Shown here in pieces: positions 1-64,000 of a DNA stretch of 64,000 nt. Location of the stretch: assembly GCA_947475995.1 (NCBI GenBank), contig CANJNI010000012.1, positions 39,902 to 103,901 on the forward strand, given 5' to 3'. The notes below the pieces were generated by a model, which did not search any database, was not told where the DNA came from, and worked only from the letters and a program-made list of their open reading frames with translations. How positions within the stretch are numbered: the stretch's first letter is position 1; each line of letters starts with the position of its first letter. This stretch comes from Beijerinckiaceae bacterium (GTDB taxonomy: Bacteria; Pseudomonadota; Alphaproteobacteria; Rhizobiales; Beijerinckiaceae). Position numbers and translations under genes: made by a program.

Positions 1-597
1 GCGGGCGTCACGCTGATCGCGCCGGAAACCGTATTTCTGTCGCAGGACACAACATTCGGCCGGGACGTCGTCGTCGAACCTTATGTCGTCTTTGGGCCGG
101 GCGTGAGCGTCGCGGACGGGGCAGTCATCCATTCGTTTTCGCATCTTGAAGGCGCGAAAGTGGGTGGCGAGGCGACCGTCGGGCCCTTCGCACGCCTGCG
201 TCCGGGGGCCGATCTGGGGCAGAAGGCCAAGGTCGGCAATTTCGTGGAGGTGAAGGCCACGACCATCGGGGCTGACGCGAAGGTGAGCCATCTGACCTAT
301 CTGGGCGACGCTTCGGTCGGGGCGGGGGCCAATATCGGCGCCGGCACCATCACTTGCAATTACGATGGATACGACAAGTACCGGACGACGATCGGGGCAG
401 GCGCGTTCATCGGATCCAACTCATCCCTTGTGGCCCCGGTGACGATTGGCGAGGGCGCTTTCGTCGGCTCTGGTTCCGTCATCACCGACAATGTCGAGGC
501 CGACGCGCTCGCGGTGGCGCGCGGCCGGCAATATGAAAAGCAGGGCTGGGCGCGGGAGTTTCGCGAGGCGCGGAAGAACCGGCCCAAGAAGCGTTGA
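1..597 (+). CDS. glmU: Bifunctional GlmU (N-acetylglucosamine-1-P uridyltransferase / glucosamine-1-P acetyltransferase), C-terminal part, truncated by window start
   Basis: Frame is open from base 1; left-handed beta-helix hexapeptide repeats ([52 protein letters not shown]) typical of GlmU; glmS follows. Confidence 0.93.
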
Positions 598-696
598 CCG
601 GGATCTGTCATTAACCGTCACGCAAAGTGACTTGTCTATGCGCGAGCCCATGGCCTAGCAGTTGCTGCGGGTGCGGCGGACCGGAGAATTTGGCTC

Positions 697-2523
697 ATGT
701 GTGGAATCGTTGGCATCGTCGGGACATCGCCCGTCGCGGGCAAGATCGTCGAGGCCCTGAAACGTCTCGAATATCGCGGCTATGATTCCGCCGGCGTCGC
801 GACGCTCGAGGGAGGCCATCTGCAACGCCGCCGCGCTGCCGGAAAGCTTAAGAATCTGGAGGCGCGCCTCTCCGAAGAGCCGCTTACGGGTCCCATCGGC
901 ATCGGCCACACGCGCTGGGCCACCCACGGCCGTCCCACCGAAAACAACGCCCATCCGCACGCCAGCGACCTGCTGGCCGTGGTGCATAACGGGATCATCG
1001 AGAATTTTCGCGAATTGCGCGAGGAGCTTGTCGGCAAAGGCCATGAATTCCGGACGGAGACCGACACGGAAGTCGTCGCCCACCTGGTCACGGAGGAAAT
1101 GCGCGACGGCAAGGGGCCGCGTCAGGCGGTGGCGGCGGCGCTGCCGCGCCTGCGCGGCGCATTCGCCCTCGGCTTCCTGTTCAACGGTCAGGAAAACCTG
1201 CTGATCGGCGCGCGGCTCGGCGCGCCTCTGGCCATCGGCTATGGCGAAGGGGAGATGTATCTGGGTTCGGACGCGCTCGCGCTTGCGCCATTCACCGACA
1301 TGATCACCTACCTCGATGACGGCGACTGGGTCGTGCTGACGCGCGACAGCGCCGAGTTTTTCGACATGTCCGGCCGTCCAGTCATCCGCGTGAAGCAGAA
1401 GACGCAGGCGTCCGCCTTCCTGATCGACAAGGGCAACCATCGCCATTTCATGGCGAAGGAGATTCACGAGCAGCCTGAAGTGGTGGGCCGCACGCTGGCG
1501 CATTATCTCGACATGTCGAACGGCCGCGTGAACCTGCCATTCGATCTGCCTTTCGATCCGGCTTCCCTGTCGCGCGTCACCATCGCGGCTTGCGGCACTG
1601 CCTATTACGCGGGCCTTATCGGCAAGTACTGGATCGAGCGTTTCGCGCGCCTGCCGGTCGAAATCGACGTCGCGTCGGAGTTCCGTTATCGCGAAGCCCC
1701 GATGGAAAAGAACGGCCTGATGATGGTCGTCTCCCAGTCCGGCGAAACGGCGGATACGCTGGCTTCGCTGCGCTATGCGAAGGACAATGGCCAGCACATT
1801 CTCTCGGTCGTGAATGTGCCGACTTCCACCATTGCGCGTGAAAGCCATGTGGTGGCCCCCACTCTTGCCGGACCCGAAATCGGCGTTGCGTCGACGAAGG
1901 CCTTTACCTGCCAGCTTTCCGTCCTGGCCTGTCTGGCTGTGGCGCTGGGCCGTGCGCGCGGCGCGCTTGATGCGGCGGCGGAAAAGAAACTCGTGGACGA
2001 ACTCATCGCCCTGCCTGGTCTGATGGCGGAAGCGATCAAGCGCGAGCCAAAGGTGGAGTCGCTCGCCGCCGGCCTGTCGAAAGCTTCCGACGTCCTTTAT
2101 CTGGGACGCGGGACGAGCTTCCCGCTGGCGCTTGAAGGCGCGCTGAAACTGAAGGAAATTTCCTACATCCATGCCGAAGGCTATGCGGCGGGCGAATTGA
2201 AGCACGGCCCGATCGCCCTGATCGACGAGACCATGCCGGTCATCGTGATCTCGCCGTTCGACAGCGTGTTCGAAAAGACCGTCTCAAACATGCAGGAAGT
2301 GGCTGCGCGCGGCGGCCGGGTGATCCTGATCGGCGATGACAATGGCGAGCGGGAAGCCGCGATCGATCTTCATGCCGTGGTGAAAATGCCGACGATGGAG
2401 GCGAATTTCGCCCCGATCGTCTATGCGGTGCCAGTCCAGTTGCTCGCGTATCACACGGCGGTTTTCATGGGCAAGGACGTGGACCAGCCGCGCAATCTGG
2501 CCAAGAGCGTGACGGTGGAGTGA
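697..2523 (+). CDS. glmS: Glutamine--fructose-6-phosphate aminotransferase (isomerizing)
   Basis: MCGIVGIVG N-terminus (Ntn Cys), SIS domains, C-terminal QPRNLAKSVTVE. Confidence 0.97.
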   Translation: MCGIVGIVGTSPVAGKIVEALKRLEYRGYDSAGVATLEGGHLQRRRAAGKLKNLEARLSEEPLTGPIGIGHTRWATHGRPTENNAHPHASDLLAVVHNGIIENFRELREELVGKGHEFRTETDTEVVAHLVTEEMRDGKGPRQAVAAALPRLRGAFALGFLFNGQENLLIGARLGAPLAIGYGEGEMYLGSDALALAPFTDMITYLDDGDWVVLTRDSAEFFDMSGRPVIRVKQKTQASAFLIDKGNHRHFMAKEIHEQPEVVGRTLAHYLDMSNGRVNLPFDLPFDPASLSRVTIAACGTAYYAGLIGKYWIERFARLPVEIDVASEFRYREAPMEKNGLMMVVSQSGETADTLASLRYAKDNGQHILSVVNVPTSTIARESHVVAPTLAGPEIGVASTKAFTCQLSVLACLAVALGRARGALDAAAEKKLVDELIALPGLMAEAIKREPKVESLAAGLSKASDVLYLGRGTSFPLALEGALKLKEISYIHAEGYAAGELKHGPIALIDETMPVIVISPFDSVFEKTVSNMQEVAARGGRVILIGDDNGEREAAIDLHAVVKMPTMEANFAPIVYAVPVQLLAYHTAVFMGKDVDQPRNLAKSVTVE

Positions 2524-2530
2524 TCGGGTT

Positions 2531-2617
2531 CCTCCCCGCGAAAGCGGGGAGAAAGTGGCCGAAGTCCGGATAAGAGGCTTTCGACTCCGGCCCTCTCCCC
2601 ATTCTGATGGGGAGAGG
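2531..2617. repeat. Pair of intergenic palindromes between convergent genes (possible Hyphomicrobiales REP-like element and/or bidirectional terminator)
   Basis: CTCCCCGC-gaaa-GCGGGGAG at 2532-2551 and CCTCTCCCCAT-tctg-ATGGGGAGAGG at about 2592-2617. Confidence 0.6.
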
Positions 2618-2627
2618 AGGAGCGCAC

Positions 2628-3212
2628 TTACTTTTTCTTCCGGTAGACCAGCAACGTCTCGTACATGCCGACCTTCTCGACCGGCTTTTCCTTTTCCCAC
2701 GTTGCGATGACCTTCTCGGCCGTGTCGAACGCGAAGGACTTCGTGTAGAAAAGAATGTAGCCGCCCGGCCGCGTGTGGTCAGTCAGAAGGTCCGCCACCT
2801 GACGATCCGTCAAGGCCTTGTAGGCGTCGTTCCGCGCATCGCGGAATTCGCAGAGGTGGAACAGGGTCACCACATCGAACATCGGCAGCAGGCGCGGTTC
2901 GAGCTGGTAGATGTCGCCGAAGAACACCTTGTAGGTCTTCTCGACCTGCGGCTTCTCGATGGCGAGCTGCACGAACGTGTCATACTCCTGCGGCGAGGCG
3001 TTGATCCCCAGCACGCAATTGTTGCTGCCGTTTTCCGCCGTGCGTATGCCGACGATGTGATGGCCGCCCGTGCCGAAATGGAAGATCGACGAATTCGTGA
3101 TCTTGTTCTTCTCGAGCCAGTCGCAGAAATGCACGTCGCACGGGCATTCCTTGATGCGCAGGTCCCAGAACGCGTCCCAGATGTTCAGTTTGGTTTCGGT
3201 TTCGGCTGCCAT
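2628..3212 (-). CDS. Hypothetical protein, SAM-methyltransferase-like fold suspected
   Basis: 194-aa ORF; IFHFGTGGHH and FDVVTLFHLCEF resemble class I methyltransferase motifs; weak assignment. Confidence 0.6.
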   Translation of the reverse strand: MAAETETKLNIWDAFWDLRIKECPCDVHFCDWLEKNKITNSSIFHFGTGGHHIVGIRTAENGSNNCVLGINASPQEYDTFVQLAIEKPQVEKTYKVFFGDIYQLEPRLLPMFDVVTLFHLCEFRDARNDAYKALTDRQVADLLTDHTRPGGYILFYTKSFAFDTAEKVIATWEKEKPVEKVGMYETLLVYRKKK

Positions 3213-3222
3213 GTTCCCCTCG

Positions 3223-5073
3223 TTATGTCATCGCCTTTTCGGCGGCGAGTTCTATGGTTGCGGATGATAGAACGACTTTCTCCGGATTATCCAAGGCGGA
3301 CCCGGTGATTTCGCGCAGACGGCTGGGCTGGCCTTCGGTGCGTTCAAGCATCACATGACGCGCAAACAGCGTCCGGACATTGTCGCCGCCGCCCAGATTG
3401 ATGATCGTCGCCTGACCGCAGGCGCGAAACAGCGTTTCGATCACCACACGGCGTTCCGCTCCAACAAAGGCGGACACCGCGTCTTCAAGAATGATGACGT
3501 CCGGCTTCTGGACGACGAGGCGCGCGATGGCGAGTCGCTGGCGTTCTCCAGCCGCAAGCGACTGCGCCCAGCGGCTGGTTTCGCCGAGCCGTGCCGCCAG
3601 ATGTGCAAGCCCGCTGACCGTCAGCGCGCTCTTGAGGTCCTCGTCGCTGTGCAAACCCGCCGGGGCAGGATAGAGCAGGGCTTCGCGCAACGTGCCGGTC
3701 GGCATGAAACTGTTGCGGGACACGAAGCCCAGCGAAGCCTGCGATGACAGCGCGATGGCGCCGCGCCCCCAGGGCCAGAGTCCCGCGAGCGCCCGCATCA
3801 GCACGCTTTTGCCCGAGCCGCTTTCGCCCGACAGGTAGATATGGTCGCCGGGATTGATCTCGAGGCGCGCGTTTTCAATCAGCGGCTTGCCGACGGGGTC
3901 GAAAAGGCTGACGTCGCGCAGGCCGATCTTGCCTGCAGGCGCATCCTCGCGCGACAGAAGCGGCGCGTCCGCCGACGCCGGCCTTTCGACGGATTCGAAA
4001 GCGTCGATCAGCTCCACGATGCGGCGCGCAGACGCGAACCACTCGGCAAGGCGAGAATAATTGTCCACCAGCCAGGATATCGCCATTTGCACCTGAATGA
4101 ATGCTGAAGCGATCTGCATCACCTCGCCAAGCGACAATTGCCCGGCCAGATATTTCGGTGCGCACATGATGAGCGGCACGACCGGCACCATGGCGCTGCT
4201 GGCGTTCATCACCCAGGTGACGTTGCCGTGCTGGCGCACGAGCGCCAGCCATTGCCGCACGACGTCGCCGTAGGTGCGGCCGAGTTGGGACCGCGCATCC
4301 CGGTCGCCGCCTGCCAGCACGACGCCCTCGGCGTTCTCGCGCAAGCGAATCATGTCGGCGCGAAACAGCGCTTCCGCTTCGTTCTTGGCGGCGGCGACGC
4401 CCGAAAGGCGCTTGCCGACAATCGGAATGAGCGCGGAGGCCGTGACCCCGTAGATCAGTGCGCCAAACACCATGAACGCGGGAATCGTGAACGAGGTCTC
4501 GCCGATGGATACGTCGAGCGACCCGCCGACGGACCACAGGATGCCGGCGAAAGTCGTCGCCGCAAGCGTTGCGGTGAAAAGCCCGATGGCAAAATCAGTG
4601 AGTGGTTCCGTCGCCATGCGGACGTCGTCCGAGATCCGGTATTCCGGGTTCGGCATGGCGTCGGGCACCATGGTGAGCTTGTAGAAGCGGCGATTGGCGA
4701 GCCACTTGTCGAGCAGCCGCTGCGTGCACCATTCCCGCCACCGCACCTGCAGCGTCTCGCGGGTGATGACGATGGCGACGCCTACGGCCGCGATGCAGGC
4801 CACCAGAAGCCCGAACGCCATAATCGCGAGGCCGACCGAAGCCCCATCGCGCCGCTCCAGAGCATCGAAGAACCAGCGGTTCCAGCGGTTATTGGCCACA
4901 TCCACCGCAAGGCGCAGCACCAGCGTGCCGCCGATCGCCAGGGTCCAGAACCATGCCTGACGCGCGCTGTCGCCGTTCCAGTAAGCTCCCGCGAACTTCT
5001 GGAACCGCCGCCCGATTTCACGGTCGAACGATTGTATCTCCGCTGGCGATGCGTCGCCGCGAACCTCCGACAT
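3223..5073 (-). CDS. ABC transporter permease/ATP-binding fusion, SbmA/BacA (YddA)-like
   Basis: N-terminal TM region (WFWTLAIGGTLVLRLAVDVANNRWNRWFFDALERRD), Walker A SGESGSGKS, signature LAAGERQRLAIARL; start taken at MSEVRGD. Confidence 0.85.
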   Translation of the reverse strand: MSEVRGDASPAEIQSFDREIGRRFQKFAGAYWNGDSARQAWFWTLAIGGTLVLRLAVDVANNRWNRWFFDALERRDGASVGLAIMAFGLLVACIAAVGVAIVITRETLQVRWREWCTQRLLDKWLANRRFYKLTMVPDAMPNPEYRISDDVRMATEPLTDFAIGLFTATLAATTFAGILWSVGGSLDVSIGETSFTIPAFMVFGALIYGVTASALIPIVGKRLSGVAAAKNEAEALFRADMIRLRENAEGVVLAGGDRDARSQLGRTYGDVVRQWLALVRQHGNVTWVMNASSAMVPVVPLIMCAPKYLAGQLSLGEVMQIASAFIQVQMAISWLVDNYSRLAEWFASARRIVELIDAFESVERPASADAPLLSREDAPAGKIGLRDVSLFDPVGKPLIENARLEINPGDHIYLSGESGSGKSVLMRALAGLWPWGRGAIALSSQASLGFVSRNSFMPTGTLREALLYPAPAGLHSDEDLKSALTVSGLAHLAARLGETSRWAQSLAAGERQRLAIARLVVQKPDVIILEDAVSAFVGAERRVVIETLFRACGQATIINLGGGDNVRTLFARHVMLERTEGQPSRLREITGSALDNPEKVVLSSATIELAAEKAMT

Positions 5074-5246
5074 CGGCGCGCCCCTCTGGTTGCGCATATT
5101 TCTGAATTTTGACGCAAGATTGTCATATTGGTGCGGCGACGTATAGGCAAATGCCGACGTGCGCCTCCGGCTTGGGTTGGCCTGCGTCGGCAAGGCATGT
5201 TATTTGCTGCAGCACGGCGTCTCCAGCCGGCAGGATCAGGTTTCAT

Positions 5247-6002
5247 ATGTCCAACGACTCCCAGGCGCCCCTCTCGTCTGGCCCAGACCCCGGCCTCTTT
5301 TTGAAGGTCGTTCCCCCCAAGCCTCACGGAATCGGACACCGTTTCAGGACATGGTTCCTGACGGGGCTGGTGATTGCCGGTCCGTTGGCAGTGACCGCCT
5401 GGATCGTCTGGTGGTTCATCGGAACCGTCGACGGCTGGATAAAGCCGCTGATACCCGTCCAGTACTGGCCGGAGACACTTCTGTCGGTGCGTATTCCGGG
5501 AATCGGGCTGATCGTGGCGCTGATCGGTCTGACGCTTCTGGGCTTCCTGGCCGCCAATCTCGCCGGCCGGACGCTGATCAGCATCGGTGAAATGATTCTG
5601 GACCGCATGCCGGTCGTGCGCGGACTCTACAAGAGCGTGAAGCAGGTCTTCGAGACGGTGTTTTCCCAGTCGGGAACGTCGTTCCGGAAGGTGGGGCTGG
5701 TGGAGTTTCCGGCCAAGGGCATGTGGACGGTCGTGTTCATCTCGACGCCTCCGTCCGACCAGCTCTCGCGCGCCCTTCCGGCCGCAGGCGAATACACATC
5801 GGTTTTTCTGCCCTGCACGCCCAACCCGACGACGGGCTTCTATTTCTACCTGCCCGCACGAGATGTGATCGAAATCGACCTGACCCCTGACGAGGCCGCC
5901 AAGCTCATCATGTCGGCAGGCCTCATCCAGCCGGACGAACAGGGGAAGCTCGCTGCTCTGGCGAAAGCCGCCGCCAAACGGGAGAAAAGCCGGGCGTATT
6001 GA
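5247..6002 (+). CDS. DUF502-family membrane protein
   Basis: RTWFLTGLVIAGPLAVTAWIVWWF and VFISTPPSDQLSRALPAAGEYTSVFLPCTPNPTTGFYFYLP typical of DUF502; ATG at 5247 in frame with the longer ORF. Confidence 0.85.
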   Translation: MSNDSQAPLSSGPDPGLFLKVVPPKPHGIGHRFRTWFLTGLVIAGPLAVTAWIVWWFIGTVDGWIKPLIPVQYWPETLLSVRIPGIGLIVALIGLTLLGFLAANLAGRTLISIGEMILDRMPVVRGLYKSVKQVFETVFSQSGTSFRKVGLVEFPAKGMWTVVFISTPPSDQLSRALPAAGEYTSVFLPCTPNPTTGFYFYLPARDVIEIDLTPDEAAKLIMSAGLIQPDEQGKLAALAKAAAKREKSRAY

Positions 6003-6032
6003 GAAGCGCCCGGCATGGCAGGTCACTGCGAC

Positions 6033-6335
6033 TCAAACGCCCTCGACGCTGACCAGCCGGGCCGAACTGCACGCATCGCGAATTTGCTTCAGGCCCTGAT
6101 ACGTGGGGCCGTAATAGAATTCCTCCCAGGCCGCCACCGACGGGAATTCGAGGATCACGATGCGTCGCGGCGTCCAGTCGCCTTCGTAGATCTTGTGTGC
6201 TCCACCGCGCGACAGATAGCGCGCGCCGGCGGCTTCGAGCGCGGGTTTAACGCCGCTCATGAATTGCTGGTATTGCGCCGGATCGCGGATTTCGACGTCG
6301 AAAATCACATAGGCCGCCATGCATTCCTCCTTCAC
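6033..6335 (-). CDS. DUF1330 domain-containing protein
   Basis: MAAYVIFDVEIRDPAQYQQFMSGVKPALEAAGARYLSRGG..VILEFPS. Confidence 0.85.
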   Translation of the reverse strand: MKEECMAAYVIFDVEIRDPAQYQQFMSGVKPALEAAGARYLSRGGAHKIYEGDWTPRRIVILEFPSVAAWEEFYYGPTYQGLKQIRDACSSARLVSVEGV

Positions 6336-8422
6336 CCGGCGCGCAGCAGCTTCACCGCCGCGTCGCGACCGAAAAGGTAAAGCAGATTGCGCAAGGCCTG
6401 TCCGCGTTCTGATTCAAGCGCCGGATCGCGCGACAGGATGAGCTGCGCATCGTCGCGCGCCACTGCCAGCAATCCGGCGTGGACCGAAAGATCGGCAAGC
6501 CGGAAACCCGGCGTACCCGACTGCCGCGTCCCGAGCACTTCGCCTTCGCCGCGCAGGCGCAGATCTTCTTCGGCGATGCGAAACCCGTCCTCCGTTTCGC
6601 GCATGATCGAAATGCGCGCCTGTGCGACTTCACCGAGCGGCGCCTTGTAGAGCAGCACGCAGGACGACTTGCCGCTGCCGCGCCCCACGCGCCCGCGCAA
6701 CTGATGCAATTGGGCGAGGCCGAAACGCTCCGCATGTTCGATGATCATGATGGTGGCTTCCGGCACATCGACGCCGACCTCGATTACGGTCGTCGCGACA
6801 AGGACCGTGGTTTCGCCGCGCTGGAATTTCTCCATGGCGGTGTCCTTGTCGGTTCCCTTCATCTGGCCGTGGACCAGCCCGACGACCGGGCCGAACACCT
6901 GCGTCAATTGCTCGAAACGTTCCTGCGCCGCAGAGAGGTCGAGCTCTTCGTTCTCCTCCACCAGCGGACAGACCCAATAGACGCGCGCGCCGGACTTGAT
7001 GGCGCGCCCGACGCCCGCGACGATCTCGTCGATTCGCTCCGACGGAACGGCCCGCGTGTCGATGGGCTGCCGCCCGGCGGGCTTTTCCCGCAGGGTCGAA
7101 ACATCCATGTCGCCGAAATAGGTGAGCACCAGCGTGCGCGGGATGGGCGTCGCGGTCATCACCAGAATGTCGACTGCTTCGCCTTTCTCGCCCAGCGCCA
7201 GCCGCTGATGAACCCCGAAACGATGCTGCTCGTCGACGACGGCCAGCGCCAGATCGCGGAACGCAACCTTCTCCTGAAAAAGCGCATGGGTGCCGATCAG
7301 AATGTCGATGTCTCCGGCAGCGAGCGCCGCGAGGGTCTGGTTGCGTTGCGAGGCGCGGTCGCGCCCGGTGAGCAGGCCGATGCGCAATCCCGCCTGTTCG
7401 GCCAGCGGCTTCATGCGCTCGTAATGCTGCCGCGCCAGAATTTCGGTCGGGGCCATGAGCGCGCCTTGCCGCCCGGCCTCCACCACGGTCGCCAGCGACA
7501 GCAGCGCCACAAGGGTTTTTCCCGAGCCCACATCGCCCTGCAGGAGCCGTAACATGCGGATCGGCTTGCGGATGTCCTCGCGAATTTCGGCGAGCGCCTG
7601 CGTCTGCGATCCGGTAAGCCGGAAGGGCAGGCCGGCTTCGATCCGGCCCGAGATTTCGCCCGTTCCGATGCTGGCGCGGCCGCGCGCATCGCGCATGTCG
7701 GCGCGCACCATCACGAGCGCCAACTGGTTCGCCAGCAGTTCGTCATAGGCGAGCCGCACGCGGGCGAGCGATGTCGGCTCGATATCCTGCGGCGTCTGCG
7801 GATGATGCTGCGCATGCAAGGCCGCCGCAAAGCCGGGCAGCTTGCGGGCCGCCATGAAAGCCGGGTCCAGCCATTCGGGCAGGGCAGGCAGGCGGGCGAG
7901 CGCGGCTTCAGCGGCCTTCTGGACGTTGCGCTGGTATAGGCCTTCGGTCAGGCCGTAAACGGGCTCGACAGGCGGCAGTCTGGCCAGCCCCTGTTCGTCA
8001 AGGACCCTGTCGGGATGGACCATCTGCAAATGGCCGTCCCACAATTCCAGCTTGCCCGAAACCCACCGCCTCGCGCCCAGCGGCAGGGATTTCTCGATCC
8101 AGCCCTGGTTGGCGAGAAAGAAGACGAGAAGCACATCCCCCGTCTCATCCTCGACCAGCACCCGGTAGGGTCCCTTGGAACGCCCGCCCGGGGGCCGGTG
8201 TTCGGCGACGGTCACTTCCAGCGTGACGATGGAATCGCGCTGGGCGTCGCGAATCTTCGGACGGTTGCGCCGGTCGATGGCGCTGTTCGGAAGATGGAAC
8301 AGAAGGTCCGATACGCGCGCCTGATCGCCCAGAAGACGGGCGAAATGCTGCGCGGTCTTGGGGCCGACGCCCGGCAGGGTCGCCACATCGGCAAAGAGGG
8401 GATTGAGGATCGCGGGCCGCAT
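6332..8422 (-). CDS. recG: ATP-dependent DNA helicase RecG
   Basis: GVGPKTAQHFARLLG wedge-domain start, LLQGDVGSGKT, DEQHRFGVHQR, TATPIPRTL, QLRGRVGRG. Confidence 0.95.
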   Translation of the reverse strand: MRPAILNPLFADVATLPGVGPKTAQHFARLLGDQARVSDLLFHLPNSAIDRRNRPKIRDAQRDSIVTLEVTVAEHRPPGGRSKGPYRVLVEDETGDVLLVFFLANQGWIEKSLPLGARRWVSGKLELWDGHLQMVHPDRVLDEQGLARLPPVEPVYGLTEGLYQRNVQKAAEAALARLPALPEWLDPAFMAARKLPGFAAALHAQHHPQTPQDIEPTSLARVRLAYDELLANQLALVMVRADMRDARGRASIGTGEISGRIEAGLPFRLTGSQTQALAEIREDIRKPIRMLRLLQGDVGSGKTLVALLSLATVVEAGRQGALMAPTEILARQHYERMKPLAEQAGLRIGLLTGRDRASQRNQTLAALAAGDIDILIGTHALFQEKVAFRDLALAVVDEQHRFGVHQRLALGEKGEAVDILVMTATPIPRTLVLTYFGDMDVSTLREKPAGRQPIDTRAVPSERIDEIVAGVGRAIKSGARVYWVCPLVEENEELDLSAAQERFEQLTQVFGPVVGLVHGQMKGTDKDTAMEKFQRGETTVLVATTVIEVGVDVPEATIMIIEHAERFGLAQLHQLRGRVGRGSGKSSCVLLYKAPLGEVAQARISIMRETEDGFRIAEEDLRLRGEGEVLGTRQSGTPGFRLADLSVHAGLLAVARDDAQLILSRDPALESERGQALRNLLYLFGRDAAVKLLRAG

Positions 8423-8579
8423 GCGCCTGTTTACAACGGCTGCGGCTGGACCGCGACTGCAATACGGGACTGACAATCGGAGCGTCCCGCTCTATATGGA
8501 CCCCCAACGCAGGGTGGATTTTCCGTCCGGCGATCTTTTCATTTTGGCGGACCCGCCCGCCGAGCTTCATGGAGGTCCC

Positions 8580-8879
8580 GTGTCGGCGCCAGAAATCTCC
8601 AGCGCAGGTCTTGATCCGCGCCGCCGCCGCATCCTGTTCCGCGCGCACCATCGCGGCATGCGCGAAATGGACATCCTGTTCGGAAAGTTTGCGGACACGA
8701 ACATCGCCGGCATGTCAAACCAGGAACTCGACGATTTCGAGCGTCTGCTGGAAAACGCCACCGATCGCGACGTATTCATGTGGCTGACCGAAGAAGCGCC
8801 GGTGTGGCCGGAGTTCGACACCGGTGTCTTCCGCCGCCTGAAGCAGCATCACACCCACACCTCGCGTCTGGATCTCTGA
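8580..8879 (+). CDS. sdhE: FAD assembly factor SdhE (DUF339)
   Basis: RRRRILFRAHHRGMREMDILFGKFADTNIAGM contains the RGMxExD flavinylation-factor motif; GTG start; directly upstream of mfd. Confidence 0.88.
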   Translation: MSAPEISSAGLDPRRRRILFRAHHRGMREMDILFGKFADTNIAGMSNQELDDFERLLENATDRDVFMWLTEEAPVWPEFDTGVFRRLKQHHTHTSRLDL

Positions 8880-11800
8880 ATGTCCGATCTCAAACGCGCG
8901 GTTGCTGAAATCGGCCGCGGCGCTTCGCTGGACCTCACATCGGTTCCGGACGGTTTCGACGCTTTCGTGATAGCCGATATTGCGCGCGCGCTTGCGGTTG
9001 CAGGCGAGAAGCGCTCGGCCGTGCTGGTGCATGTGGCGCGCGACGCCCAGCGCTCCCGCGCGTTTCAGGAAGCCCTGACCTTCGCTGCGCCGCATTTCGA
9101 CATTCTTGATTTTCCCTCTTGGGACGGCCAGCCCTACGATCGCGTATCGCCGAACGGTTCGATCACCTCGAAGCGCATGACGGTGCTGTCGCGCCTTGCC
9201 CGTACGCGATCGTCGGTCGAGAAGCCGCGCATTCTCTGCACCACTGTCGAGGCGATGGTGCAGCGCGTGCCGCCGATCAAGTGGATCAACATCGAGAGTT
9301 TCTCCGCCGCTCCCGGCAATGCGCTCGATATGGACGTTCTGGCGCGCTGGCTGGAGGTAAACGGCTTCACCCGTTCCAGCACGGTGCGCGACACCGGCGA
9401 ATATGCCGTGCGGGGCGGCATTCTGGACCTTCACGCACCCGGGATGCCGCTGCCGATACGCCTGGATTTTTTCGGCGATACGCTGGAGTCGATCCGCACC
9501 TTCGATCCGGAGACGCAGCGCACCGTTGGCCAGTTGCGGTCGCTCGATCTTGTGCCGATGAGCGAGGTTCAACTCACCACGGAATCGATGCGCCGCTTCC
9601 GGCAGGGCTATGTGGCGCAGTTCGGCGCGCAGACGCGCGGCGACACGCTTTATGAAGCCATCAGCGAAGGCCGCCGCCATCCGGGCATGGAGCACTGGCT
9701 GCCGCTGTTTTATGAATCAACCGATACGTTGTTCGATTATCTGGCAGGCGCGCCGCTGGTTCTGGATGCGCAGGCCGAGGAATCTGCGGCCGAACGCCTC
9801 TCGCAGATCAAGGATTATTACGACGCCCGCAAGCAGCAATATGATGTCGATCAGGCGAACGCGACCTACAAGCCGCTGCCGCCCCATTCCCTCTATTTGT
9901 CGCCGACCGACTGGCGCGTGCGCCTCGACGGCTGCACGCTCGTGCGCGTTTCTCCTTTCGCCAGGCCCGAAGGGGGCGCGAACCCGGCCGTCGACTGCGG
10001 CGGCCGTTCGGGACGTAATTTTGCGCCCGAACGCGCCGACGAAAACGCCAATGTATTCGAGGCGCTGATCGCCCATATCCGCGCTCTGCACGAGAAGCGC
10101 CGCAAGGTGATCGTCGCGGGCTGGTCGGACGGGTCGCGCGAGCGTCTCGCGACGGTGCTGGCCGAACACGGCATGAAAGCGGCTGAGCTTGTTTCGTCGC
10201 TCGATCAGGCTCTGGCGGTGCAGTCGCCGAAAGTTGCGCTCGCCGTCATCGGCATCGAGGCGGGTTTCGAGGCGGGCGATCTCGTCATCATCGGCGAGCA
10301 GGATGTGCTGGGCGACCGGCTCATTCGCCAGCGCCGCAAGGTGCGCCGCGCCCAGGACTTCCTGAGCGAAGTCGCCGCTCTGTCGCCCGGCGATCTGGTC
10401 GTGCATGTCGATCACGGCATCGGGCGCTTCGTAGGTTTGCGGACGATCGAGGCTGCTGGCGCGCCGCACGATTGTCTCGAACTGCATTATGCGGGCGGCG
10501 ACAAGCTGTTCCTGCCGGTCGAAAATCTCGAACTTCTGTCGCGCTACGGCTCGGAAGATACCGAAGCGCAGCTGGATAAGCTGGGCGGCCTTGGGTGGCA
10601 GACCCGCAAGGCGCGGATGAAGAAGCGCATTCGCGAGATGGCGCATGCACTTATAAAGATCGCAGCCGCGCGCCAGCTTCACGCTGCGCCTCGCCTGCTG
10701 CCCGCCGAAGGCGCTTACGACGAATTCTGCGCGCGCTTCCCCTATGACGAAACGGAAGATCAGCAGAACGCCATCGATGCCGTCATCGACGATCTCGGCA
10801 AGGGCCGCCCGATGGATCGTCTCATCTGCGGCGATGTTGGATTCGGCAAGACGGAAGTCGCATTGCGGGCGGCCTTTGCGGTTGCGCTGAATGGCAAGCA
10901 GGTCGCCGTCGTGGTGCCGACAACCTTGCTGGCGCGTCAGCACTACAAGACGTTCTCGCAACGCTTTGCGGGTCTTCCGGTGCGCGTCGCGCAAATGTCC
11001 CGCATGGTCAGTGCGGCGGATATGAAGGCCGCCAAGCAGGGCGTCGCGTCGGGCGATATCGATATTGTGGTCGGCACCCATGCGGTGCTCGGCAAGACCG
11101 TCCAGTTCAAGGATCTGGGCCTCGTCATCATCGACGAGGAGCAGCACTTCGGCGTCGCCCACAAGGAGCGTCTGAAGGAACTGCGCGCCGAGATTCACGT
11201 ATTGACCCTGTCGGCCACTCCGATTCCGCGCACCTTGCAGCTCGCCCTGACTGGCGTGCGCGAGCTTTCGATCATCGCTACGCCGCCGGTGGATCGTCTC
11301 GCGGTCCGCACGCTCATCACGCCTTTCGACGAGCTCATCGTGCGCGAAGCTTTGCTGCGCGAGCGCTACCGCGGCGGACAGTCCTTCTATGTTTGTCCCC
11401 GCATCGAGGACATAGAGGACGTCACGACATTTCTCCGAAGCCAGGCGCCCGAATGCAAGTTCGTGGTCGCGCACGGGCAGATGGCGGCGACCGAGCTGGA
11501 AGAAAAAATGTCGGCCTTCTATGAGGGCAAATACGACATTCTGGTTTCGACCGCGATTGTCGAATCCGGCCTCGACATTCCAACCGCCAACACGCTCATT
11601 GTGCATCGCGCCGACATGTTCGGTCTTGCGGCGCTTTACCAGTTGCGCGGCCGGGTCGGGCGTTCGAAGACGCGCGCTTACGCGATCTTCACCGTTCCGG
11701 CGACGCGCACCATGACGCCGCAGGCCGAGAAGCGCCTGAAGGTGCTGCAGACTCTCGACACGCTTGGCGCAGGCTTCCAGTTGGCGAGCCACGATCTCGA

Positions 11801-12395
11801 TATTCGCGGCGCAGGCAATCTGCTCGGCGACGAACAGTCAGGCCACATCAAGGAAGTCGGCTACGAACTCTATCAGCAGATGCTTGAAGACGCCGTGACG
11901 GCGTTGAAAGCAGGCATCGAGGAGCCTGCAGAAGAAACCTGGTCGCCCAACATCACCATCGGCGCGCCGGTCACGATTCCGGAAGACTATGTGGCGGACC
12001 TCACGCTTCGTCTCTCGCTCTATCGTCGCCTGTCGACGATGGACACGGACGACGAGATCGAGACCTTCGCGGCCGAGATGATCGACCGGTTCGGCCCGAT
12101 GCCGCCCGAAGTGCAGCAGTTGATGAAGCTCATGTCCATCAAGGCCCTCTGCCGCAAGGCCCATGTGGAAAAGGTCGATGCCGGCCCGAAGGGCGTTATC
12201 GTGGCATTCCGCGACAATTCCTTCGCCAATCCTGCGGGCCTCGTGAAATATGTCGCCCAGCAGGGTTCGGAAGCAAAAGTGCGGCCCGACATGAAGATCG
12301 TCTTCATCCGCGATTTCGAAACGGTGGACGAACGGCTCGAAGGCACGCGCGTCATCATGCGGGCGCTGGTCGGCATTGCAGGCAAGAAGTCGTAA
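8880..12395 (+). CDS. mfd: Transcription-repair coupling factor
   Basis: LICGDVGFGKTEVALRAAF, DEEQHFGVAHKE, SATPIPRTLQLALTGVRELSII, RGAGNLLGDEQSGHI. Confidence 0.97.
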   Translation: MSDLKRAVAEIGRGASLDLTSVPDGFDAFVIADIARALAVAGEKRSAVLVHVARDAQRSRAFQEALTFAAPHFDILDFPSWDGQPYDRVSPNGSITSKRMTVLSRLARTRSSVEKPRILCTTVEAMVQRVPPIKWINIESFSAAPGNALDMDVLARWLEVNGFTRSSTVRDTGEYAVRGGILDLHAPGMPLPIRLDFFGDTLESIRTFDPETQRTVGQLRSLDLVPMSEVQLTTESMRRFRQGYVAQFGAQTRGDTLYEAISEGRRHPGMEHWLPLFYESTDTLFDYLAGAPLVLDAQAEESAAERLSQIKDYYDARKQQYDVDQANATYKPLPPHSLYLSPTDWRVRLDGCTLVRVSPFARPEGGANPAVDCGGRSGRNFAPERADENANVFEALIAHIRALHEKRRKVIVAGWSDGSRERLATVLAEHGMKAAELVSSLDQALAVQSPKVALAVIGIEAGFEAGDLVIIGEQDVLGDRLIRQRRKVRRAQDFLSEVAALSPGDLVVHVDHGIGRFVGLRTIEAAGAPHDCLELHYAGGDKLFLPVENLELLSRYGSEDTEAQLDKLGGLGWQTRKARMKKRIREMAHALIKIAAARQLHAAPRLLPAEGAYDEFCARFPYDETEDQQNAIDAVIDDLGKGRPMDRLICGDVGFGKTEVALRAAFAVALNGKQVAVVVPTTLLARQHYKTFSQRFAGLPVRVAQMSRMVSAADMKAAKQGVASGDIDIVVGTHAVLGKTVQFKDLGLVIIDEEQHFGVAHKERLKELRAEIHVLTLSATPIPRTLQLALTGVRELSIIATPPVDRLAVRTLITPFDELIVREALLRERYRGGQSFYVCPRIEDIEDVTTFLRSQAPECKFVVAHGQMAATELEEKMSAFYEGKYDILVSTAIVESGLDIPTANTLIVHRADMFGLAALYQLRGRVGRSKTRAYAIFTVPATRTMTPQAEKRLKVLQTLDTLGAGFQLASHDLDIRGAGNLLGDEQSGHIKEVGYELYQQMLEDAVTALKAGIEEPAEETWSPNITIGAPVTIPEDYVADLTLRLSLYRRLSTMDTDDEIETFAAEMIDRFGPMPPEVQQLMKLMSIKALCRKAHVEKVDAGPKGVIVAFRDNSFANPAGLVKYVAQQGSEAKVRPDMKIVFIRDFETVDERLEGTRVIMRALVGIAGKKS

Positions 12396-12398
12396 GGC

Positions 12399-13058
12399 TC
12401 ACGCCTCGCGATTTTTCGCCAGCGCCTGCCGCATCGCATCAACGATGACTTCCGAAGGCTGCGCGCCTGACAGGCCGAACTTGCCGTCGATGATGAAGAA
12501 CGGAACGCCATTGACGCCCATGCGGACGGCTGAGGCGATCTCGGACTGCACGTCGCTCGCTTCAAGATCAGTATCGAGCCGCAGCCTGACAGCTTCGCGA
12601 TCCAGCCCGCATTCGGCCGCCAAATCGGCCAGAAAATCGCGGTCGCCGATGTCCTTGCCTTCGACGAAATAGGCGCGGAACAATCGGTCCACGATGGCCT
12701 GTTGCGCGCCGCTGCCGAAAGCCCAGCGGATCAGCCGGTGGGCGTCGAGCGTGTTCGGGGATTTCTCAATTCTGTCGAACGCGAAAGGGATGCCGGCTTC
12801 GCGCCCCAGAGATTCGATGCGTTCGTGAATGGTGCTGACCCGGTCCTTGCCGAATTTCTTTTCAAGATATTCGCGGCGATCAATGCCGCCCTGCGGGATC
12901 GTCGGATCGAGCTGAAAAGGCCGCCAGTTCACCTGCACGTCGGCGTCGTTGAACTGCGCCAGCGCGTCTTCGAGGCGCTTCTTGCCCACATAACACCAGG
13001 GGCAGACGACGTCCGATACGACATCGTTGGTGAGTTGGGGGCGAGAAGAATCCGTCAT
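12399..13058 (-). CDS. DsbA-family oxidoreductase (FrnE-like)
   Basis: DVVCPWCYVGKKRLEDAL (CPWC), GVNGVPFFIIDGKFGLSGAQP. Confidence 0.9.
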   Translation of the reverse strand: MTDSSRPQLTNDVVSDVVCPWCYVGKKRLEDALAQFNDADVQVNWRPFQLDPTIPQGGIDRREYLEKKFGKDRVSTIHERIESLGREAGIPFAFDRIEKSPNTLDAHRLIRWAFGSGAQQAIVDRLFRAYFVEGKDIGDRDFLADLAAECGLDREAVRLRLDTDLEASDVQSEIASAVRMGVNGVPFFIIDGKFGLSGAQPSEVIVDAMRQALAKNREA

Positions 13059-13059
13059 G

Positions 13060-14204
13060 TCATGAACCTGGCGATGTTACCGCGCATCCCTGGAGCGCGC
13101 CGTCTGCGGAGTCGCGCCGCACCGCGACTGTCGAATGATTGTCCAGCGTGATCATATGCGGCTCGATGGCCGGCGGAACCGGAGATCCTGCAGTTCGCGC
13201 TTCCGCCACGGCTGCAAACTCACCTATCGCATAGAGATCGACGCAGGGAGCGCGCCTCGCCTCGGGCGCAAGCAGCGGCGCCTGTTTCGCGGCCGCGTCG
13301 GCACGATCGCCGCGGGAGAGGCAAACAAGCGTTCGAGTCCTTGAAACATCCGACAGACCCGCATGGTCGACAGCCTCCAGCATCGCAGCCGGGATGATGA
13401 TGTGGGCAGCAGCAGACGATGCGGCCTCTGCGAAAACCTGCGAGGAAGGCGCGTCGAGAAGGATCAGGCCGGCGCCGGTCAGCAGGCTTGCAAAAGGTCC
13501 CGTCGCGAGACCGGCGAATGTGCGGGCGCGAAAGTGGTCAGCAGCGGCGCGTCGGAGCCGATATGGGCGCGCGCGGCGAAATCGAGCGCAGCCGCGACCA
13601 GCGTGCTTTGCCGGTGTTTGACAAGCACCCCGTTTTCCGCAGCCGTCAGAATTCCGGCAGTTTGGGATGGCTTCACATCCGGCGCGCCTTCTGCGAGCAG
13701 ACGCGGATCAAAAGGCGCTGCGCCGTCGACCTCGATCCCACCGACGGAGCAGACCATCCGCACGTCCGACGCGAGAGCGGCGACCGAAAAAAGCATCTCG
13801 ATGGCCGATTCCGCGCCCGGACGAGCTTCACCGATCAGCGCGACAGCGCCGCTCTGGCGCGCAAGAGCGCCGAGGTTTCCGGCGCTCATGTGCAAAGGCG
13901 TCACAACGGCATCGAGGCCGGCGCGCAGCGCCGCCGCCAGCGCGATCACTGAATTGATCGAAGCGCCGAGGTTCAGCAGGACGCGGTCCTGCGGCCTCAA
14001 TCCCGTCCGCCGCAATGCACCGGCGAGTCCGTGCGCGCGCCGGTCGAATTCCGCAAAGCTGAGACTGAGCGGCCCCGCCGCAGTATATTCGGCGAGCCCC
14101 ACATGGTCGGGCCGCAGATGCGCGGCGCCTGACAGCAGAGTATGGAAGTCGAAGCGATTGAGCAGGTCCGCCACATGGCTCACGGACGCGGCGGACATCG
14201 TCAT
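13060..14204 (-). pseudogene. Adenylate-forming (AMP-dependent synthetase/ligase-like) protein interrupted by a 1-nt frameshift
   Basis: Upstream frame ...SDAPLLTTFAPAHSPVSRRDLLQAC* stops at 13479; the next frame continues FAGLATGPFASLLTGAGLILLDAPSSQVFAEAASSAAAHIIIPAAMLEAVDHAG... to 13060. Start overlaps the upstream gene stop (ATGA). Confidence 0.65.
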
Positions 14205-16057
14205 GGCCTCTTCATCCACCATGAATCGAGCGTCGAACTGAACAGCGGCGCGGCATAACGGCCCATTCGCGGCGGGTGCTGCAGCTTCGTCGAATAGGCG
14301 AACCATTGATTGGGCGTGTGAAACAGCGGCACGATGTAGAAGCCCGACAGCAGCACGCGATCATAGGCGCGCACGGCGGCGACGAAATCCTCGCGGGTTT
14401 CCGACGCGAGCATCTTTACGATGAGCGCATCGACCGCAGGCGAGCGCACGCCTGCAAGATTGAACGACGCTTCCTGATCCGCGCTCGCCGACCCCCAGCG
14501 CGAACGCTGTTCGTTGCCCGGCGAGGATGTCGCCGTCCAGGTCCCGATCATCATATCAAAATCGAACTTCTGGCGGCGGCGCTGGTACTGGACCTCGTCC
14601 ACCACTCTCACGCGCGCCTCGACCCCGATGCGGCGCAGGGATTCGGAAAAGTTCAGCGACAGCCGCTCCTGGTTGCGGTCGGTGACGAGAATTTCGAAAT
14701 CGAATTTCTTTCCGTCCGCAATGCGCGCCATTTCTCCGCGCACGATCTGGTAGCCTGCCTCGCGGAAAAGGCGCACGGCCTGCTGGGCGCTTGCGCGGTC
14801 CCGCCCGCTCCCGTCTGAAGAGGCGGGCGCCCATTTGCCGTCCAGAATGTCTTCACGCACCACGCCCGGAAAAGGCGACAGTAGCGCACGCTCGCGCGCA
14901 TCGGCGGGGCGCCCGGTCGAGGCAAGATCGGATTCGTCGAAGAAGCTTTTCGTGCGTGTGTAGAGCTTGCCGTAGAGATTGGCGTTGATCCATTCGAAGT
15001 CGAACATGTAGCTGATCGCTTCGCGGATGCGCACATCCTGAAACAACGGCTTGCGCGTGTTGAACGCAAATCCCTGCATGCCCTTGGTGCCGCCCAGTGG
15101 CAGGCTCTCGCGCGCCATGCGACCGTCATTGAGGGCAGGGAAGTCATATCCGGTCAGCCAGCGTGTTGGATTTGTCTCGTCCCGGTAATCCACGAGGCCC
15201 GCCTTGAAGGCTTCGTAAAGGCTGTTGCCGTCGCGGAAATATTCGATGCGGATTTCATCGAAATTGTAGAGGCCGCGATGCAGCGGCAAATCATTCGCCC
15301 AATAGTCCGGATTGCGTTTCAACAGCAGCAGTTCGCCCGGTTTCACATCGACGATCCGGTACGGCCCCGTGGCGACCGGCGGCTCGAGGGTCGTTTCCTC
15401 GAATTTGGCCGCATCTAGCGCGTGTTTCGGCAACACCGGCATCAGGCCGAGCGTCAGTGGCATTTCCCGGTCGCCGATGCCTGACAGGTCGTACCGGATC
15501 GTGCGAGCGTCCGGCGTATCGACCGCCTTCACGAGAGAGAACGCGGCGCGTTGCTGCGGGCGTCCCCGGGTCTTCAGCAAATCGAATGTAAAGCGAATGT
15601 CGGCGGATGTCACGGGCGCACCATCCGAGAAGCGCGCCTCCGGCCGCAAGCGAAACTGCACATAGCTGCGCGCCGCATCCGTCTCCACCGATTCCGCCAC
15701 GAGGCCATAGAGCGAGAATGGCTCATCGGTCGACCGCGTCATCAGCGTCTGGAAAATATTGCCCGTCAGGCCCTGCGAGGTGGACCCGGCTTTGAGATTG
15801 TACGGATTGAGGCTGTCGAACGTGCCCTGATAGCCGATGGAGACGCGCCCGCCCTTCGGGGCGTCCGGATTGGCGTAGGGCAGGTGCGGAAAGTCGGCCG
15901 GCAGCGCGGGCTCGCCATGCATGGCGATGCCGTGGCTGATCTGGCCGCCGGTCTGGGCGCGCGCTGATTCCTTCCGCCAGACGCCCGCAAGCGGCGCGGC
16001 GGCCAGTGTTGCTGCGGCCCCCTTCAGGAAGCGGCGGCGAATCGCGCTTGTTCTCAT
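14201..16057 (-). CDS. ABC transporter extracellular substrate-binding protein, family 5 (oligopeptide/YejA-like)
   Basis: Tat-like RRRFLKGAAATLAAAPLAG signal; SBP_bac_5-type sequence (DAPKGGRVSIGYQGTFDSLNPYNLKAGS, RYSDGAPVTSADIRFTFDLL-like). Confidence 0.9.
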   Translation of the reverse strand: MRTSAIRRRFLKGAAATLAAAPLAGVWRKESARAQTGGQISHGIAMHGEPALPADFPHLPYANPDAPKGGRVSIGYQGTFDSLNPYNLKAGSTSQGLTGNIFQTLMTRSTDEPFSLYGLVAESVETDAARSYVQFRLRPEARFSDGAPVTSADIRFTFDLLKTRGRPQQRAAFSLVKAVDTPDARTIRYDLSGIGDREMPLTLGLMPVLPKHALDAAKFEETTLEPPVATGPYRIVDVKPGELLLLKRNPDYWANDLPLHRGLYNFDEIRIEYFRDGNSLYEAFKAGLVDYRDETNPTRWLTGYDFPALNDGRMARESLPLGGTKGMQGFAFNTRKPLFQDVRIREAISYMFDFEWINANLYGKLYTRTKSFFDESDLASTGRPADARERALLSPFPGVVREDILDGKWAPASSDGSGRDRASAQQAVRLFREAGYQIVRGEMARIADGKKFDFEILVTDRNQERLSLNFSESLRRIGVEARVRVVDEVQYQRRRQKFDFDMMIGTWTATSSPGNEQRSRWGSASADQEASFNLAGVRSPAVDALIVKMLASETREDFVAAVRAYDRVLLSGFYIVPLFHTPNQWFAYSTKLQHPPRMGRYAAPLFSSTLDSWWMKRP

Positions 16058-16338
16058 GGCGACAAACTAGTCAAAACAGCGTCTCGCGTCATGGTCGGAG
16101 CGGCGAAACCCCGCCCGATACAGGAAGATGCGTTTAAAATGCAGGGTGGTTCTGCAATCGTGACAGGTTTGCACTGGAAAGCCCGCCCCGAAACCGCTAA
16201 GAGGCATTGTCACTCTTGAGCCGCATTCAGGCGCGAAAGAGATGCGTTGCTCGGCCGCCCACGCGCCTGCGCCGGAGTCCGTTGAATAATCTGGTACGCC
16301 CCGCCACGTCGGGCTGCGGCCACCTGAAAGGAAAGTGC

Positions 16339-17097
16339 ATGGCTATTTCTCGCACCCAAATTGGCGTTGCCGCAGTGGCGATGGCGCTTGCCTTCGGCGG
16401 TCAGGCCGTGGCCCAGCAGCCGCAGCAGAATCGCCCGGCCCAGCAGCGTCCGGCCCAGCCGGCGCAGCAGCAGAAGCCGCCGGCTCAGGCCCAGCAGGAG
16501 GCGCCCGGCCAGGGTCCGACCCGGGTCGAGCTGAAGCCGTCGCAGGGCGAGTGGACGAAGGTTTGCGGCAAGGATCAGGTCGCCAACAAGGAAATCTGCT
16601 ACACGACTCGCGATTTCGGCACCGCCCCCGACCAGCCGCCGGTTCTGGCGGTCGCCGTTTATGACGTGAAGGGCGACGACACCAAAATTGTCCGCCTGCT
16701 GATGCCGATTGGTCTGCTGCTGCGTCCGGGCTTCCGCTTCGCGGTGGACAAGGGCGCGACCCTCGAAGGCGGCTTCGAAATTTGCTTCCCGAACGGTTGC
16801 TTCGCGGAATCGAAGGTCAAGCAGCCGACGATCGACCAGATCAAGAAGGGTCAGGTCCTGAATGTCAGCGTCAAGAACCAGATGGCGGCGGAAGTGATCT
16901 TCTCGGTCCCGCTCGAAGGGTTCGGCAAGGCGTTTGACGGCGCGGCCATCGACCCGGCGGTTCTGCAGGCCAAGCAGGAAGAGCTCCAGAAGGCCATGCA
17001 GAAGCAGGCCGAGGAACAGCGCAAGGCGCTCGAGGGCGCTGGCGGCGCTGTTCCGGGCGCCCCGGGCGCGGCTCCGGCTCCTGCCGCTCCGCGCTGA
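16339..17097 (+). CDS. Invasion-associated locus B (IalB)-family protein
   Basis: Signal peptide, PQ-rich linker, WTKVCGKDQVANKEICYTTRDFGT, C-terminal IalB-like region. Confidence 0.88.
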   Translation: MAISRTQIGVAAVAMALAFGGQAVAQQPQQNRPAQQRPAQPAQQQKPPAQAQQEAPGQGPTRVELKPSQGEWTKVCGKDQVANKEICYTTRDFGTAPDQPPVLAVAVYDVKGDDTKIVRLLMPIGLLLRPGFRFAVDKGATLEGGFEICFPNGCFAESKVKQPTIDQIKKGQVLNVSVKNQMAAEVIFSVPLEGFGKAFDGAAIDPAVLQAKQEELQKAMQKQAEEQRKALEGAGGAVPGAPGAAPAPAAPR

Positions 17098-17116
17098 GAC
17101 GCCTGAAAACCAAAGC

Positions 17117-17145
17117 AAAAGGCCCGGTTCGACCGGGCCTTTTTG
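17117..17145 (+). terminator. Rho-independent terminator
   Basis: AAAAGGCCCGG-ttcga-CCGGGCCTTTTT hairpin with T-run after the IalB-family gene. Confidence 0.85.
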
Positions 17146-17188
17146 TTGTCCGCAATGCTGTTTCGCAGCCTTCTGGGGCTTTCGCCCG

Positions 17189-17518
17189 CTAGTGTCCCGT
17201 CTGGGCCTTCATCCGGTATGCGCCCGCCCCGACGGGCTCGAAAGATGCGGCGACCTGTGGATGGCGGATCGGGTCGCCTGATTCATCGGCCAACAGGTTC
17301 TGCTCGGAAACATAGGCCGTGTATTCGGTTTCGGCGTTTTCGGCGTAGAGGTGGTAAAATGGCTGGTTCTTCCGGGGGCGCACATCCGCCGGAATCGAAT
17401 TCCACCATTCGTCAGTATTGTTGAATTCCGGATCGACGTCGTAGATCACGCCCCGGAACGGATATTTCCGGTGCCGGACCACCTGCCCGATTCCGAATTT
17501 GGCTTCACGGACAATCAT
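17189..17518 (-). CDS. hspQ: Heat shock protein HspQ / hemimethylated-DNA-binding (YccV-like)
   Basis: AKFGIGQVVRHRKYPFRGVIYDVDPEF..NQPFYHLYAENAETEYTAYVSEQNL. Confidence 0.92.
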   Translation of the reverse strand: MIVREAKFGIGQVVRHRKYPFRGVIYDVDPEFNNTDEWWNSIPADVRPRKNQPFYHLYAENAETEYTAYVSEQNLLADESGDPIRHPQVAASFEPVGAGAYRMKAQTGH

Positions 17519-17600
17519 CGCAAAACCCTTGTGCGGCCAGCCATCTGGGTAGGACGGCCTCAACCATGTGTCAACTCACGGATTTTGAGCGGTTTTTGCT

Positions 17601-18641
17601 TCACAATCCGTAGAGTTTGGCGAAATCGGCGTCGCGCGCCGCTACCTGTCGGGCAAGATCGACGATGACCTTGGCCTGCTTCCAGGTCGCGTCATCCTGC
17701 ATCTTGCCGTCGATCATCACGGCGCCGGACCCGTCCGGCATGGCGTCCAGAATGCGCCTTGCGAACGCCACTTCTACGGCGTCGGGCGAGAACACCCTTT
17801 TGGCGATGTCGATCTGGGACGGGTGCAGCGACCATGCGCCCGCGCAGCCCATCAGGAAGGCGTTGCGGAACTGCGCCTCGCAGGCGGCGGGGTCCGAGAA
17901 GTCACCGAACGGCCCGTAGAAGGGCTTGATTCCGTTGGCCGCGCAGGCGTCCACCATCTTGGCGACCGTATAGTGCCAAAGGTCCTGCTGGAATGCAGCG
18001 CGCTCCGCGCCCGGTGCGGCGTCGGCCAGAACCTTGTAGTCCGGGTGGCCGCCGCCGACGCGGGTCGTCTTCATGGCGCGGGAGGCGGCGAGATCAGCCG
18101 GCCCGAGGCTCATGCCGTGCATGCGGGGAGAAGCGGCCGCGATGGCGTCCACATTCTTCACCCCTTCGGCCGTCTCGAGAATAGCGTGGATCAGAATCGG
18201 CTTTTTGACCTGATGCCGCGCCTCAAGCTGCGCCAGAAGCTGGTCGAGGTAGTGGATGTCCCACGACCCCTCGACCTTGGGGAGCATCACCACATCCAGC
18301 TTGCTCCCGATGGCGGCGACGATCTGCATCACGTCGTCCAGCATCCACGGCGAGTTCAGCGCGTTGATGCGCACCCACAGGCCCGTCGAACCGAAATCGA
18401 CCGCGCGCCCCATCTCGATGAAGCCGGAGCGCGCCGCCTCCTTGGCCTCGACCGGAACGGCGTCCTCCAGATTCCCGAGCACCACATCGACCTGCCGGGC
18501 CAGATCGCCGACCCGGCCGCGCACCTTCTCGTTATGGGGCGGCACGAAATGGATCATGCGTTCGACCCGCACCGGCAATTCGCGCAGCGGGGCGGGGGCG
18601 CCGATCGCCAGCGGCTCGAAGAATTTGCGCGGCAGCTTCAT
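17601..18641 (-). CDS. HpcH/HpaI aldolase / citrate lyase family, L-malyl-CoA/beta-methylmalyl-CoA lyase-like
   Basis: [28 protein letters not shown]-like, [40 protein letters not shown]. Confidence 0.88.
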
Positions 18642-18759
18642 GGATCCTCCGGATTTCTGCACCGCACAATAGTGCCGTGCCGGCGGCTTGGGCAACTGCG
18701 CCATTATGCGGAAGCCTGCGCCGGTTGCCGCCAGCGACGGCTTGCGACACGATGGCGCA

Positions 18760-20292
18760 ATGGATGTGCTTTCCGCCTTCAAGGACCTCCTGACACCTGC
18801 CGAAATGGGGGAGGCCGACCGTCTGACCATTTCGGACGGCGTTCCCGGCCTCGTGCTGATGGAGCGCGCGGGCGCCGCAGTGGCCGCCGAGGCCGAGCGG
18901 CTGCTTCCCGACGGCCGCAACCGAATTCTTGTGCTTTGCGGACCGGGGAACAATGGCGGCGATGGTTTCGTGGCCGCTCGTCTGCTCACCGGTCGCGGCT
19001 TTCTGGTTTCGCTGGCACTGTTGGGTCATTCCGCCGCCCTGAAGGGCGACGCCGCGCAGGCGGCGCGATTGTGGACCGGGCCCGTGGGGCCGCTGGAGCA
19101 GGCCGATTTCTCCAAAGCCGATCTGGTGATCGACGCCTTGTTCGGCTCGGGTCTGGCGCGCGGTCTGGATGGAGAAGCGGCCTTATGCGTGGCGGCCATG
19201 AACGAATGGTCGCGCCGCACGCGCAATCCCATCGTGGCGGTCGATGTTCCGTCCGGGCTCGATGGCGCGACGGGGCGGATTCGCGGCGCGGCTCCCCAAG
19301 CCGCGTCCACGGTGACCTTCTTTCGCCTGAAGCCGGGGCATCTGCTCTATCCCGGGCGCGCGCTGTGTGGACGCATCATTGTCGCGGACATCGGAATTCC
19401 ATCCGGTGTGCTCGCGAAGATCGAAGCGAAAACCTGCGCCAACAATCCGCGCTTGTGGGGCGGGGCCTTTCCGGTTCCGAAAGCCGACGGGCACAAGTAC
19501 ACACGCGGCCATACGCTCGTGCTGACGGGCGGTCCTTTCGCGACCGGCGCAGGCCGCATGGCGGCGCGCGCTGCATTGCGCGCGGGTGCGGGACTCGTGA
19601 CCGTTGCGTCGCCCGGCGATGCCCTTGCGATCAATGGCGCGCATCTCACCGCCATCATGCTCGCGCGCTGCGACACGCCGCAACATTTGCGGGAGTTGCT
19701 GCAAGATTATCGCAAGAATGTCGTCGTGATGGGGCCGGGCCTTGGCCTTGGGGTTGAAACGCGCGCGATGATTTTGACGGCGCTGGAACAGAGCGATGTG
19801 AAACGCGCCGTCGTTCTGGATGCAGACGCCCTGACTGTTTTCCAGAAAGATGCAGACGCCTTGCGCGCGGCGATCGCTACGGCGCCGGGGCCTGTCGTGC
19901 TGACGCCGCACGAGGGCGAGTTCGCGCGTCTGTTCGGGACGGATGATCGGCCTCGCCTCGAACGGGCTCGCGCCGCTTCCGCCAACACGGGCGCCATCGT
20001 CGTGCTGAAAGGCCCTGACACAATCGTTGCACATCCGGACTGCCGCGCATCCATTGCGTTCAATGCCCCGCCGTGGCTCGCAACTGCGGGCGCGGGCGAT
20101 GTGCTGGCAGGCTTCATAGGCGGATTGCTGGCGCAGGACATGCCGGCTTTTGAAGCAGCCTCCTGCGCCGTCTGGCTGCATGGCGAATGCGCGACTCTTT
20201 TTGGACCCGGCCTGATTGCTGAAGATCTGCCGGAGACCTTGCCGCGCGTGCTGTCCGCACTTTACGCGCAACTCCGCATATCTAATCCTTGA
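18760..20292 (+). CDS. nnr: Bifunctional NAD(P)H-hydrate epimerase / ADP-dependent dehydratase
   Basis: [64 protein letters not shown]. Confidence 0.93.
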
Positions 20293-21697
20293 CCTCGAAC
20301 CATGCGGCGAAACCGCTCGCCGCATGTTCGAGAATCCCGCTGCCCAGCCGCCATTTTCCGGGATTGTCGGCCACGAAGGCGGCCCGCACGGTCTTGCCTG
20401 CCGGCACGATGAGACTGTCGCGCCAGTAGGGCTCCCAGCCATCGTCCAGCAGATGCAATTGCCGCAGAACATGCCCGTGAATACGCACCACCTGCGTCAC
20501 GCGCGTCTTGTTGATGAAGCCCAGCGACACGGAGGTTCCGCGCGCGACACTGAACAGGGGCTTGTACGAAAGCGCCTTGCCGCTCTTGCCGTTCAGTTTC
20601 CAGAGCGAGCCGCCCGCAGGCGCGCAAATCGCAGGCCTTGAGGCTTCCTGAGCATTCGCGAAGCCGCCTTCGATATTGATGTCGAGACGGGTCGCCTTGT
20701 CGAGCCTGATGATCGCCGGCAGCGCGGCGTTGAGCGGCGGATTTGTGATGGGGGCCGACTGGGCAACGGCTTTGCCGCGCACGTCGAAAACGACGAGATC
20801 GCGATCCTGCCCGCCGCCTGTCTGATCGGTTCCGGTCATCCGCACTGCGGCCCGCGCGCCTTCCTGTGCTGGAGCATCGAGGATGATGTCGAAGCGTGCG
20901 CCGGGTCCGACCGGAATGGTGCGACGCAGCGGTTCGAAAGCCCCGCACGCCTGTCCGTCGATTCCCACCACGCGCGCATTGACGCCCTCGAACGTGGCGG
21001 AAAAGATCCGCGCCGTCGAAAGATTCGCGAGTCGGAGCCGCACGCGCGCGCCGGGCTCCACCGTGAAATGCTCCGGCGACGGTCTGGCATTGACGCGCAG
21101 CAGTTCGCCGATGCGCCCAGCGCCCATCAGTTCGACATTCGTGTGAAAGCTGCGCTTGCCGCCGATGCTGCAAGACACAATCTGCTGCTGAGCGTCGAGC
21201 TTCCAGTCCGTCAACACGGCGAGAAATTCGTGCTGGACGGTTGGTGGCTCGCTGTCTTCCACAATCAGCAGGCCGCACAGACCGCGCGCAACCTGCTCGG
21301 CCATGTTGGGGCCGCTGGCGTGATACCAGTATGTGCCGGCGTCAGGTGCGGCGAAAACATAGTCGAAGCTTTCGCCGGGCCTCACAGGCTTCTGCGTCAG
21401 GTCCGGCACGCCGTCCATGGCGTTGCGGATACGCATGCCGCCCCAGTGAATCGCGAAAGCTTCGTCGAGCTTGTTGACGAAGCGGACGCGCACCTCCGCG
21501 CCCCGCCGCACGCGCAGCACCGGCCCGGGAACTTCGCCGTTGAAGGACCAGACTTCGGTTTCGTCCTTGCGCGACGGGTCGAGCGCAACGCGGGCCTTGC
21601 GAGCCTCCAGCACCGTGAAGGCCGGCTCCTGCGCCAGAGCCGGAACGGCAAGAAACGCCGAGCCTCCGGCCAGCAGAGTGCGGCGCGACATGAGCAT
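20282..21697 (-). CDS. Multicopper oxidase
   Basis: SRRTLLAGGSAFLAVPALAQ signal; HWGGMRIRNAMDGVPD, GTYWYHASGPNMAEQVARGLCG, C-terminal copper-site-like HGHVLRQLHLLDDGWEPYWRDS. Confidence 0.85.
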   Translation of the reverse strand: MLMSRRTLLAGGSAFLAVPALAQEPAFTVLEARKARVALDPSRKDETEVWSFNGEVPGPVLRVRRGAEVRVRFVNKLDEAFAIHWGGMRIRNAMDGVPDLTQKPVRPGESFDYVFAAPDAGTYWYHASGPNMAEQVARGLCGLLIVEDSEPPTVQHEFLAVLTDWKLDAQQQIVSCSIGGKRSFHTNVELMGAGRIGELLRVNARPSPEHFTVEPGARVRLRLANLSTARIFSATFEGVNARVVGIDGQACGAFEPLRRTIPVGPGARFDIILDAPAQEGARAAVRMTGTDQTGGGQDRDLVVFDVRGKAVAQSAPITNPPLNAALPAIIRLDKATRLDINIEGGFANAQEASRPAICAPAGGSLWKLNGKSGKALSYKPLFSVARGTSVSLGFINKTRVTQVVRIHGHVLRQLHLLDDGWEPYWRDSLIVPAGKTVRAAFVADNPGKWRLGSGILEHAASGFAAWFEVKD

Positions 21698-21714
21698 TGC
21701 TTGGGAGACCGGTT

Positions 21715-22197
21715 TCAAATCCACCGCCTGACGCGCTCGCAATAATCCTTGTGGGCCGATCCGAAACGATATCGCAGATGCTCTTCCTCCCGGGCGATGG
21801 CGAGCCATGTCACCGCCGCGCTCGCGACCGGAACGAGCAGCAGAAGCCAGCTCCACCGCAGCGCGAGCGCCAGGCCCGCCATGCCGACGCCATTGCCCAG
21901 ATATATCGGGTTGCGCGAAAATCCATAGACGCCCGTCGTGCAAAGCGCCTTGCTGGCGGCATTTGGCAGAACTGTCGTCCCGTGACGTCGCAAGGTCATC
22001 ATGGCCGCGAGGTCCAGCGCGCCGCCGCCCACCATCATGGCGACGCCGATCCAGCGCGGAACTTCACCCAGCAACCGGTCGAGGTTCTGGAACGGCAGGA
22101 CGAATTGCAGAATCAGCGCCAGCGCCAGCGACGCCACGTAAATGACAGGCGGCCATGGAATCCGGTTCGGCTTTTCGCGCAGGTCGAGTTCGTCCAT
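21715..22197 (-). CDS. Isoprenylcysteine carboxyl methyltransferase (ICMT/PEMT)-family membrane protein
   Basis: GVYGFSRNPIYLGNGVGMAGLAL and EEEHLRYRFGSAHKDYCERVRRW. Confidence 0.88.
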   Translation of the reverse strand: MDELDLREKPNRIPWPPVIYVASLALALILQFVLPFQNLDRLLGEVPRWIGVAMMVGGGALDLAAMMTLRRHGTTVLPNAASKALCTTGVYGFSRNPIYLGNGVGMAGLALALRWSWLLLLVPVASAAVTWLAIAREEEHLRYRFGSAHKDYCERVRRWI

Positions 22198-22280
22198 CGT
22201 CCGACTAGGCCCCGACCGCCCGGCTGCGTCAAGCATGCGCCCGGGGCCCGGCCGGGTTATGCTGGCCGCAGGAGGCGCGC

Positions 22281-23453
22281 ATGATTCCGAACCAGCAGCT
22301 CCGTTTCGATTTCGGCCTCGGCGAAACCGCCGACATGATCCGCCAGACGACATTCGAATTCGCGCAGGCCGAGATTGCCCCGCGCGCTGCGGACATCGAC
22401 CGCAGCAATGCGTTTCCGCGCGATCTGTGGCCGCGCATGGGCGCGCTGGGTCTGCATGGAGTCACGGTCGAGGAAGAATTCGGCGGCGCAGGCCTCGGCT
22501 ATCTGGAACATTGCATCGCCGTGGAGGAAATCAGCCGCGCCTCGGCCTCGGTGGGGCTGAGCTACGGCGCCCATTCCAATCTCTGCGTCAACCAGTTGCG
22601 CCGCAACGGCACGGATGCGCAGAAGCGCCGCTATCTGCCGAAGCTGATATCCGGCGAACATGTGGGCGCGCTCGCCATGTCGGAGCCGGGCGCGGGTTCT
22701 GATGTGGTGTCGATGACGACGCGCGCCGACCGGAAGGGGGACCGGTTCATTCTAAATGGCCGCAAGATGTGGATCACCAACGGTCCGGTGGCGGATGCTC
22801 TGATCGTCTATGCGAAGACCGATCCGCAGGCCGGATCGCGCGGCATCACGGCTTTCATCATCGAAAAGGGCCAGAAGGGCTTTTCGACCGCGCAGAAACT
22901 CGACAAGCTTGGAATGCGCGGCTCGGACACATGCGAGCTGCTGTTCGACGATTGCGAAGCGCCCGCCGAAAACGTGCTGGGCGAGGTGGGGCGCGGAGTC
23001 AATGTGCTGATGTCGGGGCTCGATTACGAGCGCGTCGTGCTGGCGGCGGGTCCGCTCGGCATCATGCAGGCCGCGATGGATGTCGTCATGCCCTACGTCC
23101 ACGAGCGCAGGCAGTTCGGCCAGAGCATCGGCGAGTTTCAGCTCGTGCAGGGCAAGCTGGCCGACATGTATGTGGGCATGAACGCCTGCAAGGCCTACGT
23201 CTATGCGGTCGCAAAAGCCTGCGACCGTGGCGCGACGACCCGGGAGGATTCTGCGGGCGCGATCCTCTACGCCGCCGAAAAGGCGACGAAACTCGCCCTC
23301 GACGCGATCCAGTTGCTCGGCGGCAATGGATATATCAACGATTATCCGACAGGCCGCTTGCTGCGCGACGCCAAATTGTATGAGATCGGCGCCGGAACCA
23401 GCGAGATCAGGCGTATGCTGATCGGGCGGGAAATTTTTGCAAAGACGGAATGA
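22281..23453 (+). CDS. Acyl-CoA dehydrogenase, isovaleryl-CoA dehydrogenase-like
   Basis: [74 protein letters not shown]. Confidence 0.92.
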
Positions 23454-23854
23454 ACGTGCAGCCTGAAAATCTCGACCGCCTCGAAACACTCGCCAAAATC
23501 GGCTCATCGCTCGCGGGGGTCCAGTTCGAGGCCGCCACGATCGAGCCGTCGCGGCTCACGGATGACAATTGGGTCTTCGGCTATTGCTTCGGACTTCTGG
23601 AAGCGATGGCGCAATATGCCAATCTCGATCAATACACGGACGGCGTGTCGATGATGTCGAATGCGCTGGGCAAGCTGGCCGGCAGTGATCCGATGGGCAT
23701 GGACCTGTTCGGCAAGGCGGTCGACCTGCAGTCCGACGCGACATTTTCCGGCGGCGCCGAAGCAGGGGCTTCCGATCTCAACGCCTGGGCGGCAAACGCG
23801 GAAGCATTGCCGACCGGCCTGGCGCGCCATCTGGCAGGCCGTGCGAAGCACTGA
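23450..23854 (+). CDS. Hypothetical protein
   Basis: 134-aa ORF overlapping the upstream stop by 4 nt (ATGA), implying translational coupling. Confidence 0.6.
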
Positions 23855-23872
23855 CTTTTAACCGGGGGATGC

Positions 23873-24415
23873 ATGTTCGCTCGTTCTGTTGCTGGAATTT
23901 TGCTTGCAGGTCTTTCCACGCAGGCCCTCGCCGAAGTGCGCGAGACGCGCGAGGTCAAGAACTATCAGTTCGCCGGCGCATCGATGGCCGAAGCGCGCGC
24001 CAGCATGAACAAGGTGCGCCCGCGCGGCTATGACGCCTTCACGACCTAGCAGATCAACTGGCGCTACACCTACAAGCAGACGAATGGTCGCTGCTCCATC
24101 GCCGCCGTGACGGTCAATCTCGCTATTGTCTATACAATGCCGGACCTGCAGACCTCCGACGCCGCGCTGGACAGAAGCTTCAAGGGCTATCTGGTCAAGT
24201 TGCGCACCCATGAGGACGGTCATGCGGAAAACGGGCGCATCGTGGCGCGCCGTGTCGATGACGCGATTCCAAAGCTTTCGGCGGCCACTTGCGAGGAGCT
24301 CGGCAAGAACGCCAATGCGCTCGGCCAGTCCATCGTAAAGGAGGGCAATGCCCTCGATATCGAATACGACAAGCAGACCGACCACGGCCGCACGCAGGGC
24401 GCACGTTGGCAGTAG
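23873..24415 (+). pseudogene. DUF922-like secreted Zn-protease-type protein with in-frame TAG
   Basis: ATG at 23873 gives MFARSVAGILLAGLSTQALAEVRETREVKNYQFAGASMAEARASMNKVRPRGYDAFTT*QINWRYTYKQTNGRC...THEDGHAENG...GARWQ in one frame, broken only by TAG at 24047-24049; HEDGH is HExxH. Confidence 0.72.
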
Positions 24416-24475
24416 CCACGGATGTTGCCCTGCAGGCCCGGGGCGCTACATTGATCCCATGCGCAGGATCGCCCG

Positions 24476-25696
24476 ATGACCTTAGCCAATCTGTCCGTCC
24501 GCATCGCCCGCTCCATGGCGGAGATCGATGCCGACCAGTGGAATGCCTGCGCCAATCCGCACCAGAATGCGCCTGCGACTGCGTTCGATGCGCTCGATCC
24601 GCAACGTGAACGCTACAATCCGTTCATCGCACATGCGTTTCTAAAAGCACTTGAAGACTCAGGCTCGGCCACGGCGCGCGCCGGCTGGGCGCCGTCGCAT
24701 GTGTTGGTGGAAGACGATGGAATGCTGGTCGCCGCCGCGCCCGCCTACATCAAGTCCCATTCCATGGGCGAATATGTGTTCGACCACTCATGGGCCGACG
24801 CCTATGAGCGCGCAGGCGGGCGCTACTATCCAAAGATTCAGGTGTCGGCGCCGTTTACGCCCGCGCAGGGGCGACGGCTTCTGGTGGCGCCCGGCGAACG
24901 CGTCGACGTCGCCGAAAAAGCCCTGATCGCCGGACTTCGCGCCCTGCGCGAGAAGGCGGGAGCATCCTCGATCCACGTCACCTTTCCGATGAAGTCCGAA
25001 TGGGAGACGCTTGGCGAGGCGGGCTTCCTGAAACGCACCGGCAAGCAGTTCCATTTCTTCAACAGGGGTTATGGAAATTTCGACGATTTTCTCGGCGATC
25101 TCGCTTCGCGCAAGCGCAAGAACATCCGCAAGGAGCGCGCCGAGTCCGTGCAGAACGGCGTCACCATCGAGTGCCTGAGCGGCGAAGGCATCCGCGAGGA
25201 ACACTGGGACGCATTTTATGCGTTCTATATGGACACCGGCTCGCGCAAATGGGGGCAGCCCTACCTGACGCGCAAATATTACTCCCTGATCGGCGAGGCG
25301 ATGGCGGGCGACATCCTGCTCGTCATGGCGAAGCGGGCAGGGCGGTACATCGCCGGCGCCATCAATTTCATAGGCGCGGATGCGCTTTACGGCCGCAACT
25401 GGGGCGCAGTCGAGGAGCATCCGTTCCTGCATTTCGAATGCTGCTATTATCAGGCCATCGAGTTTGCGCTGTCGCGGGGTCTGTCCCGCGTCGAGGCGGG
25501 CGCGCAGGGCGAACACAAGCTGGCGCGCGGTTATTCGCCGGTTGAAACCTATTCGGCGCACGACATTGCGGACCCGAATTTCCGTCGGGCGGTCGCAAAC
25601 TATCTCGACCATGAGCGTCGCGACATCGCCCAGGCCATCGAGATCTATGCAGGCCATGTGCCGTTCCGCAAGGTGACCGTCGAGGAGCCGGAGTGA
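24476..25696 (+). CDS. GNAT-family / peptidogalycan biosynthesis-like protein (FemAB/DUF482 type)
   Basis: HSWADAYERAGGRYYPKIQVSAPFTPAQGRRLL and LASRKRKNIRKERAE..YAFYMDTGSRKWGQPYLTRKYY. Confidence 0.88.
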   Translation: MTLANLSVRIARSMAEIDADQWNACANPHQNAPATAFDALDPQRERYNPFIAHAFLKALEDSGSATARAGWAPSHVLVEDDGMLVAAAPAYIKSHSMGEYVFDHSWADAYERAGGRYYPKIQVSAPFTPAQGRRLLVAPGERVDVAEKALIAGLRALREKAGASSIHVTFPMKSEWETLGEAGFLKRTGKQFHFFNRGYGNFDDFLGDLASRKRKNIRKERAESVQNGVTIECLSGEGIREEHWDAFYAFYMDTGSRKWGQPYLTRKYYSLIGEAMAGDILLVMAKRAGRYIAGAINFIGADALYGRNWGAVEEHPFLHFECCYYQAIEFALSRGLSRVEAGAQGEHKLARGYSPVETYSAHDIADPNFRRAVANYLDHERRDIAQAIEIYAGHVPFRKVTVEEPE

Positions 25697-25782
25697 GCCG
25701 GGTCCGCTGGATTGTGGAACGCGCGCGCTTGCGCGCGGCGCGCTATATGATGCGTCTGCGTCCTGATTCAGCCGGGGGTCCG

Positions 25783-26205
25783 ATGAACGCCGCCTACGAT
25801 CCAAACAACATTTTCGCCAAGATCCTTCGCGGAGAAATGCCCGCCCACAAGGTCTATGAAGACGATGTGGCTCTGGCTTTCATGGACATCATGCCGGCCG
25901 CCGAAGGCCATACGCTGGTGATCCCCAAAGTCGCGGCGCGCAATTTCCTCGACTTGCCTGCCGACGCCATCGGCCCCTACATGCAGCGCGTCCAGAAGGT
26001 CGCCGCAGCGGTCAAGAAGGGCATGGGGGCGGACGGCCTGACCATCCAGCAGTTCAATGAATCCGCCGGCGGGCAGGTCGTTTTTCACCTGCATTTCCAC
26101 ATCCTGCCGCGTTGGGAGGGCGTTCCGCTGGGCCGCCACACGGGCGTGATGGAGAAGCCCGAAAAACTCGCCGCCAATGCGGAGAAGATCAGGGCTGGTT
26201 TCTAG
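25783..26205 (+). CDS. HIT-family protein
   Basis: IFAKILRGEMPAHKVYEDD..PAAEGHTLVIPK, HLHFHILPRWEG (HxHxH). Confidence 0.93.
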   Translation: MNAAYDPNNIFAKILRGEMPAHKVYEDDVALAFMDIMPAAEGHTLVIPKVAARNFLDLPADAIGPYMQRVQKVAAAVKKGMGADGLTIQQFNESAGGQVVFHLHFHILPRWEGVPLGRHTGVMEKPEKLAANAEKIRAGF

Positions 26206-26268
26206 TATCAGCCCGCCGCGCTTCATGGGGCGACCAGATGCAGCGGATATTGATGCGCGTTCGCATGG

Positions 26269-26625
26269 TCAAAGCCCGTAGAACCAGGCAGCGCCGCTGA
26301 CGGTTGCGACGCCGGTGATGATCGCCGCCAGCACCGAGCGCCGCGACAGCCCGTAGGCTGCAAGTCCGATGGCAAGCGCCCCAAGCCTGATCCAGAGCGG
26401 CAGTTGGGCCAGTGCGCCCGAAGGCGTCAGCACGGTCGTCGCCACGACGCCTGTAAGCAGCGCAGTCGCCACGGACTGCACCCAGGTGACGAATTCGGAC
26501 CCCTCGCTCAGGCCGCGCGCGACCAGTACGGCCAGAACGCGCCAGATTTCGCTGGGCGCGAAGGCGACGAGCGCCAGCATCGCATAGGGGGCCAGCGCGG
26601 GCGAGAAAATCTCCTCGAAGCTCAT
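26269..26625 (-). CDS. azlD: AzlD-family branched-chain amino acid transport protein
   Basis: 118 aa, four-TM-like small protein overlapping azlC by ATGA; position and size typical of AzlD. Confidence 0.8.
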   Translation of the reverse strand: MSFEEIFSPALAPYAMLALVAFAPSEIWRVLAVLVARGLSEGSEFVTWVQSVATALLTGVVATTVLTPSGALAQLPLWIRLGALAIGLAAYGLSRRSVLAAIITGVATVSGAAWFYGL

Positions 26626-27323
26626 CGGCCGGCTGCCCTTCGAAGGTTGAGGATGCGCTGAACCACATAAGCAAGCGTGCCGGCCACGAGGCCGATCAGC
26701 AGCAGTTCGAAACCCGCCGGCACCACCAGCCTTGCAAATGGCGCAAGCAACAAGCCGAAACCGATCGCCATCCAGTCCATGGGCCGGCGTGCGCTGGCGA
26801 TGATGTTCGTCGAAAAATAAAGCGGTGCGATCAGCAGCAGGCCTGCGGCCAGGATCGGCGGCAGGCTTCCGGACAACACCCAGCCTGTGCCGATCGCAAT
26901 GGTGGAGCCGAACATCAGCGTGTGGCTGAACCCGAAGAAATAGCTCTGGCGTGCATGTCTCGGGACATTCGGCGCCATCACCATCGCGTCGGTCCAGGAC
27001 GTGATCGCAATATGGTGGGACAGGTAGAGCAGGCGAGGCAGGCTCTCGCCGCCGCGCTTCAGCATCGGCAGAAGCGACATGCTCAGCAGCATCAGTCGCG
27101 CCGAAGAGATGAACACCGCCACCACGATGGCGAAAATCGCCGTATTGGCGGCCAGCGCCGGAAAATACAGCAGTTGCGCCGGTCCGGCCCAGACGACCGG
27201 CGAGGAGAGCAGGGTCGCCAGCAATGGTTGTCCGGCGTCGTGCGCGATGCTGCCAGTGCCGAGGAAGCCCAGCGACATGAACCACATCGGCCCGCCAAGC
27301 GCACGGCGCACGCCCCGGAACAT
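26622..27323 (-). CDS. azlC: AzlC-family ABC permease / branched-chain amino acid exporter subunit
   Basis: PVVWAGPAQLLYFPALAANTAIFAIVVAVFISSARLMLLSMSL; start uncertain (upstream GTG possible). Confidence 0.85.
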   Translation of the reverse strand: MFRGVRRALGGPMWFMSLGFLGTGSIAHDAGQPLLATLLSSPVVWAGPAQLLYFPALAANTAIFAIVVAVFISSARLMLLSMSLLPMLKRGGESLPRLLYLSHHIAITSWTDAMVMAPNVPRHARQSYFFGFSHTLMFGSTIAIGTGWVLSGSLPPILAAGLLLIAPLYFSTNIIASARRPMDWMAIGFGLLLAPFARLVVPAGFELLLIGLVAGTLAYVVQRILNLRRAAGR

Positions 27324-27439
27324 CCAGTCCCGGCGTTCGGCTTTTTGCTTGTCCGCGCCCACGCTGCTTCTCCATGCGTCCGTGCTTGACCGCTCGGGAC
27401 GCCCTCGCCATAGAGGCGATACAAAAAACGGGAGGCGAC

Positions 27440-28033
27440 ATGAAGAAGAAAGAAGGAGCATCCTTGCCCGACCGACCGATCGAGACGCCCTCGCTCGTTC
27501 AATTGCTCGTTGTTTTCCTCAAGATCGGGTTCTTTTCCTTCGGCGGCGGCACGCGACCAATGATGCATCGCGAAACTGTGGAAAATCATCCCTGGGTCAG
27601 CGAGAAGGATTTTTTGGCCGGGTTCGCGATTGCGCAGGTGATGCCGGGCGCCAATCCGGTCAATCTGGCATTATATCTCGGCCTGCGCATCCGCGGCGCG
27701 ATGGGCGCGGCCATCGCGGTCTTTGCGATGGTGGGGCCGGCCTTCCTGATCATCATGGCTATGGGATTCGCCTATCGGGAGCTGACCGGCTTTCCGGCGA
27801 CGCATTTCGTGCTGGCCGGTGTAGCAGGCGCGGGCGTCGGGGCGACTCTGGCGACGGGCGCGAAAGTGACGCTGGGCCTCGACCGGCACTGGATGACAGC
27901 CCTTATCGCCATCACGGTTTTCGTGGCGGTCGGCATATTCCGCATCTCGATGGTGCCGGTGGTCATCATCGCGATTCCCGCCAGCCTCATGGTCGCCTGG
28001 ATGACCGACAAGGAGGCGCGCCGTGACCGATAA
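27440..28033 (+). CDS. Chromate transporter, first half
   Basis: LKIGFFSFGGGTRPMMHRETVENHPWVSEKDFLAGFAIAQVMPGANPVNLALYLG. Confidence 0.9.
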   Translation: MKKKEGASLPDRPIETPSLVQLLVVFLKIGFFSFGGGTRPMMHRETVENHPWVSEKDFLAGFAIAQVMPGANPVNLALYLGLRIRGAMGAAIAVFAMVGPAFLIIMAMGFAYRELTGFPATHFVLAGVAGAGVGATLATGAKVTLGLDRHWMTALIAITVFVAVGIFRISMVPVVIIAIPASLMVAWMTDKEARRDR

Positions 28034-28568
28034 TCGTCTCGTCGGACTCATTCTGGTCTTCGCGCCGCTCTCGATGCTGTCCTTCGGCGGTGGACAGGCC
28101 GTCGTGGCCGACATGCAATATCAGGTCGTCACCGTCTGGGGCTGGCTCACCGGCCCGCAGTTCAACGACCTCTTCGCCATCTCGCGCGCCGCGCCGGGTC
28201 CGGCTTCGCTGATTGCGGCACTGATCGGCTACCAGATCGCGGGCGTCATCGGCTCGATCGTGGCCTGCATCGCGATCTTCCTGCCTTCGTCGATCATCCT
28301 CTATTTCACCGCGAACTGGTGGCAGAACCATCCGGATTCGCGGCTGAAGCGCTCGTTCGAGCGTGCGCTCGGGCCGGTGGCGGTGGGGCTTTTGTTCGCA
28401 GGCGCACTGGCGATCATCCAGTCCATGCCGATGAACCCGATCACATGGCTCAATCTCGCGCTCTGCACGGGCGTTCTCTATTTCACGAAGTTCAGCCCGT
28501 ATAAACTCGTCGGCATCGTGGCGGCGAGTTTCCTGGTCCTGAGCCTGTCGGGGCTTGGTTCGATCTGA
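28023..28568 (+). CDS. Chromate transporter, second half
   Basis: FAPLSMLSFGGGQAVVADMQ..FNDLFAISRAAPGPASLIAALIG; overlaps the upstream CDS. Confidence 0.9.
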   Translation: MTDNRLVGLILVFAPLSMLSFGGGQAVVADMQYQVVTVWGWLTGPQFNDLFAISRAAPGPASLIAALIGYQIAGVIGSIVACIAIFLPSSIILYFTANWWQNHPDSRLKRSFERALGPVAVGLLFAGALAIIQSMPMNPITWLNLALCTGVLYFTKFSPYKLVGIVAASFLVLSLSGLGSI

Positions 28569-28609
28569 ACCAAACCCCGCAGTGGTTAGCCAACTGACCC
28601 CGTCAGGGG

Positions 28610-29197
28610 TCAGCCGAACTTCTGTTCCATCGCGCGCTTGACCGCAGGACGTGCGCCCACGCGGTCGAGCCAAGCCTGCACGTTGGGGTAGTCGGACGTC
28701 TTCACGGTCTCGTGCTTCACGCCAGCGAGCCGCGTGAAGGGGATCATGTCGGCGAGCGAGAAGTCTTCGGCGAACCACTGGCGACCGGCGAGATGCCTGT
28801 CCATCGTGGCGAGCTGGTTCTTCGCATGGCCTTCGAGCGCTGGATCGGGCGACCGTCCCAGCAGACCGAATGTGCAGAGCACATTCGTCGCGTGAAACAT
28901 CGACCATTTCAGCACATTCGGATGGTCCGCTGCGGAGCCGAGGAACTTGCCGGACTTCTCGGCCAGATAGAAACAAATGGCGACGGACTCGAAGATCGTC
29001 GCCGGCTGGCCGCCGGGGCCATCGCTGTCGATCAGCGCCGGGATCTTGCGATAGGGATTGATCTTTTCATATTCGGGCGTTTTCTGCGCGCCCTTGTGAA
29101 TGTCGATCTGGTGCAGCGTGAACGGCAAGCCGGATTCCTCGGCCGCCAGAAGCCCGCGCCGTCCGTTCGTTGTCCCCCAAGCGTAAAGATCAATCAT
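28610..29197 (-). CDS. Glutathione S-transferase-family protein
   Basis: MIDLYAWGTTNGRRGLLAAEESGLPFTLHQIDIHKGAQKTPEYEKINPYRKIPALID. Confidence 0.9.
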   Translation of the reverse strand: MIDLYAWGTTNGRRGLLAAEESGLPFTLHQIDIHKGAQKTPEYEKINPYRKIPALIDSDGPGGQPATIFESVAICFYLAEKSGKFLGSAADHPNVLKWSMFHATNVLCTFGLLGRSPDPALEGHAKNQLATMDRHLAGRQWFAEDFSLADMIPFTRLAGVKHETVKTSDYPNVQAWLDRVGARPAVKRAMEQKFG

Positions 29198-29278
29198 GCG
29201 TCGCTCCCCGTATGTGTCGAGCGACGTTAGGGGATTGGCGAAAACAGCGCAATTGGATCACCGTCACGACAAAGCGAA

Positions 29279-29314
29279 GCGAAGCAATCCATTCGCGGTG
29301 CTGGATTGCTTCGC
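29279..29314. repeat. Perfect 13-bp inverted repeat (REP-like palindrome)
   Basis: GCGAAGCAATCCA-ttcgcggtgc-TGGATTGCTTCGC in the gap between clpA and the GST gene. Confidence 0.75.
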
Positions 29315-29346
29315 AGCCCTGAAGGCCTCTCGCGATGACGTTCGGC

Positions 29347-31818
29347 CTATCCCTTCAGCGGCACCTGCGGAACCGTTCCGCCCTTGGGCGCCTCGTCGCT
29401 CTTCGGCTTGGCGGACTTGCGGGACTTGGCGGCCCGGCGCACTTCCGGTTCGCTGCGCACGCGCTTCTTGCTCGCCTCGACGATCTCGCGGTCGGGGCGC
29501 GGCAACACCGGGCCTTCCGGATAGACGAAGCCGAGTTTCTTCTTCCCGCCTTCATCCGCCGTGACTACGACCCGCACAGTGCCGCCGTTCTTCAGGCGAC
29601 CGAACAGAACCTCGTCCGCCAGAGGCGTCTTGATCGTCTGCTGGATGACGCGCGCCATCGGCCTTGCGCCCATGGCCTCGTCGTAGCCGTTCTCGACCAG
29701 CCACTTGCGCGCCTCGTCGGTGAGTTCGATCGCGACGTTGCGGTCGGCGAGCTGCGCCTCAAGCTGCATGATGAACTTGTCGACCACCTGCGAGATGACT
29801 TCCACCGGCAGATGGCTGAACTGCACCACCGCATCGAGACGGTTGCGGAATTCCGGCGCGAACAGACGATTGATCGCCTCGATGTCCTCGCCCTCGCGCT
29901 TGGTCTTGGCGAAGCCGAAGGCAGGTTTGGCCATGTCTGCAGCGCCCGCGTTCGTGGTCATGATCAGGATGACGTTGCGGAAGTCGATCTGCTTGCCGTT
30001 GTGATCGGTGAGCTTGCCGTGATCCATGATCTGCAACAGGATGTTGTAGATTTCCGGATGGCCCTTTTCGATTTCGTCGAGCAGCAGCACGCAATGCGGG
30101 TGCTGGTCCACCGCATCGGTCAGCAGGCCGCCCTGATCGAAGCCCACATATCCCGGAGGCGCGCCGATGAGGCGGCTCACCGTGTGGCGCTCCATATATT
30201 CGGACATGTCGAAGCGCACGAGTTCGACGCCGAGGCTCTTGGCAAGCTGGCGGGCGGCTTCGGTCTTGCCGACGCCGGTCGGACCCGAGAAGAGGTAGGA
30301 GCCGATGGGCTTCTCGCCGTCGCGCAGGCCAGCGCGCGCGAGCTTGATGGCGGAGGACAGAGCCGCGATGGCCTTGTCCTGCCCGTAAACGACGCGCTTC
30401 AACGTGTCTTCGAGATGCTGCAGAACTTCCGCATCATCCTTCGAGACGGTTTTCGGCGGAATGCGCGCCATCGTGGCGATGGTCGACTCGATTTCCTTGA
30501 TGCCGATGGTCTTCTTGCGCTTGCCTTCCGGCAGCAGCATCTGGCTGGCGCCCGTCTCGTCGATCACGTCGATCGCCTTGTCGGGCAGCTTGCGGTCATG
30601 AATGTAGCGCGCCGACAGTTCGACCGCCGCCTTCACGGCTTCGGTCGTGTAGCGGATCTTGTGGAACTCTTCGAAATAGGGCTTGAGCCCCTTGAGGATT
30701 TCGATCGCGTCCGGAACCGAGGGCTCGTTCACGTCGATCTTCTGGAAGCGGCGCACCAGTGCGCGATCCTTCTCGAAATACTGGCGGTATTCCTTGTAGG
30801 TCGTCGAGCCGATGCAGCGCAGCGCGCCCTGTGCGAGTGCGGGCTTCAGCAGATTGGAAGCATCCATCGCGCCGCCCGACGTCGCGCCCGCGCCGATGAC
30901 GGTGTGGATTTCGTCGATGAACAGGATCGCGTTCTTGTGCTGCTCGATTTCCTTCATCACCTGCTTGAGGCGTTCCTCGAAATCGCCGCGATAGCGCGTG
31001 CCGGCGAGCAGCGTGCCCATGTCGAGCGCGAAGACCGTCGCATGCGCCAGAACCTCCGGCACCTCGCCCTTGATGATCTTGCGCGCAAGGCCCTCGGCGA
31101 TGGCGGTCTTGCCGACGCCCGGTTCGCCGACCAGCAACGGGTTGTTCTTCTGGCGGCGACACAGGACCTGAATGGTCCGCTGCACTTCGGACTCGCGGCC
31201 GATCAGCGGATCGATGCGGCCATCGCGCGCCTTCTTGTTCAGGTTGACGCAATAGGAATCGAGCGCGCCTTCCTTCTTCTTGCTCCCGCCTTCGGCCGAA
31301 TCCTTCGATTCGCGCTGCTCGCGGTGGTCGTTCTCTTCCTCGGCGCCGCGCGGCGACTTGCCGGAATCGGTCAGGCCGGGCCGCTTGGCGATGCCGTGGC
31401 TGATGTAGTTCACGGCGTCGTAGCGCGTCATGTCCTGCTCCTGCAGGAAATAGGCGGCGTGGCTTTCGCGCTCGGCGAAGATCGCGACGAGCACATTGGC
31501 CCCGGTCACTTCCTCGCGGCCCGACGACTGGACGTGGATGACGGCGCGCTGGATCACGCGCTGGAAGCCGGCCGTGGGTTTCGCCTCATCGTTGCCGCGC
31601 GTCACCAGATTGGCGAGTTCCTGATCGACGTAATCGGTCAGGCTCTTGCGCAGGACGTCGAGATCGACCGAGCAGGCCCGCATGACGGCGGCCGCGTCGG
31701 TGTCCTCCAGCAGGCTCAGCAGCAGATGTTCAAGAGTCGCATATTCATGGCGGCGCTCGTTGGCGATTCCGAGCGCGCGGTGAAGCGACTGTTCCAGGTT
31801 ACGTGAGAAAGACGGCAT
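29347..31818 (-). CDS. clpA: ATP-dependent Clp protease ATP-binding subunit ClpA
   Basis: Clp_[53 protein letters not shown]. Confidence 0.96.
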
Positions 31819-31831
31819 TTCGGCTCCTGGC

Positions 31832-32221
31832 TCACTTCTTTTCCATGATGCACTGCAGCGGATGCTGGTGCTTGCGTGCGTAGTCCATCACCTGCGTAAC
31901 CTTGGTCTCGGCCACCTCGTAGGTGAAAACGCCGCATTCGCCGACGCCGTGATGGTGCACGTGCAGCATGATGCGAGTGGCCTCTTCCGGTCCCTTCTGG
32001 AAGTATTTTTTTAGCACCTGGATTACGAATTCCATGGGCGTGTAATCGTCGTTCAACAGCAGAACGCGATACATGCTCGGACGTTTCGTGCGCGTCTGCG
32101 TACGCGTAATGACCGCGGTGCTCGACCCGTCGGAGTTTTTCCGTGGTTCGCGCGCAGCGCGCGGCTCGATCCGAACCGGCGATCCGGAAGAAACAGGTGG
32201 TGCGGCGTCCGTCTTTGCCAT
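31832..32221 (-). CDS. clpS: ATP-dependent Clp protease adaptor ClpS
   Basis: [45 protein letters not shown]. Confidence 0.95.
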
Positions 32222-32468
32222 TGCCTTCTGGTAACCCTGTCGCCCCTACGGAGCGCTGACCGCATTCATTCGATTGGGCTCCTCAACACAACGCGGAACC
32301 AAATCACCCTCAAGGGTAATCTATGACCCCTCAGTCCACTTCGCCAGTCGTCCGGTGCGGTTTCCGGAGCCTATTGCGATGCTGTGATGAAGTTTCGGTG
32401 ATGACGCAGGCGGGAAGCGGAGGAAAATGCGCAGTCAGCGATATTTGAAACCCGAAATGAGACGCAAA

Positions 32469-32494
32469 AAAGGCCCGGTGTCGGCCGGGCCTTT
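32469..32494 (-). terminator. Rho-independent terminator (minus strand)
   Basis: AAAGGCCCGG-tgtcgg-CCGGGCCTTT; T-run when read on the minus strand, downstream of the phasin gene. Confidence 0.8.
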
Positions 32495-32537
32495 CCATAT
32501 CTGCTCAGTTTCGATCGGTGCGGACGCCGACCGCTGC

Positions 32538-32879
32538 TTACTTGACGGCAGCCTGCGCCTTGGCGACGGCTGTTTCCACCGGCTTGAAGGCTTCCTTGGC
32601 GAGGTTGGTGTAGAGTTCGCCGAACTTCGTCGCCTGGGCCACGAAGGTCTCGTAGCTGGACTTGGCGTATTCGGACTGGATCTGGATCGCGGTGTCGAGG
32701 CTCTTGGCGCCGAGCAGCTTCTCGATCAGGGCGGACGAGGTCTCAAGCGACTTCTTGGAATAGTCGGTGGCCTCGGCGGCGATCGCCTGCACGCTCTTCG
32801 AGAGGGTGGTGGCGGTCTCGGTGGCGACGTCGAGCTGGTCTTTGCCGAACTTCTGGAAGTCTTCGATGTTCTTGAACAT
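32538..32879 (-). CDS. Phasin-family protein
   Basis: MFKNIEDFQKFGKDQLDVATETATTLSKSVQAIAAEATDYSKKSLETSSALIEKLLGAKSLDTAIQIQSEYAKSSYE. Confidence 0.92.
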   Translation of the reverse strand: MFKNIEDFQKFGKDQLDVATETATTLSKSVQAIAAEATDYSKKSLETSSALIEKLLGAKSLDTAIQIQSEYAKSSYETFVAQATKFGELYTNLAKEAFKPVETAVAKAQAAVK

Positions 32880-33009
32880 GTGAGGGCCTTTCGCTCCGCT
32901 GCTCAGGCAGCCTGATGAATGGGCCGGGATATGCGTCCCGGGACGGCCCTAATATGTGCACTGCACAAAACAAGTCAAGCGAAATGTTGCGGCGCACAAA
33001 AGTCCGGCG

Positions 33010-33477
33010 TCAGACTTTCGGATGCTTCAGGCGGATCACAACGTCCACCCCGGCAATCTCGGTTCCGGCAGGCGGTTCGATGCTGAACAGGGGGATCAAC
33101 TCGTCCGGGATGTCCACGAGTTCGTCCCGGTCCTCGTAATAGAAATGGTAGTGGGGACCGGTCTTGGTGTCGTACCAGAGCTTGGAACCGTAAAGCGCGA
33201 TTTCGCGCACGAGTCCGTGTTCGGCGAATTGGTGCAGGGTGTTGTAGATCGTCGCGAAGGACGGCGGGTGTCGCTGGACCCGCGCCTCCTGATACAGCGC
33301 TTCCGCAGTCACATGGCGGTCGCCGTTGCCGAACAGCAATTCGGCCAGAGCAAGCCTCTGACGGGTGGGGCGCAGTCCGGCGCGCGTCAGCATCTCCCTG
33401 ATATCGCGCATGTCATAGACGCGCGAAGGATCGCAACTGGCGTTGCTGCCGACCTGAATGTTTCCCGCTCCGTCCAT
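33010..33477 (-). CDS. irr: Fur-family iron response regulator Irr
   Basis: MLTRAGLRPTRQRLALAELLF, HPPSFATIYNTLHQFAEHGLVREIALYGSKLWYDTKTGPHYHFYYE. Confidence 0.87.
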   Translation of the reverse strand: MDGAGNIQVGSNASCDPSRVYDMRDIREMLTRAGLRPTRQRLALAELLFGNGDRHVTAEALYQEARVQRHPPSFATIYNTLHQFAEHGLVREIALYGSKLWYDTKTGPHYHFYYEDRDELVDIPDELIPLFSIEPPAGTEIAGVDVVIRLKHPKV

Positions 33478-33688
33478 CGTGGCTCTTTTTCCCGGCATGG
33501 TTCCAGAAGTAGCAACCTGCCGCCGGGCGAAATTGATCTCCATCAACAATAGTGATCGTCGTGGCGGATTTCAAACCTGCGGCGGGCGGGAATTCCCAAA
33601 TGGTGCAAAATATACTATCGCGCTGGAAACACGGGCGCAAACACGGCAAAAGCCAAGCTTGTCCGCCCGCCGCCGAGAGGAGCCGCCC

Positions 33689-34732
33689 ATGTCCAAGCTT
33701 GCCCGTCTATTTGTCGCCGGCGTGACGCTGGCTGTCGCGGCTCCGGCCGCACAGGCCCAGGAGGCCGTGGCGAACTTCTATCGCGGCAAGACCATCACGC
33801 TCATCATTCCCTCATCCGTGGGCGGCGGCTATGACCTCTACGGTCGGCTCGTTGCGCGCCACATCGGCAAGTTCATCCCCGGCAATCCAGCCGTAAACCC
33901 CTCCAACATGGCGGGCGCGGCGGGGGTCGTGGCGGCGCAATATGTCTATTCGGCGGGCGCGAAGGACGGGACCGTGCTCGGCGAGGTCTATCCGAACGCC
34001 ATCATGGAGCCTCTGGTGGGCGACCGCACCAAGGTCCGCTACGATTCGCTGAAGTTCAACTATATCGGCAGCGCAAACGCGGAATCCTTCATCTGCTACG
34101 TGGGCGGCAAGGCCCCGGTGAAGGGCTTTGCGGACGCCTTCGAAAAGGAAGTGATTCTGGGCGCGAGCGGCGTCGGCGGCCCCAGCACCGAACGTCCCAA
34201 CATGTACAACAACCTGTTGGGCACCAAATTCAAGATCATCAATGGCTATCCGGGCATTACGGAGATCGGCCTCGCCATCGAGAAGGGCGAGGTCCACGGG
34301 ACCTGCGGATCGAGCTGGGCCACAATGACCACCGGCCACCCCGACTGGCTGCCGACCGGAACCATGCGGCTGCTCGCCGAGGAAAACCTCAAGCCGCACC
34401 CCGATATTGCGAAATATAACGTGCCCCGCACCCCGGAATTCGCCAAGACGGCGGAGGCAAGACAGATTTTCGAATTCGTGTTCTCGCAGGCTGACTTCGG
34501 CCGTCCATTCCTGATGGCCCCCGAAGTTCCGGCCGATCGCGTCGCCGCTGTCCGCACGGCCTTTTCGGCCATGCTGAAGGACAAGGATTTTCTGGCGGAG
34601 GCCGACAAGCAGAAGATGGAGATTTCCGGCGCTCTCAGCGGTGAGGAACTCCAGCAGATCGTCGCGAGGCTCATGGCGACCCCGCCGGACATCATCGCCA
34701 AGGTGAAGGAAGCCACGGAAGCGAAGAAATAG
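33689..34732 (+). CDS. Tripartite tricarboxylate transporter-type (TctC/Bug) substrate-binding protein
   Basis: Signal peptide; FYRGKTITLIIPSSVGGGYDLYGRLVARHIGKFIPGNPAVNPSNMAGAAG. Confidence 0.85.
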   Translation: MSKLARLFVAGVTLAVAAPAAQAQEAVANFYRGKTITLIIPSSVGGGYDLYGRLVARHIGKFIPGNPAVNPSNMAGAAGVVAAQYVYSAGAKDGTVLGEVYPNAIMEPLVGDRTKVRYDSLKFNYIGSANAESFICYVGGKAPVKGFADAFEKEVILGASGVGGPSTERPNMYNNLLGTKFKIINGYPGITEIGLAIEKGEVHGTCGSSWATMTTGHPDWLPTGTMRLLAEENLKPHPDIAKYNVPRTPEFAKTAEARQIFEFVFSQADFGRPFLMAPEVPADRVAAVRTAFSAMLKDKDFLAEADKQKMEISGALSGEELQQIVARLMATPPDIIAKVKEATEAKK

Positions 34733-34796
34733 CGCACTTCCGCATCCGCCGCTGCTCTGCTAGCGAAGCCGCAAAGAACCCGATCCCGGAGGAACC

Positions 34797-35645
34797 ATGA
34801 CCATCGAAGTTGTCCCGATGCACCCGTCGCTGGGCGCGGAAATTCGCGGCGTCGATCTGCGCCAGCCGCAGGATGAAGCAACCGTGAAGGCGATCCGCGA
34901 CGCTTTCGACAAGAACGTCATCGTCGTTTTCCGCGGGCAGGACATTTCGGAAGCCGAACAGCTTCGGGCGGCGGAATATTTCGGCAAGGTCGCTTACCGT
35001 CGTCGTCCGCTGAACGGCGTGGGGCCGGGGGGCGATTACGATACGCCCTTCATGATGGTCACCAACATCATCCGCGACGGCAAGGCCATCGGGGCATTCG
35101 GCGACGGCGAAATGTGGTTCCACCACGATACGAGCTATTATGCCGAACCGCACCGCGCCACGTTGCTCTATTCCATGGTGCTGACGAGCTGGGGCGGCGA
35201 GACGTGCTTCTCCAATATGTATGCCGCGTACGACAACATCCCGCGTCCCCTGCGCGACAAGCTGGAAGGCCGGCGTGTCCTGCAGATGCACGACTACAAG
35301 CGCCGCGAGCGCCTGAATGTCGAGACGGCCGATCTTTCCAGAATTCGCCACAACTGGCAGCCGATCTTCATCACCCATCCGGCGACGGGCAAGAAGGCGC
35401 TTTTCTCCAGCCGCCTCATGTCGGCCAGGATCGAAGGTCTGTCGCATGAGGAGAGCGAGGCCGCGCTCGAACAATTGTTCGATATTTCCGAAGACCCTTC
35501 GATTGTTTACGAACACCAGTGGAAGCTCGGCGATCTCGTGGTATGGGACAACTGGTGTTCGATCCACGCCCGCAAGGATTTTCCGCGCGACGAGGATCGG
35601 CTCATGCGCCGCCTGACCGTCGAGGGTCAGGCCATGCAATTCTGA
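34797..35645 (+). CDS. TauD/TfdA-family Fe(II)/2-oxoglutarate-dependent dioxygenase
   Basis: LGAEIRGVDLRQP, MWFHHDTSYYAEPHRATLLYS (HxD), VVWDNWCSIHARKDF (distal His). Confidence 0.92.
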   Translation: MTIEVVPMHPSLGAEIRGVDLRQPQDEATVKAIRDAFDKNVIVVFRGQDISEAEQLRAAEYFGKVAYRRRPLNGVGPGGDYDTPFMMVTNIIRDGKAIGAFGDGEMWFHHDTSYYAEPHRATLLYSMVLTSWGGETCFSNMYAAYDNIPRPLRDKLEGRRVLQMHDYKRRERLNVETADLSRIRHNWQPIFITHPATGKKALFSSRLMSARIEGLSHEESEAALEQLFDISEDPSIVYEHQWKLGDLVVWDNWCSIHARKDFPRDEDRLMRRLTVEGQAMQF

Positions 35646-35660
35646 TCCGGAGGACGTCGG

Positions 35661-35840
35661 ATGATGCAAGTACCCATCAAGCAGGGCGACACGGTGCGCC
35701 TCAAGTCCGGCGGGCCGATGATGATCGTCAAGGCTGTCGAAGGCGACGAGGCCGTCGCCATCTGGTTCGAAGGCTCATACAAGCAGGAAAAGCGCTTTCC
35801 CCTGTCGGATCTCAAGCGCGACGACGGAAGTCAGTCCTGA
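35661..35840 (+). CDS. YodC-family (DUF2158) small protein
   Basis: MMQVPIKQGDTVRLKSGGPMMIVKAVEGDEAVAIWFEGSYKQEKRFPLSDLKRDDGSQS; ORF is 59 aa and missing from the supplied track. Confidence 0.8.
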   Translation: MMQVPIKQGDTVRLKSGGPMMIVKAVEGDEAVAIWFEGSYKQEKRFPLSDLKRDDGSQS

Positions 35841-35896
35841 TTGCGGTGAAGGCTTCGCCACTCTAGAATTCTTCCAACTGTCGTTGGGAGGATTTT

Positions 35897-36877
35897 GTGA
35901 GTCTTGATCTCGAAATTTCGATCGCGTTCGACCGCTACGACCGGCACTTTCCATTTTTTGACGGAACCGTGAAGGCCCCCGCCGGGCTGCGCTACCGCGC
36001 CTTGCAGGTCGGACAGTCGGATCAGTTGCGCGACGGCACGCGCCGTCACGAGCGCATGATCCACGACAAGGCTTTCGACGTCGCCGAATTTTCCATGTCC
36101 ACCTATCTGATGGCGATCAATCGCGGCCTGCCGATCACCGGCGTGCCGATTTTCCCCCGTCGTCTGTTTTCCGCAAGCTGCATGTTCGTGCGCGCGGACA
36201 GCGACATCGAGCATCCGCGCGATCTGAAGGGCAGGCGCGTCGGCCTGTCATCGTTTCAGACCACGCTGTCGCTGCTCGCCAAGGGCGATCTGAAATTCGA
36301 ATACGACATCGGCTGGGAAGAGGTGAAATGGCTGCTGACCACCGATGAGAAGGTAAAGTTCACCCCCAAGCCCGGCGTTGTCATCGACCGCGTCGCCAAG
36401 GGAACGGACCTCGGCGACCTTCTGGCCAGGGGCGAGATCGACGCGATCTTCATGCCGCATCCGCCGCATTCGGTCATGAAGGGCCATGTGAAGACTCGCC
36501 GCTTGTTCCGCGACACGCAGGCCGAGGAAAAGCGCTATTTCGACAAGGTCGGCTACTGGCCCATCATGCATGTGCTCGCGATGAGCACGGAGCTTGCCGA
36601 GCGTGAGCCGGCCTTGCCGGCTGCGCTGTTCGACATGTTCGGGCAGGCGCATCACATTTCGGAAGAATATTTCGACGACCCCAACTGGTCGCGTCTGCCG
36701 GGCGGGCGTCACCTTTACGAACAGTCGCGCGCCATGTTCGGCGATCCATGGAAGAACGGCTTCAAGGCCAATCGCGGCAATCTGGAACGATTCATCCAGT
36801 ATTCCCACGATCAGTCCCTGATCGGCGAGCGCTACGATCCGGAACGGCTGTTCATTCCCTCGACTTTGGATAGCTGA
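35897..36877 (+). CDS. ABC-type/4,5-dihydroxyphthalate decarboxylase-like substrate-binding protein
   Basis: HERMIHDKAFDVAEFSMSTYLMAINRG, DLKGRRVGLSSFQTTLSL, GEIDAIFMPHPP. Confidence 0.75.
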   Translation: MSLDLEISIAFDRYDRHFPFFDGTVKAPAGLRYRALQVGQSDQLRDGTRRHERMIHDKAFDVAEFSMSTYLMAINRGLPITGVPIFPRRLFSASCMFVRADSDIEHPRDLKGRRVGLSSFQTTLSLLAKGDLKFEYDIGWEEVKWLLTTDEKVKFTPKPGVVIDRVAKGTDLGDLLARGEIDAIFMPHPPHSVMKGHVKTRRLFRDTQAEEKRYFDKVGYWPIMHVLAMSTELAEREPALPAALFDMFGQAHHISEEYFDDPNWSRLPGGRHLYEQSRAMFGDPWKNGFKANRGNLERFIQYSHDQSLIGERYDPERLFIPSTLDS

Positions 36878-36965
36878 GCCGTCCCGTCGCAGGTGACGAG
36901 CGTCGGCGAATTTGCATAATGCCTTCCCAGTCCGGGCAAACCGGCCAGATCAGGGAAGGAACACC

Positions 36966-38000
36966 ATGCTGTCTCGGCTCAGGGAGTTGGGCGCGTTTGC
37001 GCTCGTTGGCGGTTTGGTCTGGAGCGCGCCCGCGTCCGCCCAGAACGTCGCGGATTTCTACAAGGGCAAGCAGATGGAGATCATCACCGGCGGCACGCCG
37101 GGGAGCATCTATGACCATTGGTCCCGCGCGCTCGGGCATCACATGGGCAAGCATCTGCCGGGAAATCCCAATTTCGTGGTCCGCAACATGCCCGGTGGCG
37201 GGCATATCACGGCGACGAATTATCTTGCCAACCAGTCGCCCCGCGACGGGACAGTGCTGGGCCTCGTGTCCCGCAACATGCCCCTGCAGGACCTCGTCGG
37301 AAATTCCGCCGTGCGCTTCAAGTCGTCCGAGTTCGGCTGGATCGGCAGTCCGGAAATGACGAACCGCGGCTGCGTCGCCTACAAGAACGCCAAGGTCAAG
37401 AAGGCCGCCGACCTCTACCAGACCGAATTGCTGGTGGCCGGATCGGGAGCCGGAACGGCGGTCTCGACCACCCCGATCCTGCTGGCGAAGCTTCTTGGCC
37501 TGAAACTGAAACTGGTCGAGGGCTATCAGGGCGGGCCGGAAATCTTCCTCGCCATGGAGCGCGGCGAGGTCGAGGGCGTCTGCCAGACCATGGCGGCCAT
37601 CGAATCGACCGGCCCCGGCTGGATTCGCGATGGCAAACTCAACGTCCTCTTCAATCTGGAAAAAGACCCGCTGCCCGGCATGAACGCCCCGTCGGTGATG
37701 ACCCTCACCAAAACCGACGAGGAGCGCGCCATCATCGCCTTCTATAATTCGTCGGCAGAACTGGGCCGCCCCGTCATGACCACGCCGGGCATCCCCGCCG
37801 ACCGCCTGACCGCCCTCCGCCGGGCCTTCGACGCCACTATGAAGGACAAGGACTTCGTCGCCGAGGCCAAGAGGCTGACCGGCCTCGACGTCATGCCCAT
37901 GACGGGCGAACAGGTGGATGCGGTCGCCAAGCGAATCGCCCAGACCCCGAAGGCCATCATGGACAAGACGGTCGCCATCGTGGGGTCGCTGGGGGAATGA
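36966..38000 (+). CDS. Tripartite tricarboxylate transporter-type substrate-binding protein
   Basis: Signal peptide; DFYKGKQMEIITGGTPGSIYDHWSRALGHHMGKHLPGNPNFVVRNMPGGGHI. Confidence 0.83.
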   Translation: MLSRLRELGAFALVGGLVWSAPASAQNVADFYKGKQMEIITGGTPGSIYDHWSRALGHHMGKHLPGNPNFVVRNMPGGGHITATNYLANQSPRDGTVLGLVSRNMPLQDLVGNSAVRFKSSEFGWIGSPEMTNRGCVAYKNAKVKKAADLYQTELLVAGSGAGTAVSTTPILLAKLLGLKLKLVEGYQGGPEIFLAMERGEVEGVCQTMAAIESTGPGWIRDGKLNVLFNLEKDPLPGMNAPSVMTLTKTDEERAIIAFYNSSAELGRPVMTTPGIPADRLTALRRAFDATMKDKDFVAEAKRLTGLDVMPMTGEQVDAVAKRIAQTPKAIMDKTVAIVGSLGE

Positions 38001-38138
38001 GCGCGCCAGCCCGGGTAGGGGACTGCGGGTTTGTTGGAAAGTCCCCACTTTTTTGCTGCATCCGGTTTCGCCTGTTGCTATAGAGCCGCACCCGAGCGGT
38101 GAAAGGACCGGCGTGCTCGCGCGCGCCGGTACGTGTTC

Positions 38139-38223
38139 GCGGGCGTGGCGGAACTGGTAGACGCGCCGGATTTAGGTTCCGGTGGTGAAAATCGTGGGGG
38201 TTCGAGTCCCTCCGCCCGCACCA
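38139..38223 (+). tRNA. tRNA-Leu (anticodon TAG), CCA encoded
   Basis: Acceptor GCGGGCG/CGCCCGC, anticodon arm CCGGA-ttTAGgt-TCCGG, variable arm, T-loop GGTTCGAGTCC. Confidence 0.95.
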
Positions 38224-38307
38224 GACGAGCCCCGGCTCGCCGCATCCTGGACCATTGGAATTGAGGGGCGCACCGCCCCTGAGTGAGACATTCGAGAAGG
38301 CGACACA

Positions 38308-39663
38308 ATGCAGGTGACGGAAACCCTGGCGCAGGGCCTCAAGCGCGAATTCAAGGTGGTCCTGCCGGTGGCGGACCTTGCGACGCGCCTCGACAAGGAA
38401 CTGGACGACCTCAAGGGGAAGGTCCGCATCAACGGCTTCCGCCCCGGCAAGGTGCCGACCGCGCATCTGAAGCGCGTCTACGGCCGGTCCGTCATGGCCG
38501 ACGTGATGCAGAACGCCGTCAACGAGGCGAACCGCAAGATCGTCGAAGACAACAAGCTGCGCCTCGCCCAGGAGCCCAAGGTCGATTTCGAGGGCGGCCA
38601 GGAGCAGGTCGAGAAGGCCATGGCGGCGCAGGGCGATCTCGCTTTTACGGTGGCGATCGAAGTCCTGCCGAAGTTCGACGTCGGCACATTCGACGATGTG
38701 GCGCTGGAGCGTCAGGTCGCCGACATCCTTGATTCGGATGTCGATTCGGCCATCGACCGCATGGCCAGCCAGTCCAAGCCCTTCGCGCCGCGCGCGGAAG
38801 GCGAAGCAGCTCAGGACGGCGACAAGCTGACCATCGACTTCCTCGGCAAGCTCGACGGCGTGCCCTTCGAGGGCGGCGCGGCAAACGACGCCGAACTCGT
38901 TCTGGGGTCCAAGCAGTTCATTCCGGGCTTCGAGGAGCAACTCGTCGGCGCCAAGGCCGGTGAAGCCCGTGCGATCACCGTCAAGTTCCCCGACGAATAC
39001 CAGGCGGCGAATCTGGCCGGCAAGGAAGCGACCTTCGACGTCACCGTGAAGGCCGTTCAGGCCCCCGGCGACGTCAAGATCGACGATGAATTCGCCAAGC
39101 AATTCGGTCTCGAAGGCCTCGACAAGCTGAAGGAAGCGATCCGCGCCAACATCAAGCGCGAATACGACCGCGCCGGACGCGACAAGCTGAAGCGCGCCCT
39201 GCTCGATGCGCTGGACAAGAAGTACTCCTTCGAACTGCCGGAAGGTCTGGTCGAACAGGAGTTCAACAACATCTGGGCGCAGGTCCAGCAGGAGCAGAAG
39301 CAGACCGGCAAGTCCTTCGAGGACGAAGGCACGACCGAGGAAGCCGCCAAGGCTGACTACCGGAAGATCGCCGAGCGCCGCGTGCGTCTGGGTCTCGTCC
39401 TCGCCGAAGTCGGCGAAAAGGCCGAGGTCAAGGTTGCGGACGAGGAAGTCAGCCAGGCTGTCGTCGAGCGCGCCCGCCAGTTCCCCGGTCAGGAAAAGGC
39501 CGTTTGGGATTACTACACCAAGAATCAGGAAGCGCTGGCCCAGCTCCGCGCTCCGATTTACGAAGAGAAGGTGGTCGACCACATCATCGGCCTCGCCAAG
39601 GTGACGGAAAAGGCCGTCTCCAAGGAAGATCTGCTGAAGCAGGAAGAAGAAGCGAAGGCCTGA
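38308..39663 (+). CDS. tig: Trigger factor
   Basis: [41 protein letters not shown]-type middle domain. Confidence 0.96.
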
Positions 39664-39696
39664 TCCGGCCTCCTTCTGTTCCGTTAAGTACGGTGA

Positions 39697-39722
39697 CGCC
39701 CGGCCATTGCGCCGGGCGTTTG
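39697..39722 (+). terminator. Putative terminator hairpin after tig
   Basis: CGCCCGGC-cattgc-GCCGGGCG followed by a weak T stretch. Confidence 0.5.
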
Positions 39723-39781
39723 CGTGACTATCTTAGGCCAGCGCGGCTGATTCTCCGCCGCACCCCTTCCCAGAGAGCCTC

Positions 39782-40411
39782 ATGCGCGACCCCATCGAGA
39801 CATATAACAGCTTCGTGATTCCCAGCGTCGAGGAGGTCACGTCGCGCGGGTCGTACCGGTACGACATATTTTCCCGCCTCCTGAAGGAACGGATCATTTT
39901 CCTTGCCGGTCCGGTTGAGGACCAGATGGCCACGCTCGTGGTGGCGCAGTTGCTCTATCTGGAAGCCGACAATCCCAAGAAGGAAATCTTCCTCTACATC
40001 AACTCGCCGGGCGGCGTGGTGACGGCGGGGCTGTCGATCTACGACACGATGCAGTTCATCAAGCCGAAGGTCTCGACCCTGTGCATCGGGCAGGCGGCCT
40101 CGATGGGCTCCCTGCTGCTGACGGCGGGCGAGAAGGGGATGCGCTTCTGCCTCCCGAACTCCCGCGTCATGGTTCACCAGCCGTCGGGCGGGTTCCAGGG
40201 CCAAGCGTCGGACATCCAGCGCCATGCGGAAGATATTCTCAAGGTGAAGCGCCGGCTGAACGACATTTACGTCAAGCACACCGGCCAGGACTACGACTCG
40301 ATCGAGCGCACGCTTGATCGCGACCACTTCATGAGCGCCGAGGAGACGAAGGCCTTCGGGCTGATCGACGAGGTGCTCGACAAGCGCCCCGACGAAATCG
40401 AAGCCAAGTAA
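39782..40411 (+). CDS. clpP: ATP-dependent Clp protease proteolytic subunit
   Basis: [54 protein letters not shown]. Confidence 0.96.
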
Positions 40412-40759
40412 CTGCGCGCGTAACGCCTCCGGTTGCTCAAGATGCCGCAGGCCGGTCTGGCAGGACTCTTGCTCATGGTTCGGGCGAGAGTGTTGCAGCC
40501 ATGTGACATTCCCGGCGCGGGCAGGGTGTATGCTGCCTAAGCGTTTGAATCCCTTGATGGCGCCACGATTGGGTGATGAATCGGCGCATCAGGGCCCGGT
40601 GTGTGTCTGTCCCAGTCCCGGACGAAGCGGAACAGTCATGTTTCGGACGGGACGGCCTGGTTTCGATCTCGCAAGCTACGTTTTGTTAGGTCGGGGCGTA
40701 TAACATTTACCATCACCGAATCCTGACCAGTCAGGATGGCGGTTCGAACGGAGACGAAA

Positions 40760-42028
40760 ATGAGCAAGGTCAGCGGTAGCGATTCCAAAAACACGCTCTA
40801 CTGCTCCTTCTGCGGCAAAAGCCAGCACGAGGTCCGCAAGCTGATCGCCGGTCCGACGGTGTTCATCTGCGACGAATGCGTCGAACTGTGCATGGACATC
40901 ATCCGCGAGGAGAACAAGTCCTCGCTGGTGAAGAGCCGCGACGGCATTCCGACGCCCCGCGAAATCTGCAAGGTTCTGGACGATTACGTGATCGGCCAGC
41001 CGCAGGCCAAGCGCGTCCTGTCAGTGGCGGTCCACAACCACTACAAGCGTCTCAACCACGCCACGAAGCACAATGACGTCGAATTGGCGAAGTCGAACAT
41101 CCTGCTGATCGGCCCGACCGGTTCGGGCAAGACGCTGCTGGCCCAGACGCTGGCGCGCATCCTTGACGTGCCCTTCACGATGGCCGACGCCACCACGCTG
41201 ACCGAAGCCGGTTACGTGGGCGAGGACGTCGAGAACATCATCCTGAAGTTGCTGCAGGCGTCCGACTACAATGTCGAGCGCGCCCAGCGCGGCATCGTGT
41301 ACATCGACGAAATCGACAAGATTTCGCGCAAGTCCGACAATCCGTCGATCACCCGCGACGTCTCGGGCGAGGGCGTCCAGCAGGCGCTGCTCAAGATCAT
41401 GGAAGGCACGGTCGCGTCCGTTCCTCCGCAGGGTGGCCGCAAGCATCCGCAGCAGGAGTTCCTGCAGGTGGATACGACCAACATCCTGTTCATCTGCGGC
41501 GGCGCCTTCTCGGGACTTGAGAAGATCATCAGCCAGCGCGGCAAGAGCACGTCCATCGGTTTCGGGGCGAAAGTTCAGGGACCGGACGAGCGCCGCACCG
41601 GCGAAGTGTTCCGCAAGGTCGAGCCGGAAGATCTGCTGAAGTTCGGCCTCATCCCGGAATTCGTCGGTCGTCTGCCGGTCATCGCGACGCTGGAAGACCT
41701 CGACGAAGAAGCGCTGAAGAAGATTTTGACCGAGCCGAAGAATGCGCTCGTCAAGCAGTATCAGCGCCTGTTCGAGATGGAGAACACCGAGCTGACCTTC
41801 CAGGACGACGCCCTCACGGTCGTCGCCAAGAAGGCCATCGAGCGCCGCACCGGCGCGCGCGGTCTGCGCTCCATCATGGAGAGCATTCTGCTCGACACGA
41901 TGTACGATCTGCCGGGCCTTGAAGGTGTCGAGCAGGTGGTCATCGGACCGGAAGTGGTCGAGGGAAAAGCCCGTCCGCTTTACATCTACGCAGAGCGCAC
42001 CGAGAAGACCGGCGGCGCCAGCGCCTGA
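40760..42028 (+). CDS. clpX: ATP-dependent Clp protease ATP-binding subunit ClpX
   Basis: [30 protein letters not shown] zinc finger; [18 protein letters not shown]. Confidence 0.97.
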
Positions 42029-42081
42029 GGGCGTTTCGGCGGGCGATAGTCGTCCGCCTGTACGGGCTCCCGAAGCCCGCA

Positions 42082-42109
42082 GGGCGGACCTTCATGGCCC
42101 GCCTTTTTT
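42082..42109 (+). terminator. Putative terminator after clpX
   Basis: GGCGG-accttcatggc-CCGCC followed by TTTTTT. Confidence 0.55.
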
Positions 42110-42404
42110 GTGTAAGGCGTTCGCGTGTATGACGCGCTTTCTCGTCTTGAAACCTGAGCTGCGTCACGCCATCTTTGTCGTAAGGGAAAGTCATCCGGCT
42201 CACCGATCCGCGAGGATCAGGGCCTGATTTCCTCCCGAGGAAGCAATAGCCGGGAGCGCCCATTCGGGGCTCAACGGCGCAGACGCCGCCAGACGAAGAA
42301 AAGCAGACGTTCGGTACGAATCATGCTTTTTTCCAAAGTGACGTCTCGTTCGCGCGAATGGCTTGAAAAGCATTTGCGTGGCGAATCGAGATAGGAAAAA
42401 GCAG

Positions 42405-44828
42405 ATGACCAGCCAGAAGCGCGCACCAGCAAATCCAGGGATCGTCGAGTCGTATCCGGTCCTGCCACTCCGCGACATTGTCGTCTTTCCGCACATGATC
42501 GTGCCGCTCTTCGTTGGTCGCGAAAAGTCCATTCGCGCGCTCGAGGAAGTGATGAAGTCAGAACGCTTCATCCTGCTTGCCACGCAGGTGAATGCGTCAG
42601 ACGACGATCCGGCCACCGACGCCATCTTCAAGACCGGTACGCTCGCCAGCGTGCTGCAGCTCCTGAAGCTGCCTGACGGCACTGTGAAGGTGCTGGTCGA
42701 GGGCGTCGCGCGCGCCTCCGTCAATCGCTACACCCGCACAGACGAATATTACGAGGCCGACGCCGAAGTGCTTGCCGACGAGGCGACGGATCGCGTCGAG
42801 GTCGAGGCGCTGGCCCGTTCGGTCGTGTCCGAGTTCGAGGGCTATGCGAAGCTCAACAAGAAGCTCTCGCCGGAAGTCGTGACCGCGATCAACCAGATCG
42901 ACGATTTCTCGAAGCTCGCCGATACGGTGGCGTCGAACCTCTCCATCAAGATCGCCGATAAGCAGGAAATTCTGGAGACGCCTTCGGTCGCCAAGCGTCT
43001 GGAGAAATGCCTCTCGCTGATGGAAAGCGAAATCTCGGTCCTGCAGGTCGAGAAGCGCATCCGCACGCGCGTCAAGCGCCAGATGGAGAAGACCCAGCGC
43101 GAGTACTATCTCAACGAGCAGATGAAGGCGATCCAGAAGGAACTGGGCGACGAGGACGGCAAGGACGAACTCGGCGAACTCGAACAGCGGATCAAGAACA
43201 CCAAGCTCACCAAGGAAGCTCGTGACAAGGCGAATGCGGAGCTGAAGAAGCTGCGCCAGATGTCGCCGATGTCGGCCGAGTCCACGGTGGTCCGCAACTA
43301 TCTCGACTGGATGCTGTCGATTCCGTGGGGCAAGCGCTCCAAGGTGAAGAAGGACATCAATGTCGCAGAGGACGTGCTGAATCTGGATCATTACGGTCTG
43401 GACAAGGTGAAGGACCGCATTCTCGAATATCTCGCGGTGCAGCAGCGCGCTAACAAGCTTGCCGGCCCGATCCTGTGCCTTGTCGGCCCTCCGGGCGTCG
43501 GCAAGACCTCGCTCGGCAAGTCCATCGCCAAGGCGACCGGCCGTGAGTTCGTGCGCATGTCGCTGGGCGGCGTTCGCGACGAGGCCGAGATTCGCGGTCA
43601 CCGTCGCACCTACATTGGCTCGATGCCCGGCAAGATCATCCAGTCGATGCGCAAGGCCAAGACGTCCAACCCGCTCTTCCTGCTCGACGAGATCGACAAG
43701 ATGGGCATGGACTTCCGCGGCGACCCGTCTTCAGCCCTGCTCGAGGTGCTCGACCCCGAACAGAACTCCTCGTTCAACGATCACTACCTTGAGGTCGACT
43801 ATGATCTCTCGGGCGTGATGTTCGTGACGACGGCGAATACGCTGAACATCCCTGCGCCGCTCATGGACCGCATGGAAATCATCCGCATCGCGGGCTACAC
43901 GGAAGACGAGAAGGTCGAGATCGCCCGCAAGCATCTGATCCCGGCGTCGATCGTCAAGCATGGTCTGGAACTCAAGGAGTTCTCGATCGAGGACGGAGCT
44001 CTGCTGACTCTGGTTCGTCGCTACACCCGCGAAGCAGGCGTGCGTAATCTCGAACGCGAAATCTCCAATCTCTGCCGTAAGGCCGTGAAGGAGATCCTGA
44101 CCAAGAAGGTTGAGTCGATCCTTATCAACGAGGAAAAGCTGGCCGAATACCTTGGCGTCGCCAAGTATCGCTTCGGTCAGGCCGAACTCGAGGATCAGGT
44201 CGGCGCGGTGACTGGCCTTGCGTGGACGGAAGTCGGAGGCGAGTTGCTGACTATCGAAGGCGTCATGATGCCCGGCAAGGGTCGCATGACCGTCACCGGC
44301 AACCTGAAGGATGTGATGAAGGAATCCATCTCTGCGGCCGCATCTTACGTGCGCTCGCGGGCGGTGGACTTCGGTATCGAGCCTCCGCTGTTCGAGAAGC
44401 GCGACATCCATGTGCACGTGCCGGAAGGCGCGACGCCCAAGGATGGCCCGTCCGCGGGCATCGCGATGGCCACCGCCATCGTGTCCGTGCTGACCGGCAT
44501 TCCGGTGCGTCGCGACATCGCCATGACGGGCGAAGTCACCCTGCGCGGTCGCGTGCTGCCCATCGGTGGCCTGAAAGAGAAGCTCCTCGCAGCCATGCGG
44601 GGCGGCCTCAAGAAGGTGCTGATCCCGGAAGAGAACGCGAAGGACATCGCCGACTTGCCTGCGTCCGTGAAGAGCGCGCTCGAAATCGTGCCTGTGTCGC
44701 GGATGGACGAGGTTCTGGCTCATGCCCTCGTGCGTGCGCCGGTGCCGATCACCTGGGGCGAAGACACAACGGCTCCGGTCGTGGCTGCCGTTGCTGAAGA
44801 TGACCCGTCAGGCGTCGTCGCCCACTAG
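42405..44828 (+). CDS. lon: ATP-dependent endopeptidase La
   Basis: [90 protein letters not shown]. Confidence 0.97.
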
Positions 44829-44847
44829 GTTCGGATATTGAATTGGG

Positions 44848-44880
44848 GCCGCGAAATCTTCGGGTTTCGCGGCTCTTTTT
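44848..44880 (+). terminator. Rho-independent terminator after lon
   Basis: GCCGCGAAA-tcttcggg-TTTCGCGGC followed by TCTTTTT. Confidence 0.85.
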
Positions 44881-44955
44881 ATGTGGCTGGCTGGTCTGTG
44901 CGCTTGCGCCCCGGGCGTCCGGTCTTCTAGAAAGAAGTGTTCGCTGCATCGGCAG

Positions 44956-45031
44956 GGGCGGTTAGCTCAGTTGGTAGAGCGCCTGCTTTACACGCAGGAT
45001 GTCGGGGGTTCGAGTCCCTCACCGCCCACCA
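44956..45031 (+). tRNA. tRNA-Val (anticodon TAC), CCA encoded
   Basis: GGGCGGTTAGCTCAGTTGGTAGAGCGCCTGCTTTACACGCAGGATGTCGGGGGTTCGAGTCCCTCACCGCCCACCA folds as a cloverleaf. Confidence 0.96.
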
Positions 45032-45192
45032 GCCCCATTCCCGGTCAGCGCTGGCCCCGGGATTGCGTGCGCGGTTGCGCCTGTCCCCGCCATACGCTCT
45101 TCAGCATTGCGTCCACGCAATTGCTAAAGACGCGAAAATCGTTCAGAACAAGAGCCAATCAGGGAGGCATTGTTTGCAGTGCAGCATCTTGT

Positions 45193-45215
45193 CGGGAAAT
45201 TTTCCCGCCTTGACA
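45193..45215 (+). promoter_or_regulatory. Candidate operator/promoter: palindrome abutting a TTGACA box upstream of the ExbB-like gene
   Basis: CGGGAAA-t-TTTCCCG at 45193-45207 and TTGACA at 45210-45215; -10 box is poor. Confidence 0.3.
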
Positions 45216-45252
45216 GCAATCTGCCAACGGTGAGTATCGTGGCCATGCTGCC

Positions 45253-46050
45253 ATGATCAGGAAGAAAGAAAAGCCATCGATGAGCGCTCAAGCGATTGAA
45301 AGTTATTCGCGGACCGACCGCCTTCCGCTCCTGCGTTGGCTGATCTTCACGGGCGTCACGATATTCGGCTTTGCCATTTGTTGGTATTTCGGCCTGTTCC
45401 GAATGATGTTTCTTAGCGACAAGACTTACATTTCGCTGATCGTGTCGGTTCTTTACGTTCTCACGGCTTTGCACTGTTACACACGTACAAACGTGATTTC
45501 CCGGGAAACCGATCAGGCCAACCAGGTTCTGGCGATCGTCAATCACGGAGTCACGGAGTTCCGGGTTAATGGCAATGTCGTGGAAGCTGGCGACACGGTG
45601 CTTCCGGTCGGGGCGGTCACCACTCACATTCGCAACCTGATTCTGAAATCGAAGTTGCAGGGGCGTCACCGTCTCGATCAGACGCTGCTCTTGCGCGGCC
45701 TCGCCGATACGCTTCGCGGTCCGAATTATCTTGGCAGCTTCGCCAGCGACAGTCTTATGAAGTTGGGCCTGCTCGGCACCATCGTTGGCTTCATCATGAT
45801 GCTCGCGCCAATCGCCGGACTGGACGCCGCCGACAAGGCCTCTGTACGCAGTTCAATGGGCATGATGAGCGATGGCATGGCGGTCGCCATGTACACGACC
45901 TTGAGCGGGCTCATCGGTTCGATCCTGATCAAATGCCAGTATTACATGCTGGACGAAGCGACAGCGAAACTCTTCTCGATGGCGACTGATCTTACGGAAG
46001 TTTTCGTCGTGTCGGTTCTCGAGCGGGGTCACGATGGACAGCTTCGGTAA
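45253..46050 (+). CDS. MotA/TolQ/ExbB-like proton channel family protein
   Basis: SDSLMKLGLLGTIVGFIMMLAPIAGLD..VRSSMGMMSDGMAVAMYTTLSGLIGSILIKCQYYMLDEA. Confidence 0.8.
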   Translation: MIRKKEKPSMSAQAIESYSRTDRLPLLRWLIFTGVTIFGFAICWYFGLFRMMFLSDKTYISLIVSVLYVLTALHCYTRTNVISRETDQANQVLAIVNHGVTEFRVNGNVVEAGDTVLPVGAVTTHIRNLILKSKLQGRHRLDQTLLLRGLADTLRGPNYLGSFASDSLMKLGLLGTIVGFIMMLAPIAGLDAADKASVRSSMGMMSDGMAVAMYTTLSGLIGSILIKCQYYMLDEATAKLFSMATDLTEVFVVSVLERGHDGQLR

Positions 46051-46663
46051 TTACCCGCGCGACGAACCGTTCGATCCCTTCTCGGTTATGTTGTTCAAGG
46101 GTCTACAGGTCGTCGCCTTTCTGTTTTTCATTGCGCTTCTTGTGATGAATCCGGAAGCCAAGACCGGCAAGATCGACACCAAGGCCGAGTTCATCATCTC
46201 GATGGTATGGCCGGACAATCATCCCGACGACGTTGATCTTTATGTCGAGGATCCGGTTGGAAACATCGTCTGGTACCACGAACGCGAATCCGGCTTCATG
46301 GTTCTTGAGCGCGATGACCGCGGCGGCGTGAACGATTTTATCACCGTGAACGGCAAGAAGATTTTGAATCCGATTCGTGAGGAAACCGTCAGTATCCGGG
46401 GTTTTCTGGCCGGCGAATATACGGTGAACATCAATCACTATCTCGCAACTACCGGCGCTCCTGTGCCGATTTCGGTCAAAGTCGAGAAGATCAATCCGCA
46501 GCTGGAAATCATCCACTACGGGACGATCCTCGTGAACCGCGCCGGCGAGGAAAAGACCGCCGTGCGTTTCAAGATTGCCGAAGACGGCAAAATTCTCGAC
46601 GTCAACCAGCGCGAAAAGTCGCTTATTCAATTGACCCGCAGCGCGCGGCGTAACACGAAATGA
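46034..46663 (+). CDS. Single-TM periplasmic-domain protein (ExbD-like topology) with DUF2135/YfaP-like domain
   Basis: N-terminal TM (FKGLQVVAFLFFIALLVM) then DVDLYVEDPVGNIVWYHERESGFMVLERDDRGGVNDFI..AGEYTVNINHY; overlaps the upstream channel gene by 17 nt. Confidence 0.65.
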   Translation: MDSFGNYPRDEPFDPFSVMLFKGLQVVAFLFFIALLVMNPEAKTGKIDTKAEFIISMVWPDNHPDDVDLYVEDPVGNIVWYHERESGFMVLERDDRGGVNDFITVNGKKILNPIREETVSIRGFLAGEYTVNINHYLATTGAPVPISVKVEKINPQLEIIHYGTILVNRAGEEKTAVRFKIAEDGKILDVNQREKSLIQLTRSARRNTK

Positions 46664-46691
46664 AAATCTGCCCCGGGGGAGGCGCAACGAA

Positions 46692-47300
46692 ATGATGTCG
46701 ACCGTATTGGGTATATCGGTCGCTTACGTGGTCCTTGGGGTGGTCTTGCTCCTCATGGGGCTGACGTCGCGCGTTCACTGGCGCTGGAAATCCGCAGCGA
46801 TCATCGTCTCAAGCGTTTTTTTTGTCGCGGTCTTTTTCCAGACTCGCGGACTGCTTGGCTGGCCGGGCATTGGAAAGCTGCCGGATCGCTTTCAGCTTCT
46901 TGGCGTTCGGGTTGTGGAGCCGGACCGCAAGATCGGCGATGCAGGCTCGATTTATTTGTGGGTCGAGGAAATCGACGAAAACAATATCCCTGTGGGAATT
47001 CCGCGCAGCTTCCGGATTCCTTATTCGAAGCCGCTTGCGGAAAAGTCCCAGAAGGCCCGCGACGCGATCATGGAAGGAAATCAGATCGCCGGTACGGCGG
47101 AAGATATTGAAGGCCAAACCGCTTCGCGGGATGACAAGAAAGACTCCGAAAACCCTGAAAATAAGACACCGCTGGAAGGCACCGAACGTGCCGAGGATGG
47201 CCACGCGCGCATTGACATGGACGAACTTCTGCAAAAAATGCAGAAGGTTGAATTTCAGCCCATGCCTGCGGCACTGATGCCGGTCAAGAAGCCGCAATAG
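46692..47300 (+). CDS. Hypothetical protein with two predicted N-terminal TM segments and a charged C-terminal tail
   Basis: 202-aa ORF following the two preceding genes in the same orientation; no family recognised. Confidence 0.65.
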   Translation: MMSTVLGISVAYVVLGVVLLLMGLTSRVHWRWKSAAIIVSSVFFVAVFFQTRGLLGWPGIGKLPDRFQLLGVRVVEPDRKIGDAGSIYLWVEEIDENNIPVGIPRSFRIPYSKPLAEKSQKARDAIMEGNQIAGTAEDIEGQTASRDDKKDSENPENKTPLEGTERAEDGHARIDMDELLQKMQKVEFQPMPAALMPVKKPQ

Positions 47301-47310
47301 TCGGAATTGT

Positions 47311-47336
47311 CGCCGCGACATGTATGTGTCGCGGCG
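47311..47336. terminator. Convergent-gene hairpin, likely bidirectional terminator
   Basis: CGCCGCGACA-tgtatg-TGTCGCGGCG perfect 10-bp stem between convergent CDSs. Confidence 0.65.
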
Positions 47337-47348
47337 TATTGATGCTGA

Positions 47349-48110
47349 TCAGGCGGCGGCTTCGGTCGGGCCCGTCAGCGAAAGAAAGGCCTCTTCGATG
47401 CCGGGCGTTCCGGTTGAGGCCATCAGTTCTGCCGGAGATGTGTCACGCAGAACTTTGCCCTTGTGCAGCAGCACGATTCTGTCGGCGTCGACCACTTCTT
47501 CGCAAAGATGCGTAGCCCATAAAACCGCAACCGAACGTTCGCGCCGCAGCGTATGCATCAGCTTCACGAGTTCCGTGCGGCTTGCCGGATCAAGCCCGAC
47601 AGTGGGTTCGTCCATCAACAGTACGCTTGGTTCGTGAAGCAAGGCGCGTGCAAGCTCGACTCGCCTTTTGTTGCCGCCACTCAATTGTCCACACTTGCTG
47701 TCGGCGCGGTCGGCCAGCCCCAGACGGCTTAGTTCTTTGGCGATTCGTTCTTTTGCTACCGCGCGTGGCATGCCGTGCAATCCCGTATGGAAAAGCAGAT
47801 TTGCCGTCACGCTCAGTTCGGGATCAAGCGTCGGTTGCTGGAACACAATGCCGAGACTGGCAAGCGCTGGCACCGGATTCCTCAACATATCGTGACCCAT
47901 CACCTCGATTCGCCCGGCGTCCGGCGTAAAAAGCCCGGACAACAACTGAAACAATGTCGACTTGCCGGCGCCATTAGGCCCAAGCAGCGCGATAAATTCC
48001 CCTGGACGTCCTACAAACGAAACGCCATTCAGCGCCTTGATTGATCCGTATTTTTTCTCGACATTCTCAAGCAGCAGGACTGGCGTGGCGCCGCTTCCGG
48101 ATTCACTCAT
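47349..48110 (-). CDS. ABC transporter ATP-binding protein (PQQ-dependent alcohol dehydrogenase system type)
   Basis: ALLGPNGAGKSTLFQLLSGLFTPDAG, LSGGNKRRVELARALLHEPSVLLMDEPTVGLD; adjacent to the matching permease, SBP and beta-propeller genes. Confidence 0.85.
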   Translation of the reverse strand: MSESGSGATPVLLLENVEKKYGSIKALNGVSFVGRPGEFIALLGPNGAGKSTLFQLLSGLFTPDAGRIEVMGHDMLRNPVPALASLGIVFQQPTLDPELSVTANLLFHTGLHGMPRAVAKERIAKELSRLGLADRADSKCGQLSGGNKRRVELARALLHEPSVLLMDEPTVGLDPASRTELVKLMHTLRRERSVAVLWATHLCEEVVDADRIVLLHKGKVLRDTSPAELMASTGTPGIEEAFLSLTGPTEAAA

Positions 48111-48243
48111 CACAGCCTCTTGATTTGTGCGTTGCAGCAAAGCCGGATCTCAGCATTATGCTTTTCGGAAGCCAAATCTAAGCATACACTGGCTCGGTTG
48201 CAACGAATGACCTCGCGGTCTGGAACAAAGATACAGAAGCACA

Positions 48244-49239
48244 ATGCGGAAACGTCTGAAACAAGTTCTTGCCGTTGGCGTCCTGGCAGGCTCTGCCTTT
48301 CTTGGGCTAGATGCGTCTGCGCTAGCCAAGGGAACTGGCTATCTTTTTGTCAGCAATGAGAAGACGAACAACATTACCGTACTGGATTCAAAGACGCTTA
48401 AGATCGTCAAGGATCTGAAAACCTCGCGCCGCCCGCGCGATATGCATTTTAATGAAGATCACACGCGCCTCTATGTTGCCTGCGGCGACGATGATGTGAT
48501 CGACGTGATCGATGTCGAAAAGCTGGCCGTGATCGGCAAGATCGCGACCGGCAAAAGTCCCGAGACTTTCGTTGTCGACGAGAAAAAGCGCCGCATCTAC
48601 GTTTCGAACGAAGAGGGCTCGTCACTCTCGATCATCGATATGGATCAGCAGATCACTCTGAATGAAGTCCCCACCGGCGCAGAGCCGGAGGGCGTCATGC
48701 TCAGCGCCGATGGCAAGCTGATTTACGTGACGTCGGAAGTGGGCGATCTGGTGCATCTGGTCGATGTTGAGAGCGGCCATGTCCTTGAGGATGTCATCGT
48801 CGGGACGCGGCCACGCCGCTTCGCGGCAACGCCGGATGGCAAGGAATTGTGGGTCACAACAGAACTGTCCGGCGAAGTCTGGGTTATCGACCGCGAGAAG
48901 TTCCAGAATCTCGGCAAGCTCGATTTCCTGCCGCCTGGTATGAGAAAGACCGATGTGACGCCGGTCGGCATCACAATGACGAAGGACGGCAAGACTGCCT
49001 TTGTGACGCTCGGCCACGCACAGCACATCGCGTTCGTGGACGTGCCGACCAAAAAAGTCACCGGCTACGTTCTGGTCGGCAAGCGTTCCTGGGGCATCAC
49101 GCTTTCCAAGGACGAGAAGACCCTCTACGTCGCCAACGGATTGGGCGATGACGTGACGATCGTCGACGTCGCGAGCCGCAAGGCGCTTCAGTCGGTTCAG
49201 GTCGGCCGTACCCCCTGGGGCATTGTGATCGATGAATAA
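48244..49239 (+). CDS. YVTN-family beta-propeller protein (PQQ-dependent catabolism-associated type)
   Basis: Signal peptide; repeats such as GYLFVSNEKTNNITVLDSKTLKIVKDLKTSRRPRDMHFNEDHTRLYVACGDDDVIDVIDVEKL. Confidence 0.87.
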   Translation: MRKRLKQVLAVGVLAGSAFLGLDASALAKGTGYLFVSNEKTNNITVLDSKTLKIVKDLKTSRRPRDMHFNEDHTRLYVACGDDDVIDVIDVEKLAVIGKIATGKSPETFVVDEKKRRIYVSNEEGSSLSIIDMDQQITLNEVPTGAEPEGVMLSADGKLIYVTSEVGDLVHLVDVESGHVLEDVIVGTRPRRFAATPDGKELWVTTELSGEVWVIDREKFQNLGKLDFLPPGMRKTDVTPVGITMTKDGKTAFVTLGHAQHIAFVDVPTKKVTGYVLVGKRSWGITLSKDEKTLYVANGLGDDVTIVDVASRKALQSVQVGRTPWGIVIDE

Positions 49240-50470
49240 TATCTTGAAGGTAGGTCTTTTCCTGGTCGCTCTCCTGACCGGGACCGGCGCGGCGCTGGCC
49301 CAGTTTCAGCCTGTTGCGCCGCGCCCTGCCTTGCCCCAGAGCGGCGCGGCGCTCAAGCAAATCACGATAGGCTTTATCGATCTTGATGGCGATCCGCGCT
49401 ACGAGCCGATGGAAGTCTATCAGCGGCACATACTCAAGGATCTCGATCCCGCCTACCAAGGAGCCGAGATGGGCGTGGAGGATTCGGTCATCATGAACCG
49501 GTCCACCGGCGCCGAATTCAAGCTGCAGCGTTTCACGTTGAAAAGCGCGGATGCAGCGCTTGCGGCAGTTCAGGAAGGACAGGGCAAGGGGATCAGCTTC
49601 TTCCTGATCGATCTTCCAGCGAGCGCCTACAAGGCTGTTGCTGCCGGAGTGAAGGGTAAGGACGTCCTGCTCTTCAATGTAAGCGCGCCCGAGGATACTT
49701 TGCGGCGCGACATGTGCTCTGCAGAGTTCGTCCACGTCTATCCGAGCCGCGCGCAATTGATGGACGGACTTGTCCAGTTGCTTGTGTCGAAGAAATGGCG
49801 CGACTATCTGGTTCTTGAAGGTCAGACGTCGGAAGATGCGGAGATGACGAAAGCCTTCGTCCGCTCGACCCAGAAGTTCGGCGCCCGCGTCGTCGCACAA
49901 AAGTCCTTCGAAGCAGGGTCCGATCCTCGCAAGCGCGAGCTCAACAATCCAGCGCTCTTGTCAGCCATCAATCGCGACTGGGACATCACGTTTGTCGCCG
50001 ACAGCGCCTTCGATTTTGCTCGCACTGTCTCTTACCAGACCGTCCGACCCCGTCCGGTTGTAGGTTCCATCGATCTGGAGCCTTCGGCCTGGCATTGGAC
50101 TTGGGAGCGAAACGGTGCGCCCCAAGTCAATACTCGTTTCCATCGCATATCTGGCGGCCGCAAGATGGCAGGGCACGACTGGTCAGCCTGGATGGCGGTG
50201 AAGATGGTCGTGCAGGCAGTTGTGCGCACGCGGTCGACAGAATTCCCGGCGCTGCGCAACTTCATCCTCAAGGATGGCTCGTTCGATCCCGCCAAGGGCC
50301 TCGCGGCGAGCGTTCGCCCGTGGGACCATCAGGTCCGTCAATCGATCATCCTCGCTACGCCCTTTTCGATTACCGCGAGCGCGCCCATGGCGGGGTTTCT
50401 GCACCGCCTGAACGAACTTGATTCCCTCGGCGATGACGAAGCCGACACACCCTGCAAACTAAACAGATAG
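49232..50470 (+). CDS. ABC transporter substrate-binding protein (PQQ-dependent alcohol dehydrogenase system type)
   Basis: Signal peptide; ITIGFIDLDGDPRYEPMEVYQRHILKD, LFNVSAPEDTLRRDMCSAEFVHVYPSRAQLMDGLVQLLVSKKWRDYLVLEG; overlaps the beta-propeller CDS by 8 nt. Confidence 0.82.
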   Translation: MNNILKVGLFLVALLTGTGAALAQFQPVAPRPALPQSGAALKQITIGFIDLDGDPRYEPMEVYQRHILKDLDPAYQGAEMGVEDSVIMNRSTGAEFKLQRFTLKSADAALAAVQEGQGKGISFFLIDLPASAYKAVAAGVKGKDVLLFNVSAPEDTLRRDMCSAEFVHVYPSRAQLMDGLVQLLVSKKWRDYLVLEGQTSEDAEMTKAFVRSTQKFGARVVAQKSFEAGSDPRKRELNNPALLSAINRDWDITFVADSAFDFARTVSYQTVRPRPVVGSIDLEPSAWHWTWERNGAPQVNTRFHRISGGRKMAGHDWSAWMAVKMVVQAVVRTRSTEFPALRNFILKDGSFDPAKGLAASVRPWDHQVRQSIILATPFSITASAPMAGFLHRLNELDSLGDDEADTPCKLNR

Positions 50471-50472
50471 TC

Positions 50473-51282
50473 ATGAAACTGATCCATGTCGGCAGGGCTC
50501 TGAGGGCGGTCGCGACGCGCGAGGTCGTCAAGTTCGTGCGTCAGCGGGGAAGGTTGCTTTCCGGACTGGTTCGCCCGCTCTTCTGGCTGGTGGTCTTCGC
50601 CGCCGGCTTCCAGAATGTCTTCGGCGTTTCGATCATCCCACCCTACAAAACCTACATCACCTATCAGGTCTACATCGTCCCCGGCCTGATCGGCATCGTG
50701 CTTTTGTTTCACGGCATGCTGTCGTCGCTCGCGATGGTCTACGACCGCGAGATGGGAATCATGCGCCTGTTGCTGACAGCGCCCCTGCCGCGTTGGGTGC
50801 TGCTGGTTTGCAAGCTTGCGGGCGGCACGGCCCTGGGCGTGCTCCAGTGCTACGCGTTCCTGATCACCTGTATTTTCTTTGACGTGACTTTTGACTGGAT
50901 GGGCTGGGTGACGGTGTTTCCGGCCATTGTGGCGGCCGGCCTCATGCTTAGCGCCATGGGGCTGCTGCTGTCGGTCTATATCCGCCAGCTTGAGAATTTT
51001 GCTGGCGCCATGAACTTTGTGATCTTTCCCATGTTCTTCCTGTCCTCCGCACTCTATCCGCTATGGAAATTGCGCGAGGGTGGCTCGGAAGCGATCTTTT
51101 TCGTCGCTTCGCTCAACCCGTTCACCTACGCGGTTGAACTGGTACGATTCGCACTTTACGGAATGTTCGACTGGTTTTCCTGTTTGGTCGTTGTTGCATC
51201 GACCATCGTGTTTTTCCTGCTGGCGGCCTACGGGTACGATCCGCAACGCGGCATGATCCGCAAGACGCGCGCCGGAACCTGA
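50473..51282 (+). CDS. ABC-2 type permease (PQQ-dependent alcohol dehydrogenase system type)
   Basis: GLVRPLFWLVVFAAGFQNVFGVSIIPPYKTYITYQVYIVPGLIGIVLLFHGMLSSLAMVYDREMGIMRLLLTAPLPRW. Confidence 0.87.
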   Translation: MKLIHVGRALRAVATREVVKFVRQRGRLLSGLVRPLFWLVVFAAGFQNVFGVSIIPPYKTYITYQVYIVPGLIGIVLLFHGMLSSLAMVYDREMGIMRLLLTAPLPRWVLLVCKLAGGTALGVLQCYAFLITCIFFDVTFDWMGWVTVFPAIVAAGLMLSAMGLLLSVYIRQLENFAGAMNFVIFPMFFLSSALYPLWKLREGGSEAIFFVASLNPFTYAVELVRFALYGMFDWFSCLVVVASTIVFFLLAAYGYDPQRGMIRKTRAGT

Positions 51283-51412
51283 AAGGCGGTTGACGAGGTA
51301 TGCCATCTGCGCATGCGGAGATGGTGCGTTCTGCCGATGGCGGGCTTGCTTGGCGGTCTAAACAGTCCGATAGTGAAAGTAATACTTTTAAGGGCTGGGG
51401 AGATCGCCGGGA

Positions 51413-53587
51413 GTGATAAATCCATTTCGTCGCCTGTTTGCCAATTCAATGAACCGGCAATACGCGCTCGGACTTCGATCGATATTGTGCGTCGCCGCAG
51501 GTCTTCTGATTCTGCTGGAGGCGCTGCCGGCTGCTGCCGCCGACCTTAAGGAACGCCTGACTCCCGAAGTCATGGCGATCGTCTTCCCCAACGCAGGCAA
51601 GCTCGGAAACGAGGAGGGCAAGCCTCCGGCTATTCCGGTTTATCAGGGCGATCAGATTACCGGATATATTTTCTCGACGCTCGATATTGTGGCTGCGCCG
51701 GGCTACTCGAGCGTGCCGTTCGATGTGATTGCGGGCGTCGACCTGACGGGGCGCGTCACCGGCGCGAAGGTGATTTTTCACCGCGAGCCGTACATCATGA
51801 ACGACACGCGCCGTCAGGGTCTGCTCGATACATTCCTGCAGCGTCACAACGGCATGGCCCTGCAAGGCGGCAATTCAGGCGTGCTGCCGCCGGACTACGT
51901 GCAGTCTGCGACGGTTTCGGCGCGCGCCATGCGCGGCGCGATTTTCGATTCGGCCCGTCTGGTTCTGCGCTCGCGCGGCGGGCGGCCGAAAGTGAATGTG
52001 CCGACGCTCGATCTTGAGTCCTTTCAGATCGCCACATGGGAGCAGCTTCTCGAAAAAGGCGCGGTGGTAAAGCGCCGCTTCACGTCCGGCGACGTCGGGC
52101 AGGCGCTCGACAAGGCCGGCGCACGCGGCGGCAAGCTGGAAGACGATCTAGGCAAGCCGGACGAGCTCTACAGCGAAATTCTGACCGGCTATTTTTCGCC
52201 CGCTAGTGTCGGTCGCAACATGATCGGCAGCCGCCCGTTCGACGAATACATGCAACGCCAGACGAAGGGCTCGCATGTTTTCGTGATTGCATCCAACGGC
52301 CCCTACGATTTTCTGGGATCGGATTACAATCGCGCCGCAAAGGGCAACAAATTCGATCGCATCCGCATCGTGCAGGAGAACAATTCCTTCGAATTCGTGC
52401 GGTCGCAATTCCAGCGTCTCGGCACCGGCGGTCCCCAGACAGGCATTCGCGGCAATCGCTATGCGGCGCTTTACGCGCTCGCGCCGGAAGCAAAATTCGA
52501 TCCGCTGAAGCCTTGGCGGCTCGAACTGCTTGTGCATTCAGAAATGCCCGACGGACGCAAGACGATTGCGTTGCCAGTCGATTACAAGATACCCGCAGAC
52601 TACGTGATGATGCCGGAGGCGGAGCCGGTGCCTGCGTGGGTTGATGCGTGGAACGACGCGCGCACAAATGTTTATATTCTCGGCGTAACCCTGATCGTCC
52701 TGACATTGATCCTGATTTTCCAGGCGCCGCTGACAAGAATGACGAAAACCTACCGGTGGATTCGTCACAGCTTCCTGCTTTTCGTGCTTGTCTGGGTCGG
52801 CTGGTATGCGGGCGCTCAGCTCTCCATCGTCAATGTCATCAATTACATGATGGCGCCTTTCCACAATTTCGGCTGGGGCTTCTATCTGGCCGAGCCGCTG
52901 ATGGTGATGATCGCCATCTACACGCTGATTTCGCTGATCCTGTTGGGACGCGGCGTTTTCTGCGGATGGCTCTGCCCGTTCGGCGCGCTGCAGGAACTGC
53001 TCGGGCAGGCGTCTCGCGCGCTGGGACTACCGCAATGGAATCCGTCTGAAAAGTTGCAACGCAAATTGTGGCTCGGAAAATATATTTCCGCCGCAGTTGT
53101 GCTTGGCGTCGCGGTTTTCTCGCTGGATATGGCGGTGACGGCGGCGGAGGTTGAGCCTTTCAAGACTGCGATCACATCGCATTTCACCCGCGCGTGGCCT
53201 TACCTGATCTACGCGTCTGCGCTCGTCGGCATCGGCCTTTTCACAGAACGCGCCTATTGCCGGTTCCTGTGCCCGCTTGGCGGCGTGCTGGCCTTGCTGG
53301 ATCGGTTGCATCTCATCGATCTGCTGAAGCGTCGCCCCGAATGTGGAAATCCCTGCCATCTTTGCGAGCGTTCCTGCCCGGTGCGGGCCATTGAAAGCTC
53401 GGGTAAGATCGTCATGGCGGAATGTTTCCAGTGCCTCGACTGTCAGGTTGAATATTATGACGACAAGCGCTGTCCGCCGCTTGTCAAAGACCGCAAGCGC
53501 AACGATCCTACGCGCTCTTTTAAACCGCGCAGCGCGCCAGTGACGGCGCGCGTGCAGATCAACACCTCGCGGGGAGGCGCAAAATGA
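51413..53587 (+). CDS. NosR/NirI-like membrane protein: FMN-binding domain, TM core, two 4Fe-4S motifs
   Basis: Periplasmic FMN_bind-like domain with QSATVS, FCGWLCPFGALQELLGQ, YCRFLCPLGGVLALLDR, CGNPCHLCERSCPVRAI, CFQCLDCQVEYYDDKRCPP. Confidence 0.87.
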   Translation: MINPFRRLFANSMNRQYALGLRSILCVAAGLLILLEALPAAAADLKERLTPEVMAIVFPNAGKLGNEEGKPPAIPVYQGDQITGYIFSTLDIVAAPGYSSVPFDVIAGVDLTGRVTGAKVIFHREPYIMNDTRRQGLLDTFLQRHNGMALQGGNSGVLPPDYVQSATVSARAMRGAIFDSARLVLRSRGGRPKVNVPTLDLESFQIATWEQLLEKGAVVKRRFTSGDVGQALDKAGARGGKLEDDLGKPDELYSEILTGYFSPASVGRNMIGSRPFDEYMQRQTKGSHVFVIASNGPYDFLGSDYNRAAKGNKFDRIRIVQENNSFEFVRSQFQRLGTGGPQTGIRGNRYAALYALAPEAKFDPLKPWRLELLVHSEMPDGRKTIALPVDYKIPADYVMMPEAEPVPAWVDAWNDARTNVYILGVTLIVLTLILIFQAPLTRMTKTYRWIRHSFLLFVLVWVGWYAGAQLSIVNVINYMMAPFHNFGWGFYLAEPLMVMIAIYTLISLILLGRGVFCGWLCPFGALQELLGQASRALGLPQWNPSEKLQRKLWLGKYISAAVVLGVAVFSLDMAVTAAEVEPFKTAITSHFTRAWPYLIYASALVGIGLFTERAYCRFLCPLGGVLALLDRLHLIDLLKRRPECGNPCHLCERSCPVRAIESSGKIVMAECFQCLDCQVEYYDDKRCPPLVKDRKRNDPTRSFKPRSAPVTARVQINTSRGGAK

Positions 53588-54606
53588 GCGCTCCAGTCGA
53601 TCGTCGCCGTACTCTCAAAATTGTCGCGGCGCTCGCGGGCCTGCCGGTGCTGGCTGCGGGTGTGCGCGCGATGGCGCCCGCGCTGCGCGAATTTCGCTGG
53701 CAGGGCGAGGCCATGGGGGCCATCGCGGAAATTTCGCTCTGGCATTCGGACGAAAGCCGCGCCCGCGCAACGCTTGATTCCGTTCGTGCAGAAATCGCCC
53801 GTTACGAGCGCAAATTCAGCCTGTTTGATCCTGAAAGCGAAATCTCCCGCCTCAATCGCGACGGGCGTCTTGAAAACGCATCCTCCGAGTTCCGCGATCT
53901 CGTAGCCCAGGGGCTTCGTCTGGGGCGTTTGACCGACGGCGCCTTCGACATCACCGTGCAGCCACTGTGGAAACTTTACGAAGCACGGTTCTGGACAAAG
54001 TCGCAGGATGCCGCTGACATTCAGGCGGCAGCCCTTACGGTCGCCCGCGACCTTGTCGACTATCGCGGCGTCAGGATCGACGGTTCACGCGTGTCGTTTG
54101 AGCGTGCCGGCATGGGCATGACGCTGAACGGCATAGCGCAGGGCTATCTGACCGATCAGGTGGCGGACGCCTTGCGACAGGCAGGTTTCGAGGCGGCTGT
54201 AATCGATCTCGGAGAAACGCGCGCGATCGGTCAGCATCCGGACGGTCGCCCCTGGCGTCTCGGCGTGAAAGACCCGGCGCGTCCCGGCCAGATTGCCCGC
54301 ACCATTGAAGTCGCCGACATGGCTCTGGCTGTCTCTGGCGGCTATGGAACGACTTTCGACGAGACTGGTCGTTATCATCACATTTTCGATCCGACATCGG
54401 GCGCAAGCGCCACAAAAGCCGTGGATGCCGCCGTTGTATCGCCCCGCGCCGTTGTGGCGGATGGTCTTGCCACAGCGCTCTGCGTAATGGATCTTGAAAA
54501 GGCTCCAGCCTTGCTGGCGCATTTTGCCGATAGCCGCGCCTATGTCACGCGGCGCGATGGAACCCGCGTGCTGGTGCAGCCAGCTGGTCTGCAACCGATC
54601 GCATGA
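53584..54606 (+). CDS. FAD:protein FMN transferase, ApbE family
   Basis: MGAIAEISLWHSDESRA, RYERKFSLFDPESEISRLNRDG, GFEAAVIDLGETRAIGQHPDGRPWRLGVKDP, HHIFDPTSGASA. Confidence 0.9.
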   Translation: MSAPVDRRRTLKIVAALAGLPVLAAGVRAMAPALREFRWQGEAMGAIAEISLWHSDESRARATLDSVRAEIARYERKFSLFDPESEISRLNRDGRLENASSEFRDLVAQGLRLGRLTDGAFDITVQPLWKLYEARFWTKSQDAADIQAAALTVARDLVDYRGVRIDGSRVSFERAGMGMTLNGIAQGYLTDQVADALRQAGFEAAVIDLGETRAIGQHPDGRPWRLGVKDPARPGQIARTIEVADMALAVSGGYGTTFDETGRYHHIFDPTSGASATKAVDAAVVSPRAVVADGLATALCVMDLEKAPALLAHFADSRAYVTRRDGTRVLVQPAGLQPIA

Positions 54607-54642
54607 AACTATTCTAGTCCGAAAAGCTCCGGGGAGGGCGAA

Positions 54643-55932
54643 ATGGCGAGGAAAGACAACAAACCGGACGGGGATCTGACCCCGGCTGCCGGAAATGGCA
54701 TCCTGAACCGCCGATTGTTCCTTGAAAGAACTTTGATGGCCGGGGCAGGGGGCATCGCTCTGGGCGCTTCAGGGGCCTCGGCAGAGCCATTGACCAATCC
54801 CAAATGGACGATGGAGCCTGGCGCGCCATTCAATCCCTATGGCAAGCCGTCCCGTTACGAGGACAAGACTGTTCGCCAGTTTGCAGCGCCGGCCAATCCG
54901 GCGACGCCGGGCGTCGGTTCGTCGCGCACACCGCATCACTTGCTTGATGGCATGATCACCCCAAACAGCCTGCATTTCGAACGCAGCCATGGCGGCGTGC
55001 CCGATATAGACCCGCAGCAGCATCGTCTGGTGATTCACGGTCTCGTCAAGAAGCCGCTGTCGTTCACGATGGAAGCTTTGTCCCGCTATCCGATGACGTC
55101 GCGTGTTTCGTTCATCGAATGCGGCGGCAACAGCGGCGGACTCAGCGCTCCTGCGGCTGCGCCGCTGAACGTGCAGGGCATTCACGGCTTGCTGTCCTGC
55201 GCTGAATGGACGGGCGTCAAATTGTCGACACTGCTGGATGAGGCGGGCGTCGATCCCGCCGCCAAATGGATCCTCGCCGAAGGCGCTGATTCGCAGTCGG
55301 TCAGCCGCAGTATCCCACTCGCCAAGGCGCTCGATGACGTGCTCGTCTGTCTTTACCAGAACGGCGAACGGATCCGGCCCGAAAACGGCTATCCGGTGCG
55401 TCTGCTGGTGCCCGGCTATTCCGGCAATATGAACATCAAGTGGCTGCGCCGGATCAAACTCGTCGACGCGCCGATCATGACCAAGGACGAAACGTCGAAA
55501 TACACGATCCTGCTGCCGACCGGTAAGGCCTGGCAGTTTGTGTTCCCGCTCGAAGTCAAATCGACAATCACGCGGCCCTCGCCGGGTCTCGATCTCAAGG
55601 GGCCTGGTTTCTATGAAATCTCCGGCCTCGCGTGGTCCGGCAACGGCAAGATCGTCAAGGTGGAAGTCTCCGCTGATGGCGGTAAAAGCTGGGCTCCCGC
55701 AGCCCTGCAGGAACCTGTCCTGTCGAAGGCGCTCACACGTTTTCGCGCCCCGTGGAACTGGAACGGCGGCCCCGCCATTCTCCAGAGCCGTGCGACCGAC
55801 GACACCGGAATGGTGCAGCCGAGCCGTGCGCAGATTATCGCCGAACGCGGTTTGCGCGGCGCTTATCATTTCAATGTAATCCAGAGCTGGAATGTCGACG
55901 AAAAGGGAGTTCTGGCCAATGTCCATGCTTGA
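54643..55932 (+). CDS. soxC: SoxC-like sulfane/sulfite dehydrogenase, Moco-binding subunit
   Basis: Tat-like NRRLFLERTLMAGAGGIALG; HFERSHGGVPDIDPQQHRLVIHGLV, FIECGGNSGG, GYPVRLLVPGYSGNMNIKWLRRI. Confidence 0.88.
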   Translation: MARKDNKPDGDLTPAAGNGILNRRLFLERTLMAGAGGIALGASGASAEPLTNPKWTMEPGAPFNPYGKPSRYEDKTVRQFAAPANPATPGVGSSRTPHHLLDGMITPNSLHFERSHGGVPDIDPQQHRLVIHGLVKKPLSFTMEALSRYPMTSRVSFIECGGNSGGLSAPAAAPLNVQGIHGLLSCAEWTGVKLSTLLDEAGVDPAAKWILAEGADSQSVSRSIPLAKALDDVLVCLYQNGERIRPENGYPVRLLVPGYSGNMNIKWLRRIKLVDAPIMTKDETSKYTILLPTGKAWQFVFPLEVKSTITRPSPGLDLKGPGFYEISGLAWSGNGKIVKVEVSADGGKSWAPAALQEPVLSKALTRFRAPWNWNGGPAILQSRATDDTGMVQPSRAQIIAERGLRGAYHFNVIQSWNVDEKGVLANVHA

Positions 55933-56458
55933 GCGCTCCATTCTTGCCGCAGCCTTCTCGATCGCGGCCGGTCTCGCAGTCGCGGCTGACACGCCGCAAT
56001 TGGGACAACCTATTTCTGAAGCCGATTTGGCCGCCTGGGACATCAGCGTCGGTCCGAATGGCGTCGGCCTGCCGGCCGGCAAGGGTACTGTTGCCCAGGG
56101 CGAGGCTGTGTATGCTGCGAAATGTCAGGCTTGCCACGGCGAGAAGGGCGCTGGTCGCCCCAACGACGTGCTGGTCGGCGGTTTTGATTCGCTGCCCGGC
56201 GATAAGCCCGCCCTGAAAACGGTTGGCAGCTTCTGGCCCTATCCGACGACGTTCTTCGACTATGTGCGCCGCGCCATGCCGTGGACGTCGCCGAAGACTT
56301 TGACCAACGACGAAGTCTATGCCGTGGCGGCCTATGTGTTCAGCCTGAACGGCATCATCAAGGCGGACGAGGTGATGGACGCCCAGACGTTGCCGAAGGT
56401 CAGGATGCCGAATCGGGATGGATTCACCCCCTTTCCGCGTTCGCCAAAAGTCGACTAA
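55919..56458 (+). CDS. soxD: SoxD-like c-type cytochrome (one CxxCH)
   Basis: Signal peptide; YAAKCQACHGEKGAGRPNDVLVGG; overlaps the soxC-like CDS by 14 nt. Confidence 0.8.
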   Translation: MSMLERSILAAAFSIAAGLAVAADTPQLGQPISEADLAAWDISVGPNGVGLPAGKGTVAQGEAVYAAKCQACHGEKGAGRPNDVLVGGFDSLPGDKPALKTVGSFWPYPTTFFDYVRRAMPWTSPKTLTNDEVYAVAAYVFSLNGIIKADEVMDAQTLPKVRMPNRDGFTPFPRSPKVD

Positions 56459-56496
56459 GATCGCGCCTCAGCTGCTTCGCTACGGAGACTGATGAC

Positions 56497-57000
56497 ATGA
56501 CTCGCCCATTGGTATCCGTTCTGCTGGCTCTGGTTTTCGTTTCGCGGGCATGGTTCGCCATGGCCGCCACAACGGAAGCCGAGTTCGGTCGCGGATTGTC
56601 GGCATTCAATGCCGGCGATTTCAAAACGGCCTATGAGGCATGGTCTCCTTTGGCGGATGCCAACGAGCCGCGTGCGGAAGCCGGAATCGGGTTCATGTAC
56701 CATCGGGGCCTCGGACTCCCGACGGACAACGAGCTGGCTGCAAAATGGTTTTTCCGGGCTGCTGAACAAGGACAGGCAGAAGGTCAGCTTATGCTGGGCC
56801 TTCTGTATTTCTATGGCACGGGAGTTCCACAGAGCTATATTCACTCCTACGCCTGGTGCGAACTGGCTCAGGATTTTGGTCAGTCGGACGCTCAGCTTTG
56901 TCGTGATTCGGCGATCTCGTATTTGTCGGAAGCCGATATGCGAGAGGGCTATCAGATGATTGCCGATCTACGCGCCAAATATGGCCGTCGCAGAAACTGA
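56497..57000 (+). CDS. Secreted Sel1-repeat (TPR-like) protein
   Basis: Signal peptide; AEAGIGFMYHRGLGLPTDNELAAKWFFRAAEQGQAEGQLMLGLLYFYGTGVPQSYIHSYAW. Confidence 0.85.
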   Translation: MTRPLVSVLLALVFVSRAWFAMAATTEAEFGRGLSAFNAGDFKTAYEAWSPLADANEPRAEAGIGFMYHRGLGLPTDNELAAKWFFRAAEQGQAEGQLMLGLLYFYGTGVPQSYIHSYAWCELAQDFGQSDAQLCRDSAISYLSEADMREGYQMIADLRAKYGRRRN

Positions 57001-57252
57001 TCGCTTCGGGAAAAGCTCGGCGCAAAGCATGGAAACTTAATTTTCTGTCTCGCGAAAAAACGATCGCAATGGTCAAAATGAATCATTGCTGCAGCGCAAA
57101 AAAGCTATTCACGAGAAATTATCGCGGATGACGGCTGTGTGCTATTGAGTTTCGATCCGCGCTATGGTTCTTTAGACTCACAATACTTTCGGCTGGGCGG
57201 AAGCATGCTTCATTTGGAGCAAATGTCCGTCCACCATGTGGAGAGGGCGCTC

Positions 57253-57906
57253 ATGTCAGAACACGATACTCATTCGACATGCGAACACGCTCACGAGCAC
57301 GAATCCGGCGAAACCGGACTTCGCGCATCGCGGCGTGACGTGATTAAAGGTGTGATTGCTTCAGGCGTTGCGGTTTCGTCGACTGGTTATGTCGTCGCTG
57401 GCCGTCCCGGTGAAGCTGTCGCGCAAACAGCAGGCGCAGTCGAGCGTCTGGTGACGGTGAATGTGAACGGCGCCGATCGTCGCGTCGACGTGCTTCCGCA
57501 GGAAACACTCGTTCAGACGCTGCGCTACAAGCTCGGCCTCACAGGCACCAAAATTGGTTGCGACCATTCCGAGTGCGGCAACTGCACCGTCATGGTTGAT
57601 GGGATCGCCACCTATTCCTGCACCACGCTGACCCAGCGCGTTCGCGGCAAGAAGGTTGTGACCATCGAAGGCATTGCCGGCCCGAACGGTCAGCTGCACA
57701 AGGTCCAGAAGGCGATGCTCGAAGAGATCGCTCCCCAGTGCGGGTTCTGCACGCCTGGCCAGGTCGTGACTGCGGTCGCGCTCCTCAATGAAAACCCGAA
57801 GCCGACCGAAGACGAAGTGCTTGTCGCCATGTCGGGCAACATGTGCCGTTGCGGTGCTTACAACCACTATTTGAACGCGGTCATGCGCGCTTCGAAGGAG
57901 GCTTGA
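57253..57906 (+). CDS. Xanthine dehydrogenase-family 2Fe-2S subunit with Tat signal and His-rich n-region
   Basis: MSEHDTHSTCEHAHEHESGETGLRASRRDVIKGVIASGVAVSS; GCDHSECGNCTVMVDG and CGFCTPGQ..NMCRCGAYN two-cluster pattern. Confidence 0.9.
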   Translation: MSEHDTHSTCEHAHEHESGETGLRASRRDVIKGVIASGVAVSSTGYVVAGRPGEAVAQTAGAVERLVTVNVNGADRRVDVLPQETLVQTLRYKLGLTGTKIGCDHSECGNCTVMVDGIATYSCTTLTQRVRGKKVVTIEGIAGPNGQLHKVQKAMLEEIAPQCGFCTPGQVVTAVALLNENPKPTEDEVLVAMSGNMCRCGAYNHYLNAVMRASKEA

Positions 57907-57907
57907 G

Positions 57908-60310
57908 ATGGCCAAGCTAGTTGGACAGAACTTTATCCCGTACGACCTTGAGGCCCGCGTTACCGGCGCCGCAAAATACGCGGAAGATTTCCGCGCTGAA
58001 GGCATGGTCTTCTGTAAGATCCTGACCAGCCCGGTTCCGCACGCCCGCATTCGTCGCATCGACACCTCTGCCGCCTTGAAGATCAAGGGCGTTCTGGGCG
58101 TGCTGATGGCCGATGAAGTGCCGCAGTTCCCGCCGCCCCAGCCGCCGATTCTCGCCAAGGACGAAACCTTCTTCGTCGGTGAGCCGATCCTCGCTGTTGC
58201 AGCCGAGACCGAGCTGCTTTGCGCAGAGGCTATCGAGGCGATCAAGATCGACTTCGAAATGCTCCCCCATGTGACCGATCCGCTGGAAAGCCTTTTCCCG
58301 GGCGGTCCGAATGCTCGTTCGAACGGCAACGTCGCCGGCGCCCAGATCAACCTTCAGGTCGCCAAGTGGGACGCTGCCGATTTCGCGGCTTCCGGCGACG
58401 ACAAGCTGCCCATGGGCAAGCCCGCTGAAGAGTGGAAGTACGGAGACATTGACGCAGGTTTCAAGGCTTCGAAGCTCGTTATCGACGAGACCTTCGTGGC
58501 TGGCGGTCATTCCCATCATTCGATGGAGCCGCGCACGACCTTCGCTTACTGGCAGGGCGACAAGTGCTTCCTGCATGTATCGAACCAGAGCCACACGGCC
58601 GCTGTTCCGAACATTGCCCGTTTCGTCGGTATTCCGCCGGAAAATCTGGTCATGATCGCGGAGTTCTGCGGTGGCGGCTTCGGTTCCAAGATCGGCGGCT
58701 ACCCGAACATGGCGGTTGCAGCCCTCATGTCGAAGAAGCTGAAGCGTCCGGTCATGAACCGCCTGACGCGCGAAGACGAATACAGCATCGGTAGCGCGCG
58801 CCCGACCTTCCAGGGCCGTATCAAGATGGGCTTCCGTGAAGACGGCAAGCTTCTCGCTGCGGATCTGTATATCGTTCAGGAAAATGGCCCGTATCTCGGC
58901 GCTGGCGACTTCCGTAGCGCCGGTAATGCTCTGTCGATGGTTTATTCGCCAGAATCCATGCGCTGGCGCGGTATTCCGGTGCTGACGAACACGCCGCCGG
59001 TCGGCGCGTTCCGTGGTCCGGGTGAAAACCAGTTCACGGCTTCGATCGAGCCCATGCTCGACAAGGCGGCTCGTGCGTTGGGTGTCGACCGCGTCGCCAT
59101 CCGCTTGATGAACAGCCCGACCGCCACCAGCAAGATTGGTGCGGATCAGGCGCCTGTCACGAGCGCGTTCCTCAAGGACGCGACCGAGAAGGCCGCCCAG
59201 ATGTTCAACTGGGAAGAGCGCAAGAAGAAGTCCGGCCAGAAGAACGGGTCAAAAGTCACCGGTATCGGCATCGGGCAGGGGTATCACACCGCTGGTTCGA
59301 ACGGCTTTGACGGTCTGCTGCGTATCACCCCCGATGGAAAGCTGCACATCCATACCGGCGTCGGCAACCTCGGCACCCACTCGCACACAGCCACTGGCCG
59401 TGTTGCGGCTGAGTTGCTGAATTACGCCTGGACGAACACGGTCATGGAGCGCGGCGACAGCCGTCGTGGTCTTCCGTGGAACAGCAACCAGGCTGGTTCG
59501 CTCACCGCTTCGACACAGTCCCGCACCATGTACGTGGCTGCTGTGGCGATGAAGGCCCAGCTCACCGAAATCGCAGCTGCGATTTTGGGTGGCGCTGCCG
59601 CTGATTACGATCTCGGTGACGAGAAGGTCGTCAGCAAGGCCGACGCGACGAAGTCCATCACCTACGCACAGGCTGCGCAGAAGGCTATGGAACTCGGCGG
59701 CAAGTATGTCGGCAAGGAGCCCCCGAAGGACATCAATCCGGTCACGTTGGACGGTCTGCAGAAGATCGCCGGCACTGGCCTGATTGCAGTCGCCAAGGAC
59801 AGCCTGCCGCGCGTCGGTCTGACGCCCGGCCTGACCACCACGATGGCGGAAATCGAGCTGGATACGGAAACCGGCAAGATCAACATCGTCGAAATGGTCT
59901 GCGTGGCTGACTGCGGAACAGTCCTGCATCCGATGGGCCTCGCTGCCCAGATGCGCGGTGGTAACATCATGGGCATCGGTCAGGTCGCTCTCGAGCGTCG
60001 TGTCTATGATCCCAAGCTGGGTCTGCCGGCTGCCGGAAAGATCTATCAGGCAAAGCTGCCTTCGTTCCTTGACGTTCCCCGGAACATCAAGACCGCTGCG
60101 GTCGAGAAGCCTGATCCGTCAAATCCGATGGGTGTGAAGGGTGTCGGCGAACCTGTCGTGGGTTCTGGCGCCGGTGCGATCACCACCGCGATTGCTGACG
60201 CGCTTGGCGGTCATCTGTTTAACCGTACGCCGGTTTCGGCGGACATGATCCTCAATCATCTGGCCGGTCGCCCTCAGGCGCACAAGCCGCTGCAGATCAA
60301 TACGGTCTGA
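57908..60310 (+). CDS. Xanthine dehydrogenase/aldehyde oxidoreductase-family molybdopterin-binding large subunit
   Basis: RVTGAAKYAEDF, FCGGGFGSKIGG, GAFRGPGENQ, GVKGVGEPVVGSGAGAITTAIADALG. Confidence 0.93.
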   Translation: MAKLVGQNFIPYDLEARVTGAAKYAEDFRAEGMVFCKILTSPVPHARIRRIDTSAALKIKGVLGVLMADEVPQFPPPQPPILAKDETFFVGEPILAVAAETELLCAEAIEAIKIDFEMLPHVTDPLESLFPGGPNARSNGNVAGAQINLQVAKWDAADFAASGDDKLPMGKPAEEWKYGDIDAGFKASKLVIDETFVAGGHSHHSMEPRTTFAYWQGDKCFLHVSNQSHTAAVPNIARFVGIPPENLVMIAEFCGGGFGSKIGGYPNMAVAALMSKKLKRPVMNRLTREDEYSIGSARPTFQGRIKMGFREDGKLLAADLYIVQENGPYLGAGDFRSAGNALSMVYSPESMRWRGIPVLTNTPPVGAFRGPGENQFTASIEPMLDKAARALGVDRVAIRLMNSPTATSKIGADQAPVTSAFLKDATEKAAQMFNWEERKKKSGQKNGSKVTGIGIGQGYHTAGSNGFDGLLRITPDGKLHIHTGVGNLGTHSHTATGRVAAELLNYAWTNTVMERGDSRRGLPWNSNQAGSLTASTQSRTMYVAAVAMKAQLTEIAAAILGGAAADYDLGDEKVVSKADATKSITYAQAAQKAMELGGKYVGKEPPKDINPVTLDGLQKIAGTGLIAVAKDSLPRVGLTPGLTTTMAEIELDTETGKINIVEMVCVADCGTVLHPMGLAAQMRGGNIMGIGQVALERRVYDPKLGLPAAGKIYQAKLPSFLDVPRNIKTAAVEKPDPSNPMGVKGVGEPVVGSGAGAITTAIADALGGHLFNRTPVSADMILNHLAGRPQAHKPLQINTV

Positions 60311-60323
60311 GGAGAACCCGACC

Positions 60324-61322
60324 ATGCTCATCAAAGACATGATGCCGAACTTCGAATTGTTTCGGCCGGCGACACTGAAAGATGCGTTCGCTCTTCTCGA
60401 CCGTTACGGGAAGGATTCCTGGAAGATCGCCGGCGGCCACGACAGTCTGTCGTGGTTCAAGGAACGCGCCAAGCGTCCCAAGGCGGTTGTCGACATCAGC
60501 GCCCTTCCGGATATGAAGGGCGTCAAGGAAACTGCGGATGGCATTGAAATCGGGCCACTGACGACTCTTACCGAGTTGCAGAACAATCCGATCATCAAGG
60601 CTAAGTATCGGCTTCTGTCCGATGCTGCCGCCAAGGTGGCCAGCCCGCAGATTCGTCACGTTGGCACCGTCGGTGGAAACGTCTCCCAGGACGCTCGCTG
60701 TTGGTATTATCGTGGCGGCTTGCCCTGCTATCGCGCGGGTGGCAACACTTGCTTCGCCGACACGCCGGAAGGCGTGAACCGCGAACATGCCTTGTTCGAC
60801 ACCGATCGTTGCGTCACCGTCAATCCTTCGGATACTGCTCCCGCGTTCGTGGCGCTTGACGCCAAGTTCGTTGTTCGCAGCTCGAAAGGTGAGCGGGTTC
60901 TCAGCGCTAATGATTTCTTCATCGGACCGAAAATCGACATCACTCACTTGACGTCGATCCGTCCAGAAGAAATCCTTGTCGCGATCCGCGTTCCCAAGAC
61001 CTTTGCAGGCGCCAATTTCTACTTTGAGAAGGTGGCGGACCGGAATTCATGGGACTTCGCGCTCGTGAACGTGGCTGCGGCAATGATCGTCAAGAATGGC
61101 GCGATCGAAGAGTCCCGCATCGTTTGCGGTTCTGTTAGCGCGGTTCCGCGGCGTCTTCAGGCTGTTGAAGCGATTGTCAAGGGAAAGCCGCAGAATGCGG
61201 ATATCGCCAAGCTGGCTGGTCAGTCTGCGACGCGCGGCGCGCGCCCGCTGAACTACAACCAGTTCAAGATACCGCTGATGGCAAATCTCGTCACGCGCGC
61301 TGTGCGTGAAGCGAAGGCCTGA
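60324..61322 (+). CDS. FAD-binding subunit of the Mo enzyme, PaoB/4-hydroxybenzoyl-CoA-reductase-type with extra Cys loop
   Basis: FELFRPATLKDAFALLDRYG, GTVGGNVSQDARCWYYRGGLPCYRAGGNTCFADTPEGVNREHALFDTDRC. Confidence 0.88.
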   Translation: MLIKDMMPNFELFRPATLKDAFALLDRYGKDSWKIAGGHDSLSWFKERAKRPKAVVDISALPDMKGVKETADGIEIGPLTTLTELQNNPIIKAKYRLLSDAAAKVASPQIRHVGTVGGNVSQDARCWYYRGGLPCYRAGGNTCFADTPEGVNREHALFDTDRCVTVNPSDTAPAFVALDAKFVVRSSKGERVLSANDFFIGPKIDITHLTSIRPEEILVAIRVPKTFAGANFYFEKVADRNSWDFALVNVAAAMIVKNGAIEESRIVCGSVSAVPRRLQAVEAIVKGKPQNADIAKLAGQSATRGARPLNYNQFKIPLMANLVTRAVREAKA

Positions 61323-61330
61323 GGTCAGTA

Positions 61331-61495
61331 ATGGAGCTCTTTCGTTATTCCAGGTCGATCTATGGTGGTGACGGAACGTTGATCGGGGCCTCTTGGGACC
61401 TGTTCGGTTGGTTCGTTGCAGCCGCAGCCGCCTTCATTGTGGTTCACGCCGCTTTGAAAGCGTTTTCGGGAAATAGCAATCTGGATTCGCATTGA
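61331..61495 (+). CDS. Small single-TM protein (54 aa) between the FAD subunit and cytochrome b
   Basis: ATG GAG CTC ... TGA: MELFRYSRSIYGGDGTLIGASWDLFGWFVAAAAAFIVVHAALKAFSGNSNLDSH; below the ORF-track length cut-off; conserved-operon-like placement. Confidence 0.6.
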   Translation: MELFRYSRSIYGGDGTLIGASWDLFGWFVAAAAAFIVVHAALKAFSGNSNLDSH

Positions 61496-61513
61496 GTAAC
61501 GAGAGCTCTTTTA

Positions 61514-62191
61514 ATGCCTGTGTCTGAACTGAAAAAATCCGACGCGTCCGTTCCGGATAACGGACGCGTCGTCAGGCATCGCCTGATTGATAGAATCTAT
61601 CATTGGGTTATGGCTGCCGCTGTGTTCGCCCTTATGGGCACGGCCTTCATGCCGATTTTTGGCATCAAGTTCGAATGGTTGACCATTCACTGGGTGGCGG
61701 GAGTTGTGCTGGCATTTTGCGTTCTGATCCACATTGTCCGAGCTGTAATTTGGCAGGACCGCATGTCGATGGTGATTGATCGCACCGATTTTGCCAACGG
61801 CGCCAAGATCGTCAAACGGTCATTCGGTCAAAAGGTGCCATCTCCGATCAAGGCGGGCAAATACAATGGCTTGCAGAAGTTGTACCATCTTGGCGTAGCA
61901 TTTTTTATGCTGGCTATTATTGGCACCGGCCTTGCCATGTTGAGCAAGATCGACACTCCGTTCTGGAAACGTAATCCCTATTGGCTGGGCGATTCCGATT
62001 GGGGCACGATTTATACAATTCATGGTTTTGGCGCCATGTTTATGGTCAGCATGGTCATGATCCATGTCTACTTTGCGCTTCGTCCTGACGAATGGCATTT
62101 GACGCGCTCCATGTTCCGAGGCTGGATGTCCGGGAAGGAATACAAGGCTCACCACGACCCTGCTCGTTGGCCGGCCAGCGATTCGAAGTGA
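61514..62191 (+). CDS. Cytochrome b556-like subunit (formate dehydrogenase gamma/FdnI-type)
   Basis: RHRLIDRIYHWVMAAAVFALMGTAF, IHWVAGVVLAFCVLIHIVRAV, KLYHLGVAFFMLAIIGTGLAML, IHGFGAMFMVSMVMIHVYFALRPDEW (TM His ligands). Confidence 0.87.
   Translation: MPVSELKKSDASVPDNGRVVRHRLIDRIYHWVMAAAVFALMGTAFMPIFGIKFEWLTIHWVAGVVLAFCVLIHIVRAVIWQDRMSMVIDRTDFANGAKIVKRSFGQKVPSPIKAGKYNGLQKLYHLGVAFFMLAIIGTGLAMLSKIDTPFWKRNPYWLGDSDWGTIYTIHGFGAMFMVSMVMIHVYFALRPDEWHLTRSMFRGWMSGKEYKAHHDPARWPASDSK
61541..61570 (+). promoter_or_regulatory. Perfect 12-bp stem-loop inside the 5' end of the cytochrome b CDS
   Basis: GACGCGTCCGTT-ccggat-AACGGACGCGTC beginning 27 nt after the ATG at 61514; role unknown. Confidence 0.5.
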
Positions 62192-62252
62192 ATTTGCGCG
62201 TCTCCATGCGGAGACGGATAGAAACTGCATCGCGCGTTAAAGGATAATCGAC

Positions 62253-62666
62253 ATGGCCTCCGCATCGGACGGCGTAAGTCAGCTTGCTGCCGCAATCGAC
62301 ACAATCGAAGAAACCTATGAATATATGCTCGCCTATGCGGCCCAGGGGCGTCGTGTTGAGGAAGATGGTAGCAGCAGCAGTATTCGGGAATATCTGAATA
62401 AGTCGGTTGTTGCGCTCGACCTTGTTTGCACTTCAACGCCCGAGATGGCTGGTATTTCAGGTCAAAAAGCTATGGCTGACGCTGAACCCTTTCTTGCTGT
62501 CCTTCGGACGGATGCGAAAGCCGCACAGGCCGCAATCAAGTTCGTATTGTCTCAGCATTCGATTGGATCCCAGATCGTCGACAACCTCAATGCATCGATG
62601 CACGTGAGGGCTCTCCTGACGGATCTTTTCCTGCTTGATGAAGCCCTCAAGATAAGCGGACTATGA
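62253..62666 (+). CDS. Protein of unknown function, helical
   Basis: 137-aa ORF in operon-like position; MASASDGVSQLAAAIDTIEETYEYMLAYAAQGRRVEEDG...; no family recognised. Confidence 0.65.
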   Translation: MASASDGVSQLAAAIDTIEETYEYMLAYAAQGRRVEEDGSSSSIREYLNKSVVALDLVCTSTPEMAGISGQKAMADAEPFLAVLRTDAKAAQAAIKFVLSQHSIGSQIVDNLNASMHVRALLTDLFLLDEALKISGL

Positions 62667-62691
62667 CGAACAGTTCCAGCGCGAGGGCAGA

Positions 62692-63630
62692 GTGACGAGC
62701 GTCGATCCACTGCGTGTCGGAATTGTTGGTCTCGGAGCTTTCGGCTCACGCGTTGCGATGCGGTTGTTGTGGAATGGCTACCATACACTTGGAGTCTATG
62801 ACTGCAATGACATGACGTCTCGCCTTTTCAGCAATGAATATGGCGCGATGGGGCTGGGATCTCCCCGTATGGTCGCGCAAACCTGCGATGTGGTAATCAC
62901 CGTTTTGCCGACTGCCGATGCGCTCCGCGAGGTTTGTTTTGGCTGGGAAAGCATAGCAAAAGGCTTCGGCGGAAAAGGGCTTGTGATCGACCTGGGAGTT
63001 ACTGACCCGGTCGAAACCCAGTCTATCGCCAGAGAGTTCGCGGCTAAGGGTATCAGCTTTATTGATGCACCAGCCTTCGGTTCGCCGGCACAGGCGAAGG
63101 AGGGCGCACTTACGCTCGTGGTTGGAGGCGACGATGACGCTGTTGAAATAGTCAGTCCGATCCTCAACTGCTTGTCAAATCGCATGATCCGTGCCGGCGG
63201 CTCCGGCTCCGCTCAGGCAGCTAGCGCTATTGCAGATTATCTGCATGCCGCAGAACTACTGGCGACCAGCGAGGCAATTCGTCTCGGGACGCAGTTCGGC
63301 TTTCAGCCAGAAACTGTACTGGGCATATGCAATATTCTTGGTGGCGCCGGCCTGCAGGCCTTGATCAGCAAGGATCTCGTTACGCGTAAGTTTCAGTCAG
63401 GCCGAAAGCTTGGTCATGTTCAGCAGAACATTGCCATTGCATCGCACATGGCTTCAAAGTCCAGTATGGCTTTGCCTCTGCTTAGCGCAACCGGCAAAGC
63501 TTGGGCTGACGCCGAGAGTCAGTTTGGATTCGGTGCAGATCAAACCGAAATTCTGAAGTGGCTTGAAAAGATTGTCCCGTTTGACAATACCACCGTGAAA
63601 GACGCTCCAGTGGCCGAACCGATGGCCTGA
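62692..63630 (+). CDS. NAD(P)-dependent oxidoreductase, 3-hydroxyisobutyrate/6-phosphogluconate dehydrogenase superfamily
   Basis: VGIVGLGAFGSRVAMRLLWNGYHTLGVYD Rossmann fold, DAPAFGSPAQAKEGALTLVVGGD, GTG start. Confidence 0.87.
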   Translation: MTSVDPLRVGIVGLGAFGSRVAMRLLWNGYHTLGVYDCNDMTSRLFSNEYGAMGLGSPRMVAQTCDVVITVLPTADALREVCFGWESIAKGFGGKGLVIDLGVTDPVETQSIAREFAAKGISFIDAPAFGSPAQAKEGALTLVVGGDDDAVEIVSPILNCLSNRMIRAGGSGSAQAASAIADYLHAAELLATSEAIRLGTQFGFQPETVLGICNILGGAGLQALISKDLVTRKFQSGRKLGHVQQNIAIASHMASKSSMALPLLSATGKAWADAESQFGFGADQTEILKWLEKIVPFDNTTVKDAPVAEPMA

Positions 63631-63667
63631 TGGCATCGGCGGCGGGCTGGCTTGGGAGGCTATCACC

Positions 63668-64000
63668 ATGGATCGCTATATTCTCAGTGCAGCACTCTCA
63701 GCCTTGCTTATCTGCGGCGGCGTTGCTCTTGCTGACGATGCTTCGGACGCATTCGTTGCCGGTAAGACGAAAGCGTGTCCTTCGTGCGATTTGTCGGGAC
63801 TAGATTTTACCGGCAGGGACTTGTCTCGCTCGAAGCTTGAAAAGGCTAATCTGTCGGGTGCCAAGCTGTCCGGAGCGATCTTGTTTCGGAGCGTCATTCA
63901 GCGTGGTAATCTTTCCAAGGCGGATTTGTCGGATTCTGATCTGAATCGCCTCGATGGAAAATGGGCCGATTTTTCCGGGGCCAATTTTTCAAATTCGCTT
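63668..64000 (+). CDS. Secreted pentapeptide-repeat protein, truncated by window end
   Basis: Signal peptide then CPSCDLSGLDFTGRDLSRSKLEKANLSGAKLSGAILFRSVIQRGNLSKADLSDSDL; no stop before 64000. Confidence 0.82.
   Translation, partial: MDRYILSAALSALLICGGVALADDASDAFVAGKTKACPSCDLSGLDFTGRDLSRSKLEKANLSGAKLSGAILFRSVIQRGNLSKADLSDSDLNRLDGKWADFSGANFSNSL

Follow-up and report, generated by a model that had tools for sequence, protein, structure and literature searches.

A Beijerinckiaceae locus with a rare-earth-type importer, an XDH-type molybdenum module and a SoxCD/NosR unit: a possible accessory of periplasmic lanthanide-type alcohol oxidation

What could bring two families of molybdenum enzymes together with a NosR-type protein, an ABC transporter, and an ExbB-like channel in one bacterial locus? 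The genes in question are part of a 64,000-nucleotide stretch of contig CANJNI010000012.1 (positions 39,902 to 103,901; assembly GCA_947475995.1) from an uncultured alphaproteobacterium, here called the window, whose coordinates are used below and refer to the plus strand unless stated otherwise. Judging from the sequences, we see an even chance that the locus serves periplasmic PQQ alcohol oxidation of the lanthanide type as an annex for electron transfer and metal supply. It brings together three things that suggest such an accessory role: an importer of the rare-earth type, a module resembling molybdenum aldehyde oxidases, and a SoxCD/NosR unit, of which SoxD and NosR make up a single fused protein in distant bacteria.

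Layout of the locus and its second copy

The left border of the locus is a tRNA-Val (TAC) gene (44956 to 45031). Every gene listed in the initial annotation was open at its place, and the family matches were as expected (ExbB, beta-propeller, substrate-binding protein, ABC-2 permease, NosR, ApbE, SoxC, cytochrome c, Sel1, the FeS, Mo, and FAD subunits of an XDH-type enzyme, cytochrome b561, NAD-binding dehydrogenase, and pentapeptide protein), so that the gene list mostly stands as described. Most genes are indeed encoded on the plus strand, but the importer ATPase (47352 to 48119), which had been overlooked, is on the minus strand, and the run is therefore not uniform. Taken as an open reading frame, the Sel1-repeat gene overlaps that of SoxD; its start was reassigned to the likely position 56497 (56497 to 57000), giving a signal-peptide-like N terminus. 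A 3-hydroxyisobutyrate dehydrogenase-like NAD-binding protein (62692 to 63630; family match) precedes a pentapeptide-repeat protein in a PedD-like position (63668 to 64000; family match). Since the end of the window coincides with the end of the contig, the latter gene is cut, and the genes downstream of it were invisible when the annotation was made.

A second copy of the block is present on contig C19 of the same assembly, likewise behind clpX, lon, and tRNA-Val, and runs on into the full pentapeptide protein, a cytochrome c, and two PQQ alcohol dehydrogenases. In a search for duplication upstream, on the clpX side, the overlap with C19 was the sole match; C19 may be a duplicate within one genome or may stem from a related organism binned together. 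One might argue that independent operons without a common function have gathered here by chance behind the tRNA gene. The full gene set was found in no other genome and is confined to the two copies in this assembly, XDH modules elsewhere occur without NosR and SoxCD, and promoter-sized gaps of 124, 130, and 252 bp separate parts of the locus. However, the gene order is identical in both diverged copies, purifying selection acts on the genes from ExbB to SoxD (dN/dS of 0.06 to 0.15, computed between the copies from clpX to SoxD only), and pairwise links between the modules recur in other families. We consider a chance gathering quite improbable.

A lanthanide-type importer and its alcohol dehydrogenases

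The first three genes form a conserved triad that encodes a channel of the MotA/TolQ/ExbB family (45253 to 46050), a channel partner in which one N-terminal TM helix is joined to a periplasmic domain rich in beta structure and bearing conserved acidic loops (46034 to 46663), and a third, membrane-anchored protein (46692 to 47300). The last two match no known family, and a fold search with the channel partner gave no match at E ≤ 0.001. In three other genomes (G170, G194, and G050), the triad adjoins the importer as well.

The importer consists of the minus-strand ABC ATPase (PedB-like; TIGR03864), a beta-propeller (PedA2-like; 48244 to 49239; TIGR03866), a periplasmic binding protein (PedA1-like; 49232 to 50470; TIGR03863), and an ABC-2 permease (PedC-like; 50473 to 51282; TIGR03861). 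Three of these four parts exceed the curated NCBIfam cut-offs; the binding protein alone, although matched over its full length, stays below (350 of 414 bits). By these family matches, the system, which had been described as a PQQ-type ABC transporter without recognition of its probable lanthanide identity, corresponds in all four parts to PedA1A2BC, with which Pseudomonas putida imports lanthanides. In that organism, PedA1A2BC is required for growth at low La3+ (PMC6839425).

The continuation on C19 (PQQ alcohol dehydrogenases, cytochrome c, and pentapeptide protein) parallels PedE/PedF/PedD (PMC12997753). By alignment, the C19 alcohol dehydrogenases carry the lanthanide D-x-D signature, in which a second Asp follows two positions behind the catalytic one; the signature is present in all readable PQQ alcohol dehydrogenases of C19 and of the linked homologs, and the lanthanide enzymes in the PDB align at this position. 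The identity of the importer, taken together with the PQQ alcohol dehydrogenases, points to the likely purpose of the locus. It counts against an alcohol-oxidation annex that the window itself holds no PQQ alcohol dehydrogenase, the contig ending first, that C19 may belong to a related organism, that no other genome shows the full gene set, and that a search of the assembly for PqqE gave nothing above the cut-off. The four importer parts and the pentapeptide protein are common to this locus, the ped/exa cluster with PedA1A2BC of Pseudomonas, and the lut cluster of Methylorubrum; the cytochrome c and the PQQ alcohol dehydrogenase with the Ln signature are shared too, but are found on C19 here. 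In contrast to those clusters, a molybdenum XDH-type oxidase with a cytochrome b561 would replace the cytosolic NAD aldehyde dehydrogenase (PedI), and SoxCD/NosR/ApbE and the ExbB triad are additional.

The XDH-type module

The XDH-type enzyme, assigned by family matches, is composed of a 2x[2Fe-2S] subunit with a twin-arginine signal (57253 to 57906, with 57253 as the probable, corrected start), a molybdenum subunit (57908 to 60310), for which NCBIfam and PDB relatives were also found, and an FAD subunit with a four-cysteine insert, likely for an extra [4Fe-4S] cluster (60324 to 61322). Then follow a protein of 54 amino acids with one TM helix (61331 to 61495), kept at the same place in about 40 loci, a cytochrome b561-type candidate quinone reductase (61514 to 62191), and an all-helical protein of 137 amino acids (62253 to 62666), which recurs in XDH loci, matches no known family, and gave no match at E ≤ 0.001 in a fold search. 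These six genes constitute an undescribed module, which turned up exclusively in MAGs, spread over many phyla; a plasmid search with an XDH subunit returned one distant match. Among the homologs, the twin-arginine motif is present on 59 of 63 FeS subunits and the four-cysteine insert in 57 of 58 FAD subunits. The initial annotation had led electrons from the XDH-type enzyme through cytochrome b in a periplasmic system; of this, the pairing of the enzyme with a cytochrome b is supported, the two occurring together in most of the 80 loci with enough sequence. The subunits reach no aldehyde-oxidase equivalog cut-off (PaoC, 244 of 1180 bits; PaoA, 144 of 322 bits), which weighs against an alcohol-oxidation annex.

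The enzyme might also hydroxylate an N-heterocycle or aromatic compound and serve aromatic catabolism rather than aldehyde oxidation. Indeed, 4-hydroxybenzoyl-CoA reductase and quinoline oxidoreductase are among the best NCBIfam and PDB relatives of the subunits, and Rieske oxygenase and ring-cleavage-type genes are found near several homologs. However, Tat export and a four-cysteine FAD insert are also hallmarks of PaoABC, a periplasmic aldehyde oxidase, and a PQQ alcohol dehydrogenase adjoins the XDH loci L029, L065, and L072, so that we regard the aromatic role as unlikely, if still worth considering. PaoABC and 4-hydroxybenzoyl-CoA reductase share the three subunits and the insert with our enzyme, and Pao also the Tat leader on the FeS subunit, but here the order is FeS-Mo-FAD, the small TM protein, b561, and 137-amino-acid protein are its own, and sequence similarity is only distant. 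As an aldehyde oxidase, the six-gene module, widespread as it is in uncultured bacteria, may commonly serve to drain aldehydes from the periplasm.

One system or several

All modules had been read as a single redox system. The recurrent pairwise links between modules are in line with this, but the complete set is restricted to the two copies, and the comparison of gene neighborhoods that had been suggested as a check revealed that XDH and NosR/SoxCD are rarely together: none of the 80 XDH loci has an adjoining NosR, ApbE, or close SoxC. XDH-NosR-SoxCD as one fixed system is therefore rejected. Adjacent modules that recur elsewhere are, besides the triad with the importer, NosR with PQQ alcohol dehydrogenase, NosR with SoxCD, and, in one genome, importer, XDH, and PQQ alcohol dehydrogenase; the last is a Pseudolabrys MAG (L065), which also has Sel1 and is without NosR/SoxCD. 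It is the PQQ alcohol dehydrogenase context that joins XDH and NosR/SoxCD.

The SoxCD/NosR unit

The NosR/NapH-type membrane flavo-iron-sulfur protein (51413 to 53587) is followed by an ApbE flavin transferase (53584 to 54606; family match), the arrangement by which ApbE-flavinylated NapH-like systems are recognized. It does not reach the curated NosR cut-off (537 of 1000 bits) and is placed by phylogeny outside the clades of nos-operon NosR and NirS-linked NirI (support 100/99). A role in denitrification is rejected because the genome has no match to NosZ and the NosR clade is separate from nos. A PQQ alcohol dehydrogenase lies near NosR in 7 of 17 rows of the clades of the window protein and the fusion described below and in 0 of 42 other rows. 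With close relatives among the rows, Fisher tests were left out of account. The flavin-attachment motif is altered (YVQSATVSA versus YVAGATISA in a paralogue on contig C9), leaving SAT without the Gly, and a Pfam FMN-binding domain was not detected in the protein; both count against the alcohol-oxidation reading. A PDB sequence search with NosR gave no match.

The SoxC-type molybdenum sulfite/sulfane dehydrogenase (54643 to 55932) has a Tat-like signal and the Mo-ligand Cys160, exceeds the TIGR04555 cut-off (567 versus 420 bits), and overlaps the gene of a SoxD-like cytochrome c (CQACH; 55892 to 56458; family match). SoxC family, ligand Cys, and gene pair are shared with the sulfane dehydrogenase SoxCD of Paracoccus (2xts), which differs in having a sox operon; here, there is the link to NosR, no SoxB was found in the genome above the cut-off, and the tree puts SoxC into a clade (100/96) that excludes the 14 SoxC proteins from sox operons. 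A canonical Sox operon is thus rejected for this gene. SoxCD could still belong to a dispersed sulfur-oxidation system, with NosR/ApbE carrying its electrons and alcohol oxidation as an unrelated neighbor: contig C51 of the same genome has SoxX-, SoxA-, and SoxY-type genes and a flavocytochrome c sulfide dehydrogenase-like gene, which could be the true partners and also weigh against the alcohol-oxidation annex, and the TIGR04555 score fits as well. The missing SoxB, the separate clade, and the PQQ alcohol dehydrogenases that adjoin related SoxC-NosR and SoxC-SoxYZ-like loci make this improbable. In three species of distant bacteria (G284, G493, and G570), SoxC is followed by a single protein made of SoxD, a NapH-type domain, and NosR, and then by a PQQ alcohol dehydrogenase; in G164, a relative of the window SoxC adjoins SoxYZ-like carriers, a SoxH-like protein, and a PQQ alcohol dehydrogenase.

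The presence of Sox-like sulfur proteins in PQQ/lanthanide alcohol-oxidation loci is an open question (PMC12997753), and we found no literature linking SoxC, NosR, and PQQ; the single match names each of them once. NapH-like flavinylated systems with ExaA likewise have a NosR/NapH-type protein and ApbE beside PQQ alcohol dehydrogenases, and the accessible part of that report mentions neither the SoxCD linkage nor the SoxD-NapH-NosR fusion (Meheust et al. 2021, PMC8238504).

Proposed electron flow

From the observed gene content, conserved modules, recurrent neighbors, SoxD-NosR fusion, two phylogenies, and cofactor motifs, we infer all substrates, the metal specificity, which way the electrons flow, and what the sulfur branch does. 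In an annex of lanthanide-type alcohol oxidation, the PedA1A2BC/Lut-type ABC system would supply the lanthanide, possibly energized by the ExbB triad. Ln-PQQ alcohol dehydrogenases, whose genes are seen beside the C19 copy, would oxidize alcohol to aldehyde, and the Tat-exported XDH-type Mo/Fe-S/FAD enzyme would oxidize aldehyde to acid, with quinone receiving its electrons by way of cytochrome b561 and the small TM protein. In acetic acid bacteria, PQQ alcohol dehydrogenase and a membrane aldehyde dehydrogenase of the XDH family (8gy3) oxidize alcohol via aldehyde to acid in the periplasm, with electrons going to quinone. Our scheme would work alike, although cytochrome c subunits are used there and an FAD subunit and cytochrome b561 here.

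SoxC/SoxD would be a quinoprotein-associated variant of the sulfite/sulfane dehydrogenase in a linked side branch, in which SoxD would hand electrons to the membrane protein of NosR type and ApbE would set the FMN of the latter. This branch may clear sulfite or carrier-bound sulfur, otherwise a PQQ poison. It is plausible, though less likely than not, that this SoxCD subfamily passes electrons of SoxD directly into the NosR-type flavoprotein as a sulfur-oxidizing branch of lanthanide alcohol oxidation (acting on a SoxYZ-like carrier or PQQ-attacking sulfite), beside an undescribed, quinone-reducing XDH/b561 aldehyde oxidase. The SoxC clade tied to NosR and PQQ alcohol dehydrogenase, with its SoxD-NosR fusion, offers a concrete and testable path of electron transfer.

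A diverged second copy extends the redox locus

The periplasmic redox locus proposed in the initial annotation is real, and what unifies it is a lanthanide-type PQQ alcohol dehydrogenase system that lay outside the window; its substrates, metals and direction we infer. The gene models and families listed at the time match ours, but several entries needed correction. The assembly comprises 4.14 Mb in 73 contigs, with 96% completeness and 1.7% contamination, and the window spans positions 39902-103901 of contig C12, which stops where the window stops. A second, diverged copy of clpX-lon-tRNA-Val and the whole locus was found on another contig of the same assembly (C19:56532-78611, corresponding to window positions 41300-63566), in which the block from clpX through the ExbB-like gene to the pentapeptide gene is repeated with its order unchanged. 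Identity between the locus proteins of the two copies is about 56-91%. The dS values between the two contigs are about 0.6 for clpX and lon and 0.9-1.8 for the locus genes, and dN/dS is 0.06-0.15 for the genes tested. The C19 copy may stem from a related strain that was binned together with the first (a mixed bin), or it may be a true duplication. Whichever its origin, it reveals the genes downstream of the pentapeptide gene: they encode a protein of 267 aa whose start resembles a signal peptide, a cytochrome c, and two PQQ alcohol dehydrogenases, both of which exceed the TIGR03075 cut-off. Farther downstream, C19 carries an extradiol-dioxygenase-like gene, followed by genes for a p-hydroxycinnamoyl-CoA hydratase/lyase, which scores above its cut-off, and for a Rieske oxygenase.

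PQQ alcohol dehydrogenases, importer, and ExbB triad

In every readable PQQ alcohol dehydrogenase linked to such loci, the lanthanide position is occupied by Asp (DPYDYDE and similar sequences). Here and below, counts of linked loci take in close relatives and do not represent independent events. According to alignments with PDB entries, the quinoprotein ethanol dehydrogenase 6zcv (PedH) has a D-x-D motif at this position, where two type II quinohemoproteins carry Thr. The whole assembly has 11 PQQ alcohol dehydrogenase-like places and no PqqE above the cut-off; the organism might rely on PQQ from outside, or a contig might be missing from the assembly. One of these 11 places is on the window's own contig (C12:14921-18950; L299 6922-10950): a further PQQ alcohol dehydrogenase with D-x-D, accompanied by homologs of the 267-aa protein and of the pentapeptide protein.

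The ATPase, beta-propeller, and permease of the importer pass the cut-offs of "PQQ-dependent" NCBIfam families, and the substrate-binding protein is matched over its full length with a score under the cut-off. These four parts are those of PedA1A2BC of Pseudomonas putida, which this bacterium requires to grow at low La3+ (PMC6839425). Together with its partner and a third gene, the ExbB-like gene belongs to a conserved triad, which precedes the same four importer genes in identical order in two further genomes (G170 and G194) and lies close to them in G050. The ExbB partner (window 46034-46663) and its homologs share the conserved acidic loops PDNHPDDxDL..DP and RDDRG, which could bind cations.

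SoxD-NosR fusion and the SoxC clade

The NosR of the window belongs to a clade separate from both the NosR of nos operons and the NirS-linked NirI (support, 100/99), and no NosZ above the cut-off was found in its genome. No other observation argues as strongly for a new electron-transfer link as a fusion of SoxD and NosR: in G284, G493, and G570, one genus of a family different from that of the window, a single open reading frame combines SoxD, a Fer4 membrane part of the NapH type, and a complete NosR (L214 7825-11319; L237 8959-12747; L238 2593-6258), with SoxC on one side and a PQQ alcohol dehydrogenase on the other. Furthermore, SoxC, SoxD, NosR, and ApbE are encoded at one place in G447, the SoxC of which forms a long branch of unsure placement in the SoxC tree.

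In that tree, the SoxC of the window clusters with those of the fusion loci and with those of G164 and G065, which adjoin a fused SoxY-SoxZ carrier. This group is separate (100/96) from 14 SoxC proteins of sox operons with the SoxY GGCGG end. The G164 locus also encodes a XoxF-like PQQ alcohol dehydrogenase together with SoxYZ-like and SoxH-like proteins of the quinoprotein relay. According to a review of the ped system, such proteins accompany lanthanide- and PQQ-dependent alcohol dehydrogenases and may shield PQQ against sulfur nucleophiles (PMC12997753). Alternatively, SoxCD could be part of a dispersed sulfur-oxidation system, with alcohol oxidation as an unrelated neighbor. This explanation stays alive because a further contig of the assembly (C51:1-6106; L298) carries genes for a SoxY-type carrier (truncated where the contig stops), an FCSD-like flavoprotein, and SoxX-like, SoxA-like, and TauE-like proteins, but it is at odds with the lack of a SoxB above the cut-off in the genome.

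The XDH module

The partnership of the XDH-type enzyme with cytochrome b, as first suggested, is well supported: the FeS, Mo, and FAD subunits, a small TM protein, cytochrome b561, and a 137-aa helical protein form a conserved core across 80 homologous loci, which come from many phyla and are all titled as metagenome-assembled genomes. A twin-Arg motif is present in 59 of 63 FeS subunits and a 4-Cys insert in 57 of 58 FAD subunits. The closest solved enzymes, 4-hydroxybenzoyl-CoA reductase and PaoC, are both only distant. The 137-aa all-helical family (window 62253-62666 and homologs) is conserved downstream of cytochrome b561 and carries the motif YEFMLAYAAQG ... DNLNASIHLRALLTDLF; searches returned neither a Pfam model nor a close PDB fold match. 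The reading of XDH, NosR, and SoxC as one fixed system was not supported: none of the 80 XDH loci has an adjoining NosR, ApbE, or close SoxC. PQQ alcohol dehydrogenase genes adjoin the XDH module in three loci (L029, L065, and L072), and in L065 the importer is present as well. In two loci, a gene for a MauG-type di-haem peroxidase lies immediately upstream of the Sel1-XDH module (L058 211-2004; L098 6126-8040), preceded in L058 by a YtkA-like gene.
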